From Lachnospiraceae bacterium (GTDB taxonomy: Bacteria; Bacillota; Clostridia; Lachnospirales; Lachnospiraceae): a stretch of DNA of 57,304 bases. The notes beneath the pieces were generated by a model that saw nothing but the letters and a program-made list of their open reading frames with translations, was not told the DNA's origin and made no database searches. Below, piece by piece: positions 1-57,304 of this stretch (position 1 is its first letter; each line of letters begins with the position of its first letter). The stretch spans positions 1-57,304 of the forward strand of contig JAJQIL010000081.1 in NCBI GenBank assembly GCA_021199235.1. The letters run 5' to 3'. The translations under genes were made by a program, and so were the position numbers.

Positions 1-81
1 ATTTGGGACATTTTCTCTTGTGGTATATAAGGACATTATCATAAATGGCCCATATCGCAGGAAAAGATTTTTCAGAAATGA
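1..81. other. left edge, no gene recognised
   Basis: No start codon with a ribosome binding site and no known family is visible. A short open stretch on the plus strand ends near 85 and could be the tail of a gene lying outside the window, but it is too short to identify. Confidence 0.3.
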
Positions 82-110
82 TTGACGAATTAATTTCCTT
101 GTTTTATAAT
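82..110 (+). promoter_or_regulatory. promoter of tRNA-Ser
   Basis: TTGACG, a 17-base spacer and a perfect TATAAT lie about 54 bases upstream of the tRNA. This is a near-consensus housekeeping sigma factor promoter. Confidence 0.85.
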
Positions 111-163
111 AAAAAAATGTGACACGCAGTTTTCTGATCTGTTGTGTCCGTCCAAAAATATAT

Positions 164-251
164 GGAGAGTTATCGAAGTGGTCATAACGAGCCGCACTCG
201 AAATGCGGTTGTCCTTTACTGGGCACGTGGGTTCGAATCCCACACTCTCCG
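164..251 (+). tRNA. tRNA-Ser (anticodon CGA)
   Basis: An 88-base cloverleaf. The acceptor arm GGAGAGT pairs with ACTCTCC. The anticodon stem CCGCA/TGCGG encloses the loop CTCGAAA, giving anticodon CGA, which reads UCG codons. A long variable arm, as expected for a class II tRNA such as tRNA-Ser, precedes the T arm GTGGG-TTCGAAT-CCCAC. The discriminator base is G and no CCA is encoded. It has its own promoter and a terminator straight after it, so it is a single-gene unit. Confidence 0.95.
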
Positions 252-259
252 TTTTTTAG

Positions 260-297
260 ACAGCGCCTGGCGGCATAGCCATCTGGCGCTGTTTTAT
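260..297 (+). terminator. intrinsic terminator after tRNA-Ser
   Basis: ACAGCGCC pairs with GGCGCTGT, with an inner TGGC/GCCA stem, and is followed by a TTTT run. It probably also acts on the convergent ImmA/IrrE transcript ending at 302. Confidence 0.75.
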
Positions 298-301
298 CCA
301 T

Positions 302-1081
302 TCAGCGGTCAATTCGTACTTTGTATTTATGCCTCAGCCGATTTCCAAGAACAGCTTCTGTATATGGAATCTTTCCGTCATTTTGCAGGCGGCCGAATAC
401 AATACCCGGATCTCTGTTAATTTGTTTTGAAAACTCACGAATTGTTTTTTCTGTGAACTCATCTGTTTCTGACAGAAAAGCAGTATACGCATCTTCCGGG
501 ATCAACATTCTCTGAGCATAAAGATCTGCCTCCGATTCCGATTTATCTTTATTTTCTGAAAAAGTCACGCCATAATCGCCGCTCATGATATGACCGATTT
601 CATGAAACAGAGTAAACCAGAATGTGTCAGCATAATGCCTTCGATCATTTACCATCAAAAGAAGCCTGTTACCTACTTTTTTTGTCGCGCCATTGATGCC
701 GGAATTTTTTAAATTCGGAAGCACCACCAGTACCACCCCGGCATCCAGAAACCGATCCCGAATCGCGGGCAAAAAATCAGAATGATTCTCCGTTTGAGTA
801 AGGGCAAACTCGGTTGCTTCTTCAAATAGTTTCTTATTAAAGCGTGGTGCCTCTGTCCTCAATGTTTCATTAAGGGCAATCTGTACCATTGTGTTAGCAC
901 AAACAATATTCGACAAAGTAATATTATTTGAATAACTCCGAAAACTGCATGCAAGATCCTGTTTCTGAAGCAGGGAAAGTGACGACACTGACAAAAATTC
1001 CCGCACTGCTTTAATCTGTTCATCAATTTGTCTCGGTAAATCCGGAAGATGGAAATTATCCCTGAAATAAGAATAATCCAT
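302..1081 (-). CDS. ImmA/IrrE family metallo-endopeptidase
   Basis: A protein of 259 residues with the zinc-protease motif HEIGH (in LFHEIGHIMSG) and a downstream ESEADLYAQRML segment that supplies the usual third ligand region of the M78 ImmA/IrrE family. Family members cleave or help remove XRE-type repressors. The start is ATG with a TTG one codon before it, and there is no convincing ribosome binding site close to either. The gene is in the same frame as the HigA antitoxin upstream, and only one TAA separates the two. Long HigA-family proteins usually carry this domain fused at the C terminus. It may therefore be the second half of a split antitoxin, translated by coupling or readthrough. 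Family assignment is firm; the substrate is not known. Confidence 0.88.
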   Translation of the reverse strand: MDYSYFRDNFHLPDLPRQIDEQIKAVREFLSVSSLSLLQKQDLACSFRSYSNNITLSNIVCANTMVQIALNETLRTEAPRFNKKLFEEATEFALTQTENHSDFLPAIRDRFLDAGVVLVVLPNLKNSGINGATKKVGNRLLLMVNDRRHYADTFWFTLFHEIGHIMSGDYGVTFSENKDKSESEADLYAQRMLIPEDAYTAFLSETDEFTEKTIREFSKQINRDPGIVFGRLQNDGKIPYTEAVLGNRLRHKYKVRIDR

Positions 1082-1105
1082 CAATCTGAATACTTTACGC
1101 TCCGA

Positions 1106-1390
1106 TTACAATTCCTGATCGGAGATATATTCTGCCCGTACTTCGTCATATGCCTGCTGCAGTTTCAGCCAATAAGTAACTGTTGTACCAAGCATTCTCG
1201 AAAGCTTAGTTGCCATATCAAGAGAAAGGCTTTGATTGCCTTTTAACAAAACACTCAGATTTTTGGGGGTCGTACCCAAACGTCTGGCAAAGTCTTCCTG
1301 CGTTAATCCGCTTTCATCTACCAGCTCCTGAACATAATAACTCGGATGAAATGCGACGCGATCTTTGAACTCAATATAATTTTCACTCAT
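1106..1390 (-). CDS. higA: HigA-family XRE antitoxin
   Basis: A protein of 94 residues with an XRE-type helix-turn-helix (segment LTQEDFARRLGTTPKNLSVL) followed by the HigA/VapI pattern ATKLSRMLGTTVTYWLKLQ. It should bind and neutralise the HigB toxin made just upstream and repress the shared promoter. I chose the ATG because GAGGTGA lies about nine bases before it; a GTG three codons earlier sits too close to that site. It overlaps the end of higB by eight bases, which points to translational coupling. The reading frame continues after the stop straight into the metallopeptidase gene. Confidence 0.88.
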   Translation of the reverse strand: MSENYIEFKDRVAFHPSYYVQELVDESGLTQEDFARRLGTTPKNLSVLLKGNQSLSLDMATKLSRMLGTTVTYWLKLQQAYDEVRAEYISDQEL

Positions 1391-1742
1391 AATGGGCACT
1401 CACCTCTCGAATCTCTATGATTTTAACTACAGCGGCGACTTCGTCTATGTGACAGGGATCAAATCTTTCTTCGTTCTCATCCAATGGACACAGGATGATT
1501 CTCCACTTATCCCGGCGAGACTTAACATCTATCGCAAAATAACCATCCAGCTTCCCGTGCAGCTTATGGAAATGAAATGTAGGCATGGTAATAATATCTA
1601 TAACAACACAAGCCTGTTCCAACGCATTGATTCTGGCAAGCAAACTCAGCGCAAGCTGTTTGTTGCCGCCAAAAAGCTTCTCTGCGGATTTTAAACTGGT
1701 GTACTGTTGTCGGGTTGTCTCGTTAGAATAAAGTAATTTCAC
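1383..1742 (-). CDS. higB: HigB-like toxin (RelE superfamily)
   Basis: About 119 residues, the usual size for HigB-type mRNA interferases. The conserved segments LFGGNKQLALSLLARINALEQA and DGYFAIDVKSRRDKWRI are visible, followed by an acidic C-terminal region ending EIREVSAHYE. The family cleaves mRNA on the ribosome. The start is placed at a GTG with AGGA about ten bases upstream; another GTG three codons earlier would put that site too close. It is first in a toxin-antitoxin-protease operon with its own operator-bearing promoter. HigB before HigA is the normal order for hig loci. Confidence 0.85.
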   Translation of the reverse strand: MKLLYSNETTRQQYTSLKSAEKLFGGNKQLALSLLARINALEQACVVIDIITMPTFHFHKLHGKLDGYFAIDVKSRRDKWRIILCPLDENEERFDPCHIDEVAAVVKIIEIREVSAHYE

Positions 1743-1762
1743 GTTTTGCACGTCCTGTTTTA

Positions 1763-1787
1763 TAATATTACCCGTCGAGTAATATTA
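1763..1787. promoter_or_regulatory. candidate HigA operator
   Basis: A perfect inverted repeat, TAATATTAC - 7 bases - GTAATATTA, starting at the downstream edge of the higB -10 box and covering the likely transcription start. The position suits autorepression by the antitoxin; binding is inferred. Confidence 0.75.
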
Positions 1788-1815
1788 CTATAGTCTTTTT
1801 TCTTTCGGGAGTCAA
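1787..1815 (-). promoter_or_regulatory. higBA promoter
   Basis: TTGACT - 17 bases - TATAGT on the minus strand, about 45 bases before the higB start. The last base of the -10 box belongs to the inverted repeat. Confidence 0.8.
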
Positions 1816-1935
1816 CAAAAATATCTGTTATTTTCACATTTTCTTCAAATACCGTTCACGATTCTATCACAGGATAAAGGTATTCTGTATTCAGCACCGA
1901 ACAGAAGTGCTATAAAATCTTTCTTTTTCATACTC

Positions 1936-1958
1936 GCCGGGGTCCAGAGGATCCCGGC
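1936..1958. terminator. hairpin, possible terminator
   Basis: A ten-pair stem (GCCGGGGTCC with GGATCCCGGC, one G-U pair) with a three-base loop, followed on the plus strand by a pyrimidine run ending in TTTTT. No plus-strand gene leads into it, so its role is unclear. Apart from this hairpin and the next one, nothing else is seen between the higB promoter and 2090. Confidence 0.4.
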
Positions 1959-1987
1959 CCTCCCTTTTTATAAAAGATCTTCACACA

Positions 1988-2014
1988 AACAGCCGGACTT
2001 TCGTTCCGGCTGTT
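1988..2014 (-). terminator. hairpin after DUF362 gene
   Basis: A perfect ten-pair stem (AACAGCCGGA with TCCGGCTGTT) and a seven-base loop about 75 bases past the stop of the DUF362 gene. The T-run in the minus direction is short (TGTTTGTG), so termination is likely but not certain. Confidence 0.5.
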
Positions 2015-2090
2015 GTTAATATCGAAAACTTCTGCGGATTATGATGCCAGCAGATTTCTCCTCGCTTCGGTCTTTTCAGGTTTTATTTCA

Positions 2091-3218
2091 TTATTTTACA
2101 TTCACAATCTCATACTCCGCATTGCCCAGCCCGATCTTCACTGCGTGCTCAATGGAGGACTTCCAGTTGGTGTCCGGCGATACGCGGCCGAAGTGGTCAC
2201 GATCCTCGTGAGTGTGCTGTTCAATGGAGTCACCGAGCATGCTGTTGCGAAGCGGCGGCTGGGCGTTGACCGCGTCGGCGCAGGCCATGTCGAGCGCGAC
2301 CGGATCAAAGGAGGCGAACATACCCACATCCGGCACGATGGCGGCGTCATTCTCCGCATGACAGTCGCAGAACGGCGATACGTCGATGACCAGGCTGATA
2401 TGGAAGCAGGGACGATCCTGACAGACTGCCATCGAATATTCCGCGATCTTGCAGTTCAGGATGTCGTTCGCCTCATCGCTCGCAGGCTGTACCGCATCCT
2501 TCGGACAGACGCCGATGCAGCGGCCGCAGCCGACGCACTTCGCGTGATCGATAGAAGCTTTCCTGGTTTCCGGATTTACCGTAGCCGCGCCGTGCGCGCA
2601 GATCTTCGTGCACTTTCCGCAGCCCACGCACAGCTCCTGTTTGACGTGCGGTTTTCCGGCGCTGTGCATTTCCATTTTTCCGGCGCGGGAACCGCAGCCC
2701 ATACCGATGTTTTTCAGCGTACCGCCAAAGCCGGTCGCCTCATGTCCTTTAAAATGAGTCAGGGAAATAAAGACATCCGCATCCATGACCGCGCGGCCGA
2801 TCTTTGCTTCTTTTACATATTCGCCGTTTTTCACCGGCACCAGCTCTTCGTCGGTACCCTTTAATCCGTCCGCGATCAGCACATGACAGCCCGTCGCGTA
2901 GGGGACAAACCCGTTGCCGTAGGCGGAGTCAATGTGGTCAAGCGCGTTTTTGCGGCCGCCGACATAAAGCGTATTGCAGTCTGTCAGAAACGGCCTGCCG
3001 CCGAGCTCCTTTACCACATCTGCCACCGCTTTCGCGTAGTTCGGGCGCAGGAACGCAAGATTGCCCGGCTCTCCGAAATGCATTTTAATCGCGACATACT
3101 GATCGGTGAAATCAATGTTCCCGATCCCGGCTTTTCTGATCAGACGCTGCAGCTTGCCCGGAAGCGTGTCGCCGTCATGGACACGCAGGTCTGTAAAATA
3201 TACTTTTGATTTTTCCAT
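2091..3218 (-). CDS. DUF362 protein with 2x[4Fe-4S] ferredoxin domain
   Basis: A protein of 375 residues. The N-terminal two thirds match DUF362 (segments VAIKMHFGEPGN and LTHFKGHEATGFGGTLKN). Two four-cysteine clusters, CVGCGKCTKIC and CVGCGRCIGVC, form a bacterial-type ferredoxin domain in the middle, after which DUF362 sequence resumes. The family probably transfers electrons or handles iron-sulfur clusters in the cytoplasm, but no reaction is established. ATG with GGGAGGA ten bases upstream sets the start; a longer frame beginning 29 codons earlier has no ribosome site. It appears to be a single-gene unit ending at the hairpin downstream. Confidence 0.88.
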   Translation of the reverse strand: MEKSKVYFTDLRVHDGDTLPGKLQRLIRKAGIGNIDFTDQYVAIKMHFGEPGNLAFLRPNYAKAVADVVKELGGRPFLTDCNTLYVGGRKNALDHIDSAYGNGFVPYATGCHVLIADGLKGTDEELVPVKNGEYVKEAKIGRAVMDADVFISLTHFKGHEATGFGGTLKNIGMGCGSRAGKMEMHSAGKPHVKQELCVGCGKCTKICAHGAATVNPETRKASIDHAKCVGCGRCIGVCPKDAVQPASDEANDILNCKIAEYSMAVCQDRPCFHISLVIDVSPFCDCHAENDAAIVPDVGMFASFDPVALDMACADAVNAQPPLRNSMLGDSIEQHTHEDRDHFGRVSPDTNWKSSIEHAVKIGLGNAEYEIVNVK

Positions 3219-3328
3219 GTACTGTTGTTCCTCCCGATTTTGTAACTGATTCGTAACCGTCTTATTCTGTTTGTGTACTTCCGTACAACAGGTTATCACG
3301 ACCACAGCTTATGTGTGTTCGGCATTAT

Positions 3329-4789
3329 TTACGCTTCCATCAGAAATGCACGGTATCCCTTCATCGCCTCATAGACGTCAGCTTTGCTGGTGACTTCCAT
3401 CGGCGCGTGCATATTCAGCACTGCCACGCCGCTGTCTATCACTTCCATGCCGTAGAGCGCGGATATGTATGCGATCGTCCCGCCGCCGCCGATATCCACC
3501 TTGCCCAGCTCCGCGGTCTGGTATGCCACCTTGTGCTTATCGAGCAGGGCACGGATCGCCGCGATGTACTCCGCATTCGCGTCGTTGCTGCCGCTCTTTC
3601 CGCGGGAACCGGTAAATTTGTTAAATACCAGCCCTTTTCCAAAATAGGCGCTGTTCTTTTTTTCAAAATATCTCCAATACAGCGGATCGTAGGCCGCGCT
3701 CACATCGGAAGAAAGCATCCGGCTGCGGCAAAGTGCCCGGCGCAGTGCAAGCTCACTGTACTGTCCGGCGCAGTCCATCAGCTCCGCAACAGTGTTTTCG
3801 AAGAAGCGGGACTGCATACCGGTCGCACCGACGCTCCCGATCTCTTCCTTATCTACCAGCAGGCAGCAGCAGGTATATTCCTGCGTCGGTATGCCAAGAA
3901 GCGCCTCCAGAGAGGTGTAAGCGCAGACGCGGTCGTCCTGACCGTAAGCCATGATCATGCTGCGGTCCAGCCCGCAGTCTCTGGCTTTCTGCGCCGGTAC
4001 GATCTCCAGCTCGGCGGAGAGAAAATCTTCCTCTTCCATATCATAGGCTTCTTTGAGGATCGCGAGAATGTTCTGTTTGACCGCTTCCTTCTCCGCTTTT
4101 TTATCATCCGGCTCGTTTCCCGCGGCATCCGCACCGTTTTGATCAGCCCCGGTACCATTTATTCCGGCACTTCCTGCTTTTGGCTGCGGACGGCTCCCGA
4201 CCAGAATGTCCAGATTCTCGCCCTCTATCACGACGCGGGCTTTTTTCTCCATCTGCTCTCCCGACAGATGTACCAGCAGATCCGACACAAAGACCACCGG
4301 ATCGTTCTCTTTTTCACCGATGCACACCTGTACCTTCGTGCCGTCCTTCTTTGCCACGACGCCATGGATCGCAAGCGGAACCGTTACCCACTGGTATTTT
4401 TTGATCCCGCCGTAATAATGCGTATCCAGATATGCCAGCTCTGTATTCTCATACAGCGGGTCCTGCTTTACATCCAGACGCGGGGAATCGATATGTGCGC
4501 CCAGGATCCGCATACCTTTCTCCAGCGGCTGCTCTCCGATCACAAACAACGCGATCGTTTTCTCCATGCCGACCGCGTATACTTTATCTCCCGCCTGCAG
4601 GCGGCTGCCTGCGGCACGTACCTCGTCCAGGCTGCGGTAGCCCTGTTTGCGTACGATGCGCACCGTCTCCGTCACACACTCGCGCTCGGTTTTCCCGGCA
4701 TCCAGAAATGCCCTGTAGCGCTTTGCCAAAGCCTCCAGTTCCTCAAGCTGTTCTTCCGTGTAAGTATTCCATGCATTCTCCTTCTGCAT
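3329..4789 (-). CDS. M18 family aminopeptidase
   Basis: A protein of about 486 residues, normal for M18 metallo-aminopeptidases, which release N-terminal residues from peptides in the cytoplasm using two metal ions. Visible metal-site segments are AHIDSPRLD near residue 95, DKEEIGSVGATG in the middle and NMHAPMEV near the C terminus. An internal stretch around residues 205-245 (GSAGINGTGADQNGADAAGN) is an unusual low-complexity insertion, probably a surface loop. The start is ATG; a TTG sits directly before it, with AGAGGG upstream serving either. It is followed by the YqeY gene, which lies upstream in transcription order. Confidence 0.9.
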   Translation of the reverse strand: MQKENAWNTYTEEQLEELEALAKRYRAFLDAGKTERECVTETVRIVRKQGYRSLDEVRAAGSRLQAGDKVYAVGMEKTIALFVIGEQPLEKGMRILGAHIDSPRLDVKQDPLYENTELAYLDTHYYGGIKKYQWVTVPLAIHGVVAKKDGTKVQVCIGEKENDPVVFVSDLLVHLSGEQMEKKARVVIEGENLDILVGSRPQPKAGSAGINGTGADQNGADAAGNEPDDKKAEKEAVKQNILAILKEAYDMEEEDFLSAELEIVPAQKARDCGLDRSMIMAYGQDDRVCAYTSLEALLGIPTQEYTCCCLLVDKEEIGSVGATGMQSRFFENTVAELMDCAGQYSELALRRALCRSRMLSSDVSAAYDPLYWRYFEKKNSAYFGKGLVFNKFTGSRGKSGSNDANAEYIAAIRALLDKHKVAYQTAELGKVDIGGGGTIAYISALYGMEVIDSGVAVLNMHAPMEVTSKADVYEAMKGYRAFLMEA

Positions 4790-4874
4790 CAATGGATTTT
4801 CCCTCTTTCGTTCTTTGTTATAGATTTTCCTGTCCGTTCCTGCAGTCAGGCAGGAGGCGGTTTGTTCGGCTGTT

Positions 4875-5312
4875 CTACTGGCACAGCTCAGCCACGACCT
4901 GATTGATGACCTTGCCGTCCGCTTTGCCCTTCAGCTCAGCCATTACCGCTTTCATGATCTGGCCCTTGTTCTTCGTCGCCAGCACATCCGCAAACTTCTC
5001 CTGCAGGATCGCCTTTACTTCCTCCGCGGACAGCAGCTTCGGCGCATACTCAGAGATCACGTCATAACGGAACTGATACTCCGCTTTCAGGTCCGCGCGC
5101 GCGTCCGGGCAGGTATCGATCTGTTCTTTTACCGTCTTCATCTCCTTTAAGATGACGCGGTTCACCATCTCCTCCGGGATGTCGTCGCGGCAGCCCTCAT
5201 CGATCGCCACTTTTTTCACCGCGGAAATCAGAGACGAGATGGCCTCCTTGCGCGGCTTATCCTTCGCCTTCATAGCTGCTACCATGTCTTTTCTCAATAA
5301 TTCGATGTCCAT
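4875..5312 (-). CDS. GatB/YqeY domain protein
   Basis: A protein of 145 residues with the features of YqeY: an N-terminal MDIELLRKDMVAAMKAKDK segment, KxxAISSLISAVKK, and a C-terminal helical domain containing LATKNKGQIMKAVMAELKGKADGKVI, related to the tail of the GatB amidotransferase subunit. YqeY binds tRNA or assists tRNA amidation in related proteins; its exact job is not established. ATG with AGAGGAG seven bases upstream defines the start. A family E palindrome lies 15 bases upstream and would be inside the mRNA leader next to the ribosome site. Confidence 0.9.
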   Translation of the reverse strand: MDIELLRKDMVAAMKAKDKPRKEAISSLISAVKKVAIDEGCRDDIPEEMVNRVILKEMKTVKEQIDTCPDARADLKAEYQFRYDVISEYAPKLLSAEEVKAILQEKFADVLATKNKGQIMKAVMAELKGKADGKVINQVVAELCQ

Positions 5313-5327
5313 GATTTGCTCCTCTCT

Positions 5328-5354
5328 GTAACTGTTCAGAACCTTCACAGTTAC
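5328..5354. repeat. family E palindrome, copy E1
   Basis: GTAACTGT - 11 bases - ACAGTTAC with perfect eight-base arms and loop TCAGAACCTTC. It sits directly in front of the ribosome site of the YqeY gene. Four similar copies occur elsewhere in the window. Confidence 0.8.
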
Positions 5355-5457
5355 CCTTTCTTATTTTATTTCTGTTCGTCACATTCCCTGTGATTCGATA
5401 TATTGCTCCACCTTCGTAATGATATATTCTGCGTTTTCTACCCGCTGCAATGTTTCC

Positions 5458-6828
5458 TTATGCAACATGCCCGGCTCCGAACGTCCGGATGTTCATCGGG
5501 TACACGTTTTCTTTGCCCACAAACTGCGCGATGTAGTTCACATAATCAGCGGTCTCCTCTTTCGGAAGTATGCACGCGATCACGCCCGCGAATCCGCCGC
5601 CATGCACACGGCATACGCCCCGGCCGGTACGGTTCAGGAACAGCCTTGTGAGCGCAAGGGTCAGCGTCACCTTCTGCTCCTTCGGGCTGCGGATGCAGTA
5701 GCAGTTCTGCAACCATTCCCAGGAGGAACGCCCGGACTCATCGATTGCCTTTAAAAGCGCCGCCTCATCGCGGTCCAGCGCCGCCTGATACGCGGCGTCC
5801 ACCCGCTTATTTTCTTCAAAGAAATGCAGGGCGCGCAGGATTGAGCGGTCATTATTGAGTTTCCGGACAGTAATGTCCGAATGCACCGTGTGTTTTTTGT
5901 TGGAAGCAGCAGCAGTTCTTTCGTCTTTTGCATCATCAGCCAGCTTCTCAAGCAGTGCCTCCTCACTGGTCTCGCACAGCAGCTTCGCGCCGAGCGCCTT
6001 TGCGGTCTCTTTCATTTCCAGAGGAACGCTGGAATACTCGTCGCTTAAGTCCGCGTGCCCCTTGCCGGTGTTGACGATCACGAGGTCGTAGCCCAGCTGC
6101 GAGAAAGAAAAGTCAACCTGTTTGCAGATATTTTCATCATCTTTCGAGAAATCCAACAGGATCGTACCGCCGACCGCACACGCCATCTGATCCATCAGAC
6201 CCGATGCCTTGTCCCAGAAATGGTTCTCCGCGTACTGACCGATCCGCGCGTAATCAATATAACGCATCTTTCCTTCGTTGAAAAAGGTATTGATGATCGC
6301 ACAGACAAGCATCTCAAAGGAAGCCGATGAGCTCACACCGGCCGCTGAGATCACTTCTGTCGATACATACGCATTAAATCCGGATACCGTAAATCCCATT
6401 TTCCGCGCAACCATCGCCATGCCCGCTACCAGAGAAAACGTCCCCTTGTTCTTCGGCACACGCTCCAGCCTGGTCAGATCCACGATAATCCTGTCGCGGT
6501 ATCCCTCACTGATGATCGTGATCACATCGGTGCCGTTCGGGCAGGCCGCGCCGATCGTGTCCAGGCTGATGCTGCCCGCCAGGATCTTCCCGCCGTTGTG
6601 ATCCGTGTGGTTCCCGACGATCTCCGTCCTTCCCGGGGATGTAAAAAACTGTACCTCACAATCATCCGCACCGGATCCGGCTGTGTCCATTCCGGCTGAT
6701 TTTGACGCACCCGCCGCGCCCGCCGCAAAATACTTTTTATAATTCTCCGCCAGAGACTGATAGCGCGCCATACTGCGCTCCGTCTCGCCGTAGATACGTT
6801 CCAGTGTCTGAAGCTCCGGGTATTTCAT
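5458..6828 (-). CDS. galK: galactokinase
   Basis: A 456-residue GHMP kinase that phosphorylates galactose with ATP in the Leloir pathway. The galactokinase signature GRTEIVGNHTDHNGG is present near residue 67, the ATP-loop motif AGVSSSASFE near 170 and the C-terminal GGGFAG motif near 415. It is longer than most bacterial GalK (about 390), with extra residues after position 30 (an Ala/Gly/Ser-rich stretch) and around 285-310 (acidic, then ASNKKHTVHSD). The start has GGAGGAG seven bases upstream. No other gal gene is adjacent, so the rest of the pathway lies elsewhere. Confidence 0.93.
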   Translation of the reverse strand: MKYPELQTLERIYGETERSMARYQSLAENYKKYFAAGAAGASKSAGMDTAGSGADDCEVQFFTSPGRTEIVGNHTDHNGGKILAGSISLDTIGAACPNGTDVITIISEGYRDRIIVDLTRLERVPKNKGTFSLVAGMAMVARKMGFTVSGFNAYVSTEVISAAGVSSSASFEMLVCAIINTFFNEGKMRYIDYARIGQYAENHFWDKASGLMDQMACAVGGTILLDFSKDDENICKQVDFSFSQLGYDLVIVNTGKGHADLSDEYSSVPLEMKETAKALGAKLLCETSEEALLEKLADDAKDERTAAASNKKHTVHSDITVRKLNNDRSILRALHFFEENKRVDAAYQAALDRDEAALLKAIDESGRSSWEWLQNCYCIRSPKEQKVTLTLALTRLFLNRTGRGVCRVHGGGFAGVIACILPKEETADYVNYIAQFVGKENVYPMNIRTFGAGHVA

Positions 6829-6903
6829 CCTGCTCCTCCTTCATCCTGAGATTTAAAAATTTTTCATGGCAGCCCGCTTCGCCGCCGGATCATCCGGGTC
6901 TGT

Positions 6904-6937
6904 AAAAAGAAACCGCCGGACATATCCGGACGGTTTC
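6904..6937 (-). terminator. terminator of the transketolase operon
   Basis: GAAACCG/CGGTTTC plus CCGGA/TCCGG with a single bulged base and a four-base loop, followed on the minus strand by TTTTT. It lies 60 bases past the stop of the C-terminal transketolase subunit. Confidence 0.85.
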
Positions 6938-6997
6938 CTTCTGCTTCTATTAAATCCTGACAGTCCGCTCCGCGGCGGCCAAACCAATGCGTTTGGC

Positions 6998-7936
6998 TTA
7001 TACCCAGGCCTTTACCTGCTCGTATACACCCGCGCCGTCGAGCTTGTACTTCTTCAGAAGCTCCACCGCCGGTCCGGACTCGCCGAACACATCCTGCACG
7101 CCGATCTTCAGCACCTGTGTCGGCGCTTTCGCGCAAAGGGTATCGCAGACAGCGCTGCCGAGGCCGCCGATCACGGAATGCTCCTCCACGGTCACAACCT
7201 TGCCGGTCTTCTTTGCGCACGCAACGACCAGCTCCTCATCGAGCGGCTTGATCGTATGAATGTTGACCACCTGCGCGGATACGCCGTCTTTCTCCAGCAT
7301 CTCGGCCGCATCCAGAGCGCTGCCGACGCAAAGGCCGGTCGCGATGATCGTCACGTCGGTGCCTTCTTTGAGCACCACGCCCTTGCCGATCTCAAATTTA
7401 TAATCCGGATTGTCATTGATCACCGGCACCGCCAGACGGCCGAAACGCAGATAAACCGGACCTTCATGCTCATAAGCGGCCTTTACTGCAGCCTTCGCCT
7501 CGATGTCGTCAGACGGGTTGATGACTACCATGCCCGGGATCTCGCGCATCAGAGCCAGATCCTCGTTGCACTGATGGGACGCGCCGTCCTCACCTACGGA
7601 GATGCCTGCGTGCGTCGCACCGATCTTGACATTCAGATGCGGATAGCCGATGGAATTCCTTACCTGCTCATAAGCACGTCCGGAAGCGAACATCGCAAAC
7701 GTGCTGACAAAAGGCACCTTGCCGGTCGTGGAAAGACCCGCGGCGATGCCCATCATGTTGCACTCCGCGATACCGCAGTCGATGTGGCGCTCCGGAAATA
7801 CCTTTTTAAAAGTATCGGTCTTGGTCGCGTTCGCGAGGTCAGCGTCCAGAACCACAAGGTTTTCATGCTCTTTTCCGAGCTCAGCCAGAGCTTCACCATA
7901 GCTCTGTCTTGTCGCAATCTTTTTTACTTCTGACAT
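6998..7936 (-). CDS. transketolase, C-terminal subunit
   Basis: A protein of 312 residues covering the pyrimidine-binding and C-terminal domains of transketolase. Segments GIAECNMMGIAAGLSTTGKVPF and GISVGEDGASHQ are typical of the half-size subunits. With the N-terminal subunit it forms the thiamine diphosphate enzyme that moves two-carbon units between sugar phosphates in the non-oxidative pentose phosphate pathway. The ATG lies inside the end of the N-terminal gene (13-base overlap) with GGGGGAAG just ahead, so the two are translationally coupled. Split transketolase is normal in many Firmicutes and archaea. Confidence 0.95.
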   Translation of the reverse strand: MSEVKKIATRQSYGEALAELGKEHENLVVLDADLANATKTDTFKKVFPERHIDCGIAECNMMGIAAGLSTTGKVPFVSTFAMFASGRAYEQVRNSIGYPHLNVKIGATHAGISVGEDGASHQCNEDLALMREIPGMVVINPSDDIEAKAAVKAAYEHEGPVYLRFGRLAVPVINDNPDYKFEIGKGVVLKEGTDVTIIATGLCVGSALDAAEMLEKDGVSAQVVNIHTIKPLDEELVVACAKKTGKVVTVEEHSVIGGLGSAVCDTLCAKAPTQVLKIGVQDVFGESGPAVELLKKYKLDGAGVYEQVKAWV

Positions 7937-8763
7937 AATGCTTCCCCCACTTTCTCCAGATCTGCCATCGCGATCGCGTATTCTTCATCGTTCGGCGCCT
8001 TGCCGTGCCATCCGGCCTGTCCTTCCATGAAGGAAACTCCCTTGCCCTTGACGGTCTTCATAATGATAGCAGTCGGCATGCCCTTGACCGTTCTCGCCTC
8101 CGCAAACGCATCCGCGAGCTGCTGCATATCGTTGCCGTCCGCCACGTTGATAACGTAGAAGTTAAACGCCTCAAACTTCGTGTCGATCGGATACGGGGAG
8201 CAGACATCCTCAATCTTACCGTCGATCTGCAGACCGTTGTTGTCCACGATCACACAGAGGTTGTCCAGCTTGCGGTGTCCGGCAAACATCGCTGCCTCCC
8301 AGACCTGACCTTCCTGGATCTCGCCGTCGCCGAGCAGTGTGTAGACACGATAGGATTTCTGATCCATCTTTCCGGCGAGCGCCATGCCGACTGCCGCGGA
8401 AATGCCCTGCCCTAAAGAACCGGAGGACATATCAATACCTGCAATATGCTGCATGCACGGATGCCCCTGCAGATGAGATCCGGTATGACGAAGCGTCACC
8501 AGATCCTCTACCGGAAAATATCCGCGGTGAGCCATTGCGGAATAATACCCCGGAGCGTTGTGTCCCTTGGAAAGTACGAAACGATCGCGGTCCGGATCCT
8601 TCGGATTCTTCGGATCGATATTCATCTCCTGAAAATACAGATACGTAAATACATCTGCTGCGGAGAGCGATCCGCCCGGATGCCCTGCCTTCGCACTGTG
8701 CACACCTGTCACAATGCCTTTGCGAACCTCGTTCGCCATTTTTTGAAGCTCAAGAATCGTCAT
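7924..8763 (-). CDS. transketolase, N-terminal subunit
   Basis: A protein of 279 residues holding the thiamine diphosphate domain: HSAKAGHPGGSLSAADV near the start, GSLGQGISAAVGMA in the middle and the GDG-type cofactor motif LLGDGEIQEGQVWEAA with a downstream N (IVDNNGLQ). The start ATG has AAAGGG eight bases upstream; the frame is open for 31 more codons but without a ribosome site. A -10 TATAAT lies about 22 bases before the start. The next gene upstream, araD, suggests a pentose phosphate function shared by this region. Confidence 0.95.
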   Translation of the reverse strand: MTILELQKMANEVRKGIVTGVHSAKAGHPGGSLSAADVFTYLYFQEMNIDPKNPKDPDRDRFVLSKGHNAPGYYSAMAHRGYFPVEDLVTLRHTGSHLQGHPCMQHIAGIDMSSGSLGQGISAAVGMALAGKMDQKSYRVYTLLGDGEIQEGQVWEAAMFAGHRKLDNLCVIVDNNGLQIDGKIEDVCSPYPIDTKFEAFNFYVINVADGNDMQQLADAFAEARTVKGMPTAIIMKTVKGKGVSFMEGQAGWHGKAPNDEEYAIAMADLEKVGEALCQK

Positions 8764-8784
8764 CACTGTATCCCTTTCTTTTCT

Positions 8785-8814
8785 ATTATATGTCATGGAT
8801 TCGCCATGCGAATC
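8785..8814 (-). promoter_or_regulatory. candidate promoter of transketolase operon
   Basis: TATAAT with a weak -35 (ATTCGC) at 17 bases. The spacer and -35 lie in a perfect hairpin, GATTCGC-CAT-GCGAATC (798-814 of the ninth kb), which could serve as an operator. Confidence 0.5.
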
Positions 8815-8824
8815 TATGGCGCAG

Positions 8825-8864
8825 GCTGCCACATCGCCCACAGGGCGATTTTGCATGTGGCGGC
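8825..8864. repeat. imperfect palindrome between araD and transketolase
   Basis: GCTGCCACAT pairs with ATGTGGCGGC, and an inner CGCC/GGCG hairpin is also present. There is no T-run, so it is either a weak terminator of araD or a structured leader element. Confidence 0.5.
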
Positions 8865-8950
8865 TTACCTTTCTTTTCCCGGATTTTCCATGACAGCCGG
8901 GGGATCTCCCTTCCGCCTGCCAGTCAAACCGGGGCTATACCGAAAATGAT

Positions 8951-9643
8951 TTACTGCCCGTAATACGCGTTCGCGCCGTGCTTTCTCATGAAGTGCTTCT
9001 CCTTGATGGAGTCCGGAGCGGGCGTCACGCGCGGGTTGATCAGCTCGGTACGGCAGGCCATTTTTGCCACTTCTTCCAGCACCACCGCGTTATGTACCGC
9101 TTCCGCGGCATCCTTGCCCCAGGTGAACGGACCATGGTTCGAGCAGAGCACCGCCGGCACGTAGACCGGATTGATTCCTCTTGTCTTAAAGGTCTCGATG
9201 ATCACCAGACCGGTGTTCTTCTCATATTCTCCGTTGATCTCTTCCGGCGTCAGGCTTCTCGCGCACGGGATCGGACCGTACATATAATCCGCATGCGTCG
9301 TCCCATAGCAGGGAATATCCCGTCCCACCTGCGCCCATGAGGTCGCCCACGGCGAATGCGTATGCACCACGCCTCCAAGCTCCGGAAACGCCTTATACAG
9401 CTCTGCGTGCGTCGCCGTGTCTGAGGATGGCTTATAGCGGCCCTCGATCTTATTGCAGTCAAGATCCATCACCACCATATCATCCGGCGTCAGCTTCTCA
9501 TAATCCACGCCGCTCGGCTTGATCACGAAATACCCCGTCTCCCGGTCCAGTCCGCTCACATTCCCCCATGTGTACGTCACCAGATTCCGCTTCGGCAGCT
9601 CCATATTCGCTTCATAGACCTGTTTCTTCAGTTCCTCCAGCAT
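8951..9643 (-). CDS. araD: L-ribulose-5-phosphate 4-epimerase
   Basis: A protein of 230 residues, the usual size for the AraD/UlaF/SgbE group, which converts L-ribulose 5-phosphate to D-xylulose 5-phosphate with a bound zinc. Visible are [26 protein letters not shown], the zinc histidines of [13 protein letters not shown] and the C-terminal [10 protein letters not shown] ending. The start ATG has AGAGGAGG about ten bases upstream. An open extension of 43 codons upstream does not resemble the family and is left out. The gene sits before the transketolase pair, which would use its product. No araA or araB is in the window. Confidence 0.95.
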
Positions 9644-9841
9644 TTCGTAAAATCCTCCTCTCTGCTTAAATAATATCTGAAACCTATCATACACATTTTT
9701 CATCCAATCGTCCAGTAAATTATTGCTAAAACCACTTACTTTTAATGACTTCTCAGCATCTGATCCAAACACCTTACCTCAACATCAGACATAGTATACC
9801 GTAAATCTCCTTCGTGCTATCGTTAATGAAATCTACCTGTA

Positions 9842-9981
9842 GCCCATCTGCGGGAGTACCTGCAGACTATTAAAACGGCGCCGGTTCTTAGCAAAGTCAA
9901 GCCGTCAGGCGCAGACTGCGCTTAGTACCGCTGCGTCGTTTTGTAAGCGAAAGCGTGTCTGCAGGTGCCCCGCAGATGGGC
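9842..9981. repeat. 140-base interrupted palindrome
   Basis: Outer arms of 26 and 25 bases match at 24 positions (left begins GCCCATCTGCGGG, right ends CCCGCAGATGGGC). Inner arms pair again (TAAAACGGCG.. with ..CGTCGTTTTG and CTTAGC with GCTTAG), leaving a loop of about 27 bases that holds a further GCGCAG-A-CTGCGC hairpin. It fills the gap between the end of the ABC permease and the araD leader. It could be a MITE-like element or a large RNA hairpin. Apart from it, no gene is seen in 9644-9994. Confidence 0.75.
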
Positions 9982-9994
9982 GTACATTTTGGAA

Positions 9995-12900
9995 TCACTC
10001 CACACTCTTGAGCGACTCCACCATATCGATCTTCTTCAGCTTAAAATGCATCGCGATATTCACGATAACGGAGAACGCGACCGTGAACAGCGCACTGTAG
10101 AGGAAGCTCATCGGATAAATCGAGCGCCCGAACATGCAGGTGTCGACCTCAACTGTGGTGATGACAAAGGCATGCAGGCCCTTGCCGATCAGACAGCCGG
10201 CGGCAGCGCCGATGATAGTAGTGACGACATTTTCCCGGAATATGTAGGCGGACACTTCCCCGTCAAAAAAGCCCAACACCTTCAGGGTCGCCAGCTCGCG
10301 GCGGCGCTCATTGATGCTGATGTTATTCAGATTGTACTGCACGACAAACGCCAACAGTCCCGCCGATACGATCAGCACGATAATGACCAGATCCAGTGCG
10401 CTCAGCATCGTTTCAATCGTCTCCTGCAGGGAGGATACGTAGGTAATGCTTAATGACGCGTCGCAGGTCAGGAGCGCGCTGCCGATCTCTTCGAGCGCTG
10501 CCGAAGTGACCTCACTGTCTGACGTGCCAGCCCCGCCTGTGTCCGCATCATCAGCACCCTGGCTTTCTGCCGCGTCTCCTGTACCATTTTCTGTATTCGC
10601 GGCATCTGCCATCTCCCCGGAAACACAGAAGAAAATACTGTTGTACTCCGGCTCCTCACCGAACGTTTCCTCGTATAGCGCCGGTGTCAGATAGATATAA
10701 TTATAAAGATAGTTCTCGCAGACAGCCGCGATCGGGATTTCAGCCGTTCCGCCGTCATCCGTGCCGACCATCAGCGTATCCCCGGCGGTAAGGGCAAATT
10801 CCTGCGCAATCTTTTCCGTGATGATCGCGCCCTCGTCCGTCAGCTCATAAGTCTCATCTTCTGTCCGGCTGCGGAAGGTCAGATATGCCCCGATCTCGTC
10901 CAGATCCTCCGGCACATAGAGATAAATTGACCACTGTTTCCCGGTACCGCTCGCGTCCTGCTGGGCAATGTCCACACTCTGCATGTAAAAACGCTTCGAG
11001 GACGTGATTGCTTTCTCAGACGCCACTTCCCCGTACAGTTCCTCCAGATCGGTCTCTTTGGCCTCCGCATCATAGACAAACATCGCGTCGTAGGTCTGAA
11101 GCTCACTGAACTGCAGTACGCCAACATCCCCGATAGAATCCCGCAGGCCGTAGCCCACCAGCAGCAGACCCATGCAGCCGCCGATGCCGAGAATGGTCAT
11201 CAGCATACGTCTTTTGTAGCGCATGAGGTTCCGCACCGTCGATTTCCAGTTGAAGTTGAGATGCTTCCATATAAATGGAATATGTTCCAGGAAAACACGT
11301 TTTCCCTCTTTCGGTGTGGGCGGTCGCATCAGCTGCGCTGGAGCGGTGCCGAGCGCGCGATAGCACGAAGCAAGTGCAGCACCGACTGTACATACCAGCG
11401 CAATGCCGGAAGCGGCCAGACCATACTCCCAGTTGTACGGCAGCAGGATATTCGGCTGGTATACGTACAGGATCTGGTAAGCCTTAATGATCACCCACGG
11501 AAAAACCTTTTCTCCGAACAAAATGCCGAACACGCTTCCGCACATGGTCGCCCAGAATGCGTACTTCAGATATTTTTGGGCAATATCCCATTTTCCGTAG
11601 CCGAGCGCTTTTAAGGTACCGATCTGGGTGCGCTCCTCCTCAGCCATGCGGGTCATGGTAGTCAGGCTGATCAGCGCCGCTACAAGGAAAAAGATCACCG
11701 GGAACACCTGCGCGATATTTGTCATACGATCCGCGTTCTCTCCGTATTCGGTATTTTCCGGAAGGCAGCTGCGGTCATACACATACCAGTTTGGATAGCT
11801 GAGTTCAGAAAGTTCTTCTTCGGCATCAGCAATCTCCTGTTCCGCGTCAGCGATCTCCTGTTCTGCATCAGCAATTTCCTGCTCCGCGTCCGCGATTTCC
11901 TGTTCCGCCTCGGCTTTTCCTTCTTCATAATCTGCCCAGCCGTCCGCGATCGTCTGCTCATTTTCCGCGATCTCGGATTCCGCATCCGCAATCTGCTCCT
12001 GCGCATCGAGCAGTTCAGCCCGTGCGTCTTCTATCTCCTGCCGTCCCTCGGAAAGCTGTTTGACTCCGTATTTATATTCATATAAAGAAGAATAATATTC
12101 CGCCCAGCCGTCGTCCAGCTCGACCCGCGCCTCGGAAAGCTGCACACGCGCGTCCTCAAGGGCGGCGTAACCGTCGTCTACCTCCGCCTGTGCTTCCGCA
12201 AGAGAATCTTCCGACTCCGTAAGCTGCGTCTTTGTGGCGGCAAGCGTTTCCTTCGCTTCCGCAAGCTCCTGTTTTTTCGCTGCCAGCTCCGTCTGTCCGG
12301 ACGATAACTGTGCCGCAGTCGCATCCAGCGTCGCCTGCCCCTCTTCCAGCTGCGTTTTCGCAGCCGCAAGCTGTGTCTCTCCGGCTGTCAGGGTCGCTTC
12401 CTGTTCCGCAATCTGCGCTGCTGCGGTATCCAGTGCCGCTTTCGCAGCCGCCATCTGTGTTTCCTGCGCGTCCAGCTGTTCCTTCGTCGCCGCCAGCGTC
12501 GCCGCTGCGGTATCCAGTGCTGTCTTTTGCGCGGCAAGCGTGCTTTCGGCAGTCGTCAGCTGACTTTGCAGCGCGGACGCGGTCGCCTGCGCCTCCGCGA
12601 TCGTCTGCGGCAAGGAAGCCGCCTGCGCGTTTGCCGCGGCCAGCGCACTCTGCTTCTGTTCCAAAGTCGCCTGTTTTTCTGCCAGCTGCGCTTCCAGCGC
12701 CGAAACATCCGTCCCGTTTGTTGACGTGCCGCCGGAGCCCGCGGATGTGTCCTCTCCATCGCCTGAAGAAGTATCCCCGGCTGCTGCGATCTGCTCTTTC
12801 AGCGCGGCGATCTCACTGTTCAGCGCCGCAATCTCGGAAGTCAGAGTTGACACCTGTGCAACCGCCGTATCATAGGCACTTTGCGCACTCGTCACCGCCG

Positions 12901-14458
12901 CCGCGGCGGTATTGTAGCTCGTACGCAGAGTTTCCACCTGCGCGGCTGCCGTATCATAGGCGCTCTGCGAAGAAGCAAGCTCCGCCGCTCCCGCGTTGTA
13001 AGTCTCCCACGCCGCGTCCAGCTCCGTGCGTCCTGCGTCGTATGTACTCTGCTGCGTCGAAAGCTCCTCTTTTGCCTCTTCAAGGGCCGTCCTGCCGGCA
13101 GCCAGCTCGGACTCGGAGGTCTCATACGCGCTCTTGTTCGCGGCCAGTTCTTTCACGCCCTGCTCGTATGCGGTCTGTCCGGCGGTGAGTTCCGATTCCG
13201 CTTCTGCAATCTGCGTTTCACCGGAAGTGACTTCTTCCAGACCGGCGTTATACTGCTCCCATCCGGAAGCGATCTGCTCCCACCCGGAAGCAATCTCTTC
13301 CTGCGCCGACTCCAGCTGCTCCATCGCTTCTTCGGACTCGCTCTCGTACTCGGCCAGCCCGTTTTTATAATCCACCTCGCCGGATTTCAGTGTCGCAAAC
13401 GCATCCTTTATCTGGCTTCGCGCCTCCGCGATCGTCTCCTCATTTTCAGCGAGCTCCGCTTCGCCGTCCGCCAGCTCCGACTCGGCCTCCGCAACAGTTT
13501 CCTTCGAATCTTCAAGCTCCGCTTTGCCGTCCGCCAGCTGTTCCTCCGCATCCAGAAGCTCGGATTCCGCCTCCGCCAGCTCAGACTCTGCCTCGGCTTT
13601 GGCGTCCTCAAGCTCCGCTTTCGCATCCGCCAGCTCTGCCTTGCCGTCCTCTACCTCCTGCTTTGCCTCCTCAATCTCGGATTCCGCCTCTTCGATCACT
13701 TCCGCATAGCGAATCTCGCACCGCACATCCTCGATATCCTCAATCCGCTCCAGAACCGTCTCCACCAGGTCATCGTATGCGTCCGTATAGGCCGTCTCTT
13801 CCTTCGCGCCCTCCACCTGCACGTACACGACACTGTAAACTTCCGAATCAAACTCCTCCGCAGTCACGTAAACAAAGCCTGTGACTTCACCCGTCCCAAG
13901 CGTCGTGCTCCCGCGGTCCAGCGCGATATAGCTGGAGCTGTAGCCGATACCGGTGACCGTAAGCTCCCTGTGGATCAGCGCACTGTCGTCCTCGTCCTCC
14001 ACCGTGATCTCCAGCACATCGCCGACCTCATAGCCGTATGCGTCCGCGAAAGCCTGATCCAGATAGCATTCGCCCGCCTTCTCCGGAAGAGAGCCTTCCA
14101 TCAGAGCGACTCCGTTCATCGTCTCCAGCAGAGCCTCCACGTGAAGCACCGACCGCGACTCATCGTCCCCCACGTAAACGTCTTCCATATAGCCGCCTTC
14201 GACCAGCGCCACGCCTTCCACGTCCGCGATCGCGCTGACATCGTCGTCCGTCAGCCCCATCGTGCTGATCACGCGGATATCCATTAAATTGGAATCGTCA
14301 TAATAAGCATCTTCCGTAGCGCGCATATCCGGCGCCGCAGACTGAAGCCCGGAGAAAAAAGACACGCCCAATGCCACGATCAGAAAAATGGACAGAAAGC
14401 GGTTCATCGATTTTTTTACTTCCATACGGAAGTCTTTTTTCAACGCACGTTTTTTCAT
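9995..14458 (-). CDS. ABC transporter permease, FtsX type, with giant coiled coil
   Basis: About 1487 residues. One membrane segment near the N terminus (SIFLIVALGVSFFSGLQSA) is followed by a MacB-like periplasmic-side domain to about residue 240. Then comes a coiled coil of about 650 residues made of AELADGKAELE-like heptads, rich in Ala, Glu, Gln and Lys. Two FtsX membrane modules follow: the first at about 920-1045, ending in TAPAQLMRP, the second at about 1360-1490 with NERRRELATLKVLGF. It should span the membrane with its ATPase (next gene) and act mechanically on, or export through, the envelope; the substrate is unknown. The start may be ATG or a GTG six codons earlier; neither has a strong ribosome site, so coupling to the ATPase gene 28 bases upstream is likely. 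Confidence 0.9.
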   Translation of the reverse strand: MKKRALKKDFRMEVKKSMNRFLSIFLIVALGVSFFSGLQSAAPDMRATEDAYYDDSNLMDIRVISTMGLTDDDVSAIADVEGVALVEGGYMEDVYVGDDESRSVLHVEALLETMNGVALMEGSLPEKAGECYLDQAFADAYGYEVGDVLEITVEDEDDSALIHRELTVTGIGYSSSYIALDRGSTTLGTGEVTGFVYVTAEEFDSEVYSVVYVQVEGAKEETAYTDAYDDLVETVLERIEDIEDVRCEIRYAEVIEEAESEIEEAKQEVEDGKAELADAKAELEDAKAEAESELAEAESELLDAEEQLADGKAELEDSKETVAEAESELADGEAELAENEETIAEARSQIKDAFATLKSGEVDYKNGLAEYESESEEAMEQLESAQEEIASGWEQIASGWEQYNAGLEEVTSGETQIAEAESELTAGQTAYEQGVKELAANKSAYETSESELAAGRTALEEAKEELSTQQSTYDAGRTELDAAWETYNAGAAELASSQSAYDTAAAQVETLRTSYNTAAAAVTSAQSAYDTAVAQVSTLTSEIAALNSEIAALKEQIAAAGDTSSGDGEDTSAGSGGTSTNGTDVSALEAQLAEKQATLEQKQSALAAANAQAASLPQTIAEAQATASALQSQLTTAESTLAAQKTALDTAAATLAATKEQLDAQETQMAAAKAALDTAAAQIAEQEATLTAGETQLAAAKTQLEEGQATLDATAAQLSSGQTELAAKKQELAEAKETLAATKTQLTESEDSLAEAQAEVDDGYAALEDARVQLSEARVELDDGWAEYYSSLYEYKYGVKQLSEGRQEIEDARAELLDAQEQIADAESEIAENEQTIADGWADYEEGKAEAEQEIADAEQEIADAEQEIADAEQEIADAEEELSELSYPNWYVYDRSCLPENTEYGENADRMTNIAQVFPVIFFLVAALISLTTMTRMAEEERTQIGTLKALGYGKWDIAQKYLKYAFWATMCGSVFGILFGEKVFPWVIIKAYQILYVYQPNILLPYNWEYGLAASGIALVCTVGAALASCYRALGTAPAQLMRPPTPKEGKRVFLEHIPFIWKHLNFNWKSTVRNLMRYKRRMLMTILGIGGCMGLLLVGYGLRDSIGDVGVLQFSELQTYDAMFVYDAEAKETDLEELYGEVASEKAITSSKRFYMQSVDIAQQDASGTGKQWSIYLYVPEDLDEIGAYLTFRSRTEDETYELTDEGAIITEKIAQEFALTAGDTLMVGTDDGGTAEIPIAAVCENYLYNYIYLTPALYEETFGEEPEYNSIFFCVSGEMADAANTENGTGDAAESQGADDADTGGAGTSDSEVTSAALEEIGSALLTCDASLSITYVSSLQETIETMLSALDLVIIVLIVSAGLLAFVVQYNLNNISINERRRELATLKVLGFFDGEVSAYIFRENVVTTIIGAAAGCLIGKGLHAFVITTVEVDTCMFGRSIYPMSFLYSALFTVAFSVIVNIAMHFKLKKIDMVESLKSVE
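11823..11906. repeat. 21-base tandem repeat, four copies
   Basis: Four back-to-back 21-base units encode the heptad EQEIADA four times at the end of the coiled coil of the permease. Copies differ mainly at third codon positions, which suggests age or selection on the protein rather than very recent duplication. Confidence 0.85.
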
Positions 14459-14461
14459 ATT

Positions 14462-14495
14462 AATCGTTACTACCACTCAATCGTTACTACCATTC
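14462..14495. repeat. 17-base direct duplication at the ATPase/permease junction
   Basis: Two adjacent 17-base units differ at one base. They cover the last codons of the ATPase gene and the sequence before the permease start, so a small duplication seems to have separated the two genes. Confidence 0.75.
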
Positions 14496-15191
14496 AATCT
14501 TTTCCACCGACATCGGCGTCTCATTCATATACAGGTCAGCCACCTGCCCGTTCTTGATCCGGATCACACGGTCCGCCATCGGTGCGATCGCCGAATTGTG
14601 CGTGATTACGATCACCGTCATCCCCCGCTCCCGGCACATATCCTGCAGAAGCTTTAAGATCGACTTGCCGGTCTGATAATCCAGCGCGCCGGTCGGCTCG
14701 TCGCAGAGCAGAAGCTTCGGATTCTTCGCCAGCGCCCGGGTGATCGACACGCGCTGCTGTTCGCCGCCGGAAAGCTGCGCGGGGAAATTCTTCATCCGCA
14801 GCTCGAGACCGACCTCTTTTAACACCGTCTCCGCATTCAGCGGATGGCGGCAGATCTGATTCGCCAGCTCTACATTCTCCAGCGCGGTCAGGTTCTGCAC
14901 CAGATTATAAAACTGGAAAACAAATCCGATGTCATTCCTCCGATAGGCCGTCAGCTTTCGCTGGTTGTATTTCGCGATATCATTCCCGTCCACCAGAACA
15001 CGCCCGCTGCTCGCTGAATCCATGCCGCCCAGGATATTTAACACTGTCGTCTTCCCGGCGCCGCTCGGCCCGACGATCACGACAAATTCGCCCTTTTCTA
15101 TCTCAAAATCGATCCCGTCCACCGCGTGGATCTCGACCTCGCCCATGCGGTAAATCTTCGTCACATGCTCCAGCTTTACATACGCGTCCAT
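14487..15191 (-). CDS. ABC transporter ATP-binding protein (MacB/LolD type)
   Basis: A protein of 234 residues with Walker [10 protein letters not shown], the Q-loop region [19 protein letters not shown], the signature [15 protein letters not shown], Walker [13 protein letters not shown] and the switch histidine in VIVITHN. This arrangement is typical of the ATPases that pair with MacB/FtsX-type permeases. It powers the long permease encoded immediately downstream, 28 bases away. The ATG has GGAAGGAAAC upstream. The upstream intergenic region holds a family B palindrome. Confidence 0.95.
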
Positions 15192-15246
15192 GAAAAATCC
15201 GTTTCCTTCCTGTTGTGAACAGCAAGCCGCAGATAAATCTGCACAT

Positions 15247-15298
15247 CTCCGCCACCGCTCCGGTCGGCGCTAAACGAGCGCCACTGGCGCTCAGCGCC
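15247..15298. repeat. family B palindrome, copy B1
   Basis: A module CTCCGCCACCGCTCCGGTCGG runs into a hairpin: GGCGCT / AGCGCC outer arms and GAGCGCCA / TGGCGCTC inner arms. It lies in the leader of the ABC ATPase gene. The rest of 15192-15534 shows a small GCAGAT/ATCTGC palindrome, a repeated ATCAAAATGAAAA-like motif near 15310-15345, and an AT-rich stretch before the next gene. Confidence 0.8.
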
Positions 15299-15534
15299 TG
15301 TCTTTTCATTTTGATGCTGTTCAAAACTGTTTTTTTCATTTTAATGATATCAGGAACGACATGCAATCATTTTATGAAAATTTAAGAAGCCCTGTGAAAG
15401 CAAACCATTGCGTCTCTCCCTAAAATATTTCTTTCAGAACAGATACGATTATTTTTCAATTCAGGCTATTAAAAAGAATTCGTATATGATACAATGAAAG
15501 GCACGCAAGGGATTTTTCAGGAAAGGAGGCCCTC

Positions 15535-17136
15535 ATGAAGGAATTTAATACAACCGGCATTTGTTTTCCGGATAAACATTATATGATCGATACCTCTGAC
15601 CGCATCCGCACGATCATAGCAGATTTGATTGAAAAAAACAAATATTTTACAATCAACAGAGCCCGACAGTATGGAAAAACCACCACCATTTCCAGATTGA
15701 GGGCCGCGCTGAAAAACGATTATTATGTAATAAAAATATCTTTTGAAGGGCTGGGTGATGCCGCAAAATCAGAACGCTGGTTTACTCAGATGTTTATTAC
15801 CGAAGTAAAGAAACAGCTTGCCATGTCAGCCATTTCGAAAGAACTTCTGAACGCATGGAGTGCTCCCTTTATTGCTTCAGACAAAGACGGTTTCGGGGAA
15901 TCTCTTATCAGGCTCGGAGAGCGAATTACCGAATTATGCGCAGGCAGTGACCGTGAACTCATTCTTTTTATTGACGAAGTAGATGAAATCTCCAATAATG
16001 AACTGTTTCTGAGCTTTCTCGGGATGCTCAGAAGAAAATATCTCAGTGCGTCAGAAGGAGATGACTGCACTTTTAAGAGCGTTGTCCTGGCCGGAGTATA
16101 TGACATCAAAAATATTCAGGTTAAGATGCGTCCGAATAAGGAGCATCAGTACAACAGCCCCTGGAATATCACTGCGGATTTCGATGTGGATATGTCTTTT
16201 CACACGGGCGAAATTGAAACCATGCTAAAAGAATACCGCAGAGATCACGGATTTGACTTCGATACGGCATGGTTTGCTGACCAGATTTACGCGTATACAT
16301 CCGGCTATCCGTTTCTGGTGTCACGTCTCTGCTGGCTGATTGACGTAAAAGTAAGCAGGGAACCTGGTTTTGAGTCAAAGGAAGCTGCCTGGTCGCAGGA
16401 TGGATTCCAGCGAGCGGTAAAACTCATCCTGAATGAGCAGAACACACTCTTCGATGATCTGAACAAGAAGCTGGATTCCGATGAAAAATTAAAGGATCTG
16501 GTATATCGGATTGTCGTCTGTCGGGAAAATATTCCTTTCAATCTGAACGACAATCTGGTAAAATTTGGAACTATGTTTGGATGGTTTAAAAGCCTGAAAG
16601 GAAAAACAGTGATTTCAAACCGTATTTTTGAAACCATTATCTGTGATAAACTCCTGCAGGAACGGACCACTTCCCGCATCTATAAGGAAGGGGATCTGGA
16701 AAAATTTCAGCTGAAGTCCTCCACCGAATTGGATATGGATAAGATTATCGAACGTTTTGCTGCCCACTACCAGAGTATATATGCAGACCGCACTTCCGAT
16801 TTTCTGGAGAACGAGGCAAGAATGATTTTCCTCACATTCCTGAAGCCAATTATCAATGGCAGCGGAAATTATTACATGGAATCGGAATCATTTGATAAAA
16901 CCCGGACAGATATTGTTGTGGATTACGGGGGACATCAATATGTGATCGAAGCTAAGATCTGGCACGGAGAAAGCTATGAACAGGCCGGGAGAGAGCAGCT
17001 CTGCGGATATCTGAAACGCTATGATCTTCCCGTTGGCTGGCTGATCAGTTTTTGTTTCAATAAAGAGAAAAAAAAGCATATCGGCACACACGAAATACAA
17101 TTTGACGGTAAAATCATTCGCGAGACTGTAGTGTAA
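15535..17136 (+). CDS. AAA-ATPase-like protein with PD-(D/E)XK nuclease domain
   Basis: A protein of 533 residues. The N-terminal part matches the AAA-ATPase-like family, with a shortened Walker A (ARQYGKTTT) near residue 45 and Walker B ELILFIDEVDEI near 148. The C-terminal part carries a PD-(D/E)XK nuclease-like site, RTDIVVDYGGHQYVIEAKIWHG, near residue 460 (DUF1703/PDDEXK_9 type). Such proteins are common in Clostridia and Bacteroidetes, often in many copies, with no proven role; defence or mobile-element functions are guesses. A very strong AAAGGAGG lies six bases before the ATG. The gene is visibly richer in A and T than the neighbouring minus-strand genes, which suggests transfer. Confidence 0.88.
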   Translation: MKEFNTTGICFPDKHYMIDTSDRIRTIIADLIEKNKYFTINRARQYGKTTTISRLRAALKNDYYVIKISFEGLGDAAKSERWFTQMFITEVKKQLAMSAISKELLNAWSAPFIASDKDGFGESLIRLGERITELCAGSDRELILFIDEVDEISNNELFLSFLGMLRRKYLSASEGDDCTFKSVVLAGVYDIKNIQVKMRPNKEHQYNSPWNITADFDVDMSFHTGEIETMLKEYRRDHGFDFDTAWFADQIYAYTSGYPFLVSRLCWLIDVKVSREPGFESKEAAWSQDGFQRAVKLILNEQNTLFDDLNKKLDSDEKLKDLVYRIVVCRENIPFNLNDNLVKFGTMFGWFKSLKGKTVISNRIFETIICDKLLQERTTSRIYKEGDLEKFQLKSSTELDMDKIIERFAAHYQSIYADRTSDFLENEARMIFLTFLKPIINGSGNYYMESESFDKTRTDIVVDYGGHQYVIEAKIWHGESYEQAGREQLCGYLKRYDLPVGWLISFCFNKEKKKHIGTHEIQFDGKIIRETVV

Positions 17137-17156
17137 AGCCAGGGAGGTACCGACAC

Positions 17157-17324
17157 ATGAACCGAACCGAACGTGAAATGAAAAGCGACTGGGAGGATTC
17201 CTGGGAGCGATCCAACAAAAACCGCGGCAACGGCCTTACACCCGCGCAGATTTTCCTGATCATACTGGCAGTGCTGCTTGCTGCGGCGCTGATTGGAATT
17301 CTTGTGCTTTACTTTTTCCTGTAA
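17157..17324 (+). CDS. small single-pass membrane protein (55 aa)
   Basis: A short gene with AGGGAGGT eight bases before its ATG, 20 bases after the stop of the AAA-ATPase-like gene. The first 28 residues are charged and polar (MNRTEREMKSDWEDSWERSN, then KNRGNG); residues 30-55 form one hydrophobic helix ending LVLYFFL. It has no signal cleavage site and should sit in the membrane with the polar part in the cytoplasm. No family is recognised. Spacing suggests it is cotranscribed with the gene before it, or is the head of a unit with citrate synthase. Confidence 0.7.
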   Translation: MNRTEREMKSDWEDSWERSNKNRGNGLTPAQIFLIILAVLLAAALIGILVLYFFL

Positions 17325-17346
17325 AGTATGGTAAACTGTTATTTAA

Positions 17347-17393
17347 TCAGGACAGTACCTCGCACCTGCTGCGAGGTACGTATAAAAACGAAA
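17347..17393 (+). repeat. family C stem-loop, copy C1
   Basis: GTACCTCGCA - 5 bases - TGCGAGGTAC, a perfect ten-pair stem, within a 47-base unit that matches 41 of 47 positions of the reverse-strand unit ending at 46738. Both copies follow a stop codon closely and precede another gene. Confidence 0.75.
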
Positions 17394-17411
17394 ACTGTAG
17401 TTACCGGCAAG

Positions 17412-17461
17412 GATGGCGGACTTACGACGTGGAGACACGTGGGTGTCGTGCCATCTTTTTT
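17412..17461 (+). terminator. terminator-like hairpin in citrate synthase leader
   Basis: GATGGC pairs with GCCATC and ACGAC with GTCGT, followed by TTTTTT. It lies about 90 bases upstream of the citrate synthase start. It could end the upstream transcript or act as an attenuator; no known riboswitch class was recognised. Confidence 0.55.
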
Positions 17462-17554
17462 GTTTACAGTCCAGAACAGCAGCGCAAGGAAAAGACAGGC
17501 TGTGGCCTGCTGTTCCAGACGAATAGCATCAACAGCAGCAGAAAGGAGTCGCCT

Positions 17555-18922
17555 ATGGCTATCAGTGAAACAGAAAAAAAGATCCGGGACATCCGGCTGG
17601 AAGAGCTTGCGAAATACTGCTTAAGCTCCAGTCAGTTTGACCTGAACCTGTATACCGAATATGACGTAAAACGGGGGCTCCGTGAATCCGATGGTAAGGG
17701 CGTCCTGACCGGTCTGACCGAGATCTCGGATGTGGTGGCCTTCCGCATAGAAAACGGCAAAAAAATACCGGATGAAGGCCAGCTCTATTTTCAGGGTTAC
17801 AACATCATGGATCTGAAAAACGGTTTTGCAGGCCGCCGCTTTAATTATGAAGAGATCGTGTATCTGCTGCTCTTCGGCGCGCTGCCGAACCGGGCGCAGC
17901 TGGACTCATTTCTGGAAATCCTCGCGCAGTACCGTGAGCTTCCGAATAAATTCGTACGCGACGTTATCATGAAAGCGCCGAGCAGCAATCTGATGAACGC
18001 GCTGCAGAGAAGTGTGCTGACGCTCTATTCCTACGATGAGAATCCGGACGACATTTCGATTCCGAATGTTCTGCGCCAGAGCCTTTCCCTGATCGCGTCG
18101 CTGCCGCTGATCTCGGTGTACGCATACCATGCACACAAGCATTATCACGATGATGAGAGCCTCGTCATCCGCTATCCGGATCCTAAGCTTTCCACGGCAG
18201 AGAATATCCTGCGGACGCTGCGGGAGGACGGACAGTACACTGAGCTGGAGGCACGGGTGCTTGACATCGCGCTCGTCATCCATGCGGAGCACGGCGGCGG
18301 CAATAATTCCACCTTCACTACCCACGTCGTCTCTTCGACAGAGACCGATACCTATTCCGCGATCTCCGCGTCCTTAGGTTCGCTCAAAGGCCCGAAACAC
18401 GGCGGCGCGAACCTGAAGGTCGAGCAGATGTTTGCCGACATCCGCGCACATGTGTCGGACTGGGAGAATGAAGACCAGATTGCTGATTACCTGAAAAAGA
18501 TCATCAACAAAGAAGCGTTTGACGGCCGCGGCCTGATCTACGGCATGGGCCACGCGGTCTATACCTGCTCCGACCCGCGTGCGGTCATCTTAAAAGAATA
18601 CGCCAGATCGCTCTCCGAGGAGAAGGGTCTGACGCGTGAATATGCTCTCTATGAAAATGTCGAGCGCATCGCACGCGACGTCCTGACACACGAAAAGCAT
18701 CTGCACAAGCCGATCTGCTGCAACGTCGACTTCTACAGCGGCTTCGTGTATTCCATGCTGGGCATCCCGCAGGAAATGTTCACGCCGATCTTTGCGATCT
18801 CCCGTATGGCGGGCTGGTGTGCCCACCGCATGGAGGAGCTGGTCAACGGCGGCAAGATCATCCGCCCGGCCTACAAGTACGTCGGCCACCATGTGCCGTA
18901 TGTGCCACTTGAGAGCCGGTGA
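17555..18922 (+). CDS. citrate synthase (citrate/2-methylcitrate synthase family)
   Basis: A protein of 455 residues joining acetyl-CoA and oxaloacetate to citrate. The active-site regions are present: the histidine in HAEHGGGNNSTF, GSLKGPKHGGAN, GMGHAVYTCSDPRA, and the C-terminal arginine region MAGWCAHRMEEL. It is longer than the usual 370-430 residues because of an N-terminal extension of about 60 residues, as in the clostridial group. GAAAGGAG lies seven bases before the ATG. A 230-base leader holds a family C stem-loop and a terminator-like hairpin. It probably serves the partial oxidative branch towards glutamate. No aconitase or isocitrate dehydrogenase is adjacent. Confidence 0.93.
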   Translation: MAISETEKKIRDIRLEELAKYCLSSSQFDLNLYTEYDVKRGLRESDGKGVLTGLTEISDVVAFRIENGKKIPDEGQLYFQGYNIMDLKNGFAGRRFNYEEIVYLLLFGALPNRAQLDSFLEILAQYRELPNKFVRDVIMKAPSSNLMNALQRSVLTLYSYDENPDDISIPNVLRQSLSLIASLPLISVYAYHAHKHYHDDESLVIRYPDPKLSTAENILRTLREDGQYTELEARVLDIALVIHAEHGGGNNSTFTTHVVSSTETDTYSAISASLGSLKGPKHGGANLKVEQMFADIRAHVSDWENEDQIADYLKKIINKEAFDGRGLIYGMGHAVYTCSDPRAVILKEYARSLSEEKGLTREYALYENVERIARDVLTHEKHLHKPICCNVDFYSGFVYSMLGIPQEMFTPIFAISRMAGWCAHRMEELVNGGKIIRPAYKYVGHHVPYVPLESR

Positions 18923-19096
18923 GGAACCTGCTGTTTCCTTATGGATATATGTATATATATGGCACTTGCATCCACAAGCAGGCGGCAGGCAGATTTTTGC
19001 AAACCTGCCGAGCATAGCTTTCGCTGCTTCGCCATTGTTTGAGCGAAGCGAGATATGTCCTGATTCTCGAAGAGAATCGAGGATGTAGGCCGTGCT
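18923..19096. other. intergenic hairpins after citrate synthase
   Basis: CGGCAGG pairs with CCTGCCG around a 14-base loop (18983-19010), and GATTCTC-GAA-GAGAATC forms a tight hairpin (19062-19078). Neither has a T-run. No gene is seen here or in 19177-19300. Confidence 0.5.
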
Positions 19097-19148
19097 CTCC
19101 GCTGCCGCTCCGGTCGGTGCTTAACGAGCGCCACTGGCGCTCAGCACC
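19097..19148. repeat. family B palindrome, copy B2
   Basis: CTCCGCTGCCGCTCCGGTCGG leads into GGTGCT / AGCACC and GAGCGCCA / TGGCGCTC stems. The outer arm differs from copy B1 (GGCGCT/AGCGCC) on both sides, so pairing is kept. A further pair, GCCGTGC (19089) and GCACGGC (19170), encloses this copy. Confidence 0.8.
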
Positions 19149-19300
19149 GCCGTCAGGTGATTGAGCATGGCACGGCTTCCCGTCCAGCGAAGCAGCGAAT
19201 AATAATCAGCGCAAGGCAAGTGCAAAAATCAACGTGGCTGCGGTGGATACGAGTGCCATATAACAAGCTCTCTATCGGTAAACCTTCAATGCAATTCTGT

Positions 19301-20281
19301 CTACACAAGGAACGGCGTCTCCTCTCCATTCATAAATTTCATGGCACCGAGGATGGAATTTTCCGCCATATTGGCCACTGCCTCGTCCGTGTAAAAGGCG
19401 GTGTGCGGACTTACAAGAACGTTTGAGTACGAGCGCAGGATCGCCAGCTTCGGGTTGTGCAGCGGCTCACCCATGCGGTTGAAATAATAAAGTCCGCTCT
19501 CATGCTCAACGACGTCCAGGCCGGCGAAGCCGATCTTCCCGCTCTCAATGCCGTCGATCAGCGCGTCCGTGTCCACCAGCGCGCCTCGCGCGCAGTTGAT
19601 CAGGATCACGTCCTGCTTCATCTTCTCGATCGCCTGCGCGTTGATCATATGATAATTGTCGTCTGTAGCCGGGGCGTGCAGCGTGATAATGTCGCACTCC
19701 CGGTAAATGGTGTCCAGATCCACGTACTGCGCGTATTCCCTGACCTCATCACTTTCATAAATGTCATAGGCAAGCATTTTGCAGCCGAAGCCGGAAAGGT
19801 GACGGATAACCGTTTTCCCGATCCGCCCGGTGCCGACGATCCCCACCGTGCAGTCCTGGATCTCACGGCCGAGTTTTCCCTTCAGCGTATAATCCTGCAC
19901 CGCAGCTCGCTCCATGATATGGGGCAGTTTCCGGCAGCCCATCAGCATCATCATGATCGTATAGTCTGCCACGCTGTTCGGTGAATAGCTCACATGGATC
20001 ACGCCAATGCCCAGCTGCTTCGCGTATACCGTATCGATATGATCATAACCGATCGTCCGTGTTGCCAGGCATCGCACGCCCATCTCATGAAAACGATCCA
20101 GCATCGGCCGGTCGATCACCGTTGTGATGATATCGACCACTTCATATCCCCGGCAGTAATCCAGATTCGCAAGACACGGCGTCTCCGTTGTGTAGTCGTA
20201 TTCAATCCCATATTTTTTACAGAATTTTTCAAAACACGGAAGCTCGTCAAACTCCCGCATGCTGTACACATATAATTTCAT
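19301..20281 (-). CDS. D-isomer specific 2-hydroxyacid dehydrogenase (D-lactate dehydrogenase-like)
   Basis: A protein of 326 residues that reduces a 2-keto acid with NADH. The Rossmann motif TVGIVGTGRIGKTVI lies near residue 150. The catalytic residues are the arginine of NCARGALVDT, the glutamate of GLDVVEHE and the histidine of SPHTAFYTD. The overall pattern (TRTIGYDHID, SVADYTIMMMLM) is closest to D-lactate dehydrogenase and VanH-type enzymes. The ATG has GGGAGGA eight bases upstream and a good promoter further up. There is no vancomycin-resistance gene nearby, so fermentation of pyruvate is the simplest role. Confidence 0.92.
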   Translation of the reverse strand: MKLYVYSMREFDELPCFEKFCKKYGIEYDYTTETPCLANLDYCRGYEVVDIITTVIDRPMLDRFHEMGVRCLATRTIGYDHIDTVYAKQLGIGVIHVSYSPNSVADYTIMMMLMGCRKLPHIMERAAVQDYTLKGKLGREIQDCTVGIVGTGRIGKTVIRHLSGFGCKMLAYDIYESDEVREYAQYVDLDTIYRECDIITLHAPATDDNYHMINAQAIEKMKQDVILINCARGALVDTDALIDGIESGKIGFAGLDVVEHESGLYYFNRMGEPLHNPKLAILRSYSNVLVSPHTAFYTDEAVANMAENSILGAMKFMNGEETPFLV

Positions 20282-20316
20282 CTGAGCGTTCCTCCCTGAA
20301 TGATCATTGATAAATT

Positions 20317-20345
20317 ATCATAGCACAACCGGCATCACCATACAA
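20317..20345 (-). promoter_or_regulatory. promoter of D-2-hydroxyacid dehydrogenase
   Basis: TTGTAT - 17 bases - TATGAT on the minus strand, about 35 bases before the start codon. Confidence 0.7.
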
Positions 20346-20388
20346 CTCTGTTTTTCTTCAAAAATAGTGGCTAATTCATATGTCAACC

Positions 20389-20416
20389 TTGACAAAATCA
20401 AGATCCGGGCTAAAAT
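20389..20416 (+). promoter_or_regulatory. promoter of ATPase/DUF4143 gene
   Basis: TTGACA - 16 bases - TAAAAT, about 38 bases before the start codon; divergent from the dehydrogenase promoter. Confidence 0.75.
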
Positions 20417-20454
20417 AAGATTGAATCGTATATTAGTCAAAAGGGGAGTGGCAG

Positions 20455-21678
20455 ATGAATTATATTAAAAGAGATATAGAAAGTAAAATCCTTGCCCTTT
20501 CTCAGGAGTATGCCTGTTTACTGATCACCGGACCACGTCAGGTTGGGAAGACTACGGTACTGTGGAAACTGATGTCCGGTGAGCGAAATTATGTGACACT
20601 GGATGATATGGAAGAGCGGAAGCTGGCCAGGCATGACCCGGCGCTTTTCCTGCAGATGCACGATTTGCCTGTTTTGATTGATGAAATACAGTATGCGCCT
20701 GAGCTTTTTTCTTATATTAAAATTGCTATTGATAATGGCGCAGCTCCAGGTTCTTTCTGGCTGACCGGCTCTCAGGCATTTCATATGATGGAGCTTGCAC
20801 AGGAGTCACTGGCGGGGCGAACCGCTCTGCTACACATGCCCGGTCTGTCTGCGCATGAGGTTTACGGTTCGGGAGCGTGTATGCCTTTTTCAGTGGATTT
20901 AAAGGCCTTGAAAATTCGTAAAAATACAGGCGCACCGGTCAATCTGGAGGGAATCTATCAACGAATCTGGAAAGGATCTCTTCCCGGATATGTCAGTGGA
21001 AAATTTACAGACCGCGATGTATTTTATTCCAGCTATTTACAAACCTATATAGATCGGGACGTCAGCGAACTGGTGGCTCTGACAGATAAACTTCTGTTTC
21101 AGGACTTCGTTCGTGCGGCGGCCTGCAGAGCCGGACAAATGCTGAATATTCATGATATTGCGCAGGATGTGGGTGTATCAGACGATACCGCAAAACGCTG
21201 GCTGCAGGTGCTGGAAAAGTCTGATATCATTTTTTATCTGAGACCCTATTCCAACAATCTTCTGAAAAGGACAGTGAAAACACCGAAGATGTATTTCTTT
21301 GATACGGGACTGGTTGCGTATCTGACCCGCTACAGTTCCCCGGATATTCTGCAGAACGGGGCGATCAACGGCGCTATTTTGGAAAATTATGTGGTGTCGG
21401 AAATTATGAAGAGTTTTCAGAACAACGCGCAGGATTGCCTGCTCTGGTATTATCGTGACAAGAGCAGCAATGAGATTGATCTGGTGATGGAGAGTGACGG
21501 CCAGCTGCATCCGCTGGAGATTAAACGATCCGTGAATCCGGGCAGCGAACTGGTGGGAACTTTTTCCATACTGGACAAAGGCACGGTTCCCCGCGGAACC
21601 GGCGCTGTGCTTTGCATGCGCCCGGAGCTTTCCGCGATCAATTCTCAAAACTATATTGTCCCAATCTGGATGATATAG
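20455..21678 (+). CDS. ATP-binding protein, AAA_14 with DUF4143
   Basis: A protein of 407 residues. The N-terminal ATPase has Walker A ITGPRQVGKTT near residue 25 and Walker B LPVLIDEIQYAPEL near 82, with sensor-like WLTGSQAF. The C-terminal DUF4143 has the usual ending: SNEIDLVMESDGQLHPLEIKRS, a PD-(D/E)XK-like pattern, followed by VLCMRPE. A winged-helix-like segment (DIAQDVGVSDDTAKRWLQVLE) lies between them. Members are widespread and of unknown function. GGGGAG lies six bases before the ATG. Like the other plus-strand ATPase, it seems richer in A and T than its neighbours. Confidence 0.9.
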   Translation: MNYIKRDIESKILALSQEYACLLITGPRQVGKTTVLWKLMSGERNYVTLDDMEERKLARHDPALFLQMHDLPVLIDEIQYAPELFSYIKIAIDNGAAPGSFWLTGSQAFHMMELAQESLAGRTALLHMPGLSAHEVYGSGACMPFSVDLKALKIRKNTGAPVNLEGIYQRIWKGSLPGYVSGKFTDRDVFYSSYLQTYIDRDVSELVALTDKLLFQDFVRAAACRAGQMLNIHDIAQDVGVSDDTAKRWLQVLEKSDIIFYLRPYSNNLLKRTVKTPKMYFFDTGLVAYLTRYSSPDILQNGAINGAILENYVVSEIMKSFQNNAQDCLLWYYRDKSSNEIDLVMESDGQLHPLEIKRSVNPGSELVGTFSILDKGTVPRGTGAVLCMRPELSAINSQNYIVPIWMI

Positions 21679-21700
21679 GCACGCTCATAGTTTCGGAGCT

Positions 21701-21730
21701 AAAAAGGGGGCTGTGAATACAGCCCCTTTT
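21701..21730. terminator. bidirectional terminator
   Basis: AAAAGGGGGCTGT and ACAGCCCCTTTT form a strong stem with a five-base loop and A/T flanks on both sides. It sits between the convergent ATPase and DUF4340 genes. Confidence 0.9.
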
Positions 21731-21756
21731 CAGTGATATTTTATTCATCGCGGCTT

Positions 21757-23106
21757 TCATTCCGTCGCTTCCTCAGTCTCCGCCTCGGTCTCGCTTTCTG
21801 CTTCCGTTTCGGTCTCCGTCTCCTCTTCCTCCGGTGCGATCATCTCCGATGCCGTATAGCCAAAGACAGTCGACAGCACAGAGCTGGAAATGGTATGCAC
21901 TTCAGTAGAGCCTTCCATCTGCACATAATAATTGCCGCTGTCGTCTGTATCGCCTATGAAGAAGGTGATCGTCAGCTCAATCGTCTGTACTTCTGTCTCG
22001 GTCTCAGTCTCTGTTTCCGTTTCTTCTGCGGATTCCGTTTCACCGTCCGTATCGGTATCTGCCTCTGTTTCATCCGCAGCTTCTTCCGTTTCAGTTTCTT
22101 CCTCTGTCTCCACCTCTTCTTCATAGGTGATAGTCAGAGTGGCTGCCGGTTCATCAAGGCCATATTCCGAGAGGTCCGTACAGTTGTGATCCAGATAGTC
22201 TGTGTAGGAAAGCCCCGCGAGCGCGCTGGTCAGGGTATCGGCGATATCCGCATCCGCCTCGACGCCGGCTGCAAGTTCCTCCGCCGTGATGGTTACTGCT
22301 TCTGTCTCTTCCTCAGTCTCAGCTTCTTCCTCCGTTTCCGTTTCTGTTTCTGTCACTTCTTCCGTCTCACTCTCTGTATCTGCTTCTGCTGCGGTCTTGT
22401 CTTCGTCAGTCTCCACTTCAGTTTCTTCTTCCGCCTCAATCGACAGATTGGTTCCGCTCACCATCCAGATCGCGTCCTCCAGATAGAGGTCATAGCTTTC
22501 TCCATCCGCCTGCTCCAGGCTGACACCGACGATTGTGGATGCCTGCAGAGTCGGAAGCTCTTCGCTCTCGGCATAATCATAAAAGTCATCCGAAAACGCG
22601 CTGCTTAAGTCGGTCGATACCGTGTAAATGGTCGTCTCATCCTCGTTCAGCATCAGATAATCATTCCCGGTGGAAGCGTTGTTGTCGCCGATAGTGATGA
22701 CCGTCTCTGTGCCGTCCTCATCCGTAAGCGTGATCGTATTCTGCGGCTCATCAAGGCCATATTCCGAAATGTCTTCCACTTCCGTCAGCGTCCGCACGGA
22801 TTTCAGTTCAGAAGCCTCATCGAGCGGAGCCAGCAATGAGGACGAATCCACCGGGAATGTTTCGTCATCGTCCTTCTGCCAGGTGCCGTCGTCCTGCAGC
22901 GAGAAAGAGATCTGCTCCCCGTCGATCGTATAGGTCACTGCCGTGAGAGTGGAGGTGTCCACCTCCAGTATCGTCTCTCCCGCAGCCGCCTCCTCTTCAG
23001 CTTCTTCTGTCTTTTCATTGTAAACAGTCAGGCCGTAATACACGCCGCCCAGAACCGCGATCACCACGACTCCCGCTATTAATTTAAAGCTTTTATTTTT
23101 TTTCAT
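21757..23106 (-). CDS. DUF4340 domain protein, membrane anchored
   Basis: A protein of 449 residues. An N-terminal membrane anchor (LIAGVVVIAVLGGVYYGLTVY) is followed by an extracytoplasmic part with repeated DUF4340-type units (EDISEYGLDEPQNTITL and LSEYGLDEPAATLTI). At least three long Glu/Thr-rich stretches (ETETETE type) break up the fold near residues 245, 345 and at the C terminus. ATG with AAAGGA about ten bases upstream fixes the start. It is the last gene of a four-gene set with GldG, a permease and an ATPase, and is probably a partner of that ABC system; its biochemical role is unknown. Confidence 0.88.
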   Translation of the reverse strand: MKKNKSFKLIAGVVVIAVLGGVYYGLTVYNEKTEEAEEEAAAGETILEVDTSTLTAVTYTIDGEQISFSLQDDGTWQKDDDETFPVDSSSLLAPLDEASELKSVRTLTEVEDISEYGLDEPQNTITLTDEDGTETVITIGDNNASTGNDYLMLNEDETTIYTVSTDLSSAFSDDFYDYAESEELPTLQASTIVGVSLEQADGESYDLYLEDAIWMVSGTNLSIEAEEETEVETDEDKTAAEADTESETEEVTETETETEEEAETEEETEAVTITAEELAAGVEADADIADTLTSALAGLSYTDYLDHNCTDLSEYGLDEPAATLTITYEEEVETEEETETEEAADETEADTDTDGETESAEETETETETETEVQTIELTITFFIGDTDDSGNYYVQMEGSTEVHTISSSVLSTVFGYTASEMIAPEEEETETETEAESETEAETEEATE

Positions 23107-23126
23107 AGTACCGAATCCTTTCCTGA

Positions 23127-23163
23127 GCCACGCCCCGCGCGAAGCGCATTCAATGGGCGTGGC
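23127..23163. repeat. family A palindrome, copy A1
   Basis: GCCACGCCC pairs with GGGCGTGGC around the family core CGCGCGAAGCGCAT-N4-ATGGG. It is intergenic here, between the GldG-like and DUF4340 genes, and is followed by a tail (GCCTCCGAGC..GCGAGGTGGCGCTTCC) that also occurs after copies A5 and A6. Confidence 0.85.
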
Positions 23164-23255
23164 GACTTGCCTCCGAGCAAAGCGAGGTGGCGCTTCCTCT
23201 GACATGTCCCGCATCGCCTTTTATGCGGGACGCAGACCACGCCCCGCCCTTATTC

Positions 23256-25085
23256 TTATCGTTTTCTCCGGCTCAGCCAGATGCCCAGACCGATGATCAG
23301 AAGGCCGCCCGGAATGATGGCGATCGCTATGATGCTCCAGAAGCTGATGGACGCGGATGTTAATGTCAGATATTCTACACTCACACTCTTGGACGGTACG
23401 GATACCGAGCTTTCCTGATCGCAGGCCCAGCTTAAGGTATTCACGAAAAGCTGATAATTGCCGCCGGATACCATGGAATTTGCAGAGTCATTTACGAGAG
23501 TAGAGGAGGTAAACACTGCAATCTTCGTCTCGGCTTCCGTCGTCTCTTCCTCTTCTGTCTCAGATTCGGACTCTTCTTCAGTTTCGGCCGTGTCTTCCGC
23601 AGCTTCCGTATCATCCTCGGCCGCTTCGGTCTCTTCCTCTGCTTCCTCATCCGCCTCTTCGGTTTCGGTCTCCGTCTCTTCCTCGACCTCCAGCTCATCC
23701 AGCCAGCTTACCAGGTCAACGTCCTCATCCACGGAAGAAGTCTCCTCGAGAAGCTCATCCGTCAGTTCAACTGTCTCCGTGATCAACACGCCGATGTCAA
23801 ACGGTCCGTCGATATCGCCGTCCTCCTCCTCATAGGTCGTCATGTTCTGTACATCGATCTTTGAATAAGAGTTGTCAGAGGTTGTGAGGACACTGCTGAT
23901 GGAAAGGGTATCCCGCGCGTCGTCCGTGGTCTCGATGCCCTGTGCCGCTGACATCAGCACATACGCATTGCCGCCGGAAAGGTCAGACGATACATCCGTG
24001 CTGTTGATATCCGGCACCAGATAGTACGGCACCTGCACATAATAATTGCTGTTGCCCTCAATGACGATGCCGTCCACCAGCTCGGTTCCGTAATATTCCA
24101 GCACCGTATTCAGGTTGGTCAGTTCAGTCGTAACATAATCGGTAATGATGATCGCGCTGCCGCCACGCCGCAGATAATTGATGATCTTCTGCGCCTCTGC
24201 TTCCGAGATATCCGACGTCGGCGAACAGATCAGCAGGCAGTCCGCATCGTCAGGCACTGCATCTGAAGTCACCAGATTGAGTTCTTCCACCTCGATATTT
24301 TCTTTTTCAATCGATGTGGTCAGCGTGTCTGTCAGCTCCAGCTCATTGTGTCCGGTCAGCGTATACAGCTTCGGAATGTCGTCGCTGGTCAGCGCCGCAA
24401 TCGCGCTGGTGATCAGCCCCTCGGCGTCGAAACCGCTGGCCGTGTAAGAGTAATAAGTGTAGCTGAACTCATACTCATACATATCATCGTAGGAAATCAC
24501 CCTGCTGTTGTCCCCGTACACGACGATCACACTGTTATCTGTGAGTGTCTCATCGGTATACTGCGAAGTAAACTGCGGATACAGCACCGGATCCTTCTCG
24601 ATCACAGTCAGATGAGAGGAGAGATCATCATATCGCTCCAGAAGTCTGGATACATAGGAATCCCGGTTGTCATCCTCCAGAATATAGTAAATGGTGACAT
24701 CCTCGGTCAGCCCTTCTACCAGTTCCTTTGTCGTATCCGTCAGCACAGAAAGCTGCTGTCCGCTCAGGTCAATCTGCGTGTACTGCGACGGAATCTGTCC
24801 CACGATCAGATTCACGATCAGCACCGCCACCACCACGATCACGGTCAGCGCGATGCTGTAGGAGCCGTGCCGCAGCTGACGCGTATTTTTTTTCATACGC
24901 GGGTGCTCTTTTTGTTCCTTTTTTCCTTTATTCCGGAGCTTCGGCTCTGCATTGGATGCCGCCTGCTCTTCCGTCCCGGATGCTGTATGACCTTCTGATT
25001 CGGATGCCGTCTGCTCCGGCTGCGCAGATACGGTCAGAGTCTGATCCAGCTCCTGCTTATTCGATTCTTCATTGTTTGAATTCAT
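23256..25085 (-). CDS. GldG-family ABC auxiliary protein
   Basis: A protein of about 609 residues. A charged cytoplasmic N terminus is followed by a membrane segment near residue 80 (IALTVIVVVAVLIVNLIVG), then the GldG/ABC_transp_aux domain (LSVLTDTTKELVEGL, DVTIYYILED, INYLRRGGSAIIITDY). A second membrane segment lies near the C terminus (FWSIIAIAIIPGGLLIIGLGIWL) with an RRKR tail. A Glu/Thr/Ala low-complexity stretch (about residues 475-535) precedes it. ATG with GGAGGT nine bases upstream. In Bacteroidetes the family supports gliding; here no gliding genes exist, so a general envelope or export role is more likely. Confidence 0.9.
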   Translation of the reverse strand: MNSNNEESNKQELDQTLTVSAQPEQTASESEGHTASGTEEQAASNAEPKLRNKGKKEQKEHPRMKKNTRQLRHGSYSIALTVIVVVAVLIVNLIVGQIPSQYTQIDLSGQQLSVLTDTTKELVEGLTEDVTIYYILEDDNRDSYVSRLLERYDDLSSHLTVIEKDPVLYPQFTSQYTDETLTDNSVIVVYGDNSRVISYDDMYEYEFSYTYYSYTASGFDAEGLITSAIAALTSDDIPKLYTLTGHNELELTDTLTTSIEKENIEVEELNLVTSDAVPDDADCLLICSPTSDISEAEAQKIINYLRRGGSAIIITDYVTTELTNLNTVLEYYGTELVDGIVIEGNSNYYVQVPYYLVPDINSTDVSSDLSGGNAYVLMSAAQGIETTDDARDTLSISSVLTTSDNSYSKIDVQNMTTYEEEDGDIDGPFDIGVLITETVELTDELLEETSSVDEDVDLVSWLDELEVEEETETETEEADEEAEEETEAAEDDTEAAEDTAETEEESESETEEEETTEAETKIAVFTSSTLVNDSANSMVSGGNYQLFVNTLSWACDQESSVSVPSKSVSVEYLTLTSASISFWSIIAIAIIPGGLLIIGLGIWLSRRKR

Positions 25086-25142
25086 CAAGTTTATACCTCC
25101 ATTGTACACCGATGGTCTGTAAAAATAATGCAGGCGGCTGCT

Positions 25143-26006
25143 TTAACCCCAGCGCCGTTTCTGGATCGTCTCAACGGTCAGAAACAGTGCGATCACGATT
25201 ACGGATACATAATATACAAGGCCTGTGATGTCAAATATACCGCTGTAAAACTCAGAAAAATGATCCGAAATACTGAACACACTTAAAATTTCCTGGATCA
25301 ACCCTTCATACACACTTGCGTTCGTCACATAGGCGATGATCAGCGCCGCTTCCCCCACGATGCCGCAAATGGCGGCAATGAGGGCGTTTTTTATTATTGA
25401 ATAAATCACCAGCGCCGCGATCAGGACAATCACGAGCAGCACATAAAAGGATCCGGACGCTGTCTCCGGAAAGAACCCGGCGATGCCGTCCATCAGGTAA
25501 AATACAAACAGGACCAGAAATGTCAGTACGGCCGCGATGATCTGGCTTTCCGTTACGGACGAAATAAAAAGTCCGATCGCCAGAAAGCTGCAGCCCATCA
25601 GGAAAAAGCCAAACATCGCCGTATAGGTCTCAGCAAAATAAATTGTTCCGAACTGTGAAAGAATCAGCGGATAAAACACCAGGATCAGCATTGGGATCAG
25701 AAAAATCGTCATCAGTGCCAGAAATTTCCCCACCACTATCTCCGTTACCGTCACCGGCGCGGTCAGCAGAAGCTGGTCGGTCTTCTGCTTCTGTTCCTCA
25801 GCCAGCACACGCATCGTCAGAATCGGCACCGCCACCAGCAGCACGATCAGTACTGCTGAAAGGGTATAGGCAAATTTCGGGTAGGCTGACTGCAGGTTGT
25901 ACGCGGCAAAATAAATACCGGTCACCAGAAGGAAAAGCGCCATAAACACAAAGCCAACCATCGAATTCAAAAGACCTTTGACTTCCTTTTTATATATTGC
26001 CAGCAT
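25143..26006 (-). CDS. ABC-2 type permease (GldF-like)
   Basis: A protein of 287 residues with six to seven predicted membrane segments, starting LAIYKKEVKGLLNSMVGFVFM and including the conserved MRVLAEEQKQKTDQLLLTAPVTVTEIVVGKF loop, which is diagnostic for the GldF/NosY-like ABC-2 group. It lies one base after the stop of the ATPase gene, with GGAGAGGA inside the end of that gene as its ribosome site, so the two are coupled. It probably works with the ATPase, GldG-like and DUF4340 proteins. Confidence 0.92.
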   Translation of the reverse strand: MLAIYKKEVKGLLNSMVGFVFMALFLLVTGIYFAAYNLQSAYPKFAYTLSAVLIVLLVAVPILTMRVLAEEQKQKTDQLLLTAPVTVTEIVVGKFLALMTIFLIPMLILVFYPLILSQFGTIYFAETYTAMFGFFLMGCSFLAIGLFISSVTESQIIAAVLTFLVLFVFYLMDGIAGFFPETASGSFYVLLVIVLIAALVIYSIIKNALIAAICGIVGEAALIIAYVTNASVYEGLIQEILSVFSISDHFSEFYSGIFDITGLVYYVSVIVIALFLTVETIQKRRWG

Positions 26007-26007
26007 A

Positions 26008-27219
26008 TCATTCCTCTCCTTCCTGCGGATTGGCGGCTCCGGAATGATTCTTCAACCCCGGGGCCCCTGCCGTGCCGTATCCACCGCCCGCTGTATTCCC
26101 TGATCTGTCCGTAACAGCTGCGTCCTCCATATCGGCACCGCCTTCCGCATCGCCGTACCCTGTGCCGGCGATCGCATCCATATTTTCATTACTGTCAGCA
26201 GAACTTTCATCATCATCTGCATCCTGTTTTGCAGATTTTCCGCCAAACCCGAAGCGCCGCTTCTTCTTCGGCTTCTGTTCAGCCGGATGATCCTCCGTCA
26301 GTTCAAGGAAGATATCCTCAAGAGATACATGCGTATGCTGCATACGCAGGATCGCTTTTTTCTCCTGCGCACACATATAGAAGATCATTTCCCGCAGATC
26401 ATTGTCTGCTTCTGTTTTTATGACTACATCGCAGGCGCCCGCTTCCGCGGAATCTTTCACATCAAGCGACTGAACTCCCGGCAGAGACTGAAGCATTCTT
26501 CTCGCATCCGTCTCTTTCGCGCGGATCGTCAGCTCCAGAGAACCGGAGCCTCTCATCAGATTCATCAGGTTTTCCGGTGTGTCACTCGCCACCAGCTTTC
26601 CATGCGCGATGATCATGATATGGTCACAGATCGCGCTGATCTCGGAAAGGATATGAGAACTCAAGATGACCGTATGCTTCTGGCCGAGGCTTTTGATCAG
26701 TTCGCGGATCTCGATGATCTGCTTCGGATCCAGTCCGACCATCGGCTCATCCAGAATAATAATATCCGGGTATCCAAGCACCGCCTGTGCCAGCCCGGTC
26801 CTCTGCCGGTAGCCTTTGGAAAGATTGCGGATCAGCCGTCCCTGCATTTCCATCAGACCGGTCGTCTGCATGACCTCAAGGATCATCTGTTCCCGCTCGT
26901 TTTTCGGTATTTTTTTCAGCTCAGCAGCAAACTGCAGATATTCAAGTACCGTCATATCCGGGTACACCGGGGGAATCTCCGGCAGATATCCGATGCATTT
27001 TCTGGCTTCTTCCGGTTCTTCCAGAATATTGTGTCCGTCAATCACCACCTCGCCGGAGGTCGGCGCAATGTATCCGGTCAGAATGTTCATTGTCGTGGAT
27101 TTTCCGGCGCCGTTCGGCCCCAGAAAACCGTAGATCTGTCCTTTTTCTACGGTAAAAGATAAGTCATCCACCGCGGCATTGGAGCCGTAGCGCTTTGTAA
27201 GATGGGTTACTTCGATCAA
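26008..27219 (-). CDS. ABC transporter ATP-binding protein (GldA-like)
   Basis: A protein of 403 residues. The ATPase core has Walker A GPNGAGKST, the signature LSKGYRQRTGLAQ, Walker B IIILDEPMVGLDP and the switch histidine in VILSSHILSE. After the core, residues 215-310 form the regulatory domain usual for GldA-like proteins, and about 90 further residues are a polar, glycine- and aspartate-rich tail (from KPKKKRRFGFGGK onward) with no visible fold. The start is TTG, with GGGAGGGA six bases upstream. It is first in the gld-like operon. Confidence 0.92.
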   Translation of the reverse strand: MIEVTHLTKRYGSNAAVDDLSFTVEKGQIYGFLGPNGAGKSTTMNILTGYIAPTSGEVVIDGHNILEEPEEARKCIGYLPEIPPVYPDMTVLEYLQFAAELKKIPKNEREQMILEVMQTTGLMEMQGRLIRNLSKGYRQRTGLAQAVLGYPDIIILDEPMVGLDPKQIIEIRELIKSLGQKHTVILSSHILSEISAICDHIMIIAHGKLVASDTPENLMNLMRGSGSLELTIRAKETDARRMLQSLPGVQSLDVKDSAEAGACDVVIKTEADNDLREMIFYMCAQEKKAILRMQHTHVSLEDIFLELTEDHPAEQKPKKKRRFGFGGKSAKQDADDDESSADSNENMDAIAGTGYGDAEGGADMEDAAVTDRSGNTAGGGYGTAGAPGLKNHSGAANPQEGEE

Positions 27220-27280
27220 GATAGTCCCTCCCGTTCTGCGTAATCTGTTATCCTGCGGATAATTCGAGCATCAAAATATA

Positions 27281-27350
27281 TGATACCCATCCTCAAGGTC
27301 ATGAACAGGAACGCAAGCGTTCCATTCCTGACCTTTTGTCCCTTGTATCA
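27281..27350. repeat. 70-base nested palindrome
   Basis: TGATAC/GTATCA, AAGGTCA/TGACCTT and GGAACGC-AA-GCGTTCC arms nest inside each other. It lies in the 539-base gap between the divergent GldA-like and Rpn genes. Confidence 0.7.
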
Positions 27351-27462
27351 TTAAATTCTATGGAAAGATTGTGTCCATTCCGAGATAAGAGTGTGTTTAA
27401 ATTGTGGTCTGACAAGCAGGCCCGTTGCATGTTATGTTCAAATCTACGTTTCTAAACTATCA

Positions 27463-27479
27463 TGCCCGCTTCGCGGGCA
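27463..27479. repeat. small GC hairpin
   Basis: TGCCCGC-TTC-GCGGGCA, a perfect seven-pair stem in an AT-rich gap. Confidence 0.6.
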
Positions 27480-27487
27480 CCACTAAT

Positions 27488-27563
27488 TATAAAAGTCGTC
27501 TAATATCCATGCTCTTAGCCATGCAAGCATGGCACGAGCCTGTCTATTGACGACACTTTTATA
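27488..27563. repeat. 76-base nested palindrome
   Basis: TATAAAAGT/ACTTTTATA with CGTC/GACG outer arms, and an inner CCATGC-AA-GCATGG hairpin. Its design matches the 27281-27350 palindrome, with a central GC-AA-GC. No gene is seen in 27220-27598. Confidence 0.65.
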
Positions 27564-27598
27564 GTAAAATATTTTATGTGTTTTTTATTAATATAATG

Positions 27599-27627
27599 TT
27601 GCTTTATTTATGTTGATGTGATATAAT
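27599..27627 (+). promoter_or_regulatory. promoter of Rpn-family gene
   Basis: TTGCTT - 17 bases - TATAAT, leaving a leader of about 125 bases. Confidence 0.7.
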
Positions 27628-27758
27628 TCAGTGGCCATGTGGATTTATATTTCCTTTCTATGCTTTTATTGAAGCAACTTACCCATGAACAAATACAATT
27701 TTATGGTTTGTTAATATTGCAACATCCGGCAATTTATGTTAATGTAAGGAGGACAAGA

Positions 27759-28745
27759 ATGAACAACAAAATGAATCACCTGATACAAAGGATTCACGGC
27801 TACAGGGTAAATCGTAAATACAAAGACCGTCTGTTCCGATATATCTTTAAAGATAAAAAAGATCTACTGGAACTATATAATGCCATCAATGGAACGTCCT
27901 ACACAGACACCTCTGATCTCATTATTACCACGTTGTCTGATGCCATTTATCTTGGTATGAAAAATGACATCGCATTCCTGATTGGAAACTGCCTGAACCT
28001 TTACGAGCACCAAAGTACATGGAACCCCAATATGCCTTTACGCGGTTTGATTTATCTGACAGATATGATCCGGGCATACATTGAGGCAAATCATTACAAC
28101 CTGTACTCTTCGAAGCAGATTCCTCTTCCGTTTCCCAAGTACATTGTATTCTATAACGGAGAAACGGATACCAGAGATTGTGAAGAGCTTTGCCTGTCCT
28201 CTTCCTTTCCAAAAACACAAAAGGGTCTGCCCGCACTCGAATGCCGCGCAACTCTGATAAACATTAATTACGGGCATAATCAGGAGCTTTTAAATAAAAG
28301 CAAACGGCTGTCCGATTACTCTTATTTTATATATCAGGTTCGCTGTCATCTGGATCAGGGCTATTCTCAGCAGGAAGCGATTGATCTGGCGGTAGATGAG
28401 TGTATTGAAAGCGGAATCCTTCAGGACATCCTTACCACTCATCGTGCGGAGGTAAAGAATATGCTGCTAACTACCTTTAACGAAAAAGAATACAAAAAAA
28501 TGCTCCGAAAAGAAGCCCGCGAAGAAGGTCTTGAAGAAGGCCGTAAAAAAGGCCTTGAAGAGGGACGTGCTGAAGGTCGTGCTGAAGGTCGCGCTGAAGG
28601 TCGCGCTGAAGGTCGCGCTGAAGCATTCAGAAAATGTCAGATACTGTACGGAATGCTGCTCACAGATGGTCGAAATGATGATTTGGCCAAATGTACAACC
28701 GATGAAAATTATATGAAACAGTTACTGAAAGAATATGGTTTATAA
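27759..28745 (+). CDS. Rpn family protein (PD-(D/E)XK nuclease/putative transposase)
   Basis: A protein of 328 residues of the Rpn/YhgA-like group, related to recombination-promoting nucleases. The N-terminal half has YKDRLFRYIFKDKKDLLELYNAINGT and the nuclease-like DIAFLIGNCLNLYEHQSTWNPNMPLR region. The C-terminal part has repeated EEGLEEGR/AEGRAEGR, as is common in this family. AAGGAGG lies six bases before the ATG. Two bases separate its stop from the shikimate kinase start. The gene is AT-rich and preceded by palindromes, which suggests an acquired segment. Nuclease action is inferred from the family. Confidence 0.85.
   Translation: MNNKMNHLIQRIHGYRVNRKYKDRLFRYIFKDKKDLLELYNAINGTSYTDTSDLIITTLSDAIYLGMKNDIAFLIGNCLNLYEHQSTWNPNMPLRGLIYLTDMIRAYIEANHYNLYSSKQIPLPFPKYIVFYNGETDTRDCEELCLSSSFPKTQKGLPALECRATLININYGHNQELLNKSKRLSDYSYFIYQVRCHLDQGYSQQEAIDLAVDECIESGILQDILTTHRAEVKNMLLTTFNEKEYKKMLRKEAREEGLEEGRKKGLEEGRAEGRAEGRAEGRAEGRAEAFRKCQILYGMLLTDGRNDDLAKCTTDENYMKQLLKEYGL
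28563..28622. repeat. 12-base tandem repeat, five copies
   Basis: Five units of GGTCGCGCTGAA type encode repeated GRAE near the C terminus of the Rpn-family protein. The last three copies are identical, so length change by slippage is plausible. Confidence 0.85.
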
Positions 28746-28747
28746 TT

Positions 28748-29251
28748 ATGAATGAAAATATCTTTTTGATCGGATTTATGGGCGCCGGAAAATCTACCGT
28801 AGCGCGTGCACTGCGGGATGAGTATGGAATGCGTCTCATTGAAATGGATGAACAGATCGAAGCGCAGGAAGGGCGCACGATCTCGCAGATCTTTGTGGAG
28901 GATGGCGAAGACTGTTTCCGTGCGCTGGAAACGGCCCTGCTTAAAGGGCTTGAATGCACGAAAAATACTGTGGTCTCCTGCGGCGGCGGTGTCCCGATGC
29001 GTGAGGAAAATGTAGCGGCAATGCGCCGCAGCGGAAAGATCATCTACCTCTGTGCCGCTCCCGAAACTATTTATGACCGTGTGAAAAATGCTCACAATCG
29101 CCCGCTTCTGGAAGGGAATATGAATGTGGAGTATATCGAAGCCCTGATGAAAAAACGGCTTCCAAAGTATCTGGAAGCCGCTGATGCTACGGTTGAGACG
29201 GATGGAAAGTCCGCGTTAAGTATTTGTAATGAAATCCGTTCCGTTATGTAA
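28748..29251 (+). CDS. aroK: shikimate kinase
   Basis: A protein of 167 residues, standard length. The Walker A motif FMGAGKST, the FRALETALL motif after EDGEDC, the SCGGGVPMREEN motif and the lid arginine in NRPLLEG identify it. It phosphorylates shikimate with ATP in the pathway to aromatic amino acids. It begins two bases after the Rpn gene and has only a weak ribosome site, so it may depend on coupling with that unusual upstream gene. No other aro gene is in the window. Confidence 0.93.
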   Translation: MNENIFLIGFMGAGKSTVARALRDEYGMRLIEMDEQIEAQEGRTISQIFVEDGEDCFRALETALLKGLECTKNTVVSCGGGVPMREENVAAMRRSGKIIYLCAAPETIYDRVKNAHNRPLLEGNMNVEYIEALMKKRLPKYLEAADATVETDGKSALSICNEIRSVM

Positions 29252-29265
29252 TGTCTGCTGAACTC

Positions 29266-29287
29266 CGACCGAAGCGGCAGCGGGGAT
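29266..29287. repeat. family B fragment
   Basis: On the minus strand this reads CCCGCTGCCGCTTCGGTCGG, the 5' module of family B, but the hairpin part is missing. Confidence 0.5.
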
Positions 29288-29318
29288 GTGGAGTGGAATG
29301 TGGGAGTCCGCAGTACCT

Positions 29319-30167
29319 TTACCTGGCGCCTGCTATCCAGCTTTCCATCCAGGTATGTACAAGCTGCGGCCATACGGCGACCTCACTCTGCGTCCAGCTG
29401 CCATCTGCTGAGCCGGTCAGACGGGTGCCAAGCGACAGGCCGTGCCCGCCCTTCTCAAATATATGGATCTCTGTCGGAATATGGTGCTGCACCAGCGCGT
29501 TTGCCAGAAGCAGCGTATTCTGCACCGGTACACAGTCATCCTCATATGTATGCCAGATAAAGGTGCGCGGCACCTGATCTCCGACGCATAATTCCAGAGA
29601 AAGCTCTTCTTTTTTTGCCTCGTAATCTTCGCCGAGCAGCTTGCGGAACGAACCCTCATGCGCATATTCTCCCGATGTAATGACCGGGTAGCACAGGATC
29701 ATTGCATTCGGCTGAAGGTCGGCTGCCGAAACAGCCTTTGCCCCATCCGCTTCCTCTGACAATGCCTCCGCCAGAAAATCCCGATTCCAGAACATAGCGT
29801 AGTTCGCCGCCAGATGTCCGCCCGCAGAGAAGCCGGAGACAACGATTTTTTTCCTGTCTATATGCCACTCATCCGCGTTTTCACGGATCACAGCTACTGC
29901 ACGGCCAAGCTCCAGAAGCGCAGTCGGATATACGGCCGGAGCCACGGAGTAGCGCAGTACCGCTGCATGATAGCCCATAGACAGATACTGTACCGCTATG
30001 ATATCCGCCTCGCGGTCTGAGGTAAACTCGTAGCCGCCGCCCGGGCAGATGACCACAATCGGGCGGGTTTTGATCGGAATCTCCGGCGAATCCTCAAAAA
30101 GGAAAAGATGAAGCGCCGCATATTCCATGGAATTTTTGTTTTTGATGTCAATCGTCTCGTACATCAT
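29319..30167 (-). CDS. alpha/beta hydrolase (esterase)
   Basis: A protein of 282 residues of the BD-FAE/acetyl-esterase-like group. The oxyanion segment VVICPGGGYEF comes first, then the nucleophile serine in VSGFSAGGHLA, the aspartate in HTYEDDCVPVQN and the histidine in EKGGHGLSLG. There is no signal peptide, so it is cytoplasmic and would act on small acylated sugars or esters that are taken up. GAGGAG lies seven bases before the paired ATG-ATG start. It is transcribed alone. The substrate is not known. Confidence 0.9.
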   Translation of the reverse strand: MMYETIDIKNKNSMEYAALHLFLFEDSPEIPIKTRPIVVICPGGGYEFTSDREADIIAVQYLSMGYHAAVLRYSVAPAVYPTALLELGRAVAVIRENADEWHIDRKKIVVSGFSAGGHLAANYAMFWNRDFLAEALSEEADGAKAVSAADLQPNAMILCYPVITSGEYAHEGSFRKLLGEDYEAKKEELSLELCVGDQVPRTFIWHTYEDDCVPVQNTLLLANALVQHHIPTEIHIFEKGGHGLSLGTRLTGSADGSWTQSEVAVWPQLVHTWMESWIAGAR

Positions 30168-30260
30168 CGTGTTTCTCCTCGTATATCCAAACTGAATTTT
30201 GATTCATTACGATGTTTTCACAAAAGTCTGAAGATGTAATCCTGTTATGTCTCCGTTGAT

Positions 30261-30297
30261 AAACGGATAGAGGAATCCCTTTCTTCCCTATCCGTTT
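30261..30297 (-). terminator. hairpin after PrsA-like gene
   Basis: AAACGGATAG and CTATCCGTTT form a perfect ten-pair stem 24 bases past the stop. The T-run is short, so this is a probable rather than certain terminator. Confidence 0.55.
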
Positions 30298-30320
30298 CTA
30301 CGTTTCCGTCTGTCCGGATT

Positions 30321-31856
30321 TTATTCTGTCTCAGTCTCCTCAGCAGCATCTGTCTCCGTTACTTCTGCTTCCGTGTCCGCCTCAGATTCTGTCTCCTCGT
30401 CTGAGTCCGCTTCCGTCTCAGACTCTGCCTCTTCATCTGAGTCCGCTTCCGTACCGGATTCGGACTCTTCCTCTGTACCGGTCTCAGATTCCGCTTCTGT
30501 CTCCATCTCGGTCTCTTCCTCCTCATACAGATACAGATTGTAGTCAAACGTGATCGTCGCCAGCACATCCGAATCCGTAGTAAGCTCGCTGTCCTCTTCC
30601 CATTCAGCATACAGCTCTTCGATTGCTTCCTCTTTCCGCTCCTCGACGATGCTCTCTTTTTCTTCCTCGGTCGCTTCCTCATCAAACGCGTTGATCACAT
30701 GTACTACATAATAGCCGCTCGAAGCCTCTACCGGATACTCCACCAGGGTATCGTCTTCAAGACCTTCTGTGGATGTGATCAGGCCTTCCACGACAGAAGT
30801 GCTGTCGGCACCGAATGTGATCTCATTTGTAGAGAGATCCTCATCGATCTGAGCAGCTGCATCCGCCAGTTCCAGATCCTCATCCTGCATCAGCGCGATG
30901 ATCTGCTCCGCCTTCGCATACGCTTCCGCCATCGCCGCTACGGTCTCCGGATCCTCTGTCTCCGTCTCCGTTTCTGTCTCCGTCTCTTCCTCAGTATCGG
31001 CCTCAGAAGCATCCTCTGTTTCCGAAGCTTCCTCCGTATCCTCCGCTTCCGAAGCATCTTCCGTAGCTTCTTCCGTCTCGGTCTCATCAGACGATGTCGT
31101 CTTCGACGCGGTATTGCCGGTCAGAAGCGCCGTCTCAGACTCCTCGTCCACAGCAGTCTCCGCCACGGTCTCTTCTTCCGTCTCAGCTGCTTCTTCCGTC
31201 TCGTCGCCTGTCTCGTCCTCCGCGGCGCTCTCACTCTCCGCATCCTCCGTCTCGGTCTCCTCTTCTGTCTCGTCCTCTGTCTCCATAGCGACATAGACAT
31301 ACTCAATCCGCCGCTGTGCCGCTTCCTCATCAGACACCTCGGTATCCACATCCGCGCACATCTCGACTTCCATCTTCGTCTGGATCGTGATCAGCTCCAG
31401 ATATTCCTCCACGATCTCCTGCGTCGCGGACATCTTCTCCAGAGTCTCTTCGTCATTCGCCTCGATAAATGCGGCAGCTGCCTCGGAGATCGCCGTCTCC
31501 TCATCCTCAGTCAGAGAAACATCATACTCGTCCATATGCTGTCTCGCCAGAATCAGCTCATGGAATGTCTCAACACAGCCTTCGATCACCATATCTCCGA
31601 TCGTATAATCGTCGCTGTACGCATAGGTATAGGGATTGTCCCCGAAATAATACTCATACATCTCCTGCGTCTGCGCCTGCGAATAGTGCACCGCAAAGCT
31701 CACCAGTCCGGCTGAGACCGTCTCCTCATTCACCGTCAGTACAGTCGCGTCCACGTCAAATGACGACTCCTCACTCTTCGAGCAGCCAGCCAGCGACGTC
31801 ATCACCAGACTCGCGCTCAGCAGAGTCATACCCACTCTTTTCATTCCCGTATTCAT
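30321..31856 (-). CDS. PrsA-like lipoprotein (foldase/peptidyl-prolyl isomerase type)
   Basis: A protein of 511 residues with a lipoprotein signal (TLLSASLVMTSLAGC, lipobox LAGC), so it is anchored outside the membrane. An N-terminal SurA/PrsA-like helical part is followed by a very acidic Glu/Thr/Ala region (about 190-300), a parvulin-like segment (ADAAAQIDEDLSTNEITFG and VEASSGYYVVHVINAF) and a second acidic tail of about 70 residues. It may help exported proteins fold, but the rotamase domain is only weakly recognisable. ATG with GGAGGA nine bases upstream, and its own promoter. Confidence 0.8.
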   Translation of the reverse strand: MNTGMKRVGMTLLSASLVMTSLAGCSKSEESSFDVDATVLTVNEETVSAGLVSFAVHYSQAQTQEMYEYYFGDNPYTYAYSDDYTIGDMVIEGCVETFHELILARQHMDEYDVSLTEDEETAISEAAAAFIEANDEETLEKMSATQEIVEEYLELITIQTKMEVEMCADVDTEVSDEEAAQRRIEYVYVAMETEDETEEETETEDAESESAAEDETGDETEEAAETEEETVAETAVDEESETALLTGNTASKTTSSDETETEEATEDASEAEDTEEASETEDASEADTEEETETETETETEDPETVAAMAEAYAKAEQIIALMQDEDLELADAAAQIDEDLSTNEITFGADSTSVVEGLITSTEGLEDDTLVEYPVEASSGYYVVHVINAFDEEATEEEKESIVEERKEEAIEELYAEWEEDSELTTDSDVLATITFDYNLYLYEEEETEMETEAESETGTEEESESGTEADSDEEAESETEADSDEETESEADTEAEVTETDAAEETETE

Positions 31857-32013
31857 TGTAAAAAATCCTCCGTTTCCCCTCATGCAAAAGCGCCGTTTCA
31901 GGTTGCAAAACTCCCCCTTTTGGCAGCGCAGCTTTTCTCTCTGCTCATGCTTTCTGCATTTTGTTTTATCCGCACCGCTTTCGTCTTCTTTCCACGGCGA
32001 CGCTCATCGAACT

Positions 32014-32042
32014 ATTATAATCTTTTTCATCGCATATCGCAA
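32014..32042 (-). promoter_or_regulatory. promoter of PrsA-like gene
   Basis: TTGCGA - 17 bases - TATAAT, giving a leader of about 150 bases. Confidence 0.75.
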
Positions 32043-32081
32043 CATGAAAATATTTTTTTCACGAATTCCTGATCAGCATTC

Positions 32082-32099
32082 CTGATCAGATCTGATCAG
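32082..32099. promoter_or_regulatory. 18-base perfect palindrome with GATC cluster
   Basis: CTGATCAGATCTGATCAG is preceded by another ATTCCTGATCAG copy; four GATC sites lie within 27 bases. It is about 40 bases upstream of the PrsA-like promoter. It may be a regulator site. Nothing else is seen in 31857-32202 apart from this, the promoter and the ptsI terminator. Confidence 0.5.
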
Positions 32100-32137
32100 A
32101 ATCAAAAAATAAACAGTTGTGACTTCTTTTTGTAGAT

Positions 32138-32168
32138 AAAAGCCCTGTACAGAAATACTGCACAGGGC
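32138..32168 (-). terminator. terminator of the PTS operon
   Basis: GCCCTGT/ACAGGGC with inner CAG/CTG and a five-base loop, followed on the minus strand by TTTTATC, 35 bases past the ptsI stop. Confidence 0.85.
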
Positions 32169-32202
32169 CCAAACTATTCGAGAGCAAGTATCACCATCCG
32201 CA

Positions 32203-33817
32203 TTACCGAAGATTCCGCACCGCCTCCCGCACCGGCAGGATAAAGGACGGGGAGACAGACAGTTCATCAATTCCCATTTCGACAAAGGTTTCGGTCAGAG
32301 AGGTGTCCGCGCCGAGTTCCCCGCAGATGCCGACCCAGGCGCCGCCTCGGTGTCCGTTTTCGATGACCATCCGGATTGATCGAAGCACAGCCGGGTGATG
32401 GGGATCATAAATGCTGTCCAGCTTCGGATTCTGCCGGTCGATCGCCAGGGTGTACTGGGTCAGATCGTTGGTACCGATGCTGAAGAAATCCACTTCCTTC
32501 GCCAGCTCTTCACTGATCCAGACGGCAGCCGGCGTCTCGATCATGATGCCGACTTCGACGTCCTTATACGGGATATTCTGCTCGCGGAGCTCCGTTTTTA
32601 CTTCTTCAAGAATCCGTTTGCTCTCCAGCACTTCCTGCACGGAAATGATCATCGGGAACATAATGGAGATGTTGCCGAACGCGCTTGCCCGCAGAAGTGC
32701 GCGCAGCTGTGTGCGGAAGATTTCCTGCCGGTCCAGGCAGATGCGGATCGCGCGGTAGCCCATGGCAGGATTGTCCTCTTTTTCAAGATTGAAATAATCC
32801 ACCTGCTTGTCAGCGCCGATATCCAGTGTCCGGACAACGACTTTTTTGCCGGCCATGTTCTGGGCAACCATTTTGTAGGCCTTGAACTGCTCTTCCTCAG
32901 TCGGAAAGGTATCGGATTCCAGATAGAGGAATTCGCTCCGGAACAGGCCGATCCCCTCGCCGTCGTTTTGCAGCACCTGGGCGACATCGGAAACGCCGCC
33001 GATGTTGGCATACAGGTGAATTTTTTTGCCGCTTCCGGTGATGGTCTCTTTCCCGCGGAGTTCTCTTAAAAGCTGCTGTTTTCGCTCATCATCGCGCATT
33101 TTCGCGCTCATCTTCTCCAGCGTCGTCTCATCCGGGTCGATAATCACAGTTCCGGTATAACCGTCCACGATGGCTGTCTTACCGGCCCATTCTTCCCGGA
33201 TGTCGATACCGATCACCGCGGGAATATTCATCGTGCGGGCCAGGATAGCCGTATGGGAATTGGAAGATCCATGGCGGGTCACGAAAGACAGAATTTTGGA
33301 TTTATCCATCTGCACGGTCTCGCTGGGAGCCAGATCGTCCGCCATCAGGATGACAGGCTCGCCAAGAGCATGCATATCCGTGCCGGTCCCGCACAATACC
33401 GCGACCAGACGTTCCGAGATGTCCCTCACATCCGCCGCGCGCGCCTGCATATAGGCATCGTCCATCTGCGCGAACATTTCCGCAAAATTATCTCCGGTCG
33501 CCGCGACCGCATATTCCGCATTAATGAGCTCCCCGCGGATCATATTATAAATGGAGTCCAGATAATCCTCGTCCTCCATCATCATCTTATGGACTTCAAA
33601 AACAGCCGCATTGTCCGCCCCCCACTTCTTTCAGTGCTTTTTCATAGATCTGATCCAGCTGGGCGAGCGCAGTCTCTTTTGCGGTATTGAAGCGGACGAT
33701 TTCCGCCTCCGCATCTTCAACATGCCGTCTTTTTACCTGTGTTTCCTTTTTCTGATAGAAAAAAACCTTCCCAATCGCAATTTTATTAAAAATTGTTTTG
33801 CCCTGATATTGTTCCAT
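32203..33817 (-). pseudogene. ptsI: PTS enzyme I (phosphoenolpyruvate-protein phosphotransferase), frameshifted
   Basis: Enzyme I takes phosphate from phosphoenolpyruvate and passes it to HPr. The first 69 residues (to ALKEVG) and the remaining 460 or so are in different frames. The break is at a run of six G (33618-33623); with five G the frame reads on through ADNAAVFEVHKMMMEDED and gives 537 residues, the normal length. The rest is intact: the phosphohistidine motif TRHGSSNSHTAILAR, FRSEFLYLE and the C-terminal GTNDLTQYTLAIDR and GICGELG motifs. It is therefore a recent mutation, a homopolymer sequencing error, or slippage-controlled expression. It is last in the PTS operon. Confidence 0.85.
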
Positions 33818-33916
33818 GAGAGAACCCCCTTCTTATGAATCTTCCACACCGTCCAGGCGATGCGGCGTGGAAGAGATGCTGTATCTATGAAGGTACCTGA
33901 ACAGTTACGAAGTCAT

Positions 33917-34174
33917 TTACAGATTTTCCGAGAAAAATGTCTGCAGACCGGCGATCGCCGCATCCTCGTCCTCACCGTCCGCCTCGATCGTTACGGTAAC
34001 GCCTTTCTTTACGCCAAGGCTCATGATCATCATCAGTTTGGTGGCATTTACTTTTCTGCCGTTTGCGTTGATGGAGATCGTGGAGGTGTATTTCTTCGCC
34101 TCTTTTACCAGCTCTCCAGCCGGGCGTGCGTGGATACCGAGTTCGTCTGTGATGGTGTAGTCAAATGTCTTCAT
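33917..34174 (-). CDS. ptsH: HPr family phosphocarrier protein
   Basis: An 85-residue HPr that carries phosphate from enzyme I to the sugar-specific EIIA domain. The phosphorylated histidine is His15 in LGIHARPAG. Aligned without gaps to Bacillus HPr, position 46, normally the regulatory serine in KSIMGVMSLG, is lysine here (TKLMMIMSLG). It therefore cannot be switched by HPr kinase at that site, and should be a catalytic carrier rather than a catabolite-control signal. It lies 45 bases after the EIICBA gene and 99 bases before enzyme I. Confidence 0.95.
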   Translation of the reverse strand: MKTFDYTITDELGIHARPAGELVKEAKKYTSTISINANGRKVNATKLMMIMSLGVKKGVTVTIEADGEDEDAAIAGLQTFFSENL

Positions 34175-34219
34175 AATATTTTTTTCCTTTCTTTTCTGAT
34201 TATTTGTTTGTATTCCAAT

Positions 34220-36172
34220 TTACGAAAGCTGCTCAAGTACCCAGTCGACATCCTTTGTCGTCTTCAGGATCTCCAGACGTTCTTCATCCTCAAGCATGGT
34301 ACAGAGCTTTGCAAGCAGATCCAGATGTTCATCACCGATTCCTGCGATGCCGAAGATCAGCTGTGCCTTTTCCTCTCCAAAATCAACGCCTTCCGGATAC
34401 TGGAGAAAAACAATGCCGGTCTTCTTTACAGTTCCCTTTGCCTGTGTGGTGCCATGCGGGATCGCCACACCCATGCCCATATAGGTAGTGGTCAGTTTTT
34501 CGCGTTCCTGCATTGCTTCCACATAATTGTGCCCGACATAACCAAGTTTTTCAAGAAGTTCACCGGCCGCCCGGATGGCTTCCTCCTTGCTCACCGGCTT
34601 CAGGCCAAGCCGGATACCGTCTGCGATGATCACCTGCTTTTTCTCAAAGGGTGTGTCTTCTTCTGCGGCAGAAGCTGCTTCGCCGGCGGAAGCATTCGGC
34701 GCGTTTGTCCCGGATGGTGTGTTTACAGACGGGGCGCTTTCAGCTGCCGCGGCTTCTTTCACTGCGTCCGCATTTACGGCGCCGGCAGTGGTCAGCTGCG
34801 CGTAAAGCTCGTCCAGCGCCGGGTCTGCAAGAAAGTTCCCGATGGTGATCAGCTGTGCCTGCGGCGCGGATTTTTGTGCGCGGGCCGCCAGCGTCGTCTG
34901 CACAACCGCGATATCGCAGTCGCCGGGGATGTTATCTACTGAAGTATTCGTCACCCTGATGTCCGGTCGGACGTCTTTGATGCGGTTACGGAATTTCGTT
35001 GCGCCCATCGCCGAAGACCCCATGCCTGCATCACATGCGAAAATAATCTTCTTCACTGCGGCGGAATCCGCGAGCTTTTCGTTTGCCGGTACCGCTGCTG
35101 TCTGCCCTTTGGATTCCGCTTTCATCGATGCCACCTGACCCTGCGCTGCCTCCAGGCTCTTTTCACCCGCCATGCGCACGATCGGAGCGGCGATAACGAA
35201 GGAGACGCCTGTTGTGAGCAGAACACCGATGATGACCTTAAGCATATCCGAACCGGGCGTCATCATCAAATAGGCAATGACAGAGCCGGGGGAAGCGGGT
35301 CCTACCAGGCCGCATCCGGTAATGCTGAACCAGAAAATAGCGGCCATATTACCCACGATCGGCGCGATAATGACGATCGGGTTCATCAGGATATACGGGA
35401 AATAGATCTCATGAATACCGCCGAGCAGATGGATGATCACTGCGCCCGGAGCGGAATCCTTTGTCGCCTTATCCTTGCAGAAAAACATATAGGCCAGCAG
35501 AACGCCCAGTCCCGGTCCGGGGTTGGTTTCCAGCATGTACATGATGGATTTCCCTGCTTCGGCAGCCTGCGCCGTCGCGATCGGCGTGAACACGCCATGA
35601 TTGATCGCATTATTCAGGAAAAGCACTTTTGCCGGTTCAAGCAGGATCGAGACGAGCGGAAGCAGATTGTTATTGATCAGGACGTTGACCCCCGCAGTCA
35701 GAACAGAAAGGATCGCGCTCATGACCGGTCCGATCAGAACATAGCCAAGCATTGCCAGCAGCATACCGATGATACCGACAGAAAAGTTATTGATCAGCAT
35801 CTCAAAGCCAGCGGGCATATGGCCATCCATCGCCTCATCAAACTTTTTGATGCAAAAGCCCGCAAGCGGTCCCATGATCATGGCCGCCATCAGCATTGTC
35901 ACATCCGTGTTGCTCATGATCGCACCGATGACAGCGATCGCGCCCGCCACGCGTCCCCGCTCCCCGCCGACCATATAGCCGCCGGTGGAGGCGATCAGAA
36001 TGGGGATCAGATAGGTAAGCATGGGGCTGACCATGCTGTTGAATCCTTCATTTGGAATCCATCCGGTATCGATAAACAATGCGGCAAGAAAACCAAACGC
36101 GATCAGAGCGCCGATATTCGGCATCACCATCGCCGATAAAAATTTACCGAAGCTTTGTACCTTTGCTTTCAT
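34220..36172 (-). CDS. mtlA: PTS mannitol-type EIICBA transporter
   Basis: A protein of 650 residues with all three domains. The membrane EIIC part begins VQSFGKFLSAMVMPNIGALIAFG and has the motifs NNAINHGVFTPI and LLGGIHEIYFPYILM. EIIB has the active cysteine in IIFACDAGMGSSAMGAT near residue 385. EIIA at the C terminus has the active histidine in GMGVAIPHGTTQAK near 575. An Ala/Ser/Pro linker (about 465-505) joins B and A. It imports a hexitol, most likely mannitol, as the 1-phosphate. Neighbouring HPr and enzyme I supply the phosphate. The zinc dehydrogenase and 1-phosphofructokinase in the same operon suggest how the product is used. Confidence 0.92.
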   Translation of the reverse strand: MKAKVQSFGKFLSAMVMPNIGALIAFGFLAALFIDTGWIPNEGFNSMVSPMLTYLIPILIASTGGYMVGGERGRVAGAIAVIGAIMSNTDVTMLMAAMIMGPLAGFCIKKFDEAMDGHMPAGFEMLINNFSVGIIGMLLAMLGYVLIGPVMSAILSVLTAGVNVLINNNLLPLVSILLEPAKVLFLNNAINHGVFTPIATAQAAEAGKSIMYMLETNPGPGLGVLLAYMFFCKDKATKDSAPGAVIIHLLGGIHEIYFPYILMNPIVIIAPIVGNMAAIFWFSITGCGLVGPASPGSVIAYLMMTPGSDMLKVIIGVLLTTGVSFVIAAPIVRMAGEKSLEAAQGQVASMKAESKGQTAAVPANEKLADSAAVKKIIFACDAGMGSSAMGATKFRNRIKDVRPDIRVTNTSVDNIPGDCDIAVVQTTLAARAQKSAPQAQLITIGNFLADPALDELYAQLTTAGAVNADAVKEAAAAESAPSVNTPSGTNAPNASAGEAASAAEEDTPFEKKQVIIADGIRLGLKPVSKEEAIRAAGELLEKLGYVGHNYVEAMQEREKLTTTYMGMGVAIPHGTTQAKGTVKKTGIVFLQYPEGVDFGEEKAQLIFGIAGIGDEHLDLLAKLCTMLEDEERLEILKTTKDVDWVLEQLS

Positions 36173-36235
36173 TTCATTCTCCTTAAAATAATGGCTGATC
36201 GGCTCTGGTCTGCTGTCAATACGGTGATGTTGATC

Positions 36236-36997
36236 CTACAGAACCGTGACTTGTTGTTCCCTGCATTTTGCAAGAAATTCTTCCGGCAGGTTCCCGTCAG
36301 ATACGATGATGTCCACATCGGAAAGCCGGCTGAAGCGGAAACTGCATTTTACATTTATTTTTGAGGAATCCATCAGCACAATGACCTGATCCGCCTGCCG
36401 GATCGCTGTCTGTTTTAAAATGGCTTCCTCACTGATCCCGCAGGTAAAGCCCGCAGAAAAATCAAACCCTGTTGTCCCCAGAAACGCCTGGTCGAAATTG
36501 ACGCGTTCGAGCTCACGAACCGCAAGGCTGCCGAATACACTCTGACTGAAGCGGTTCAGCTGTCCGCCCGGGATCATGACAGTCGGCCGGGAAAGATCCT
36601 TTAACTCAGCGGCACAGCTTAAGCCTGTCGTGTAGATCAGGTCCGCCTGATCGGGGATCAGCTTCGCGAAAGCGGTCGTGGTGCTCCCGGAATCAAGAAA
36701 AAGACTTGTCCCTTCATGAAGCAAAGTGAGCGCCTTCTGAGTGATGACCTGCTTTTCGGCAATATTCTGGTATGCTTTGCTGCTCAGCAGCCCGTCGGTG
36801 CCAAAGATCGTCTGCACAGACTTTGCGCCGCCGTGGATACGAAGAATTCTCTTTGCCTCATCCAGCGTCTTTAAATCCGTGCGCAGCGTCATCTCCGATA
36901 CGTCCGGAAATGCCTCCCTGATCTGCGCAAAACTCACCGTGCCACTTTTATTGATCAGTTCTACAATTGCGTTTCTGCGTGTTTCCATCGCTTCCAT
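36236..36997 (-). CDS. DeoR/GlpR family transcriptional regulator
   Basis: A protein of 253 residues. An N-terminal DeoR-type helix-turn-helix (ETRRNAIVELINKSGTVSF and VSEMTLRTDLKTLD, then RIHGGAK) is followed by the sugar-phosphate-binding DeoRC domain (LFLDSGSTTTAFAKLI, FLGTTGFD, DSSKINVK). These proteins repress sugar operons until a phosphorylated sugar binds. ATG with AGGAGG nine bases upstream. It lies between the dehydrogenase and transporter genes, so it most likely controls this operon, perhaps at the TTGTC/GACAA boxes before 1-phosphofructokinase. Confidence 0.93.
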   Translation of the reverse strand: MEAMETRRNAIVELINKSGTVSFAQIREAFPDVSEMTLRTDLKTLDEAKRILRIHGGAKSVQTIFGTDGLLSSKAYQNIAEKQVITQKALTLLHEGTSLFLDSGSTTTAFAKLIPDQADLIYTTGLSCAAELKDLSRPTVMIPGGQLNRFSQSVFGSLAVRELERVNFDQAFLGTTGFDFSAGFTCGISEEAILKQTAIRQADQVIVLMDSSKINVKCSFRFSRLSDVDIIVSDGNLPEEFLAKCREQQVTVL

Positions 36998-37217
36998 TTT
37001 ATATTTCCTCCTGTATCTTTTTCTTCTGTTACAGCAGCCGGCCGCCCGCAGAGCCTGCTTTTTCGAAAATGCGCATTCGCAGGATCTGCCGCGTCTGCCG
37101 CATACTGTGTAATCGTCAGCAGACGTCTGCCGCAAACTATGGTTCGCGGATATAAAGCGTGCCCGCCCAGAGAGATCAGGAGAAAATCAGATCAGAAAAG
37201 GATGCGATCGGCACACT

Positions 37218-38486
37218 TTATTCTGTTATAAAATTCGCCAGCAGATATTCCTCCGCGTCCGGGCACCAGAGGCCGTTGTTCGCATCAACAATATCCGCCA
37301 GGACAATCAATCTGGCGTCATGCTCCGCCTCACCTTTCGCGCGCAGATCCGTCAAAGCGGTCAGCGGCATGGTAAGATGGGTGTAGATCAGTTTCTTGCC
37401 TCCCGGAATCTTCGGAAGATTCAGCGTTGTTTCTGCGGCTGCGTCCAGTCCGCCAATGTGTGTCACCATAACAGCCGGGTTGATACGCCCTTCCGCGGTC
37501 AGACGCAGGGATTCGATCATGTCGTCGGTATTGCCGCCGGTCGTACCCATGACATGGGTCGAATTGTAATGAACATCGTAAAAATTCATTGTCGCAGAAA
37601 ACTGTGTGTCTGTCGGCCCCGCAAAGAAATTCAGGCAGCCGTCGCGTCCGAGGATCGCGCTGCACTGTGTGACCACAGAAGCGACCGGAGCATAGCAGAG
37701 CACATCATCAAACCCTGTTCCGCCGGAAATGGCACGAAGCTCTGCCACCGGATCCTCACAGCTTCCGGTGTTTACAAAACGCAGATCGATGCCGTCCTTC
37801 GCCGCCTCTGCAGGCGGGAACAGAGAAGCCGCGCGATCCAGACGCTCCTGATTCAGGTCCGTGACCACGATCATGGATGGGCGCACATCGCGGTGCAGCG
37901 CGTAAGTCAGCGCCCCCAGTCCCATCGGACCGGCACCGGCCATGATCGCCAGCTTCCCGCCCTCTTTGATTCCCATATAGTGCGTATAAACGCCCATCTT
38001 TGTGTGATAAGCGGCATTGAACGCTCCAATGCTGCAGGACATCGGTTCCGCAAGGGACGCCTCATAATATGCGCGGCCTTTGTACTCCAGCAGGCAGCCA
38101 AGCTCCATCACCTCAGCCGGAATCACGCAATAGGTGGTATCTCCGCCGAAAAACTCATAGGAATATCCCGGGCTCCACATCGTACCCTTGTAGTTCAGCG
38201 CCGGCTGCAGGGTAAACTTCATACCCGGCCTGAACTGTTCCTGATGATTTCTGCCGACCTTTACGATATCTCCGGCGAATTCATGTCCCATGATCGCCGG
38301 ATGCTCCGCTACATCTTCATGAACGCGTTTGTGAGCCGCGCCCAGAATCGCGCATTTGTAGGTCGACATACAAATGCTGTCTGACACGACCCGGACCAGG
38401 ATCTCATCATCCGTAATCTCCGGAAGTTCAAATTCCTCCAGTCTCAGGTCATTTGCTGCGTGAAGCCTTACGCCTCTTGCTTTCAT
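37218..38486 (-). CDS. zinc-type alcohol dehydrogenase (YggP/sorbose-phosphate reductase-like)
   Basis: A protein of 422 residues in the medium-chain dehydrogenase superfamily. The N-terminal catalytic domain has SICMSTYK and IMGHEFAGDIVKVG (zinc ligand region), and a Rossmann motif KLAIMAGAGPMGLGAL follows. Length and neighbourhood resemble E. coli YggP, which sits by the cryptic mannitol PTS genes cmtA/cmtB, and L-sorbose-1-phosphate reductases. It should oxidise the hexitol phosphate made by the PTS. Which carbon is oxidised cannot be read from sequence. GAAAGGAG lies just before the ATG. Confidence 0.88.
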   Translation of the reverse strand: MKARGVRLHAANDLRLEEFELPEITDDEILVRVVSDSICMSTYKCAILGAAHKRVHEDVAEHPAIMGHEFAGDIVKVGRNHQEQFRPGMKFTLQPALNYKGTMWSPGYSYEFFGGDTTYCVIPAEVMELGCLLEYKGRAYYEASLAEPMSCSIGAFNAAYHTKMGVYTHYMGIKEGGKLAIMAGAGPMGLGALTYALHRDVRPSMIVVTDLNQERLDRAASLFPPAEAAKDGIDLRFVNTGSCEDPVAELRAISGGTGFDDVLCYAPVASVVTQCSAILGRDGCLNFFAGPTDTQFSATMNFYDVHYNSTHVMGTTGGNTDDMIESLRLTAEGRINPAVMVTHIGGLDAAAETTLNLPKIPGGKKLIYTHLTMPLTALTDLRAKGEAEHDARLIVLADIVDANNGLWCPDAEEYLLANFITE

Positions 38487-38621
38487 AACAAAAGCTCCTT
38501 TCTTATAATAATGAAAATTTACAGGGATTGCAACTGTTACTATGACAATTCATATTACCGCTTTTTATCCGACAGAAAGGATTTCCTGTCGAATAACTAT
38601 GACAGACCGCAAAATGAGGAA

Positions 38622-39554
38622 CTATAGACAGTGATAGACCACTTTCGGTATCAGCTCCTCGATAACGCTGTACTCTGCTGCCTGCGTCCCACTGCACATC
38701 ACATTCGCAGCTCCGGTCGCGGTAGAGAGACAAACCGCATCTGCCAGGCTCAGTCCGCGCTCCTCCGCCACGGCGAGCGCTGCGACCACGCTGTCTCCGG
38801 CGCCGACTGTGCTGCCGACCGGTACGCGCAGACCTTCCGCATAGATGATCCCATCCGCGGTCACATACAGTGCTCCCGCGCCACCCATGGATACGACGAT
38901 TTTCTGTATCCCGTACTGCGCCATCAGCTCCCGCGCCGCTTTTGCAAGTTCTCTCGGGCTGGAGAGAGGAGTGCCCATCAGCTCCGAGAGCTCGCGGTCA
39001 TTTGGCTTGATCAGATACGGGGATGCGTTCAATCCCGCTTTCAGCAGATCGCCGTCCGCGTCCAGGAAGACCTTTGCGCCTTTTCCTGAGATGGCCTTTG
39101 TCCAGGTAAAATAGGTATCCGCGGGAGAACCCTTTGGCATACTCCCTGAGATCACAACAATCGCATCCGGCGTGACCCGCTCAAGCAGCCGCTGCAGCAT
39201 CTCATCCAGAACTTCTTCTGAGACGATCACACCGGGTTCATTGATGTCGGTGTTCGTATGCTCCACCGGATCAATGATCTTCAGATTTGTGCGCGTTTCC
39301 CCGTCCACAAAGGTAAAATCCGTCTCAAGCCCCATCTGCGCAAGGGAGCTCTGGATCGACTGCCCGGTATGGCCGCCGAGCACCCCGACAGCTACGCTCG
39401 TCCCGCCGAGCTTCTGAATGACCTTTGAGACATTGATGCCTTTCCCTCCGGGATCCGTACGCATCTTTACGATGCGGTTCACCGTATCCGCTTTCAAAGA
39501 AGGAATCTCAACCGTCTTGTCCAGCGCCGGATTTAAAGTAACCGTAAAAATCAT
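38622..39554 (-). CDS. fruK: 1-phosphofructokinase (PfkB family)
   Basis: A protein of 310 residues that phosphorylates fructose 1-phosphate to fructose 1,6-bisphosphate. The N-terminal MIFTVTLNPALDKTVEI, DPGGKGINVSKVI, and the C-terminal ATP-site motif VPVGSTVGAGDSVVAAL with the catalytic aspartate identify the FruK/LacC subgroup. Tagatose-6-phosphate kinase is the main alternative. A strong AAGGAGG precedes the ATG. It is first in the PTS operon behind a promoter with TTGTC/GACAA repeats. Confidence 0.9.
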   Translation of the reverse strand: MIFTVTLNPALDKTVEIPSLKADTVNRIVKMRTDPGGKGINVSKVIQKLGGTSVAVGVLGGHTGQSIQSSLAQMGLETDFTFVDGETRTNLKIIDPVEHTNTDINEPGVIVSEEVLDEMLQRLLERVTPDAIVVISGSMPKGSPADTYFTWTKAISGKGAKVFLDADGDLLKAGLNASPYLIKPNDRELSELMGTPLSSPRELAKAARELMAQYGIQKIVVSMGGAGALYVTADGIIYAEGLRVPVGSTVGAGDSVVAALAVAEERGLSLADAVCLSTATGAANVMCSGTQAAEYSVIEELIPKVVYHCL

Positions 39555-39650
39555 ATCACCCCTCCTTTTTAAATCAACAATTCTATTGCTTTCGTTTCAA
39601 AACTTTATGGATAGAAAATAACATGTTTTTCCGCAGAACGCAAGTACTTT

Positions 39651-39680
39651 TTTATAATTTTTTCAAAAAAAGATTGACAA
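39651..39680 (-). promoter_or_regulatory. promoter of the PTS operon
   Basis: TTGTCA - 18 bases - TATAAA, about 100 bases before fruK. Confidence 0.6.
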
Positions 39681-39699
39681 ATTTTTGTCGAAATGACAA
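39676..39699. promoter_or_regulatory. candidate DeoR-type operator
   Basis: GACAA/TTGTC occurs three times in alternating orientation (GACAAATTTTTGTC, then GAAATGACAA), overlapping the -35 box. DeoR-family repressors often bind such repeated short sites; binding here is inferred. Confidence 0.5.
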
Positions 39700-39799
39700 G
39701 TGATTTGGTTTTTGATTGTTGAAATAACAGTTTAAAAACATAAAATGCACCCTGGCGGATTCGTCATATGGCGGACTGCGGAATGTGTCTTTTACGCTG

Positions 39800-39850
39800 A
39801 AAGAGTTTTGCCTCACTACCGAATAAACTCCCAGTAGTGAGGCACTCTTT
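39800..39850. terminator. long hairpin after the CPBP fusion gene
   Basis: TGCCTCACTAC pairs with GTAGTGAGGCA, flanked by AAAGAGT/ACTCTTT. It separates the ABC/CPBP transcript from the PTS operon promoter. The rest of 39555-39922 has no gene. Confidence 0.55.
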
Positions 39851-39922
39851 AACATTTTTTATCTTTTAATAATCTGTTGCCGGATTGTATTGCAAATCGA
39901 GCGGGAATTTCATCTTTTCTTT

Positions 39923-42892
39923 TTATCCAAAAACGGACACTGCCATCAGCACCGCGCATCCCAGCACAAACACGGCCATGCCGGCATTCCCATAGACCGT
40001 TCGGAATTTTGTGCCCTTCGGAAGCTCCATCTCCGCCTGTGTGAAGGACACGCGCCTCCAGCTGCGGCAAAACAGCACCAGCCCCACGATCGCGGATACT
40101 AACAGCACGATCACATAGCCGCCGTATAAGGCCAGCTGCATCAGCAGCGGTTCAATGGCTTCAAACGAAAGCGTTTCCAGATTTTCAAGGTTTTCCAGTG
40201 CAGACAGATCCAGCATATTAAGCAATGCAGAGGGCACGATGCTTCCCAGAAAATTGATACCCATGTGCAACCCCGCCGAATAACGCAGCTTTCCGGTCTT
40301 CAGATAGATGTATCCAAACAGCAGTCCCAGCGCGAACGCATAGAAGAACTGCGTAAAGTTCCCGTGAAAAAGTCCGAACATCAGAGCCGAGGTAACGATC
40401 GCCAGCTTTTCCCCGTAACAGCTCATCCGGTCAATCAGCTGCCTGTGGAACACATATTCCTCAATCAGCGGAGCCAGGATCACCATAAAGAGAATTTTCA
40501 GTACCAGCGAATCTGCCAGCGCGTAAGTCGTGATAGCCGCTTCCGCCGATGTGCCGGTCAGCGCGCTGATCGCAGCGGTGACAAGGTTGCCGAGGATATT
40601 GCCCGCATACATCAGGAAGATGGCGATAAATACAGTGCGCACAAGCTGACCGGGTTTCATTGAATGTTTTTCTTTGTGGCTCCCTCCAGGTTTTTTATAG
40701 CTTTCTGTGTTGTCTCTTTCATCTGCATCGATATCCTTTTTTGCCGGGATGTTTTCATCGCTAATATCGTCTGTATCAAACCAGCCTTTTCTCACATACA
40801 TGGATTCAAAACAATCTGGCACGCGGCGGAAAATCAGCAGTCCTACCGGCACCGCGATCACATACAGGGGCGCAAAGGTGCAGACCCACAATCCCCACGA
40901 GGTCGAAAGCCATTCCGGAAAGAGCATCGCAGCGGCGATCTGCAGTACAGACGCGATCGCCAGTATCGCGAAGCAGCCGAAGCCGAGGGTGGAAAAAGTT
41001 TTGCGGGCGTTGTTAAGAATATCTTTTTTCCCGTTCCCCGGATTTTCATGTGCAGCGAAATCTGACGCTTCCTCTGCCAGATCCTGTGAAATCATGTTTT
41101 GGGAATCCATATTCTTCGAAAAATCGTCTTTGATAACAGCTTCTTTGGCAGCTTCTTTCTGAATCGATTTCATCCGCGCCGGTTTCTCTTTTGAATCCAC
41201 AAACAGCGGCGTCAGCGCCAGAAAGACCGCGCCAAGTCCGATGTTGATTACGGCCGCCGCCACCGCGGCGATCACCACCTGATCAAAAACAATTCCGATC
41301 GCCATGGCCGCCACATCCGGCAGCAGTCCGAAGTAAATGAACATGATCTGCACGATCTGTTTTACCAGTTTTCCGGCGGAGACCGGTACGGAAAGATTGA
41401 TGAACGCGCCGGTAGTCGTTCCGTAAAAATCAATCGAGAGGATAAACGGAATCCACGCCAGTATATAAAGCGGATTGACCCGGAAAACCGCTTCCGTGAG
41501 GATCAGCGCCGGAATCAGGTCAAGCAGGCAGTTGACCGTTCCTCCCAGGATCGACCAGAGCAGCTTTTTCTCCGTGCTCTCCGGTATCATCCGGAAGAAA
41601 TCTTTGGACGTGTCCTCCTCCAGCGGATTCCCCAGTGTGCGCCAGAACGCGAGCGCGGACAGTGTAAGAACCACCGGCAGGAACCGGAAAACATCCGTCC
41701 CGGCACCGCCCTGCAGATATCTGCACAGCGCCGCCACTCCCGCCGCCGCGACCAGATAGAAATCCGCAGTTTTCGTAAAAATTCCCAGATGCGCGAACCG
41801 GAAACGGTTGTACAGGCTGCGGAAGAAAAAGACATTCGCCCCGCTTCCATAACGCATGCCGTCCCGGCGGATTTTTTCGCTCCGGTCCTTTTTGCGTTTT
41901 ACAAACCCGGTGCTTTTCTCCGCCTGTGTCACTTCCAGCAGTTCGGCGGTCTCTTCTGATTTCGCCATCGCGTCCTCATAAAAATCCGCTTTGATGCTCC
42001 ATATAATAAGGATGAGCACCGCACATCCCGCAAGCAGCGCGGCCAGACACAGCAGCGCATGCTTTGTATTCCCTGCAATTGAAAACATGCAGAGCCCCTT
42101 CAGCCAGCCCCAGAACGGAATCCAGCGCGTCCATTTATGATTGAAAAATGCTGCAGCCGCAGAAAAATGATCAGAGCCATACGATCTGCTGCTAAGGAAA
42201 AACGCAGCCGCCACCACGAGTACCAGAGCGTAGACCCCTTTTCGCAAATACGGCTTCATACCGGTATGCGTCGCCGCCAGCGTATAAAACAGGACCTGAA
42301 TCAGCTTGCCGATCACCAGTGTGAAGATCCAGACCAGAATGATCGCGACCGCGCCCCGGATACCAAGCCCGAGGTTCAACACCAGATTCGGAAGCTGTAA
42401 CATCACATATACACTGGAAATCACAAGCGCGCCAATCTGCGTCATCAGCCGGAACAACAACACGGACTGCGGCTTCATCGGCGACGCAAACAGCAGGTTC
42501 ACATCTGCGGGCAGAAAGATGCTGCTGCCGGTTTTATCCGCGCTGATCATCTCAAACAGAAATACCGCAAGAATGATGCCGCCAACGATCAGTTCAATCA
42601 GGTCAGAGGTCGCATCTCCATTTTCCACAGACATAGCAGACATATCTTCTGTGTCTGAGCCAGCAGAACCCACGCTGATGGCATATTCACCGTCTTCTGC
42701 CGTCATTTCCGCTGCAATTTCCGACGTTTCCTCTGTCTCATCTTCCGCAACTTCACTTAAAATGCCCGCGCCCACTCCAATGAGTCCGCCGAACAGTGCG
42801 CAGACGAGGAAAAAGATCAGCACCCAGGTTTTAAACAGCTTGCGAATCTGGTTCACAAAGGAGTGCAGCGCATAGTAACCATAAAGTCTCAT
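39923..42892 (-). CDS. ABC exporter permease fused to CPBP (Abi) intramembrane protease
   Basis: A protein of 989 residues. The first 580 or so resemble a putative ABC exporter permease with many membrane helices (RLYGYYALHSFVNQIRK start, PADVNLLFASPMKPQSVLLFRL). A polar linker follows (about 585-640), then another membrane region, a second charged linker (about 710-750) and a C-terminal CPBP glutamic protease domain. The catalytic EExxxR pair is E811-E812-YVFH-R817, with FGLFHG (His843) and HMGIN (His876, Asn880). CPBP proteins include CAAX-type proteases and bacteriocin immunity proteins. The ATG overlaps the stop of the ATPase gene by four bases (ATGA), so the two should be one complex. 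Confidence 0.87.
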   Translation of the reverse strand: MRLYGYYALHSFVNQIRKLFKTWVLIFFLVCALFGGLIGVGAGILSEVAEDETEETSEIAAEMTAEDGEYAISVGSAGSDTEDMSAMSVENGDATSDLIELIVGGIILAVFLFEMISADKTGSSIFLPADVNLLFASPMKPQSVLLFRLMTQIGALVISSVYVMLQLPNLVLNLGLGIRGAVAIILVWIFTLVIGKLIQVLFYTLAATHTGMKPYLRKGVYALVLVVAAAFFLSSRSYGSDHFSAAAAFFNHKWTRWIPFWGWLKGLCMFSIAGNTKHALLCLAALLAGCAVLILIIWSIKADFYEDAMAKSEETAELLEVTQAEKSTGFVKRKKDRSEKIRRDGMRYGSGANVFFFRSLYNRFRFAHLGIFTKTADFYLVAAAGVAALCRYLQGGAGTDVFRFLPVVLTLSALAFWRTLGNPLEEDTSKDFFRMIPESTEKKLLWSILGGTVNCLLDLIPALILTEAVFRVNPLYILAWIPFILSIDFYGTTTGAFINLSVPVSAGKLVKQIVQIMFIYFGLLPDVAAMAIGIVFDQVVIAAVAAAVINIGLGAVFLALTPLFVDSKEKPARMKSIQKEAAKEAVIKDDFSKNMDSQNMISQDLAEEASDFAAHENPGNGKKDILNNARKTFSTLGFGCFAILAIASVLQIAAAMLFPEWLSTSWGLWVCTFAPLYVIAVPVGLLIFRRVPDCFESMYVRKGWFDTDDISDENIPAKKDIDADERDNTESYKKPGGSHKEKHSMKPGQLVRTVFIAIFLMYAGNILGNLVTAAISALTGTSAEAAITTYALADSLVLKILFMVILAPLIEEYVFHRQLIDRMSCYGEKLAIVTSALMFGLFHGNFTQFFYAFALGLLFGYIYLKTGKLRYSAGLHMGINFLGSIVPSALLNMLDLSALENLENLETLSFEAIEPLLMQLALYGGYVIVLLVSAIVGLVLFCRSWRRVSFTQAEMELPKGTKFRTVYGNAGMAVFVLGCAVLMAVSVFG

Positions 42893-43767
42893 CTCTTCCG
42901 GTCCTCCTCCGTGCCTTCTCCTCGCAAATCGTTTCCTCCATAGGCAGTATTGTAAGCAGTATTGTTTTTCATGTCCTGTCCCGATTCACTATCCCGCTTT
43001 CCTGCATCCTGCCCCGATCTGCCTCCCCGGCTTCCGGCGGCCTGCTCCGCTTCGTCTTTATTTTCCGTCATATCGAAAAAAAGCTGCTCCAGACTCCTTC
43101 CGTCCGCTGCCAGCTCATCGCGCGTCAGATTCGCCTGAATCTTTCCTTCCTTCATAATGATGGTCCGGTCCCAGAGCATATCCACACTGTCAATCATATG
43201 GGTACTGACCAGGATCGTCTTCCCCTCCTGCCGCATTTCCTCAATCAGAAGCTTTAATTCCTTGATCGCGTGCGGATCCAGCCCGATCATCGGCTCATCC
43301 AACAGCAGCATCTGCGGATCCGGCAGCAGTCCCAGGCAGATATTCAGCTTCTGCTGCATTCCCTTCGAGAGCTCGTCACCGAACTTTTTACGTTTGTCGG
43401 TCAGCTCAAACCGCTCAAACAGTTCTTCGATTCTCGCTTTATAGCCTCGCCCTGCGCTTCCGCCCAGCTTATACGCCCGTGCGATAAATTCCATATGCTC
43501 GGACACCGTCAGGTTCGGATACAGCGAGGGCATCTCCGGTATGTAGCCGAGCAGGCGACGTGCCTCCGGTGTTTTATTAGAAAAATCCTTTACTGTTATC
43601 TCGCCCTCATATTTCAGAAAACCAATCATTGCCTTGATGATCGTACTTTTCCCGGCACCGTTCGGTCCGAGCAAAACAGTCACTGTCCCCGGATCCAGAT
43701 GAAAACTCAGATCGTCGCAGGCCAGTACCTTGCCGTATTTCTTGGTCACATGAGATACATTCAACAT
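42889..43767 (-). CDS. ABC transporter ATP-binding protein
   Basis: A protein of 292 residues with Walker A GPNGAGKST, signature LSKGMQQKLNIC, Walker B MLLLDEPMIGLDP and switch histidine VSTHMIDSV. The last 60 residues are a polar, Gly/Asp/Asn-rich tail with no fold. It has its own promoter and is coupled to the permease-CPBP gene by a four-base overlap, so it is the energy unit for that exporter. Confidence 0.93.
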   Translation of the reverse strand: MLNVSHVTKKYGKVLACDDLSFHLDPGTVTVLLGPNGAGKSTIIKAMIGFLKYEGEITVKDFSNKTPEARRLLGYIPEMPSLYPNLTVSEHMEFIARAYKLGGSAGRGYKARIEELFERFELTDKRKKFGDELSKGMQQKLNICLGLLPDPQMLLLDEPMIGLDPHAIKELKLLIEEMRQEGKTILVSTHMIDSVDMLWDRTIIMKEGKIQANLTRDELAADGRSLEQLFFDMTENKDEAEQAAGSRGGRSGQDAGKRDSESGQDMKNNTAYNTAYGGNDLRGEGTEEDRKR

Positions 43768-43823
43768 TTTTCTCTTCTCCTCTAATGTATTCCCGCCTTT
43801 ACAGCAGGTATTTTTCTTTTCTC

Positions 43824-43852
43824 ACTATAAATGGACACTGCATACAGAGCAA
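43824..43852 (-). promoter_or_regulatory. promoter of the ABC/CPBP unit
   Basis: TTGCTC - 17 bases - TATAGT, about 57 bases before the ATPase start. It separates this unit from the GntR operon upstream. Confidence 0.65.
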
Positions 43853-43898
43853 CCAGAAAATTCTGATCTTTTCCTTAAGATTATGTAAAACTCATAAC

Positions 43899-44624
43899 TC
43901 AGTTCACCTGCTGCGTCCGCATAAGTCCCCAGGCTCCTCCGAGCGCCAGAAGAAACGCCAGTGCTCCCACGACCGGCCACAAACCGGACGGAACCGCCGT
44001 GATCACACCCGCAATCCCCCGAAACAGTCCCGGAATTTCCTTCTCCGGCTCAAAAATCGCATCCATCACCCACTGCATTCCAAACCAGAACATCATCCAT
44101 AGGATGAAAAATACAATTCTCACGCTCTGCCCGAACCGGTTGCACAGCGTCCCAAAAAGTGCGGCTGCCGCAGGCAGGCCAGGCACAGCCGCTATACCAT
44201 ACCGCAACAGGATCGGGAAGATGGCAAATTCCGGTTCCTCCATCGGATACAACCGGACATTCAGTGCGTCCTCCGCAGCAGCCAGCGCCAGTACAATTAC
44301 CATTCCGCATGCGCTCAGGATCAGATGATTTAAAAGTACAGACACAAAGAATTCTTTTCTTGTACAGCCAAGAGAAATCTGTGTGTGAAACTGCGACGTA
44401 TAATCCTCCCCAAAATTCGCAAACAAAAATACGGTGCCCGCAAAAGCCGCAAGAATAGTCGCAAGCGGAAACGTCCCCTCTCCTTCATCAATTACAAACC
44501 TCATCAAAATGGCGAGAAGGAGCATACCCGCCAGATAGAAGCCCAGTTCGAACAGCAAAACTGTCCGGCATTTGTTTTCACTGATCTGAAACTGATTTTT
44601 GATTGCTTTTTTCATCGTGATCAT
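43899..44624 (-). CDS. ABC-2 type membrane protein (permease)
   Basis: A protein of 241 residues with about six hydrophobic helices (VLLFELGFYLAGMLLLAILM, LILSACGMVIVLALAAAE, IVFFILWMMFWFGMQW, PVVGALAFLLALGG). The loop TSQFHTQISLGCTRKEFF is typical of short ABC-2 permeases found in GntR-led operons. GGAGAGGA lies seven bases before the ATG; an open extension upstream runs into a family A palindrome and has no ribosome site. It probably pairs with the preceding permease and the ATPase of the same operon. Confidence 0.85.
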   Translation of the reverse strand: MITMKKAIKNQFQISENKCRTVLLFELGFYLAGMLLLAILMRFVIDEGEGTFPLATILAAFAGTVFLFANFGEDYTSQFHTQISLGCTRKEFFVSVLLNHLILSACGMVIVLALAAAEDALNVRLYPMEEPEFAIFPILLRYGIAAVPGLPAAAALFGTLCNRFGQSVRIVFFILWMMFWFGMQWVMDAIFEPEKEIPGLFRGIAGVITAVPSGLWPVVGALAFLLALGGAWGLMRTQQVN

Positions 44625-44642
44625 ATTGAAATCCTCTCCGTA

Positions 44643-44675
44643 GTCCCGCCCCGCGCACAGCGCATCAAAATGGGC
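44643..44675. repeat. family A palindrome, copy A2 (decayed)
   Basis: It keeps the core CCCCGCGCACAGCGCAT-N4-ATGGGC, but the right arm ends in TTTT and no longer pairs fully. It lies between the two permease genes, just past the stop-proximal end of the first. Confidence 0.65.
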
Positions 44676-44677
44676 TT

Positions 44678-45430
44678 TTATCTGCGCACTTCTATTTTTC
44701 GCAGTCCCCTCAGACTCACCGCTCCGGCAGCCGCATAAAGGGCAAGACCGATCACCGGCATCAGGGGAGAACGCATCCATTTCAGAACATTCTGATTAAA
44801 AATCGATGCCTCACCCTCCAGCCCCGCCATCAGACCGCAGAAAAAGGCAAAGCCCCCGGCAAACACGGCATTGAAAATCATTCCGAGAGTTCTGTTTCGT
44901 ATGGATACCATGCCAAAATAGATTCCGATCAGAGCCGCAAATGTCTCAGCGGCAAAGATCAGCGGCAGCCATTCCATCCAAAATGTTCCCACCCCAAACA
45001 CGGAAAAAAGCCCGGCGGTTCCAAACACAGCCAGTATCACCACGCCCTCACAGAGCCACATGCTCAAAGCAGTCAGCCGTCTCGTGACGTTCATGGAAAT
45101 CATCGTCGCAATGATATTGTTAAAAAGGACTGTCGGGCAGATCCATACGATTACGCCGCCCGCAAGCAGCAGGTAAGGCGGAAAATCTTCCAGCAGCGCT
45201 GCGGCCATCTTCCATGACAGAGGCCAGCCACCGCCCGCTTCTCCTCTCACAATCGGCACGAACAGATCCCAGATTACCGTGACGAGCAGCGCGTATCCAA
45301 TCATCTGCAGGCAGCGTCCGCCAAAATAGCAGACTATGCGCAGTGTGCGGGACGTTCCCACGATTTCTTTTTTTGTCGTATTCTTCCTTCTGTTTCGTGA
45401 CTCCGCCCCAAAATGATTCTCAGCATTCAT
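44678..45430 (-). CDS. membrane protein, probable ABC permease subunit
   Basis: A protein of 250 residues with a basic N terminus (ESRNRRKNTTKK) and about six membrane segments. The second-half loop (NNIIATMISMNVTRRLTALSMWLCEG) recalls ABC-2 permeases, in which a TMGxxR-like loop precedes a helix. No strong family match is claimed beyond that. It lies between the ATPase and the second permease of the GntR operon, and a family E palindrome is 40 bases before its start. Confidence 0.75.
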   Translation of the reverse strand: MNAENHFGAESRNRRKNTTKKEIVGTSRTLRIVCYFGGRCLQMIGYALLVTVIWDLFVPIVRGEAGGGWPLSWKMAAALLEDFPPYLLLAGGVIVWICPTVLFNNIIATMISMNVTRRLTALSMWLCEGVVILAVFGTAGLFSVFGVGTFWMEWLPLIFAAETFAALIGIYFGMVSIRNRTLGMIFNAVFAGGFAFFCGLMAGLEGEASIFNQNVLKWMRSPLMPVIGLALYAAAGAVSLRGLRKIEVRR

Positions 45431-45470
45431 TTGCTATTTCCCCCCACTCACATCCCAGTATTCTCCACTC

Positions 45471-45492
45471 GTAACGGTTCAGTAATAGTTAC
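45471..45492. repeat. family E palindrome, copy E5 (short)
   Basis: GTAACGGT - 6 bases - ATAGTTAC, a shortened, imperfect copy in the leader of the permease gene. Confidence 0.6.
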
Positions 45493-45498
45493 CTCCGC

Positions 45499-46518
45499 TC
45501 AATGCTCCTCGCCGCACAGCGCCACAAACAGCTTCTGCAGACTCACCTTCTGAACTGTCACAGCCGCGTTCCGCGCGAAGCGCATTTGTATGGACGCGGC
45601 GTTCTGCCGCTCATTTTTTCCTGCATCGTCCGGCTTCGGCTCTAAAATCGTCACGCTCTTGCTGTGGCCCAGCCGTTCTGCGTGGTACTGTGTGTACCCC
45701 GCGGTCGCGCGATCCACCTCATCCTCACGTCCGCTCACGCACCAGGCACGCTCCAGCAGTTCCTCCAGATTCTCTTTTAAAAGGATTTTCCCTTCATCCA
45801 GCAGGATCACTTCCTCAAAAATGTCCGCTGCTTCCTCAATAATATGAGTCGAGATCACAAACGTCCGGCCGGTCTCAGTAAATTCCTCCAGCAGAAGCTG
45901 ATAAAACTTCTCCCTCGCGACAACATCCAGCCCCGCAACCGGTTCATCCAGAAACGTGAACTCCGCCCCGCTCGCGAGCGCCACAACAATCGTCACCATT
46001 GAAAGCATACCTTTGGACAGCTTACTGATCTTTTTCTTCGTATCCAGCCCAAACTCCGCTACAAGGTGATCCGCCATCTTCTGATTCCAGTGCGGAAGGA
46101 ACAGTGAAGCGATCTTCAGATACTCTTTCACCTTCATCGTATTTGCGCTGTTTCCGACCATCTGATTCAGCTCCCGCGAAAAGCACAGATGCGAGAGCGC
46201 TTTCGGATTTTCCCAGACCGGCTCACGGACAACCGCAGACAGCGGTCTCATTTTTACGATATTCGATCCGTTCCCGGCACCGCTGCTCTTCCCCTGCAAA
46301 CCATCCGGCCTCGCATCGTCAGGAGAAACCTCCACTGTCACTGTCCCCTCCGTCGCCGGATTCTGCGAGCTTAAAATAGACAAAAGCGTCGTCTTTCCGG
46401 CACCGTTGCGCCCGATCAGACCGTAGATCTTGCCCTGCTCCAGTTCCAGATCAATACCGTGAAGCACTTCCTTCTCCCCGTATCGCTTCACGACCCCGGA
46501 TGCCACAATCTTGCTCAT
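45499..46518 (-). CDS. ABC transporter ATP-binding protein (YtrB-like)
   Basis: A protein of 339 residues. Walker A is IGRNGAGKTT, the signature is weak (SKLSKGMLSMVTI), Walker B is EFTFLDEPVAGLDV and the switch histidine is in VISTHIIEEAADIFEE. Insertions occur after residue 60 (DDARPDGLQGKSSGAG) and near the C terminus, where a family A palindrome supplies AASIQMRFARNAA. It is the second gene behind a GntR regulator, as in ytr-type operons that respond to cell-wall antibiotics. GGAGGAG precedes the ATG. Confidence 0.92.
   Translation of the reverse strand: MSKIVASGVVKRYGEKEVLHGIDLELEQGKIYGLIGRNGAGKTTLLSILSSQNPATEGTVTVEVSPDDARPDGLQGKSSGAGNGSNIVKMRPLSAVVREPVWENPKALSHLCFSRELNQMVGNSANTMKVKEYLKIASLFLPHWNQKMADHLVAEFGLDTKKKISKLSKGMLSMVTIVVALASGAEFTFLDEPVAGLDVVAREKFYQLLLEEFTETGRTFVISTHIIEEAADIFEEVILLDEGKILLKENLEELLERAWCVSGREDEVDRATAGYTQYHAERLGHSKSVTILEPKPDDAGKNERQNAASIQMRFARNAAVTVQKVSLQKLFVALCGEEH
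45563..45600. repeat. family A palindrome, copy A3, inside a gene
   Basis: GCCGCGT pairs with ACGCGGC around the core CGCGCGAAGCGCAT-N4-ATGGA. It is translated in frame in the ABC ATPase gene. Its arms differ from the other copies on both sides. Confidence 0.8.
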
Positions 46519-46559
46519 ACCATTTTCTCCTCCATATTCCCCCGTATTTATCCCGCTGT

Positions 46560-46586
46560 GTAACTGTTCAGTACCTTCACAGTTAC
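46560..46586. repeat. family E palindrome, copy E2
   Basis: GTAACTGT - 11 bases - ACAGTTAC with perfect arms and loop TCAGTACCTTC, 41 bases before the ABC ATPase start. Confidence 0.8.
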
Positions 46587-46613
46587 GCAGGGAAAATCCA
46601 TTTAAAATCGTGT

Positions 46614-46667
46614 CTCCGCTGCCGCTTCGGTCGGCGCTAAGCGAACGTCCACTGGACGTTCAGCGCC
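46614..46667. repeat. family B palindrome, copy B3
   Basis: CTCCGCTGCCGCTTCGGTCGG leads into GGCGCT/AGCGCC and GAACGTCCA/TGGACGTTC stems. The inner stem differs from B1 and B2 at several positions on both arms, but pairing is kept. Confidence 0.8.
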
Positions 46668-46691
46668 GCGATGGGATTTTCCCTTGCAATA

Positions 46692-46738
46692 TTTACGTTT
46701 CATACGCACCTCGCAGCAAGTGCGAGGTACTGTCCTGA
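46692..46738 (-). repeat. family C stem-loop, copy C2
   Basis: A minus-strand unit matching 41 of 47 bases of C1, with stem GTACCTCGCA/TGCGAGGTGC. It starts four bases after the stop of the GntR gene. Confidence 0.75.
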
Positions 46739-46742
46739 ATAA

Positions 46743-47150
46743 TTATCCCGCTGCTTTATTATTCTCTTTCGTATAAGGATTTCCCTCGGCGCCGTCTTCC
46801 TGTATCATCATGATCAGTTCTTCTCTGGTGATGCCAAGGCTGGCTGCCTCCGCCATCAGGCGTTTTACATAGTCATCATAGAAGTTTTTCTTCCGCTTCT
46901 CCATGATCTTCTTTTTCGCTCCCGACTGAACGAACATCCCGATTCCCCTTTTTTTGTAAAGGATACCCTCATCTACGAGCAGGTTCACGCCTTTCGCCGC
47001 CGTTGCCGGGTTGATCGAGTAAGCTTTCGCCAGCTCATTCGTGCTGGGCACCCGCTCTTCCTCCAGAAGAATATCCCGCAGGATGTCGTTCTCTATCATT
47101 TCCTTAATCTGAATGTAAATGGATTTTTCCTGTGAAAGGATTTCATTCAT
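46743..47150 (-). CDS. GntR family regulator (YtrA-like)
   Basis: A protein of 135 residues, the short YtrA type. A winged helix-turn-helix of the GntR family occupies residues 8-78 (IYIQIKEMIENDILRDIL, RVPSTNELAKAYSINPATAAKGVNLLVDEGILYKKRGIGMFV) and a brief helical tail replaces the usual effector domain. Such regulators head ABC operons induced by envelope stress. It should repress its own promoter at the perfect palindrome overlapping the -10 box. AAAGGAAG lies seven bases before the ATG. Confidence 0.93.
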   Translation of the reverse strand: MNEILSQEKSIYIQIKEMIENDILRDILLEEERVPSTNELAKAYSINPATAAKGVNLLVDEGILYKKRGIGMFVQSGAKKKIMEKRKKNFYDDYVKRLMAEAASLGITREELIMMIQEDGAEGNPYTKENNKAAG

Positions 47151-47169
47151 TTACCCACTTCCTTTCATA

Positions 47170-47206
47170 GCCCCGTCCTGCGCGCAGCGCATTTATATGG
47201 GCGGGG
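47170..47206. repeat. family A palindrome, copy A4
   Basis: CCCCGTCC pairs with GGGCGGGG (one G-U) around the core TGCGCGCAGCGCAT-N4-ATGGG. It lies in the leader of the GntR gene, downstream of the promoter. Confidence 0.8.
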
Positions 47207-47233
47207 TATTATCATACGCCAATATATGTTCGT

Positions 47234-47259
47234 TGGTTCATTACTTGTGTAATGAACCA
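47234..47259. promoter_or_regulatory. GntR operator
   Basis: TGGTTCATTAC - TTGT - GTAATGAACCA, a perfect 26-base palindrome overlapping the -10 box of the GntR promoter. Its position fits direct repression. Confidence 0.85.
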
Positions 47260-47284
47260 TATCACCAAAGATATATTCTGTCAA
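47256..47284 (-). promoter_or_regulatory. promoter of the GntR-ABC operon
   Basis: TTGACA - 17 bases - TATGGT on the minus strand, about 106 bases before the GntR start. Confidence 0.8.
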
Positions 47285-47344
47285 GAAGTTTTTCACAAGT
47301 TTCCCATATTAACCGAGTAGGGAGACTTGCCCGGCTCTGCGCAT

Positions 47345-47383
47345 AAAAAAACCGTTGGACCTTCATTTATCATCCAACGGTTT
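47345..47383 (-). terminator. intrinsic terminator
   Basis: AAACCGTTGGA/TCCAACGGTTT, a perfect 11-pair stem with a 13-base loop, then TTTT on the minus strand. It ends the transcript of the small gene at 47446-47610. Confidence 0.9.
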
Positions 47384-47445
47384 CGACATATATAAGCGGT
47401 TCATTTATCTTACAAAAATGCCATAATTCTGCCTTTCATCAATTA

Positions 47446-47610
47446 TCAACTCTGTGCATAATTGCCCGCTAAAATCCTTTCCCGAAGTTCTCTGCCTGCT
47501 TCTCTTGCATCTGAATCCGCTACACCAAATCTTCTTTTTTCTTCTATGTCTATCAGTTTTTCTCTCAGTTGTAATTGCATTTCTCTTTGGTTAAAAGCAT
47601 TGATATCCAT
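47446..47610 (-). CDS. small protein of unknown function (54 aa)
   Basis: MDINAFNQREMQLQLREKLI begins a highly charged, helical protein ending RERILAGNYAQS. No membrane segment, signal or cysteine is present. AGGGAG lies about 11 bases before the ATG. It has an almost perfect promoter close by and a strong terminator 60 bases after it, so it is an independent unit. In size and composition it resembles small antitoxin or accessory proteins, but no toxin gene is adjacent and no family is recognised. Confidence 0.65.
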   Translation of the reverse strand: MDINAFNQREMQLQLREKLIDIEEKRRFGVADSDAREAGRELRERILAGNYAQS

Positions 47611-47628
47611 GACGACAAGATCTCCCTG

Positions 47629-47657
47629 ATTATACTACCTCTATATTCGATAATCAA
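47629..47657 (-). promoter_or_regulatory. promoter of the 54-residue gene
   Basis: TTGATT - 17 bases - TATAAT, only 18 bases before the start codon. The expected transcript start lies inside or just before the ribosome site, so the leader would be very short. Confidence 0.75.
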
Positions 47658-47698
47658 CCTAAACAAGAAAATGAACCATATCCAAATGTATTCTTTTT

Positions 47699-47725
47699 GT
47701 AACTGTTCCGTTCCTTAATAGTTAC
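47699..47725. repeat. family E palindrome, copy E4
   Basis: GTAACTGT - 11 bases - ATAGTTAC (one G-U pair), between the ABC_ATPase gene stop and the promoter of the small gene. Confidence 0.7.
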
Positions 47726-47736
47726 TTCCTTTCTTG

Positions 47737-49779
47737 CTACAGCATCCGATACCGCGCCAGACATGCCAAGATTTCCTGCCGTCTCACTGCTGCGGCAGCG
47801 CCCGCCCCGTAATTTTTCGGAGTGACAGACAGGATCCCTTCTTTCTCGATTTTCTGTGCCGCCTCCTCCGCGAGGGCGGCGGCAGTCTTTTTGCCGTCTG
47901 CCATGCGGTCTAAAATGTACTGCATCAGATAAGCCAAAGCAGCGGTCTGGCTTTCATCGACGATCTGCTCCAGATAGCGCAGATCAATCTCCGTCTTGTC
48001 CAGACTTAAAGTGTCCCATCCGTGCGTGCGCGCCTTTTCGATCTGTTTTGCGCGAACCGGCTTTTTCAGCCAGGAAGCAGAATTCGCGGCAATGCTGACC
48101 TGATGTTCCGCATTTTTCTGCTGCCCGCAGATCTCCTTTGCGCGCGCCGTGACGTCTTTTGCCACATAGCAGTCCATCTGCAGCACAGTGTCCGCTACTG
48201 CCAGATAATCGCCCGAACTGCCCACGACCAGAATCGTCGATACGCCAAGGTCTTCATACAGACTGCGAATGCTGCGGACGAACGGCCTGATCGGCTCCTT
48301 TTCATCGGAGACAAGCTGCGCCATGCGCTCATCACGCACCATAAAATTGGTCGCCGAAGTATCTTCATCAATCAAAAGAAGATGGCTTTCCGCCGCCAGC
48401 GCTTCGACTGTGTTCGCCGCCTGGGATGTGCTGCCGCTTGCGTTTTCCGTGGAAAACCGGGCCGTGTCTGCTCTGGTTGGCAGGTTATTGATAAACATGG
48501 AAATATCCGTCTCATGGATACAGCGTCCCTCTTCCGCGCGCAGCTTGAACGCACTTTGATCCGTGATGACCAGCTCCCGGCCGTCCCCGGCAATATGATT
48601 GTAAACGCCGCGTTCCAGCGCCTTTAAAAGAGTTGATTTCCCGTGAAATCCGCCGCCCGCGATCACCGTGACGCCCTTTTTGATCCCCATGCCGCGCACG
48701 CTTCCGCGATGCGGCAATTCCAGCGTCACCGCCAGAGATTCCGGGCTTTCGAATTTTACTGCAGCCCCGCCCTGCGCACTGCGCATTTTCATGGGCGGGG
48801 CGTCCTGCCCTCGCCGGGTGGCATCCTCGCCCTCCGGGCGGGATATCCGCTGAGCTTGGCGAGGGGGCGCTTCCATACTTTTCATCGGCCGCTGCGACAC
48901 GCCGCTCTCCCGCGGCAGTACCGAACCGTCCGCCACAAAAGCCACAAGCCCCAAACCGTCCAGTGCGTCCCGTATGTACTGCTGGTCGTCCGCCAGCTCT
49001 ACGACTGCATCAAGCTCCCGCTTCATCTGCGGATTAAAATGAAACGTTTTCTCCGCCGCCTCCGGCAGGAAATCAAAGAGGATCTTCTCCAGCTCGCCTG
49101 CCGCGATCGTGCGTCCGAACGCCGGAAATCCGACCTCGATCCGCGCCTCTATTTCATTTGCAGAAATGCACATCGCGGTGCGCTCCAGGATTTCCTGCCC
49201 TGCACGGCAGGCCGTGACGAGACCGCTCTTTCCCGAGCCATGTCCCGCGCGGCCACTATTTCCATTATAATCCCGCGCCTGCTCGTCTCTTCTGCCTCTG
49301 TCCTCTCTGTTTTCACGGTTTCCTCTGTAGTTCTGACCGGATTCCGGTCTTCCGCCCTGTCGTCCGGATCGTGCCGAAAAGGCTTCTGTGTCCTGCCGAA
49401 ATGCCGGGCGTGACGTCGATTCCGCACGCAGATTCCGGTGCAGACGCCGCAGCAGATAATCCTCCGCCGCAATCCGGCGGTGGCGGTTTTCAAAATACTG
49501 TGGCGCGATATTTCCCCGATTATGATAGATGATCCGCACCCGCGACGGCGTCGCGAACGGATCTCCCTGCACATGGTCGATTGCAAGGCGGTAGGCGCCA
49601 AAGTCGTATTCGCCCTCCAGCACCTTGTACGCCTTGTATCCTTTGTGGTCAATTTCTCTTAACTGTCTTCTTAAGTCGTGCCCCGCGCGCAGCGCATCTG
49701 CATGGGCACGACGTTCTGCCGCCGAGCCTGACGAGGGGGCGTTTCCATTCTCCGCCTGTGAACGCATCATTTTTCCCAC
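47737..49779 (-). CDS. ABC-ATPase (PF09818-like) P-loop protein
   Basis: A protein of 680 residues, against about 570 for the family. The family N terminus appears only at LRRQLREIDHKGYKAYKVLEG, after about 30 residues partly made of a translated family A palindrome (RRAHADALRAGHD). Residues 125-185 are an Arg/Gly/Glu/Asn-rich disordered stretch (RGNRENREDRGRRDEQ). Walker A is GGGFHGKSTLLKALE near 375, Walker B is HLLLIDEDTSATNFM near 470. A second translated palindrome lies near 330. The cytoplasmic role of the family is unknown. The start overlaps the oxidoreductase gene upstream by 13 bases, so it is probably cotranslated. Confidence 0.88.
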   Translation of the reverse strand: MGKMMRSQAENGNAPSSGSAAERRAHADALRAGHDLRRQLREIDHKGYKAYKVLEGEYDFGAYRLAIDHVQGDPFATPSRVRIIYHNRGNIAPQYFENRHRRIAAEDYLLRRLHRNLRAESTSRPAFRQDTEAFSARSGRQGGRPESGQNYRGNRENREDRGRRDEQARDYNGNSGRAGHGSGKSGLVTACRAGQEILERTAMCISANEIEARIEVGFPAFGRTIAAGELEKILFDFLPEAAEKTFHFNPQMKRELDAVVELADDQQYIRDALDGLGLVAFVADGSVLPRESGVSQRPMKSMEAPPRQAQRISRPEGEDATRRGQDAPPMKMRSAQGGAAVKFESPESLAVTLELPHRGSVRGMGIKKGVTVIAGGGFHGKSTLLKALERGVYNHIAGDGRELVITDQSAFKLRAEEGRCIHETDISMFINNLPTRADTARFSTENASGSTSQAANTVEALAAESHLLLIDEDTSATNFMVRDERMAQLVSDEKEPIRPFVRSIRSLYEDLGVSTILVVGSSGDYLAVADTVLQMDCYVAKDVTARAKEICGQQKNAEHQVSIAANSASWLKKPVRAKQIEKARTHGWDTLSLDKTEIDLRYLEQIVDESQTAALAYLMQYILDRMADGKKTAAALAEEAAQKIEKEGILSVTPKNYGAGAAAAVRRQEILACLARYRML
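48764..48801. repeat. family A palindrome, copy A5, inside a gene
   Basis: GCCCCGCCC pairs with GGGCGGGGC around TGCGCACTGCGCAT-N4-ATGGG. Translated in frame as APPMKMRSAQGGA, the same frame as copy A3. The family tail follows for about 70 bases. Confidence 0.85.
49675..49712. repeat. family A palindrome, copy A6, inside a gene
   Basis: GTCGTGCCC pairs with GGGCACGAC around CGCGCGCAGCGCAT-N4-ATGGG. It lies in the N-terminal extension of the ABC_ATPase protein, read in a different frame from A3 and A5. The family tail (GCCGCCGAGC..GAGGGGGCGTTTCC) follows. Confidence 0.85.
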
Positions 49780-50834
49780 CTGCTTCGAATTTCATCCAGC
49801 ATCTCCATCACGCGGATCGTGTGCGCATGCGGCATCTCCTCGCACTCCAGCTTTCCCGCCTCGATCGCACGCTTGCAGGCAAGCACCTCGTATTCGTAGC
49901 CCGTAATCTGCTCTGGCTGCGGAATCGTCTCTACCAGCTCATATTCATTGTTGTAAATGCGGATTTCTTCAAAATTGTTGGTGTTTTCCACCTCTATACG
50001 GCCTTCCGTTCCAAAAATGATCCCGCGGCGGTCTGAGACTGCTTCCATCGTGTTGAACAGTCCCGCGATCGTTCCGTTCGGATATACGAGATTAACAAAC
50101 TCGGACTTGTCCACACCCGTCTCGTGAAGCACCATCGAAGTCGAAAGACTCTGAATGTCGTCGCCCAGTACCCAGGTCGCAAAATTCAGCGTATACACAC
50201 CAAGATCAAGCAGCGCACCTCCGGCCAGGTCCGGACGCACCATGCGCTCCTTGTTCAGAAGAGAATATCCCAGATTCGCGGTCAGGCCGACGATTTTGCC
50301 GATGCGGCCGCCGCCCGGACGGTTTTCCCCCGCCACGACGTTTTTGTTTTTCCCACAGTTGCCTGTAGCAACATCACCTGCCGATGCAACCGGATTCCAG
50401 GTGAATGCGTCTTCCCCAAACAACAGCTCCCTTACCTTCCTCGACTGCGGTGTATAGCGTGTCCACATCGCCTCGGTGATAAAGACCTTTTTCTCATGAG
50501 CCAGCTCCAGCACTTCCCGCGCCTGCGCCGCATTCTGTGTGAACGCTTTCTCACACAATACCGGCTTTCCGTGATTGATACACAGCTTTGCGTGCTCGCA
50601 GTGATGCGAATGCGGTGTCGCGATATAAACCAGCTCCACCTGATCATCGCACAGCATTTCCTCATAGCTCCCATAGGATTTATCCGCGCCGTATTTTTCG
50701 GCAAATGCCTTTGCCCGCTCACCATCGCGGGCCGCGATCGCATACAGGTTCACCTCTTCCATCTGCGATACCGTTTTCGCCATCGTCGTCGCGATTCTTC
50801 CTGCTCCCAAAATTGCAAGATTCATTTTTTTCAT
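49767..50834 (-). CDS. Gfo/Idh/MocA family oxidoreductase
   Basis: A protein of 355 residues. The nucleotide-binding start is LAILGAGRIATTMAKTV, followed by VYIATPHSHHCEHA and the family KP motif as GKPVLCEKAF. The C-terminal substrate domain has GGALLDLGVYTLNFATWVLG and LFNTMEAVSDRRGIIFGTEG. About 25 residues around 142-168 (SAGDVATGNCGKNKNVVAG) look like an insertion before the usual GKIVGLTANLG strand. It oxidises a sugar or sugar alcohol with NAD(P); the substrate cannot be read. GAGGGGGA lies before the ATG. It is coupled to the ABC_ATPase gene. Confidence 0.92.
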   Translation of the reverse strand: MKKMNLAILGAGRIATTMAKTVSQMEEVNLYAIAARDGERAKAFAEKYGADKSYGSYEEMLCDDQVELVYIATPHSHHCEHAKLCINHGKPVLCEKAFTQNAAQAREVLELAHEKKVFITEAMWTRYTPQSRKVRELLFGEDAFTWNPVASAGDVATGNCGKNKNVVAGENRPGGGRIGKIVGLTANLGYSLLNKERMVRPDLAGGALLDLGVYTLNFATWVLGDDIQSLSTSMVLHETGVDKSEFVNLVYPNGTIAGLFNTMEAVSDRRGIIFGTEGRIEVENTNNFEEIRIYNNEYELVETIPQPEQITGYEYEVLACKRAIEAGKLECEEMPHAHTIRVMEMLDEIRSRWEK

Positions 50835-50957
50835 GGGTTCATCCCCCTCACTAATTGATGCACACCGACGCGCATGGAATGGCTGCGGTCTACGCCCAGC
50901 AGCCTCGCGTCTGGCGCAAAGTAATACGACATACGTCGTTTACTATACAAATTTATT

Positions 50958-51989
50958 TTATGCAAACATCGCCGCCGCCCACAGCACGATGCGCAAAAAC
51001 AGGTTCGACTCGTACAGCCAGGAAAGCAGGCTGCTCTCCTCTACCATCGAAAGCAGCAGCCCCCCAGCACTGGTCGCCTGCAGGATAGTCAGGATCAGGA
51101 AAAACAGCCACAGCAGAAACAACGCCTCCACAATACCGAGCCCTGCTCCCGCCAGACGGTTCACGAATCCAATCACCGGGAAATGCGCAATAATATTCAG
51201 TACCATGATCAGCAGCCGCAGCACAATATGCACAAGAAGTACCGCTACGATAAAAGAGATCACATTCAGGATCAGTGTGGCAAGATACTCAACGATATAT
51301 CCCTGAAAGTTTGAAACATCAAGGGCCTCATATCCATCGTCATTGTTGTGATTGATCAGCATATCCTTGATCACTTCCGGCAGCGGCAGACTGTCGATGA
51401 TCTCATTCTGCGTGCTTTTGTCAAGTGTCAGTGAGCTGATCACGCTCGCAATGCTGCCTGTATCCGAATCATTGCTTTCGCCCGAGCTGCTGTCAGAACC
51501 CGAGCTTCCCGAAAACAGCTGCGAGACGTATTCCCCAAGATACTGCTCTTTGTATGCTTCAAATTCCTCATCCGAAAGCGAATCCACCAGAGAAGCATAT
51601 TCTCCGTAGCCATACTGCTCCATGAGTGTCTTTGCCTCTTCACGGGTCAGACTTGCCAGATAGTCGCTCGCGCTCGTGCTTTCGGATGATGCGGACAAGA
51701 GGGATATCCCGGTGCTTCCCAAAGAGCCGGAAGTAGCGGAAGAGCCGGTGGAAATGCCCGTAAGCTGGCTGACCAGCACGTTCTCACACTGTTCGACGAT
51801 ATAGTCGTAGACAGGCGTATTTTCCTTAATAAAGTCTGTCACATAGGGCAATACCGCTGATACCAGCGCGATCGAAAGCACCAGCGAGAGCATGGAGGCC
51901 AGCTTTCTGACAAAGCCCCGGCGAAAGCCGGAGATGATCAGCACCACCGTCACCACAAGCACAACGATTTCCAGTATATTGATGTTCAT
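50958..51989 (-). CDS. CvpA family membrane protein
   Basis: A protein of 343 residues. Two N-terminal membrane segments start the CvpA domain (ILEIVVLVVTVVLIISGFRRGFVRKLASMLSLVLSIAL), and the remaining helices are at the C terminus (NVISFIVAVLLVHIVLRLLIMVL, then GIVEALFLLWLFFLILTIL). Between them lies an insertion of about 130 residues, rich in Ser/Gly, that would face outward. CvpA proteins affect envelope integrity and, in E. coli, colicin V production. It sits 21 bases after the DUF5711 gene and has GAGGAG before the ATG. Confidence 0.9.
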   Translation of the reverse strand: MNINILEIVVLVVTVVLIISGFRRGFVRKLASMLSLVLSIALVSAVLPYVTDFIKENTPVYDYIVEQCENVLVSQLTGISTGSSATSGSLGSTGISLLSASSESTSASDYLASLTREEAKTLMEQYGYGEYASLVDSLSDEEFEAYKEQYLGEYVSQLFSGSSGSDSSSGESNDSDTGSIASVISSLTLDKSTQNEIIDSLPLPEVIKDMLINHNNDDGYEALDVSNFQGYIVEYLATLILNVISFIVAVLLVHIVLRLLIMVLNIIAHFPVIGFVNRLAGAGLGIVEALFLLWLFFLILTILQATSAGGLLLSMVEESSLLSWLYESNLFLRIVLWAAAMFA

Positions 51990-52010
51990 AATGTTCTCCT
52001 CTATCCATTC

Positions 52011-53459
52011 TCAGCAGATCCGGATCCGGTCGAAGCTGTCCTGCGTGATCACCAGATAGCGCCGGTATTCCTTAAAGTAAAAGACATCCGTGATCTCCTT
52101 TTCATACGCGGAGGAAAAGCGCAGGGCGCCGTTCTTTGTGTAAACGCTGATGGATGTGGAGGTCGTCATCAGAATCTGCCCGTTCTCTATCTTAATCTCA
52201 TCAAAATTCGCGTCCACACCCACTGATTTTTTCTGCTTCCCGCGATAATTGTACAGTTCCATCCGATAGCTGTATTCACCGGTCGTATCGGAAAACAGGA
52301 AACCGATCATATCCTCATCATAAAAGCAACTCACAATTTCCTCGTCAAAGCTCTGTTCCGCGGTCTTACTCAGCGCACTCCCGCTAAATACCGCAAACCC
52401 GTCGTCGGCGACAGCGACCGCCGTGGTATTATCAACAAAATACACCTGCGGCACCGCGCTCCCGGCAAAGGTTTCGCAGCTCATCTCATGATCCGAATCG
52501 GTATCCCCGTCAGAACCAAAGTCATAAAACACTACGTTTGACGTCATCACGCCTTCATCAATTCCCAGATAAGAAACGACCATCTTTTCGCCGTTCGGGG
52601 ACAGATCAACGTCCAGAGGGTAGCCGGAATCCGAAATCGTCGTCTTGTCGTTGGCAATGCTGTTGCCCTCTGCATCATACAGGCGGATCCAGGTCACATC
52701 GTCGTCCTGCAGTACCACTGCCACCACGCCCTGATTTGACACACGCACCTTCAGGATCGGCAGCAGACAGGTAAAGCTTCCGAGCAGGCCGTCCTCATTT
52801 ACCACATACACCTGCGTGCCCTGCTGCTCCGCAATCACCATCGTCGTGCCGCAGACATCCACGATCGGCGCCTGCATACTGTAGGTGATGCTCCACTTCA
52901 CCTCGTTTTTGCGCGTCACACAGGAAACACCGTCTGAATTGTAACGGTACAGATACTTGCCGACCGCCTCATACTGCGTACCCGAAGTCATCGTGTTTTC
53001 AATGGATTTTGAAATCACATAGTCTTCAAACGTATGGCTGCGGTTGTAAATATAAAACCCAAGCGCCACACACAAAACCAGAGCGACGAGTACCCCCTGC
53101 GCAATCCGGCGGCGCCTGCGGTTCCGCGCCAGTCGCTCCTCCAGCGTCAGTTCACGTTCTTCCTTTTCCTCTGCCTTTTTGTCCGGAGTATCATCAGCCC
53201 CGCCGATCCTGCTCCTTTTGATGCGTATCGAGCCTCCTGGAAGATCTCCCTGTTCGCTGTCGCTTCCATTATTTCCCGCCTGATCTGTGCCGGCATCTCC
53301 ACTCTTCGTGCCGGAACCCGGACCCGCATCATCGGACACCCCCGAATCCACCTCATAGCTGTCCATAAAGCCATCCAGATCGTCATCGTCCACATCGCCC
53401 GGAAACAACAGCCATTCTTTTATTCTCTGAAAACGTTCTTTCCACTTATTTTTATCCAT
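52011..53459 (-). CDS. DUF5711 family protein
   Basis: A protein of 482 residues. An acidic, glycine-rich cytoplasmic N terminus (to about residue 110) ends in a basic patch (RNRRRRR), then one membrane segment (GVLVALVLCVALGFYIY), then an extracytoplasmic domain of about 350 residues with repeated beta strands like a propeller (YLYRYNSDGVSCV, DVDLSPNGEKMVV, VAVADDGFAVFSG). DUF5711 is typical of Lachnospiraceae and often lies next to cvpA, as here. The function is unknown; an envelope sensor or scaffold role is a guess. Confidence 0.87.
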   Translation of the reverse strand: MDKNKWKERFQRIKEWLLFPGDVDDDDLDGFMDSYEVDSGVSDDAGPGSGTKSGDAGTDQAGNNGSDSEQGDLPGGSIRIKRSRIGGADDTPDKKAEEKEERELTLEERLARNRRRRRIAQGVLVALVLCVALGFYIYNRSHTFEDYVISKSIENTMTSGTQYEAVGKYLYRYNSDGVSCVTRKNEVKWSITYSMQAPIVDVCGTTMVIAEQQGTQVYVVNEDGLLGSFTCLLPILKVRVSNQGVVAVVLQDDDVTWIRLYDAEGNSIANDKTTISDSGYPLDVDLSPNGEKMVVSYLGIDEGVMTSNVVFYDFGSDGDTDSDHEMSCETFAGSAVPQVYFVDNTTAVAVADDGFAVFSGSALSKTAEQSFDEEIVSCFYDEDMIGFLFSDTTGEYSYRMELYNYRGKQKKSVGVDANFDEIKIENGQILMTTSTSISVYTKNGALRFSSAYEKEITDVFYFKEYRRYLVITQDSFDRIRIC

Positions 53460-53591
53460 ATTTTATCTATACTTTCCCCTGCTTTGCATCGTTACCTGTC
53501 AATTACTGACTCCGATTCTACCATGCATAGCCGGAAATGTGTAGCCTTAACTTTATTTTTTACTGCAGTTCAGAACAGATACAATATTTCT

Positions 53592-55226
53592 TCATGGCAG
53601 CACGATCTTCTGTCCGGGTATGATGTGATCGGCATCCTCGATTCCGTTCACCTCACAGAGCTCCTCCAGGCGATCCAGACTCCCGTAATATTTTGCGCAG
53701 ATTTCCGCCAGCGTATCGCCCATGCGTATCGTATAAGAAGCCTGCACCTGCCGGCTTGTCGCCGCCACGGCGGTTTCTGTGCCGGAGGTCTCGTCTGTAT
53801 CGGCGGCCGCCGCGTCAGAAGCGGTGCCTGCATCATTCGAGGCGCCTGATGAGACCGCTGACTCAGATGCAGCCGCACTAACATCAGTTTCATCTTCTGC
53901 CCAGAACGCATCCGAGCCTGTCAGAATATCACTGACATCCGCGGTATTTTCCGCGGCGTCTGCCACACTATCTACATTATCTGCGCTGTCTGACTGGTCT
54001 GCCGCATCGCTTTGGGCATCTGCTGAGACTGACATACTGTCTTCTGCTGTTGAATTATCTGTAATATCCGCATCCCCGGCATTTTCCTCGTCATCCGCAT
54101 TTTCTGCTCTACCTGCAGTTGCTGACACCTCCCCTGAAGCATCCTCTGACTTACTGTCAGATGCATCCCCGGAATCCGACAATGTCTCCTGCCCATCCTC
54201 CAGAGAAGCCGTCGTCGTTCCGGCCACGATCGCCGCCTGACGCAGATCCGACACACGATTCACCGCGATCACGCCGACAAGCAGTGCTCCCACCACAAAG
54301 AAAGAACTGGCAAGCTTCAGAAAGCTTCTGCTTTTCTCATCCGCTTTCTGTTTCACTTTTTCACGGAAACTGATGACCGCTTTATCCGGAGCGCTCTCTT
54401 TTTCTACGCTCGACTCGCCAAACAGTTCCGACAGATACTCCTGCATCCATCGATTCTGCTCATAAAAGACAAAATAGCCCGCGATGCCCTCGTATCGTTC
54501 TCCTTCAAGCCAGTAAAGACGTTCCTCCTGATCCTGCAGATGATAAAGCATCTGCTTTGCTTCCGGAATCTGCCCCGTCAGCTCCTCCATCCGCCCGGTC
54601 TCCCATGTTCCGATCACACAGCAGCCCACGACCTGGCTTCCCGGAAAATGTGCCGCCTGCTCCCTGTGAAGCCTCTCCCATCGGTCTTTTGGAATTGCAA
54701 CATCATCTTTCCCATTCTCTCTTTGGTCACTTTTCATGCTGACCTTCTCTTCTGTCTTTACATTATCCGCCACGCCTTCCTGTTTTCCTGCAATTCCCTG
54801 ATTGTCTTCTGCAGCCCATTCCTCCTGCGTCCCATAACGCTTCTGAAATGCCTGCCACAGCCCGGTTTTCTCTTTTTCCGGTACACTCTCTCCGGCAGTT
54901 TTCTTTCCTTCCTCCGCCTGTTCCGTTACAGCCGCCCCTCGTGGTTCCCGCTGCGTCTGTCCAGCTTCTGGCATTCCACGCAGCTTCTGCTTCAACTGTT
55001 CTCCATTCGGGTCATTCGGTACCTCCATGATTCCCCGCACAAATACATACTCCGCTTCCTCCGTACATTTTCGTTCTCCCAGAAGAATCCCCAGAAAGTC
55101 ATCGTTCCCCCTGTTTTCCATCTTCCGTATGTAAGTCATCACATAATCTTCCAGATAGATCTTCCGTCTGCCCTGTATCTCTCCAATCTGACGTATGTTC
55201 TTAGGCAGCAAATTTTCATTCCCCAT
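53592..55226 (-). CDS. LysM domain membrane protein
   Basis: A protein of 544 residues. The first 290 or so are cytoplasmic and recall an MPN/JAB-like fold without its metal-binding histidines (KIYLEDYVMTYIRK, FLGILLGERK, VVGCCVIGTWETG, AGYFVFYEQNRWMQEYL). A membrane segment follows near 310 (LKLASSFFVVGALLVGVIAVNRV), then about 170 residues of Ala/Asp/Ser-rich linker and a final LysM domain (SYTIRMGDTLAEICAKYYGS to IIPGQKIVLP) that binds peptidoglycan. It therefore ties a cytoplasmic domain to the wall. AAGGAG before the ATG. It is first in the cluster with DUF5711 and CvpA. Confidence 0.87.
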   Translation of the reverse strand: MGNENLLPKNIRQIGEIQGRRKIYLEDYVMTYIRKMENRGNDDFLGILLGERKCTEEAEYVFVRGIMEVPNDPNGEQLKQKLRGMPEAGQTQREPRGAAVTEQAEEGKKTAGESVPEKEKTGLWQAFQKRYGTQEEWAAEDNQGIAGKQEGVADNVKTEEKVSMKSDQRENGKDDVAIPKDRWERLHREQAAHFPGSQVVGCCVIGTWETGRMEELTGQIPEAKQMLYHLQDQEERLYWLEGERYEGIAGYFVFYEQNRWMQEYLSELFGESSVEKESAPDKAVISFREKVKQKADEKSRSFLKLASSFFVVGALLVGVIAVNRVSDLRQAAIVAGTTTASLEDGQETLSDSGDASDSKSEDASGEVSATAGRAENADDEENAGDADITDNSTAEDSMSVSADAQSDAADQSDSADNVDSVADAAENTADVSDILTGSDAFWAEDETDVSAAASESAVSSGASNDAGTASDAAAADTDETSGTETAVAATSRQVQASYTIRMGDTLAEICAKYYGSLDRLEELCEVNGIEDADHIIPGQKIVLP

Positions 55227-55328
55227 AATCCGCACACTCCTTTTCATGGGCTTCGCTCCGCCGTCCGCCCGGACGCAAACAATTTCCACGCATGGTTTTC
55301 CGGCAGCGACTCCGCAGGAAATAGCCCT

Positions 55329-55355
55329 GTAACTGTTCAATACTTTTACAGTTAC
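55329..55355. repeat. family E palindrome, copy E3
   Basis: GTAACTGT - 11 bases - ACAGTTAC, perfect arms, about 100 bases before the LysM gene start. Confidence 0.8.
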
Positions 55356-55419
55356 ATAACTTTACTATATACTTTATGCAGAATTTCGCATTTTATGGTT
55401 AAAAGAAAAAATTTGTTTT

Positions 55420-55449
55420 AAAAAGAGGAGGCCTTCAGGTCCTCCTCTT
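55420..55449 (-). terminator. terminator of dehydrogenase gene
   Basis: AAGAGGAGG/CCTCCTCTT, nine pairs with a nine-base loop, then TTTTT on the minus strand. Confidence 0.9.
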
Positions 55450-55516
55450 ATCCAGATCTTCACTGGCGTATCATCGCCGGTCTGCAGGGTCATCTCTGTT
55501 TCTGCTTCATCAATTA

Positions 55517-56461
55517 TTACTTCACATTATTCCTCATCTCTTCCCCGCAGGCGTACCGCCTGACATTTTCGATACAGATCTCCACAATGTTTTTCAGTGT
55601 CTCCGGCAGATGATAATAGCCGGAGATATGGGGCGTCACAAACGCATTTGGAATCTCCCACAGCCGGTGATCCGCCGGAAGCGGTTCCGGATCCGTCACA
55701 TCCAGCGCTGCCCCAAGAAGATGTCCGGATTCCAGCACATCGCACAGATCCTCTGTGCAAACCAGATCGCCCCGGCCACCGTTGACAAAAATGCTTCCTT
55801 TTTTCATAAGAGAAAGCTTCTCCCGGTCAAACAGTCCTTTGGTCTGAGCAGTACTCGGCAAAAAAGCGGCTACCACATCCGCCTGCGGCAAAAGAGAGTC
55901 CAGATCATCCATCAGATGAAGCTCATCCACTCCTTCCGGGCAGGTTCCCGGCGTCCGCTTTACGCCGATCACATACGCGCCAAACGCATGCGCCAGAGAC
56001 GCAAAATGACTCCCGATATCGCCCGTCCCAAGCACAAGTACCCTCGCGTCGCTCATGGAAACCACTTCACCTTCGTCGCGCCAGATATGGTTTCTCTGAT
56101 TGTCCCGATAGGCCGGAAGGCGTTTCTGTATGGCCAGCGCCATCACAAACAAATGCTCCGACACCGCTTTCCCGTAGGCTCCCGTACTGTTGGTAAGCAG
56201 AGTCCCTGCACGGAGAACCCCCGGCACGGAATACTGCTCAAAACCGGCTGTGTTCAGATGCAGCCATTCCAGATGTTCCGCCTGGCTCAGCATCGATACC
56301 GGTACGTTTCCCAGAATGATATCCGCATCGCGCACCTGTTCCTGCGTGACCTTTTCCGCTTCTGCATACACAAATGAAGAGTCCGGCATGGCGGCTTCCA
56401 GACGCGTCCTTTGTTCTTCTGTCATCGGTATTACCGTTAATATTCTCTTATTTCTGTTCAT
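55517..56461 (-). CDS. D-isomer specific 2-hydroxyacid dehydrogenase
   Basis: A protein of 314 residues. The Rossmann motif is RVLVLGTGDIGSHFA near 140; the catalytic arginine is in VNGGRGDLV, the acidic residue in ALDVTDPEPLP and the histidine in TPHISGYYH. The DPEPLP and HL/W patterns place it with phosphoglycerate- or hydroxypyruvate-reductase-like enzymes rather than D-lactate dehydrogenase. GGAGGAG lies just before the ATG; an open extension upstream overlaps the Vsr gene and is left out. It begins 23 bases after the Vsr stop and so may be cotranscribed with the restriction locus by chance of position. Confidence 0.9.
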   Translation of the reverse strand: MNRNKRILTVIPMTEEQRTRLEAAMPDSSFVYAEAEKVTQEQVRDADIILGNVPVSMLSQAEHLEWLHLNTAGFEQYSVPGVLRAGTLLTNSTGAYGKAVSEHLFVMALAIQKRLPAYRDNQRNHIWRDEGEVVSMSDARVLVLGTGDIGSHFASLAHAFGAYVIGVKRTPGTCPEGVDELHLMDDLDSLLPQADVVAAFLPSTAQTKGLFDREKLSLMKKGSIFVNGGRGDLVCTEDLCDVLESGHLLGAALDVTDPEPLPADHRLWEIPNAFVTPHISGYYHLPETLKNIVEICIENVRRYACGEEMRNNVK

Positions 56462-56484
56462 CGTTTCTCTCCTCCGGCAGTTTT

Positions 56485-56937
56485 CTATATTTCCCCGTAA
56501 CATCCGGACGATTCAAGGAACTCTGTTATTTTCTTCAGCACTTCCTGATCCGTTTCTTCGGATTTCATCATCTTCCTGACTGTACATTCCCACACAATCA
56601 GAATGTGAATCCCCTGCTCCTGAAGTTTTGCCTTTACGACAGCATCCCTTTCAACATTTTTCTGAAATTTCTCCGTCCAGAATTCCACTCTGCTCTTCGG
56701 CGTGTAGGCATACTTGCATCCTTCATGACGGTGCCAGAAGCAGCCATGGATAAATAACGCGGTATTATACTTTGCCAGCCATGCATCCGGATGACCATAT
56801 ACCGATTTAACAATTTTCCGATACCGATATCCCAGCCGGAACAGTCTCTTTCTTACATATTCCTCCGGTTTTGTATCTTTGCTCCGGATTTTGGCCATAT
56901 TCCTGCTTCTTTCCTCCGGAGACTTGATATCAGCCAT
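56485..56937 (-). CDS. vsr: very short patch repair endonuclease (Vsr)
   Basis: A protein of 150 residues. The N terminus MADIKSPEERSRNMAKIRSKDTKPE and the catalytic region HPDAWLAKYNTALFIHGCFWHRHEGC are diagnostic, with the catalytic aspartate in PDA and zinc ligands in CFWHRHEGC. Vsr nicks beside T:G mismatches that arise when 5-methylcytosine deaminates, so it normally accompanies a cytosine-5 methylase. Its ATG shares one base with the stop of the EcoRII-like gene (TGATG), so the two are translated together. Confidence 0.95.
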   Translation of the reverse strand: MADIKSPEERSRNMAKIRSKDTKPEEYVRKRLFRLGYRYRKIVKSVYGHPDAWLAKYNTALFIHGCFWHRHEGCKYAYTPKSRVEFWTEKFQKNVERDAVVKAKLQEQGIHILIVWECTVRKMMKSEETDQEVLKKITEFLESSGCYGEI

Positions 56938-57304
56938 CAGAGCAGGCCTTCCATTTCTTTCACATAATTCACGAATTTTCCCACGCTCCAGATCCTCTCC
57001 CGTCTGTCTTTTGGATACGCAGTAATATAATCTTCAGGCACGACAAGGATCACTTTTTCCGCCTGCATCTCGTCCATCTGTGCTGCAGAGATACCCTGCT
57101 GCATGGTACACAGATATTTGTTTTCATCCCGCAGCCGATCCGCTTCATTCAGGATTTGTCTCCACCGATCCTTACAGGTGGTTTTCGCAGCCAGTGTACA
57201 CAGCTTATCCACTGAAAATGTCATATCATGGTACGCCGCCTCAGACGGAAAAAGGAAATCCGGCTTCTTGTTTCCCTCTGTCACAGCCTGCGCCGTATAC
57301 TGGA
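56937..57304 (-). CDS. EcoRII-type restriction endonuclease, C-terminal part (partial)
   Basis: The frame runs off the right edge, so only the last 120 or so residues are seen. KPDFLFPS, then KTTCKDRWRQIL, DENKYLCTMQQGIS and EKVILVVPEDYITAYP match the catalytic C-terminal domain of EcoRII-family enzymes, which cut at CCWGG-type sites. A GTG near 57284 is not taken as the start, since the family pattern continues upstream (QAVTEGNKKPDF). With Vsr next to it, a cytosine-5 methylase is expected just beyond the edge. Specificity is inferred, not seen. Confidence 0.88.
   Translation of the reverse strand, partial: QYTAQAVTEGNKKPDFLFPSEAAYHDMTFSVDKLCTLAAKTTCKDRWRQILNEADRLRDENKYLCTMQQGISAAQMDEMQAEKVILVVPEDYITAYPKDRRERIWSVGKFVNYVKEMEGLL

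Follow-up and report, generated by a model that had tools for sequence, protein, structure and literature searches.

Six Copies of a Hairpin Along One Contig

The locus examined here raises the question of what kind of element places the same hairpin repeatedly along one contig, in front of genes as well as within them, and whether the copies within genes are translated. The window, i.e., the whole stretch of DNA that was analysed (57,304 nt), corresponds to contig C157 in a draft genome of 3.47 Mb (hereafter, the own genome) and holds six copies, A1 to A6 (Table 1). A first-pass annotation had described them as one family that shares a core and points in one direction. The core pattern matches these six places on the + strand and none on the other strand, and 6/6 copies are antisense to the surrounding minus-strand genes. 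Chance similarity was considered and rejected: a similar pattern had no match in 40 Markov-simulated windows, and the covariation of the arms also argues against it. The statement that the arms of each copy are matched by their own complement is true of five copies (9/9 positions) and fails for A2, since this is a broken copy in which 4/9 positions pair. The GC-rich tail ascribed to A1, A5 and A6 alike is canonical in A1 and A6, while A5 has a nested second palindrome.

Three copies, A3, A5 and A6, do lie within coding sequence, as had been proposed, and Pfam identified the hosts as an ABC ATPase gene (A3) and a PF09818 gene (A5 and A6), the latter with matches in 36/36 genomes of the genus, some of them short. 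The 12-13 residues that the insertions were thought to add is too small a figure: compared to the empty sites of a relative (G008), A6 adds 25 codons and A5 adds 38. In A1, A2 and A4, the arm lies 18-20 nt from the start codon of an antisense gene. Overall, the observation made at first reading was partly confirmed and its interpretation was partly supported.

Table 1. Copies of the element in the window and the genes that host or adjoin them.
Feature	Coordinates	Strand	Score or basis	Position and insert
A1, full element (hairpin and tail)	23123..23201	+	RF02987 49.5 bits; model R1 74.4 bits	Flanked by antisense genes 23256-25109 and 21757-23106; arm 20 nt from the ATG of the latter
A2, degenerate, 4/9 arm pairs	44639..44697	+	R1 10.7 bits, E 1.8	18 nt upstream of the ATG of the antisense FtsX-like gene
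A3, hairpin and tail stub	45559..45625	+	R1 30.4-30.7 bits	Within the C-terminal part of the antisense ABC-ATPase gene
A4, hairpin alone	47166..47216	+	R1 20 bits; arms pair 9/9	19 nt upstream of the ATG of the antisense GntR-type gene
A5, nested second palindrome in tail	48760..48878	+		Adds 114 nt (38 codons) to the PF09818 ABC-ATPase gene, frame kept
A6, full element	49671..49750	+	RF02987 42.9 bits	Adds 75 nt (25 codons) to the PF09818 gene, seven codons past its likely ATG, frame kept
Host gene of A5 and A6, ABC-class ATPase (PF09818, PF20446, MRB1590_C)	47737..49779	-	Pfam	
Host gene of A3, ABC transporter ATPase	45499..46518	-	Pfam ABC_tran	
Gene downstream of A1, DUF4340	21757..23106	-	Pfam, start codon	
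Gene downstream of A2, FtsX-like permease	43899..44624	-	Pfam 24.2 bits, just below the cut-off of 25.5; start codon	
Gene downstream of A4, GntR-type regulator	46743..47150	-	Pfam, start codon	

The Element Is a Multicopy Form of GA-cis RNA with Covarying Arms

The first-pass annotation knew of no description of such a family in this group; Rfam, however, already holds it as GA-cis RNA (RF02987). The element shares sequence and structure with the Rfam model, which gave 59 matches in the own genome, 52 of them above the gathering cut-off, and none in 14 control genomes. Within the window, A1 and A6 (2/6 copies) score above this cut-off. A covariance model built from 31 copies, R1, gave at least 99 matches in the own genome at E ≤ 0.1 and at least 78 at E ≤ 0.001, which is likely a lower bound because only 150/1788 candidates were scored. 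The genome-wide search that had been suggested hence revealed further copies, and the element is multicopy.

Each full element consists of a 5′ hairpin, whose arms vary freely yet match, and a 3′ hairpin that contains tandem G-A mismatches, and measures 75-78 nt, or 114-117 nt when a nested palindrome is present. Compensatory change of the arms between copies, which the annotation had noticed, proved to be strong: across 81 distinct copies, 94.9% of the cells are paired, against 75.5% in shuffles (0/500 shuffles equal it), and 18/21 pairs carry double-sided changes, in an alignment that was fitted to the model structure, which biases these counts toward that structure. The signal is lost when the pairing is slid by 1-3 columns, and the arms already covary in a MAFFT alignment made before the model. 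The outermost stem pair is G-C in 78/80 cells, the next one C-G in 63/80, and no terminal inverted repeat is apparent in the alignment of copies.

Copies Lie in Frame Within Housekeeping Genes

According to a codon score, 47/82 copies of the own genome lie in frame within genes, the score having been trained on 18 window ORFs, with a frame recovery of 94.8% in 194 pieces measured on those same training ORFs. The set of 82 comprises 82 matches less a duplicate (L051 3589) and a weak match (L009 2940), plus A2 and A4; one copy with short flanks was left out of the score-free test, in which open frames extending 60 or more codons to either side span 50/81 copies, compared to 1078/1539 random windows (70%) at the same loci. 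The element sits free of stops in open frames of housekeeping genes. Its length is a codon multiple in 42/50 open-frame copies versus 19/31 copies outside open frames (P = 0.03); 8/50 open-frame copies are not codon multiples if the insert is taken as the model span minus 5 nt. One strand and phase dominates, with 32/47 coding copies against 10.9 expected from open frames (P = 8e-11), and 39/47 coding copies are antisense (P = 1e-6), the expected open-frame rates being derived from only 16 non-coding copies. Among the 35 own copies not called coding, an antisense gene starts within 60 nt in 16 cases and a sense gene in seven. At same-genus loci of other genomes, 41/60 copies are coding, 22 of them in the dominant frame (by record names and scores, 82/88 matches were split into 60 own-genus-like copies and 22 from other Lachnospiraceae).

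Pfam domains were found in 38/40 host ORFs scanned, which represent the host of A3 and 39 of the 43 distinct frames that harbour the 47 coding copies. The hosts include DnaX, HemB, HemD, PurL, PriA, MutL, Mfd and WhiA, as well as an alanine racemase, a class A penicillin-binding protein and a glycerate kinase. Read in the dominant frame, the 78-nt unit specifies a 26-residue peptide with the consensus eEtPPRcASAAdRaahaENAaRLagA (21 copies), in which P5 and A20 are invariant and N19 occurs in 19/21 copies. A GH35 gene (G021) and an HGD-D gene (G065) each contain a head-to-tail triplet of 26-residue repeats, and an M32 peptidase gene has a compound insert with an additional palindrome.

Hairpins can promote ribosomal bypassing, and the inserts might accordingly be skipped by the ribosome, or removed from the RNA by splicing, so that the proteins are made without them. 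The location of the inserts in housekeeping enzymes would suit such an escape, in particular in HemB, where the insert follows a few residues after the stretch CMCEYTSHGHCG, which is invariant in 20/20 sequences. A skipped insert, however, needs neither a length in whole codons, nor the absence of stops, nor a dominant frame, and we consider removal or bypass quite improbable. Since insertion occurs in whole-codon lengths, housekeeping enzymes most likely carry the translated element as an additional loop of 25-39 amino acids, to judge from the sequences. In an AlphaFold model of the own HemB (20 sequences; mean pLDDT 72), the insert residues 158-185 have a pLDDT below 50, as do the stretches 11-45, 246-265 and 270-274; the low confidence of the insert is compatible with a flexible loop in the predicted structure, although it is not proof of one.

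The Same Sites Are Filled in Some Close Relatives and Empty in Others

We compared eight sites, A2 to A6 among them, and in addition hemB with their counterparts in close relatives, and empty sites with flanks 84-98% identical were found for A5, A6, whiA, hemB and others. Five sites are empty in G008, namely A5, A6 and three on contig C59, which lie in the genes of a glycosyl hydrolase 2, WhiA and a UvrD-type helicase. The A6 site is empty in G014 and G013 as well; one of the C59 sites (C59b) is also empty in G014, where 8 and 29 nt, not 5, separate the flanks at the other two (C59a and C59c, respectively). The A5 site, empty in G008, holds related forms in both G013 and G014. The hemB insert is present in the own genome and in G008, and is missing from G014 and G013, whose genes are 98 and 97% identical over the C-terminal half. 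Errors are possible in MAG assemblies; the occurrence of the same hemB insert in two species speaks against them.

At the five sites measured against G008 and at hemB measured against G014, the inserts are 114, 75, 78, 114, 75 and 78 nt long, respectively; each of the six equals the model span minus 5 nt and is a multiple of three. No consistent target duplication was seen, either at the aligned sites or, by eye, in 30 flanks; a few flanks do match. The empty sites and the whole-codon inserts at measured sites, together with the copy number and the frame use, support the earlier proposal that a hairpin is translated inside genes in the manner of the Rickettsia palindromic elements (RPE), the translation itself being inferred.

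The comparison of orthologous genes gave a divided answer. The sites of A5, A6 and others are empty in relatives, as expected of a mobile element; those of A2 and A4 are occupied in each of the three relatives (G008, G013 and G014), the A2 site of G014 with a full copy in tandem with A2. With A5 filled in 2/3 relatives, not all sites are polymorphic. The A3 site has a longer form in G008, and its hairpin is not present in G013 or G014. Several relatives have other extra sequence at the hemB site, which is what one would see if the inserts were ancestral variable loops of the proteins that resemble each other by chance. This reading is extremely improbable, given that the element is found at no fewer than 78 places at E ≤ 0.001, with covarying arms, and that several relatives have empty sites. 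The annotation had named, as evidence against itself, sites that hold alignable, non-repetitive sequence in all relatives or a family without further copies beyond chance; the opposite was found, at A5, A6 and elsewhere for the sites, and genome-wide for the copies.

The arms of A4 pair at 9/9 positions in the own genome and in G008, and at 6/9 and 5/9 in G014 and G013, respectively. This decay among orthologues suggests that pairing may matter for copying. It fits a hairpin that is kept by selection on copying and not by a function at the site, as a single case to which no statistic applies.

An Intergenic Form of the Family in Related Genera

A scan of 60 genomes was positive in 15/36 of the genus (own genome included) and in 0/24 of the other families of the order; 12 of the 15 positive genomes have at least eight copies and three have one or two. 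Across the class, the element scored above the cut-off in 4 of 391 genomes (own genome included), all of the own family, with one weaker match elsewhere. Among the matches listed by a pattern scan of named genomes, all those that R1 confirmed come from records named Lachnospiraceae, Clostridiales, Eubacterium sp. MSJ-21, Roseburia sp. 1XD42-69, Petralouisia muris or Butyrivibrio sp. WCD3002. Carriage by phages was also considered: of 15 pattern matches in viral contigs, only one had a model match, a weak one of 31.9 bits.

In the other Lachnospiraceae, the element behaves differently. For this set, 57/62 matches (duplicates and one edge match were removed) were joined with nine more to give 66 copies, of which 64 were analysed, five near-identical copies from one genome each being counted. 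Open frames span 3/64 of these copies versus 692/1214 random windows (57%), the lengths are spread evenly modulo 3 (23, 22 and 21), and the codon score called 0/22 copies coding. Instead, a sense gene starts within 60 nt past the 3′ end in 35/52 copies and an antisense gene in 5/52 (52/57 copies entered this count). The distance to the sense gene peaks at 16-25 nt, mostly with an AGGAGG-like site in between. The foot of the hairpin, read on the reverse strand, is CGTC or TGTC in 34/55 distinct copies; in the own genome, GATC, GGTC and AGTC are commonest.

This arrangement is compatible with a cis-regulatory or small RNA that acts on neighbouring transcripts, which the name given by Rfam implies, and the strong covariation agrees with it. 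The retention of A2 and A4 in three relatives and the spacing of A1, A2 and A4 from start codons point the same way, although the genes concerned are antisense. In the own genome, however, most copies lie antisense within genes, close relatives lack the element at several sites, and the A4 hairpin has decayed in 2/3 orthologues. A shared regulon in the other genera was rejected as well: among the 35 downstream genes, ten were scanned and their functions are unrelated (NusA, FliD, Mur ligase and transporters among them). A regulatory RNA is hence an unlikely account of the family in this clade. Filed as an RNA, RF02987 has here a form that is mostly antisense, inside genes and of codon-multiple length; one clade thus holds a coding form of a repeat that is intergenic and RNA-like elsewhere. 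Since the sister forms stay extragenic, near ribosome-binding sites, in related Lachnospiraceae, the coding habit was most likely derived in one clade, a direction that is read from the distribution rather than from a tree of the element.

Mobilisation and Relation to Other Coding Palindromes

The family is very probably a coding variant of the GA-cis repeat, specific to this lineage, that behaves as a non-autonomous mobile element. The annotation had proposed a search for a RAYT-type transposase, and a repetitive extragenic palindrome (REP) moved by RAYT or by another IS200/IS605-like Y1 transposase would account for the hairpins and for the lack of a consistent target duplication. Among 36 genus genomes, PF01797 is somewhat commoner in the element-rich ones (9/12 versus 9/24 others, P = 0.075). 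However, it has no match in G013 (100% complete, 33 copies), G031 (53 copies) or G028 (65% complete, 8 copies), and the two matches in the own genome are fragments, one with a stop. A consistent GTAG tag, as in the GTAG REPs served by RAYTs, was not found either, with GTAG lying within 10 bases of an end in just 5/31 copies. The search thus did not support this enzyme and brought up no mobilising enzyme, and mobilisation by a Y1 transposase appears rather doubtful, if still worth some weight.

Palindromes that code for protein have been described in Rickettsia, Wolbachia, an archaeon, and the CGTC and GTAG REPs, in the excerpts of the papers concerned (PMC10969869, PMC2229807, PMC3767692, PMC2996958, PMC3733652). 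The RPE and their Wolbachia counterparts (WPE) appear there as repeated palindromes of 100-150 bp, found between genes as well as in frame within them (PMC10969869, PMC2229807, PMC3767692). The GA-cis palindrome likewise lies in frame within unrelated protein genes, by a comparison of descriptions and not of sequences. Unlike the RPE and WPE, it occurs in another phylum, measures 75-117 nt, has two hairpins with variable matched arms, and has intergenic sister forms in related genera. We know of no mobiliser of the RPE or WPE.

Like GA-cis, the CGTC-tagged REP superfamily, which is said to include RPE-4 and RPE-6, has an 8-9 bp stem, no dedicated transposase that the excerpted text mentions as known, and intragenic copies in repair genes that code for 20-30 residues (PMC3733652). 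The CGTC tag or its TGTC variant at the foot of 34/55 copies from other Lachnospiraceae recalls this superfamily as excerpted (PMC3733652). In the same excerpts, an unpaired CGTC (or TGTC, CCTC) stands at the hairpin end, which the own-genome form mostly lacks, and the first two stem pairs are A-T, where the own-genome form has G-C first. GA-cis also has an inner hairpin in place of the 4-5 nt loop, and its copies are single or head-to-tail, whereas the CGTC REPs, by that account, are mainly head-to-head dimers. Among MITEs with open frames, the excerpted source names ERIC, the 107-bp form of Correia and YPAL, small non-autonomous elements that make in-frame fusions (PMC2229807). The Correia element is similar in that one form occurs in genes and a related form does not (PMC2229807, as excerpted). 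Unlike MITEs, GA-cis has neither a consistent target duplication nor an apparent terminal inverted repeat.

A Model for the Spread of the Coding Form

How such a mobile coding form might spread can be outlined as follows. An enzyme acting in trans would recognise the hairpin when folded, whether in DNA or in RNA, and the hairpin would be copied to new sites without target duplication. The survivors would be those copies that keep the reading frame, with a tolerable, mostly flexible peptide, and the ribosome would read through the insert to give a loop of about 25-39 residues. Once inserted, the hairpin would be free to decay, and compensatory changes would build up only in the lineage of the still-mobile copies. 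As a history of the family, we give about an even chance to the following: in one gut clade, GA-cis passed from an intergenic RNA-like repeat to a whole-codon element with an open frame on its reverse strand, the hairpin being selected for mobility and the antisense strand for a harmless peptide, and thereby settled in genes, some of them housekeeping genes, at more than half of its sites.

None of the literature searched describes GA-cis as mobile or coding, or reports a coding palindrome for Lachnospiraceae; the term GA-cis occurred there only in one table line of the Rfam 15 paper (PMC11701678). What is new is the occurrence of coding and non-coding forms of a single family in related genera, and an Rfam RNA family that behaves as a mobile coding repeat.

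The best-known examples of protein-coding palindromes come from the intracellular Rickettsia and Wolbachia, in which their origin is hard to study. Because both forms, along with filled and empty sites, occur among related gut bacteria, the tolerance of a selfish hairpin inside proteins becomes directly testable. A family catalogued as RNA can thus be a mobile DNA repeat, and the proteins predicted for this clade include non-ancestral peptides that were inserted.

Nested, compound and tandem forms of GA-cis

The tail of A5, the GA-cis copy lying within the PF09818 ABC-ATPase gene, contains a second palindrome (see table); a similar insert, which encodes the peptide SADIPPEGRGCHPARAE, is found at other places in 114- and 117-nt versions. 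In the compound inserts of loci L045 and L050, an extra palindrome encodes LRSALNNRPLDDQRP (or LRSALNDRPLDDQRP), which is joined to the GA-cis peptide. The GH35 and HGD-D genes of relatives contain the 78-nt unit as tandem triplets. The HemB loop past the conserved cysteine stretch is an insertion hot spot; several relatives carry different extra sequence there (hemB loci L246-L250), and the hemB gene of the relative G001 has a nested-type GA-cis copy in this loop.

Positions of repeats and composite inserts
Feature	Position	Context
Second palindrome	window 48786-48877	inside A5 tail
Compound inserts with additional palindrome	L045 5580-7247; also L050	
78-nt GA-cis unit, three in tandem	L376 ~2640-2878; L377 ~1650-1888	within relatives' genes
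Second repeat, ~186 bp	window 46559-46745	between two minus-strand genes
Third repeat, ~100 bp	window 50852-50952	intergenic
Further short repeats	L304 2107-2191, 5724-5809, 11601-11652, 17376-17453	contig C59

Probable recent spread of GA-cis, and other repeats

In one other genome, the GA-cis copies at five loci (L331, L337, L343, L348 and L354) are all nearly identical, which suggests that GA-cis has spread recently in that genome as well. Among the other repeats of the window, the second is present in many copies in each of the relatives G008, G013 and G014, and the third in many copies in both G008 and G014. Since the short repeat at L304 5724-5809, on another contig of the same draft genome, is absent from the corresponding place in G008 and G014, several families of palindromes may be active.
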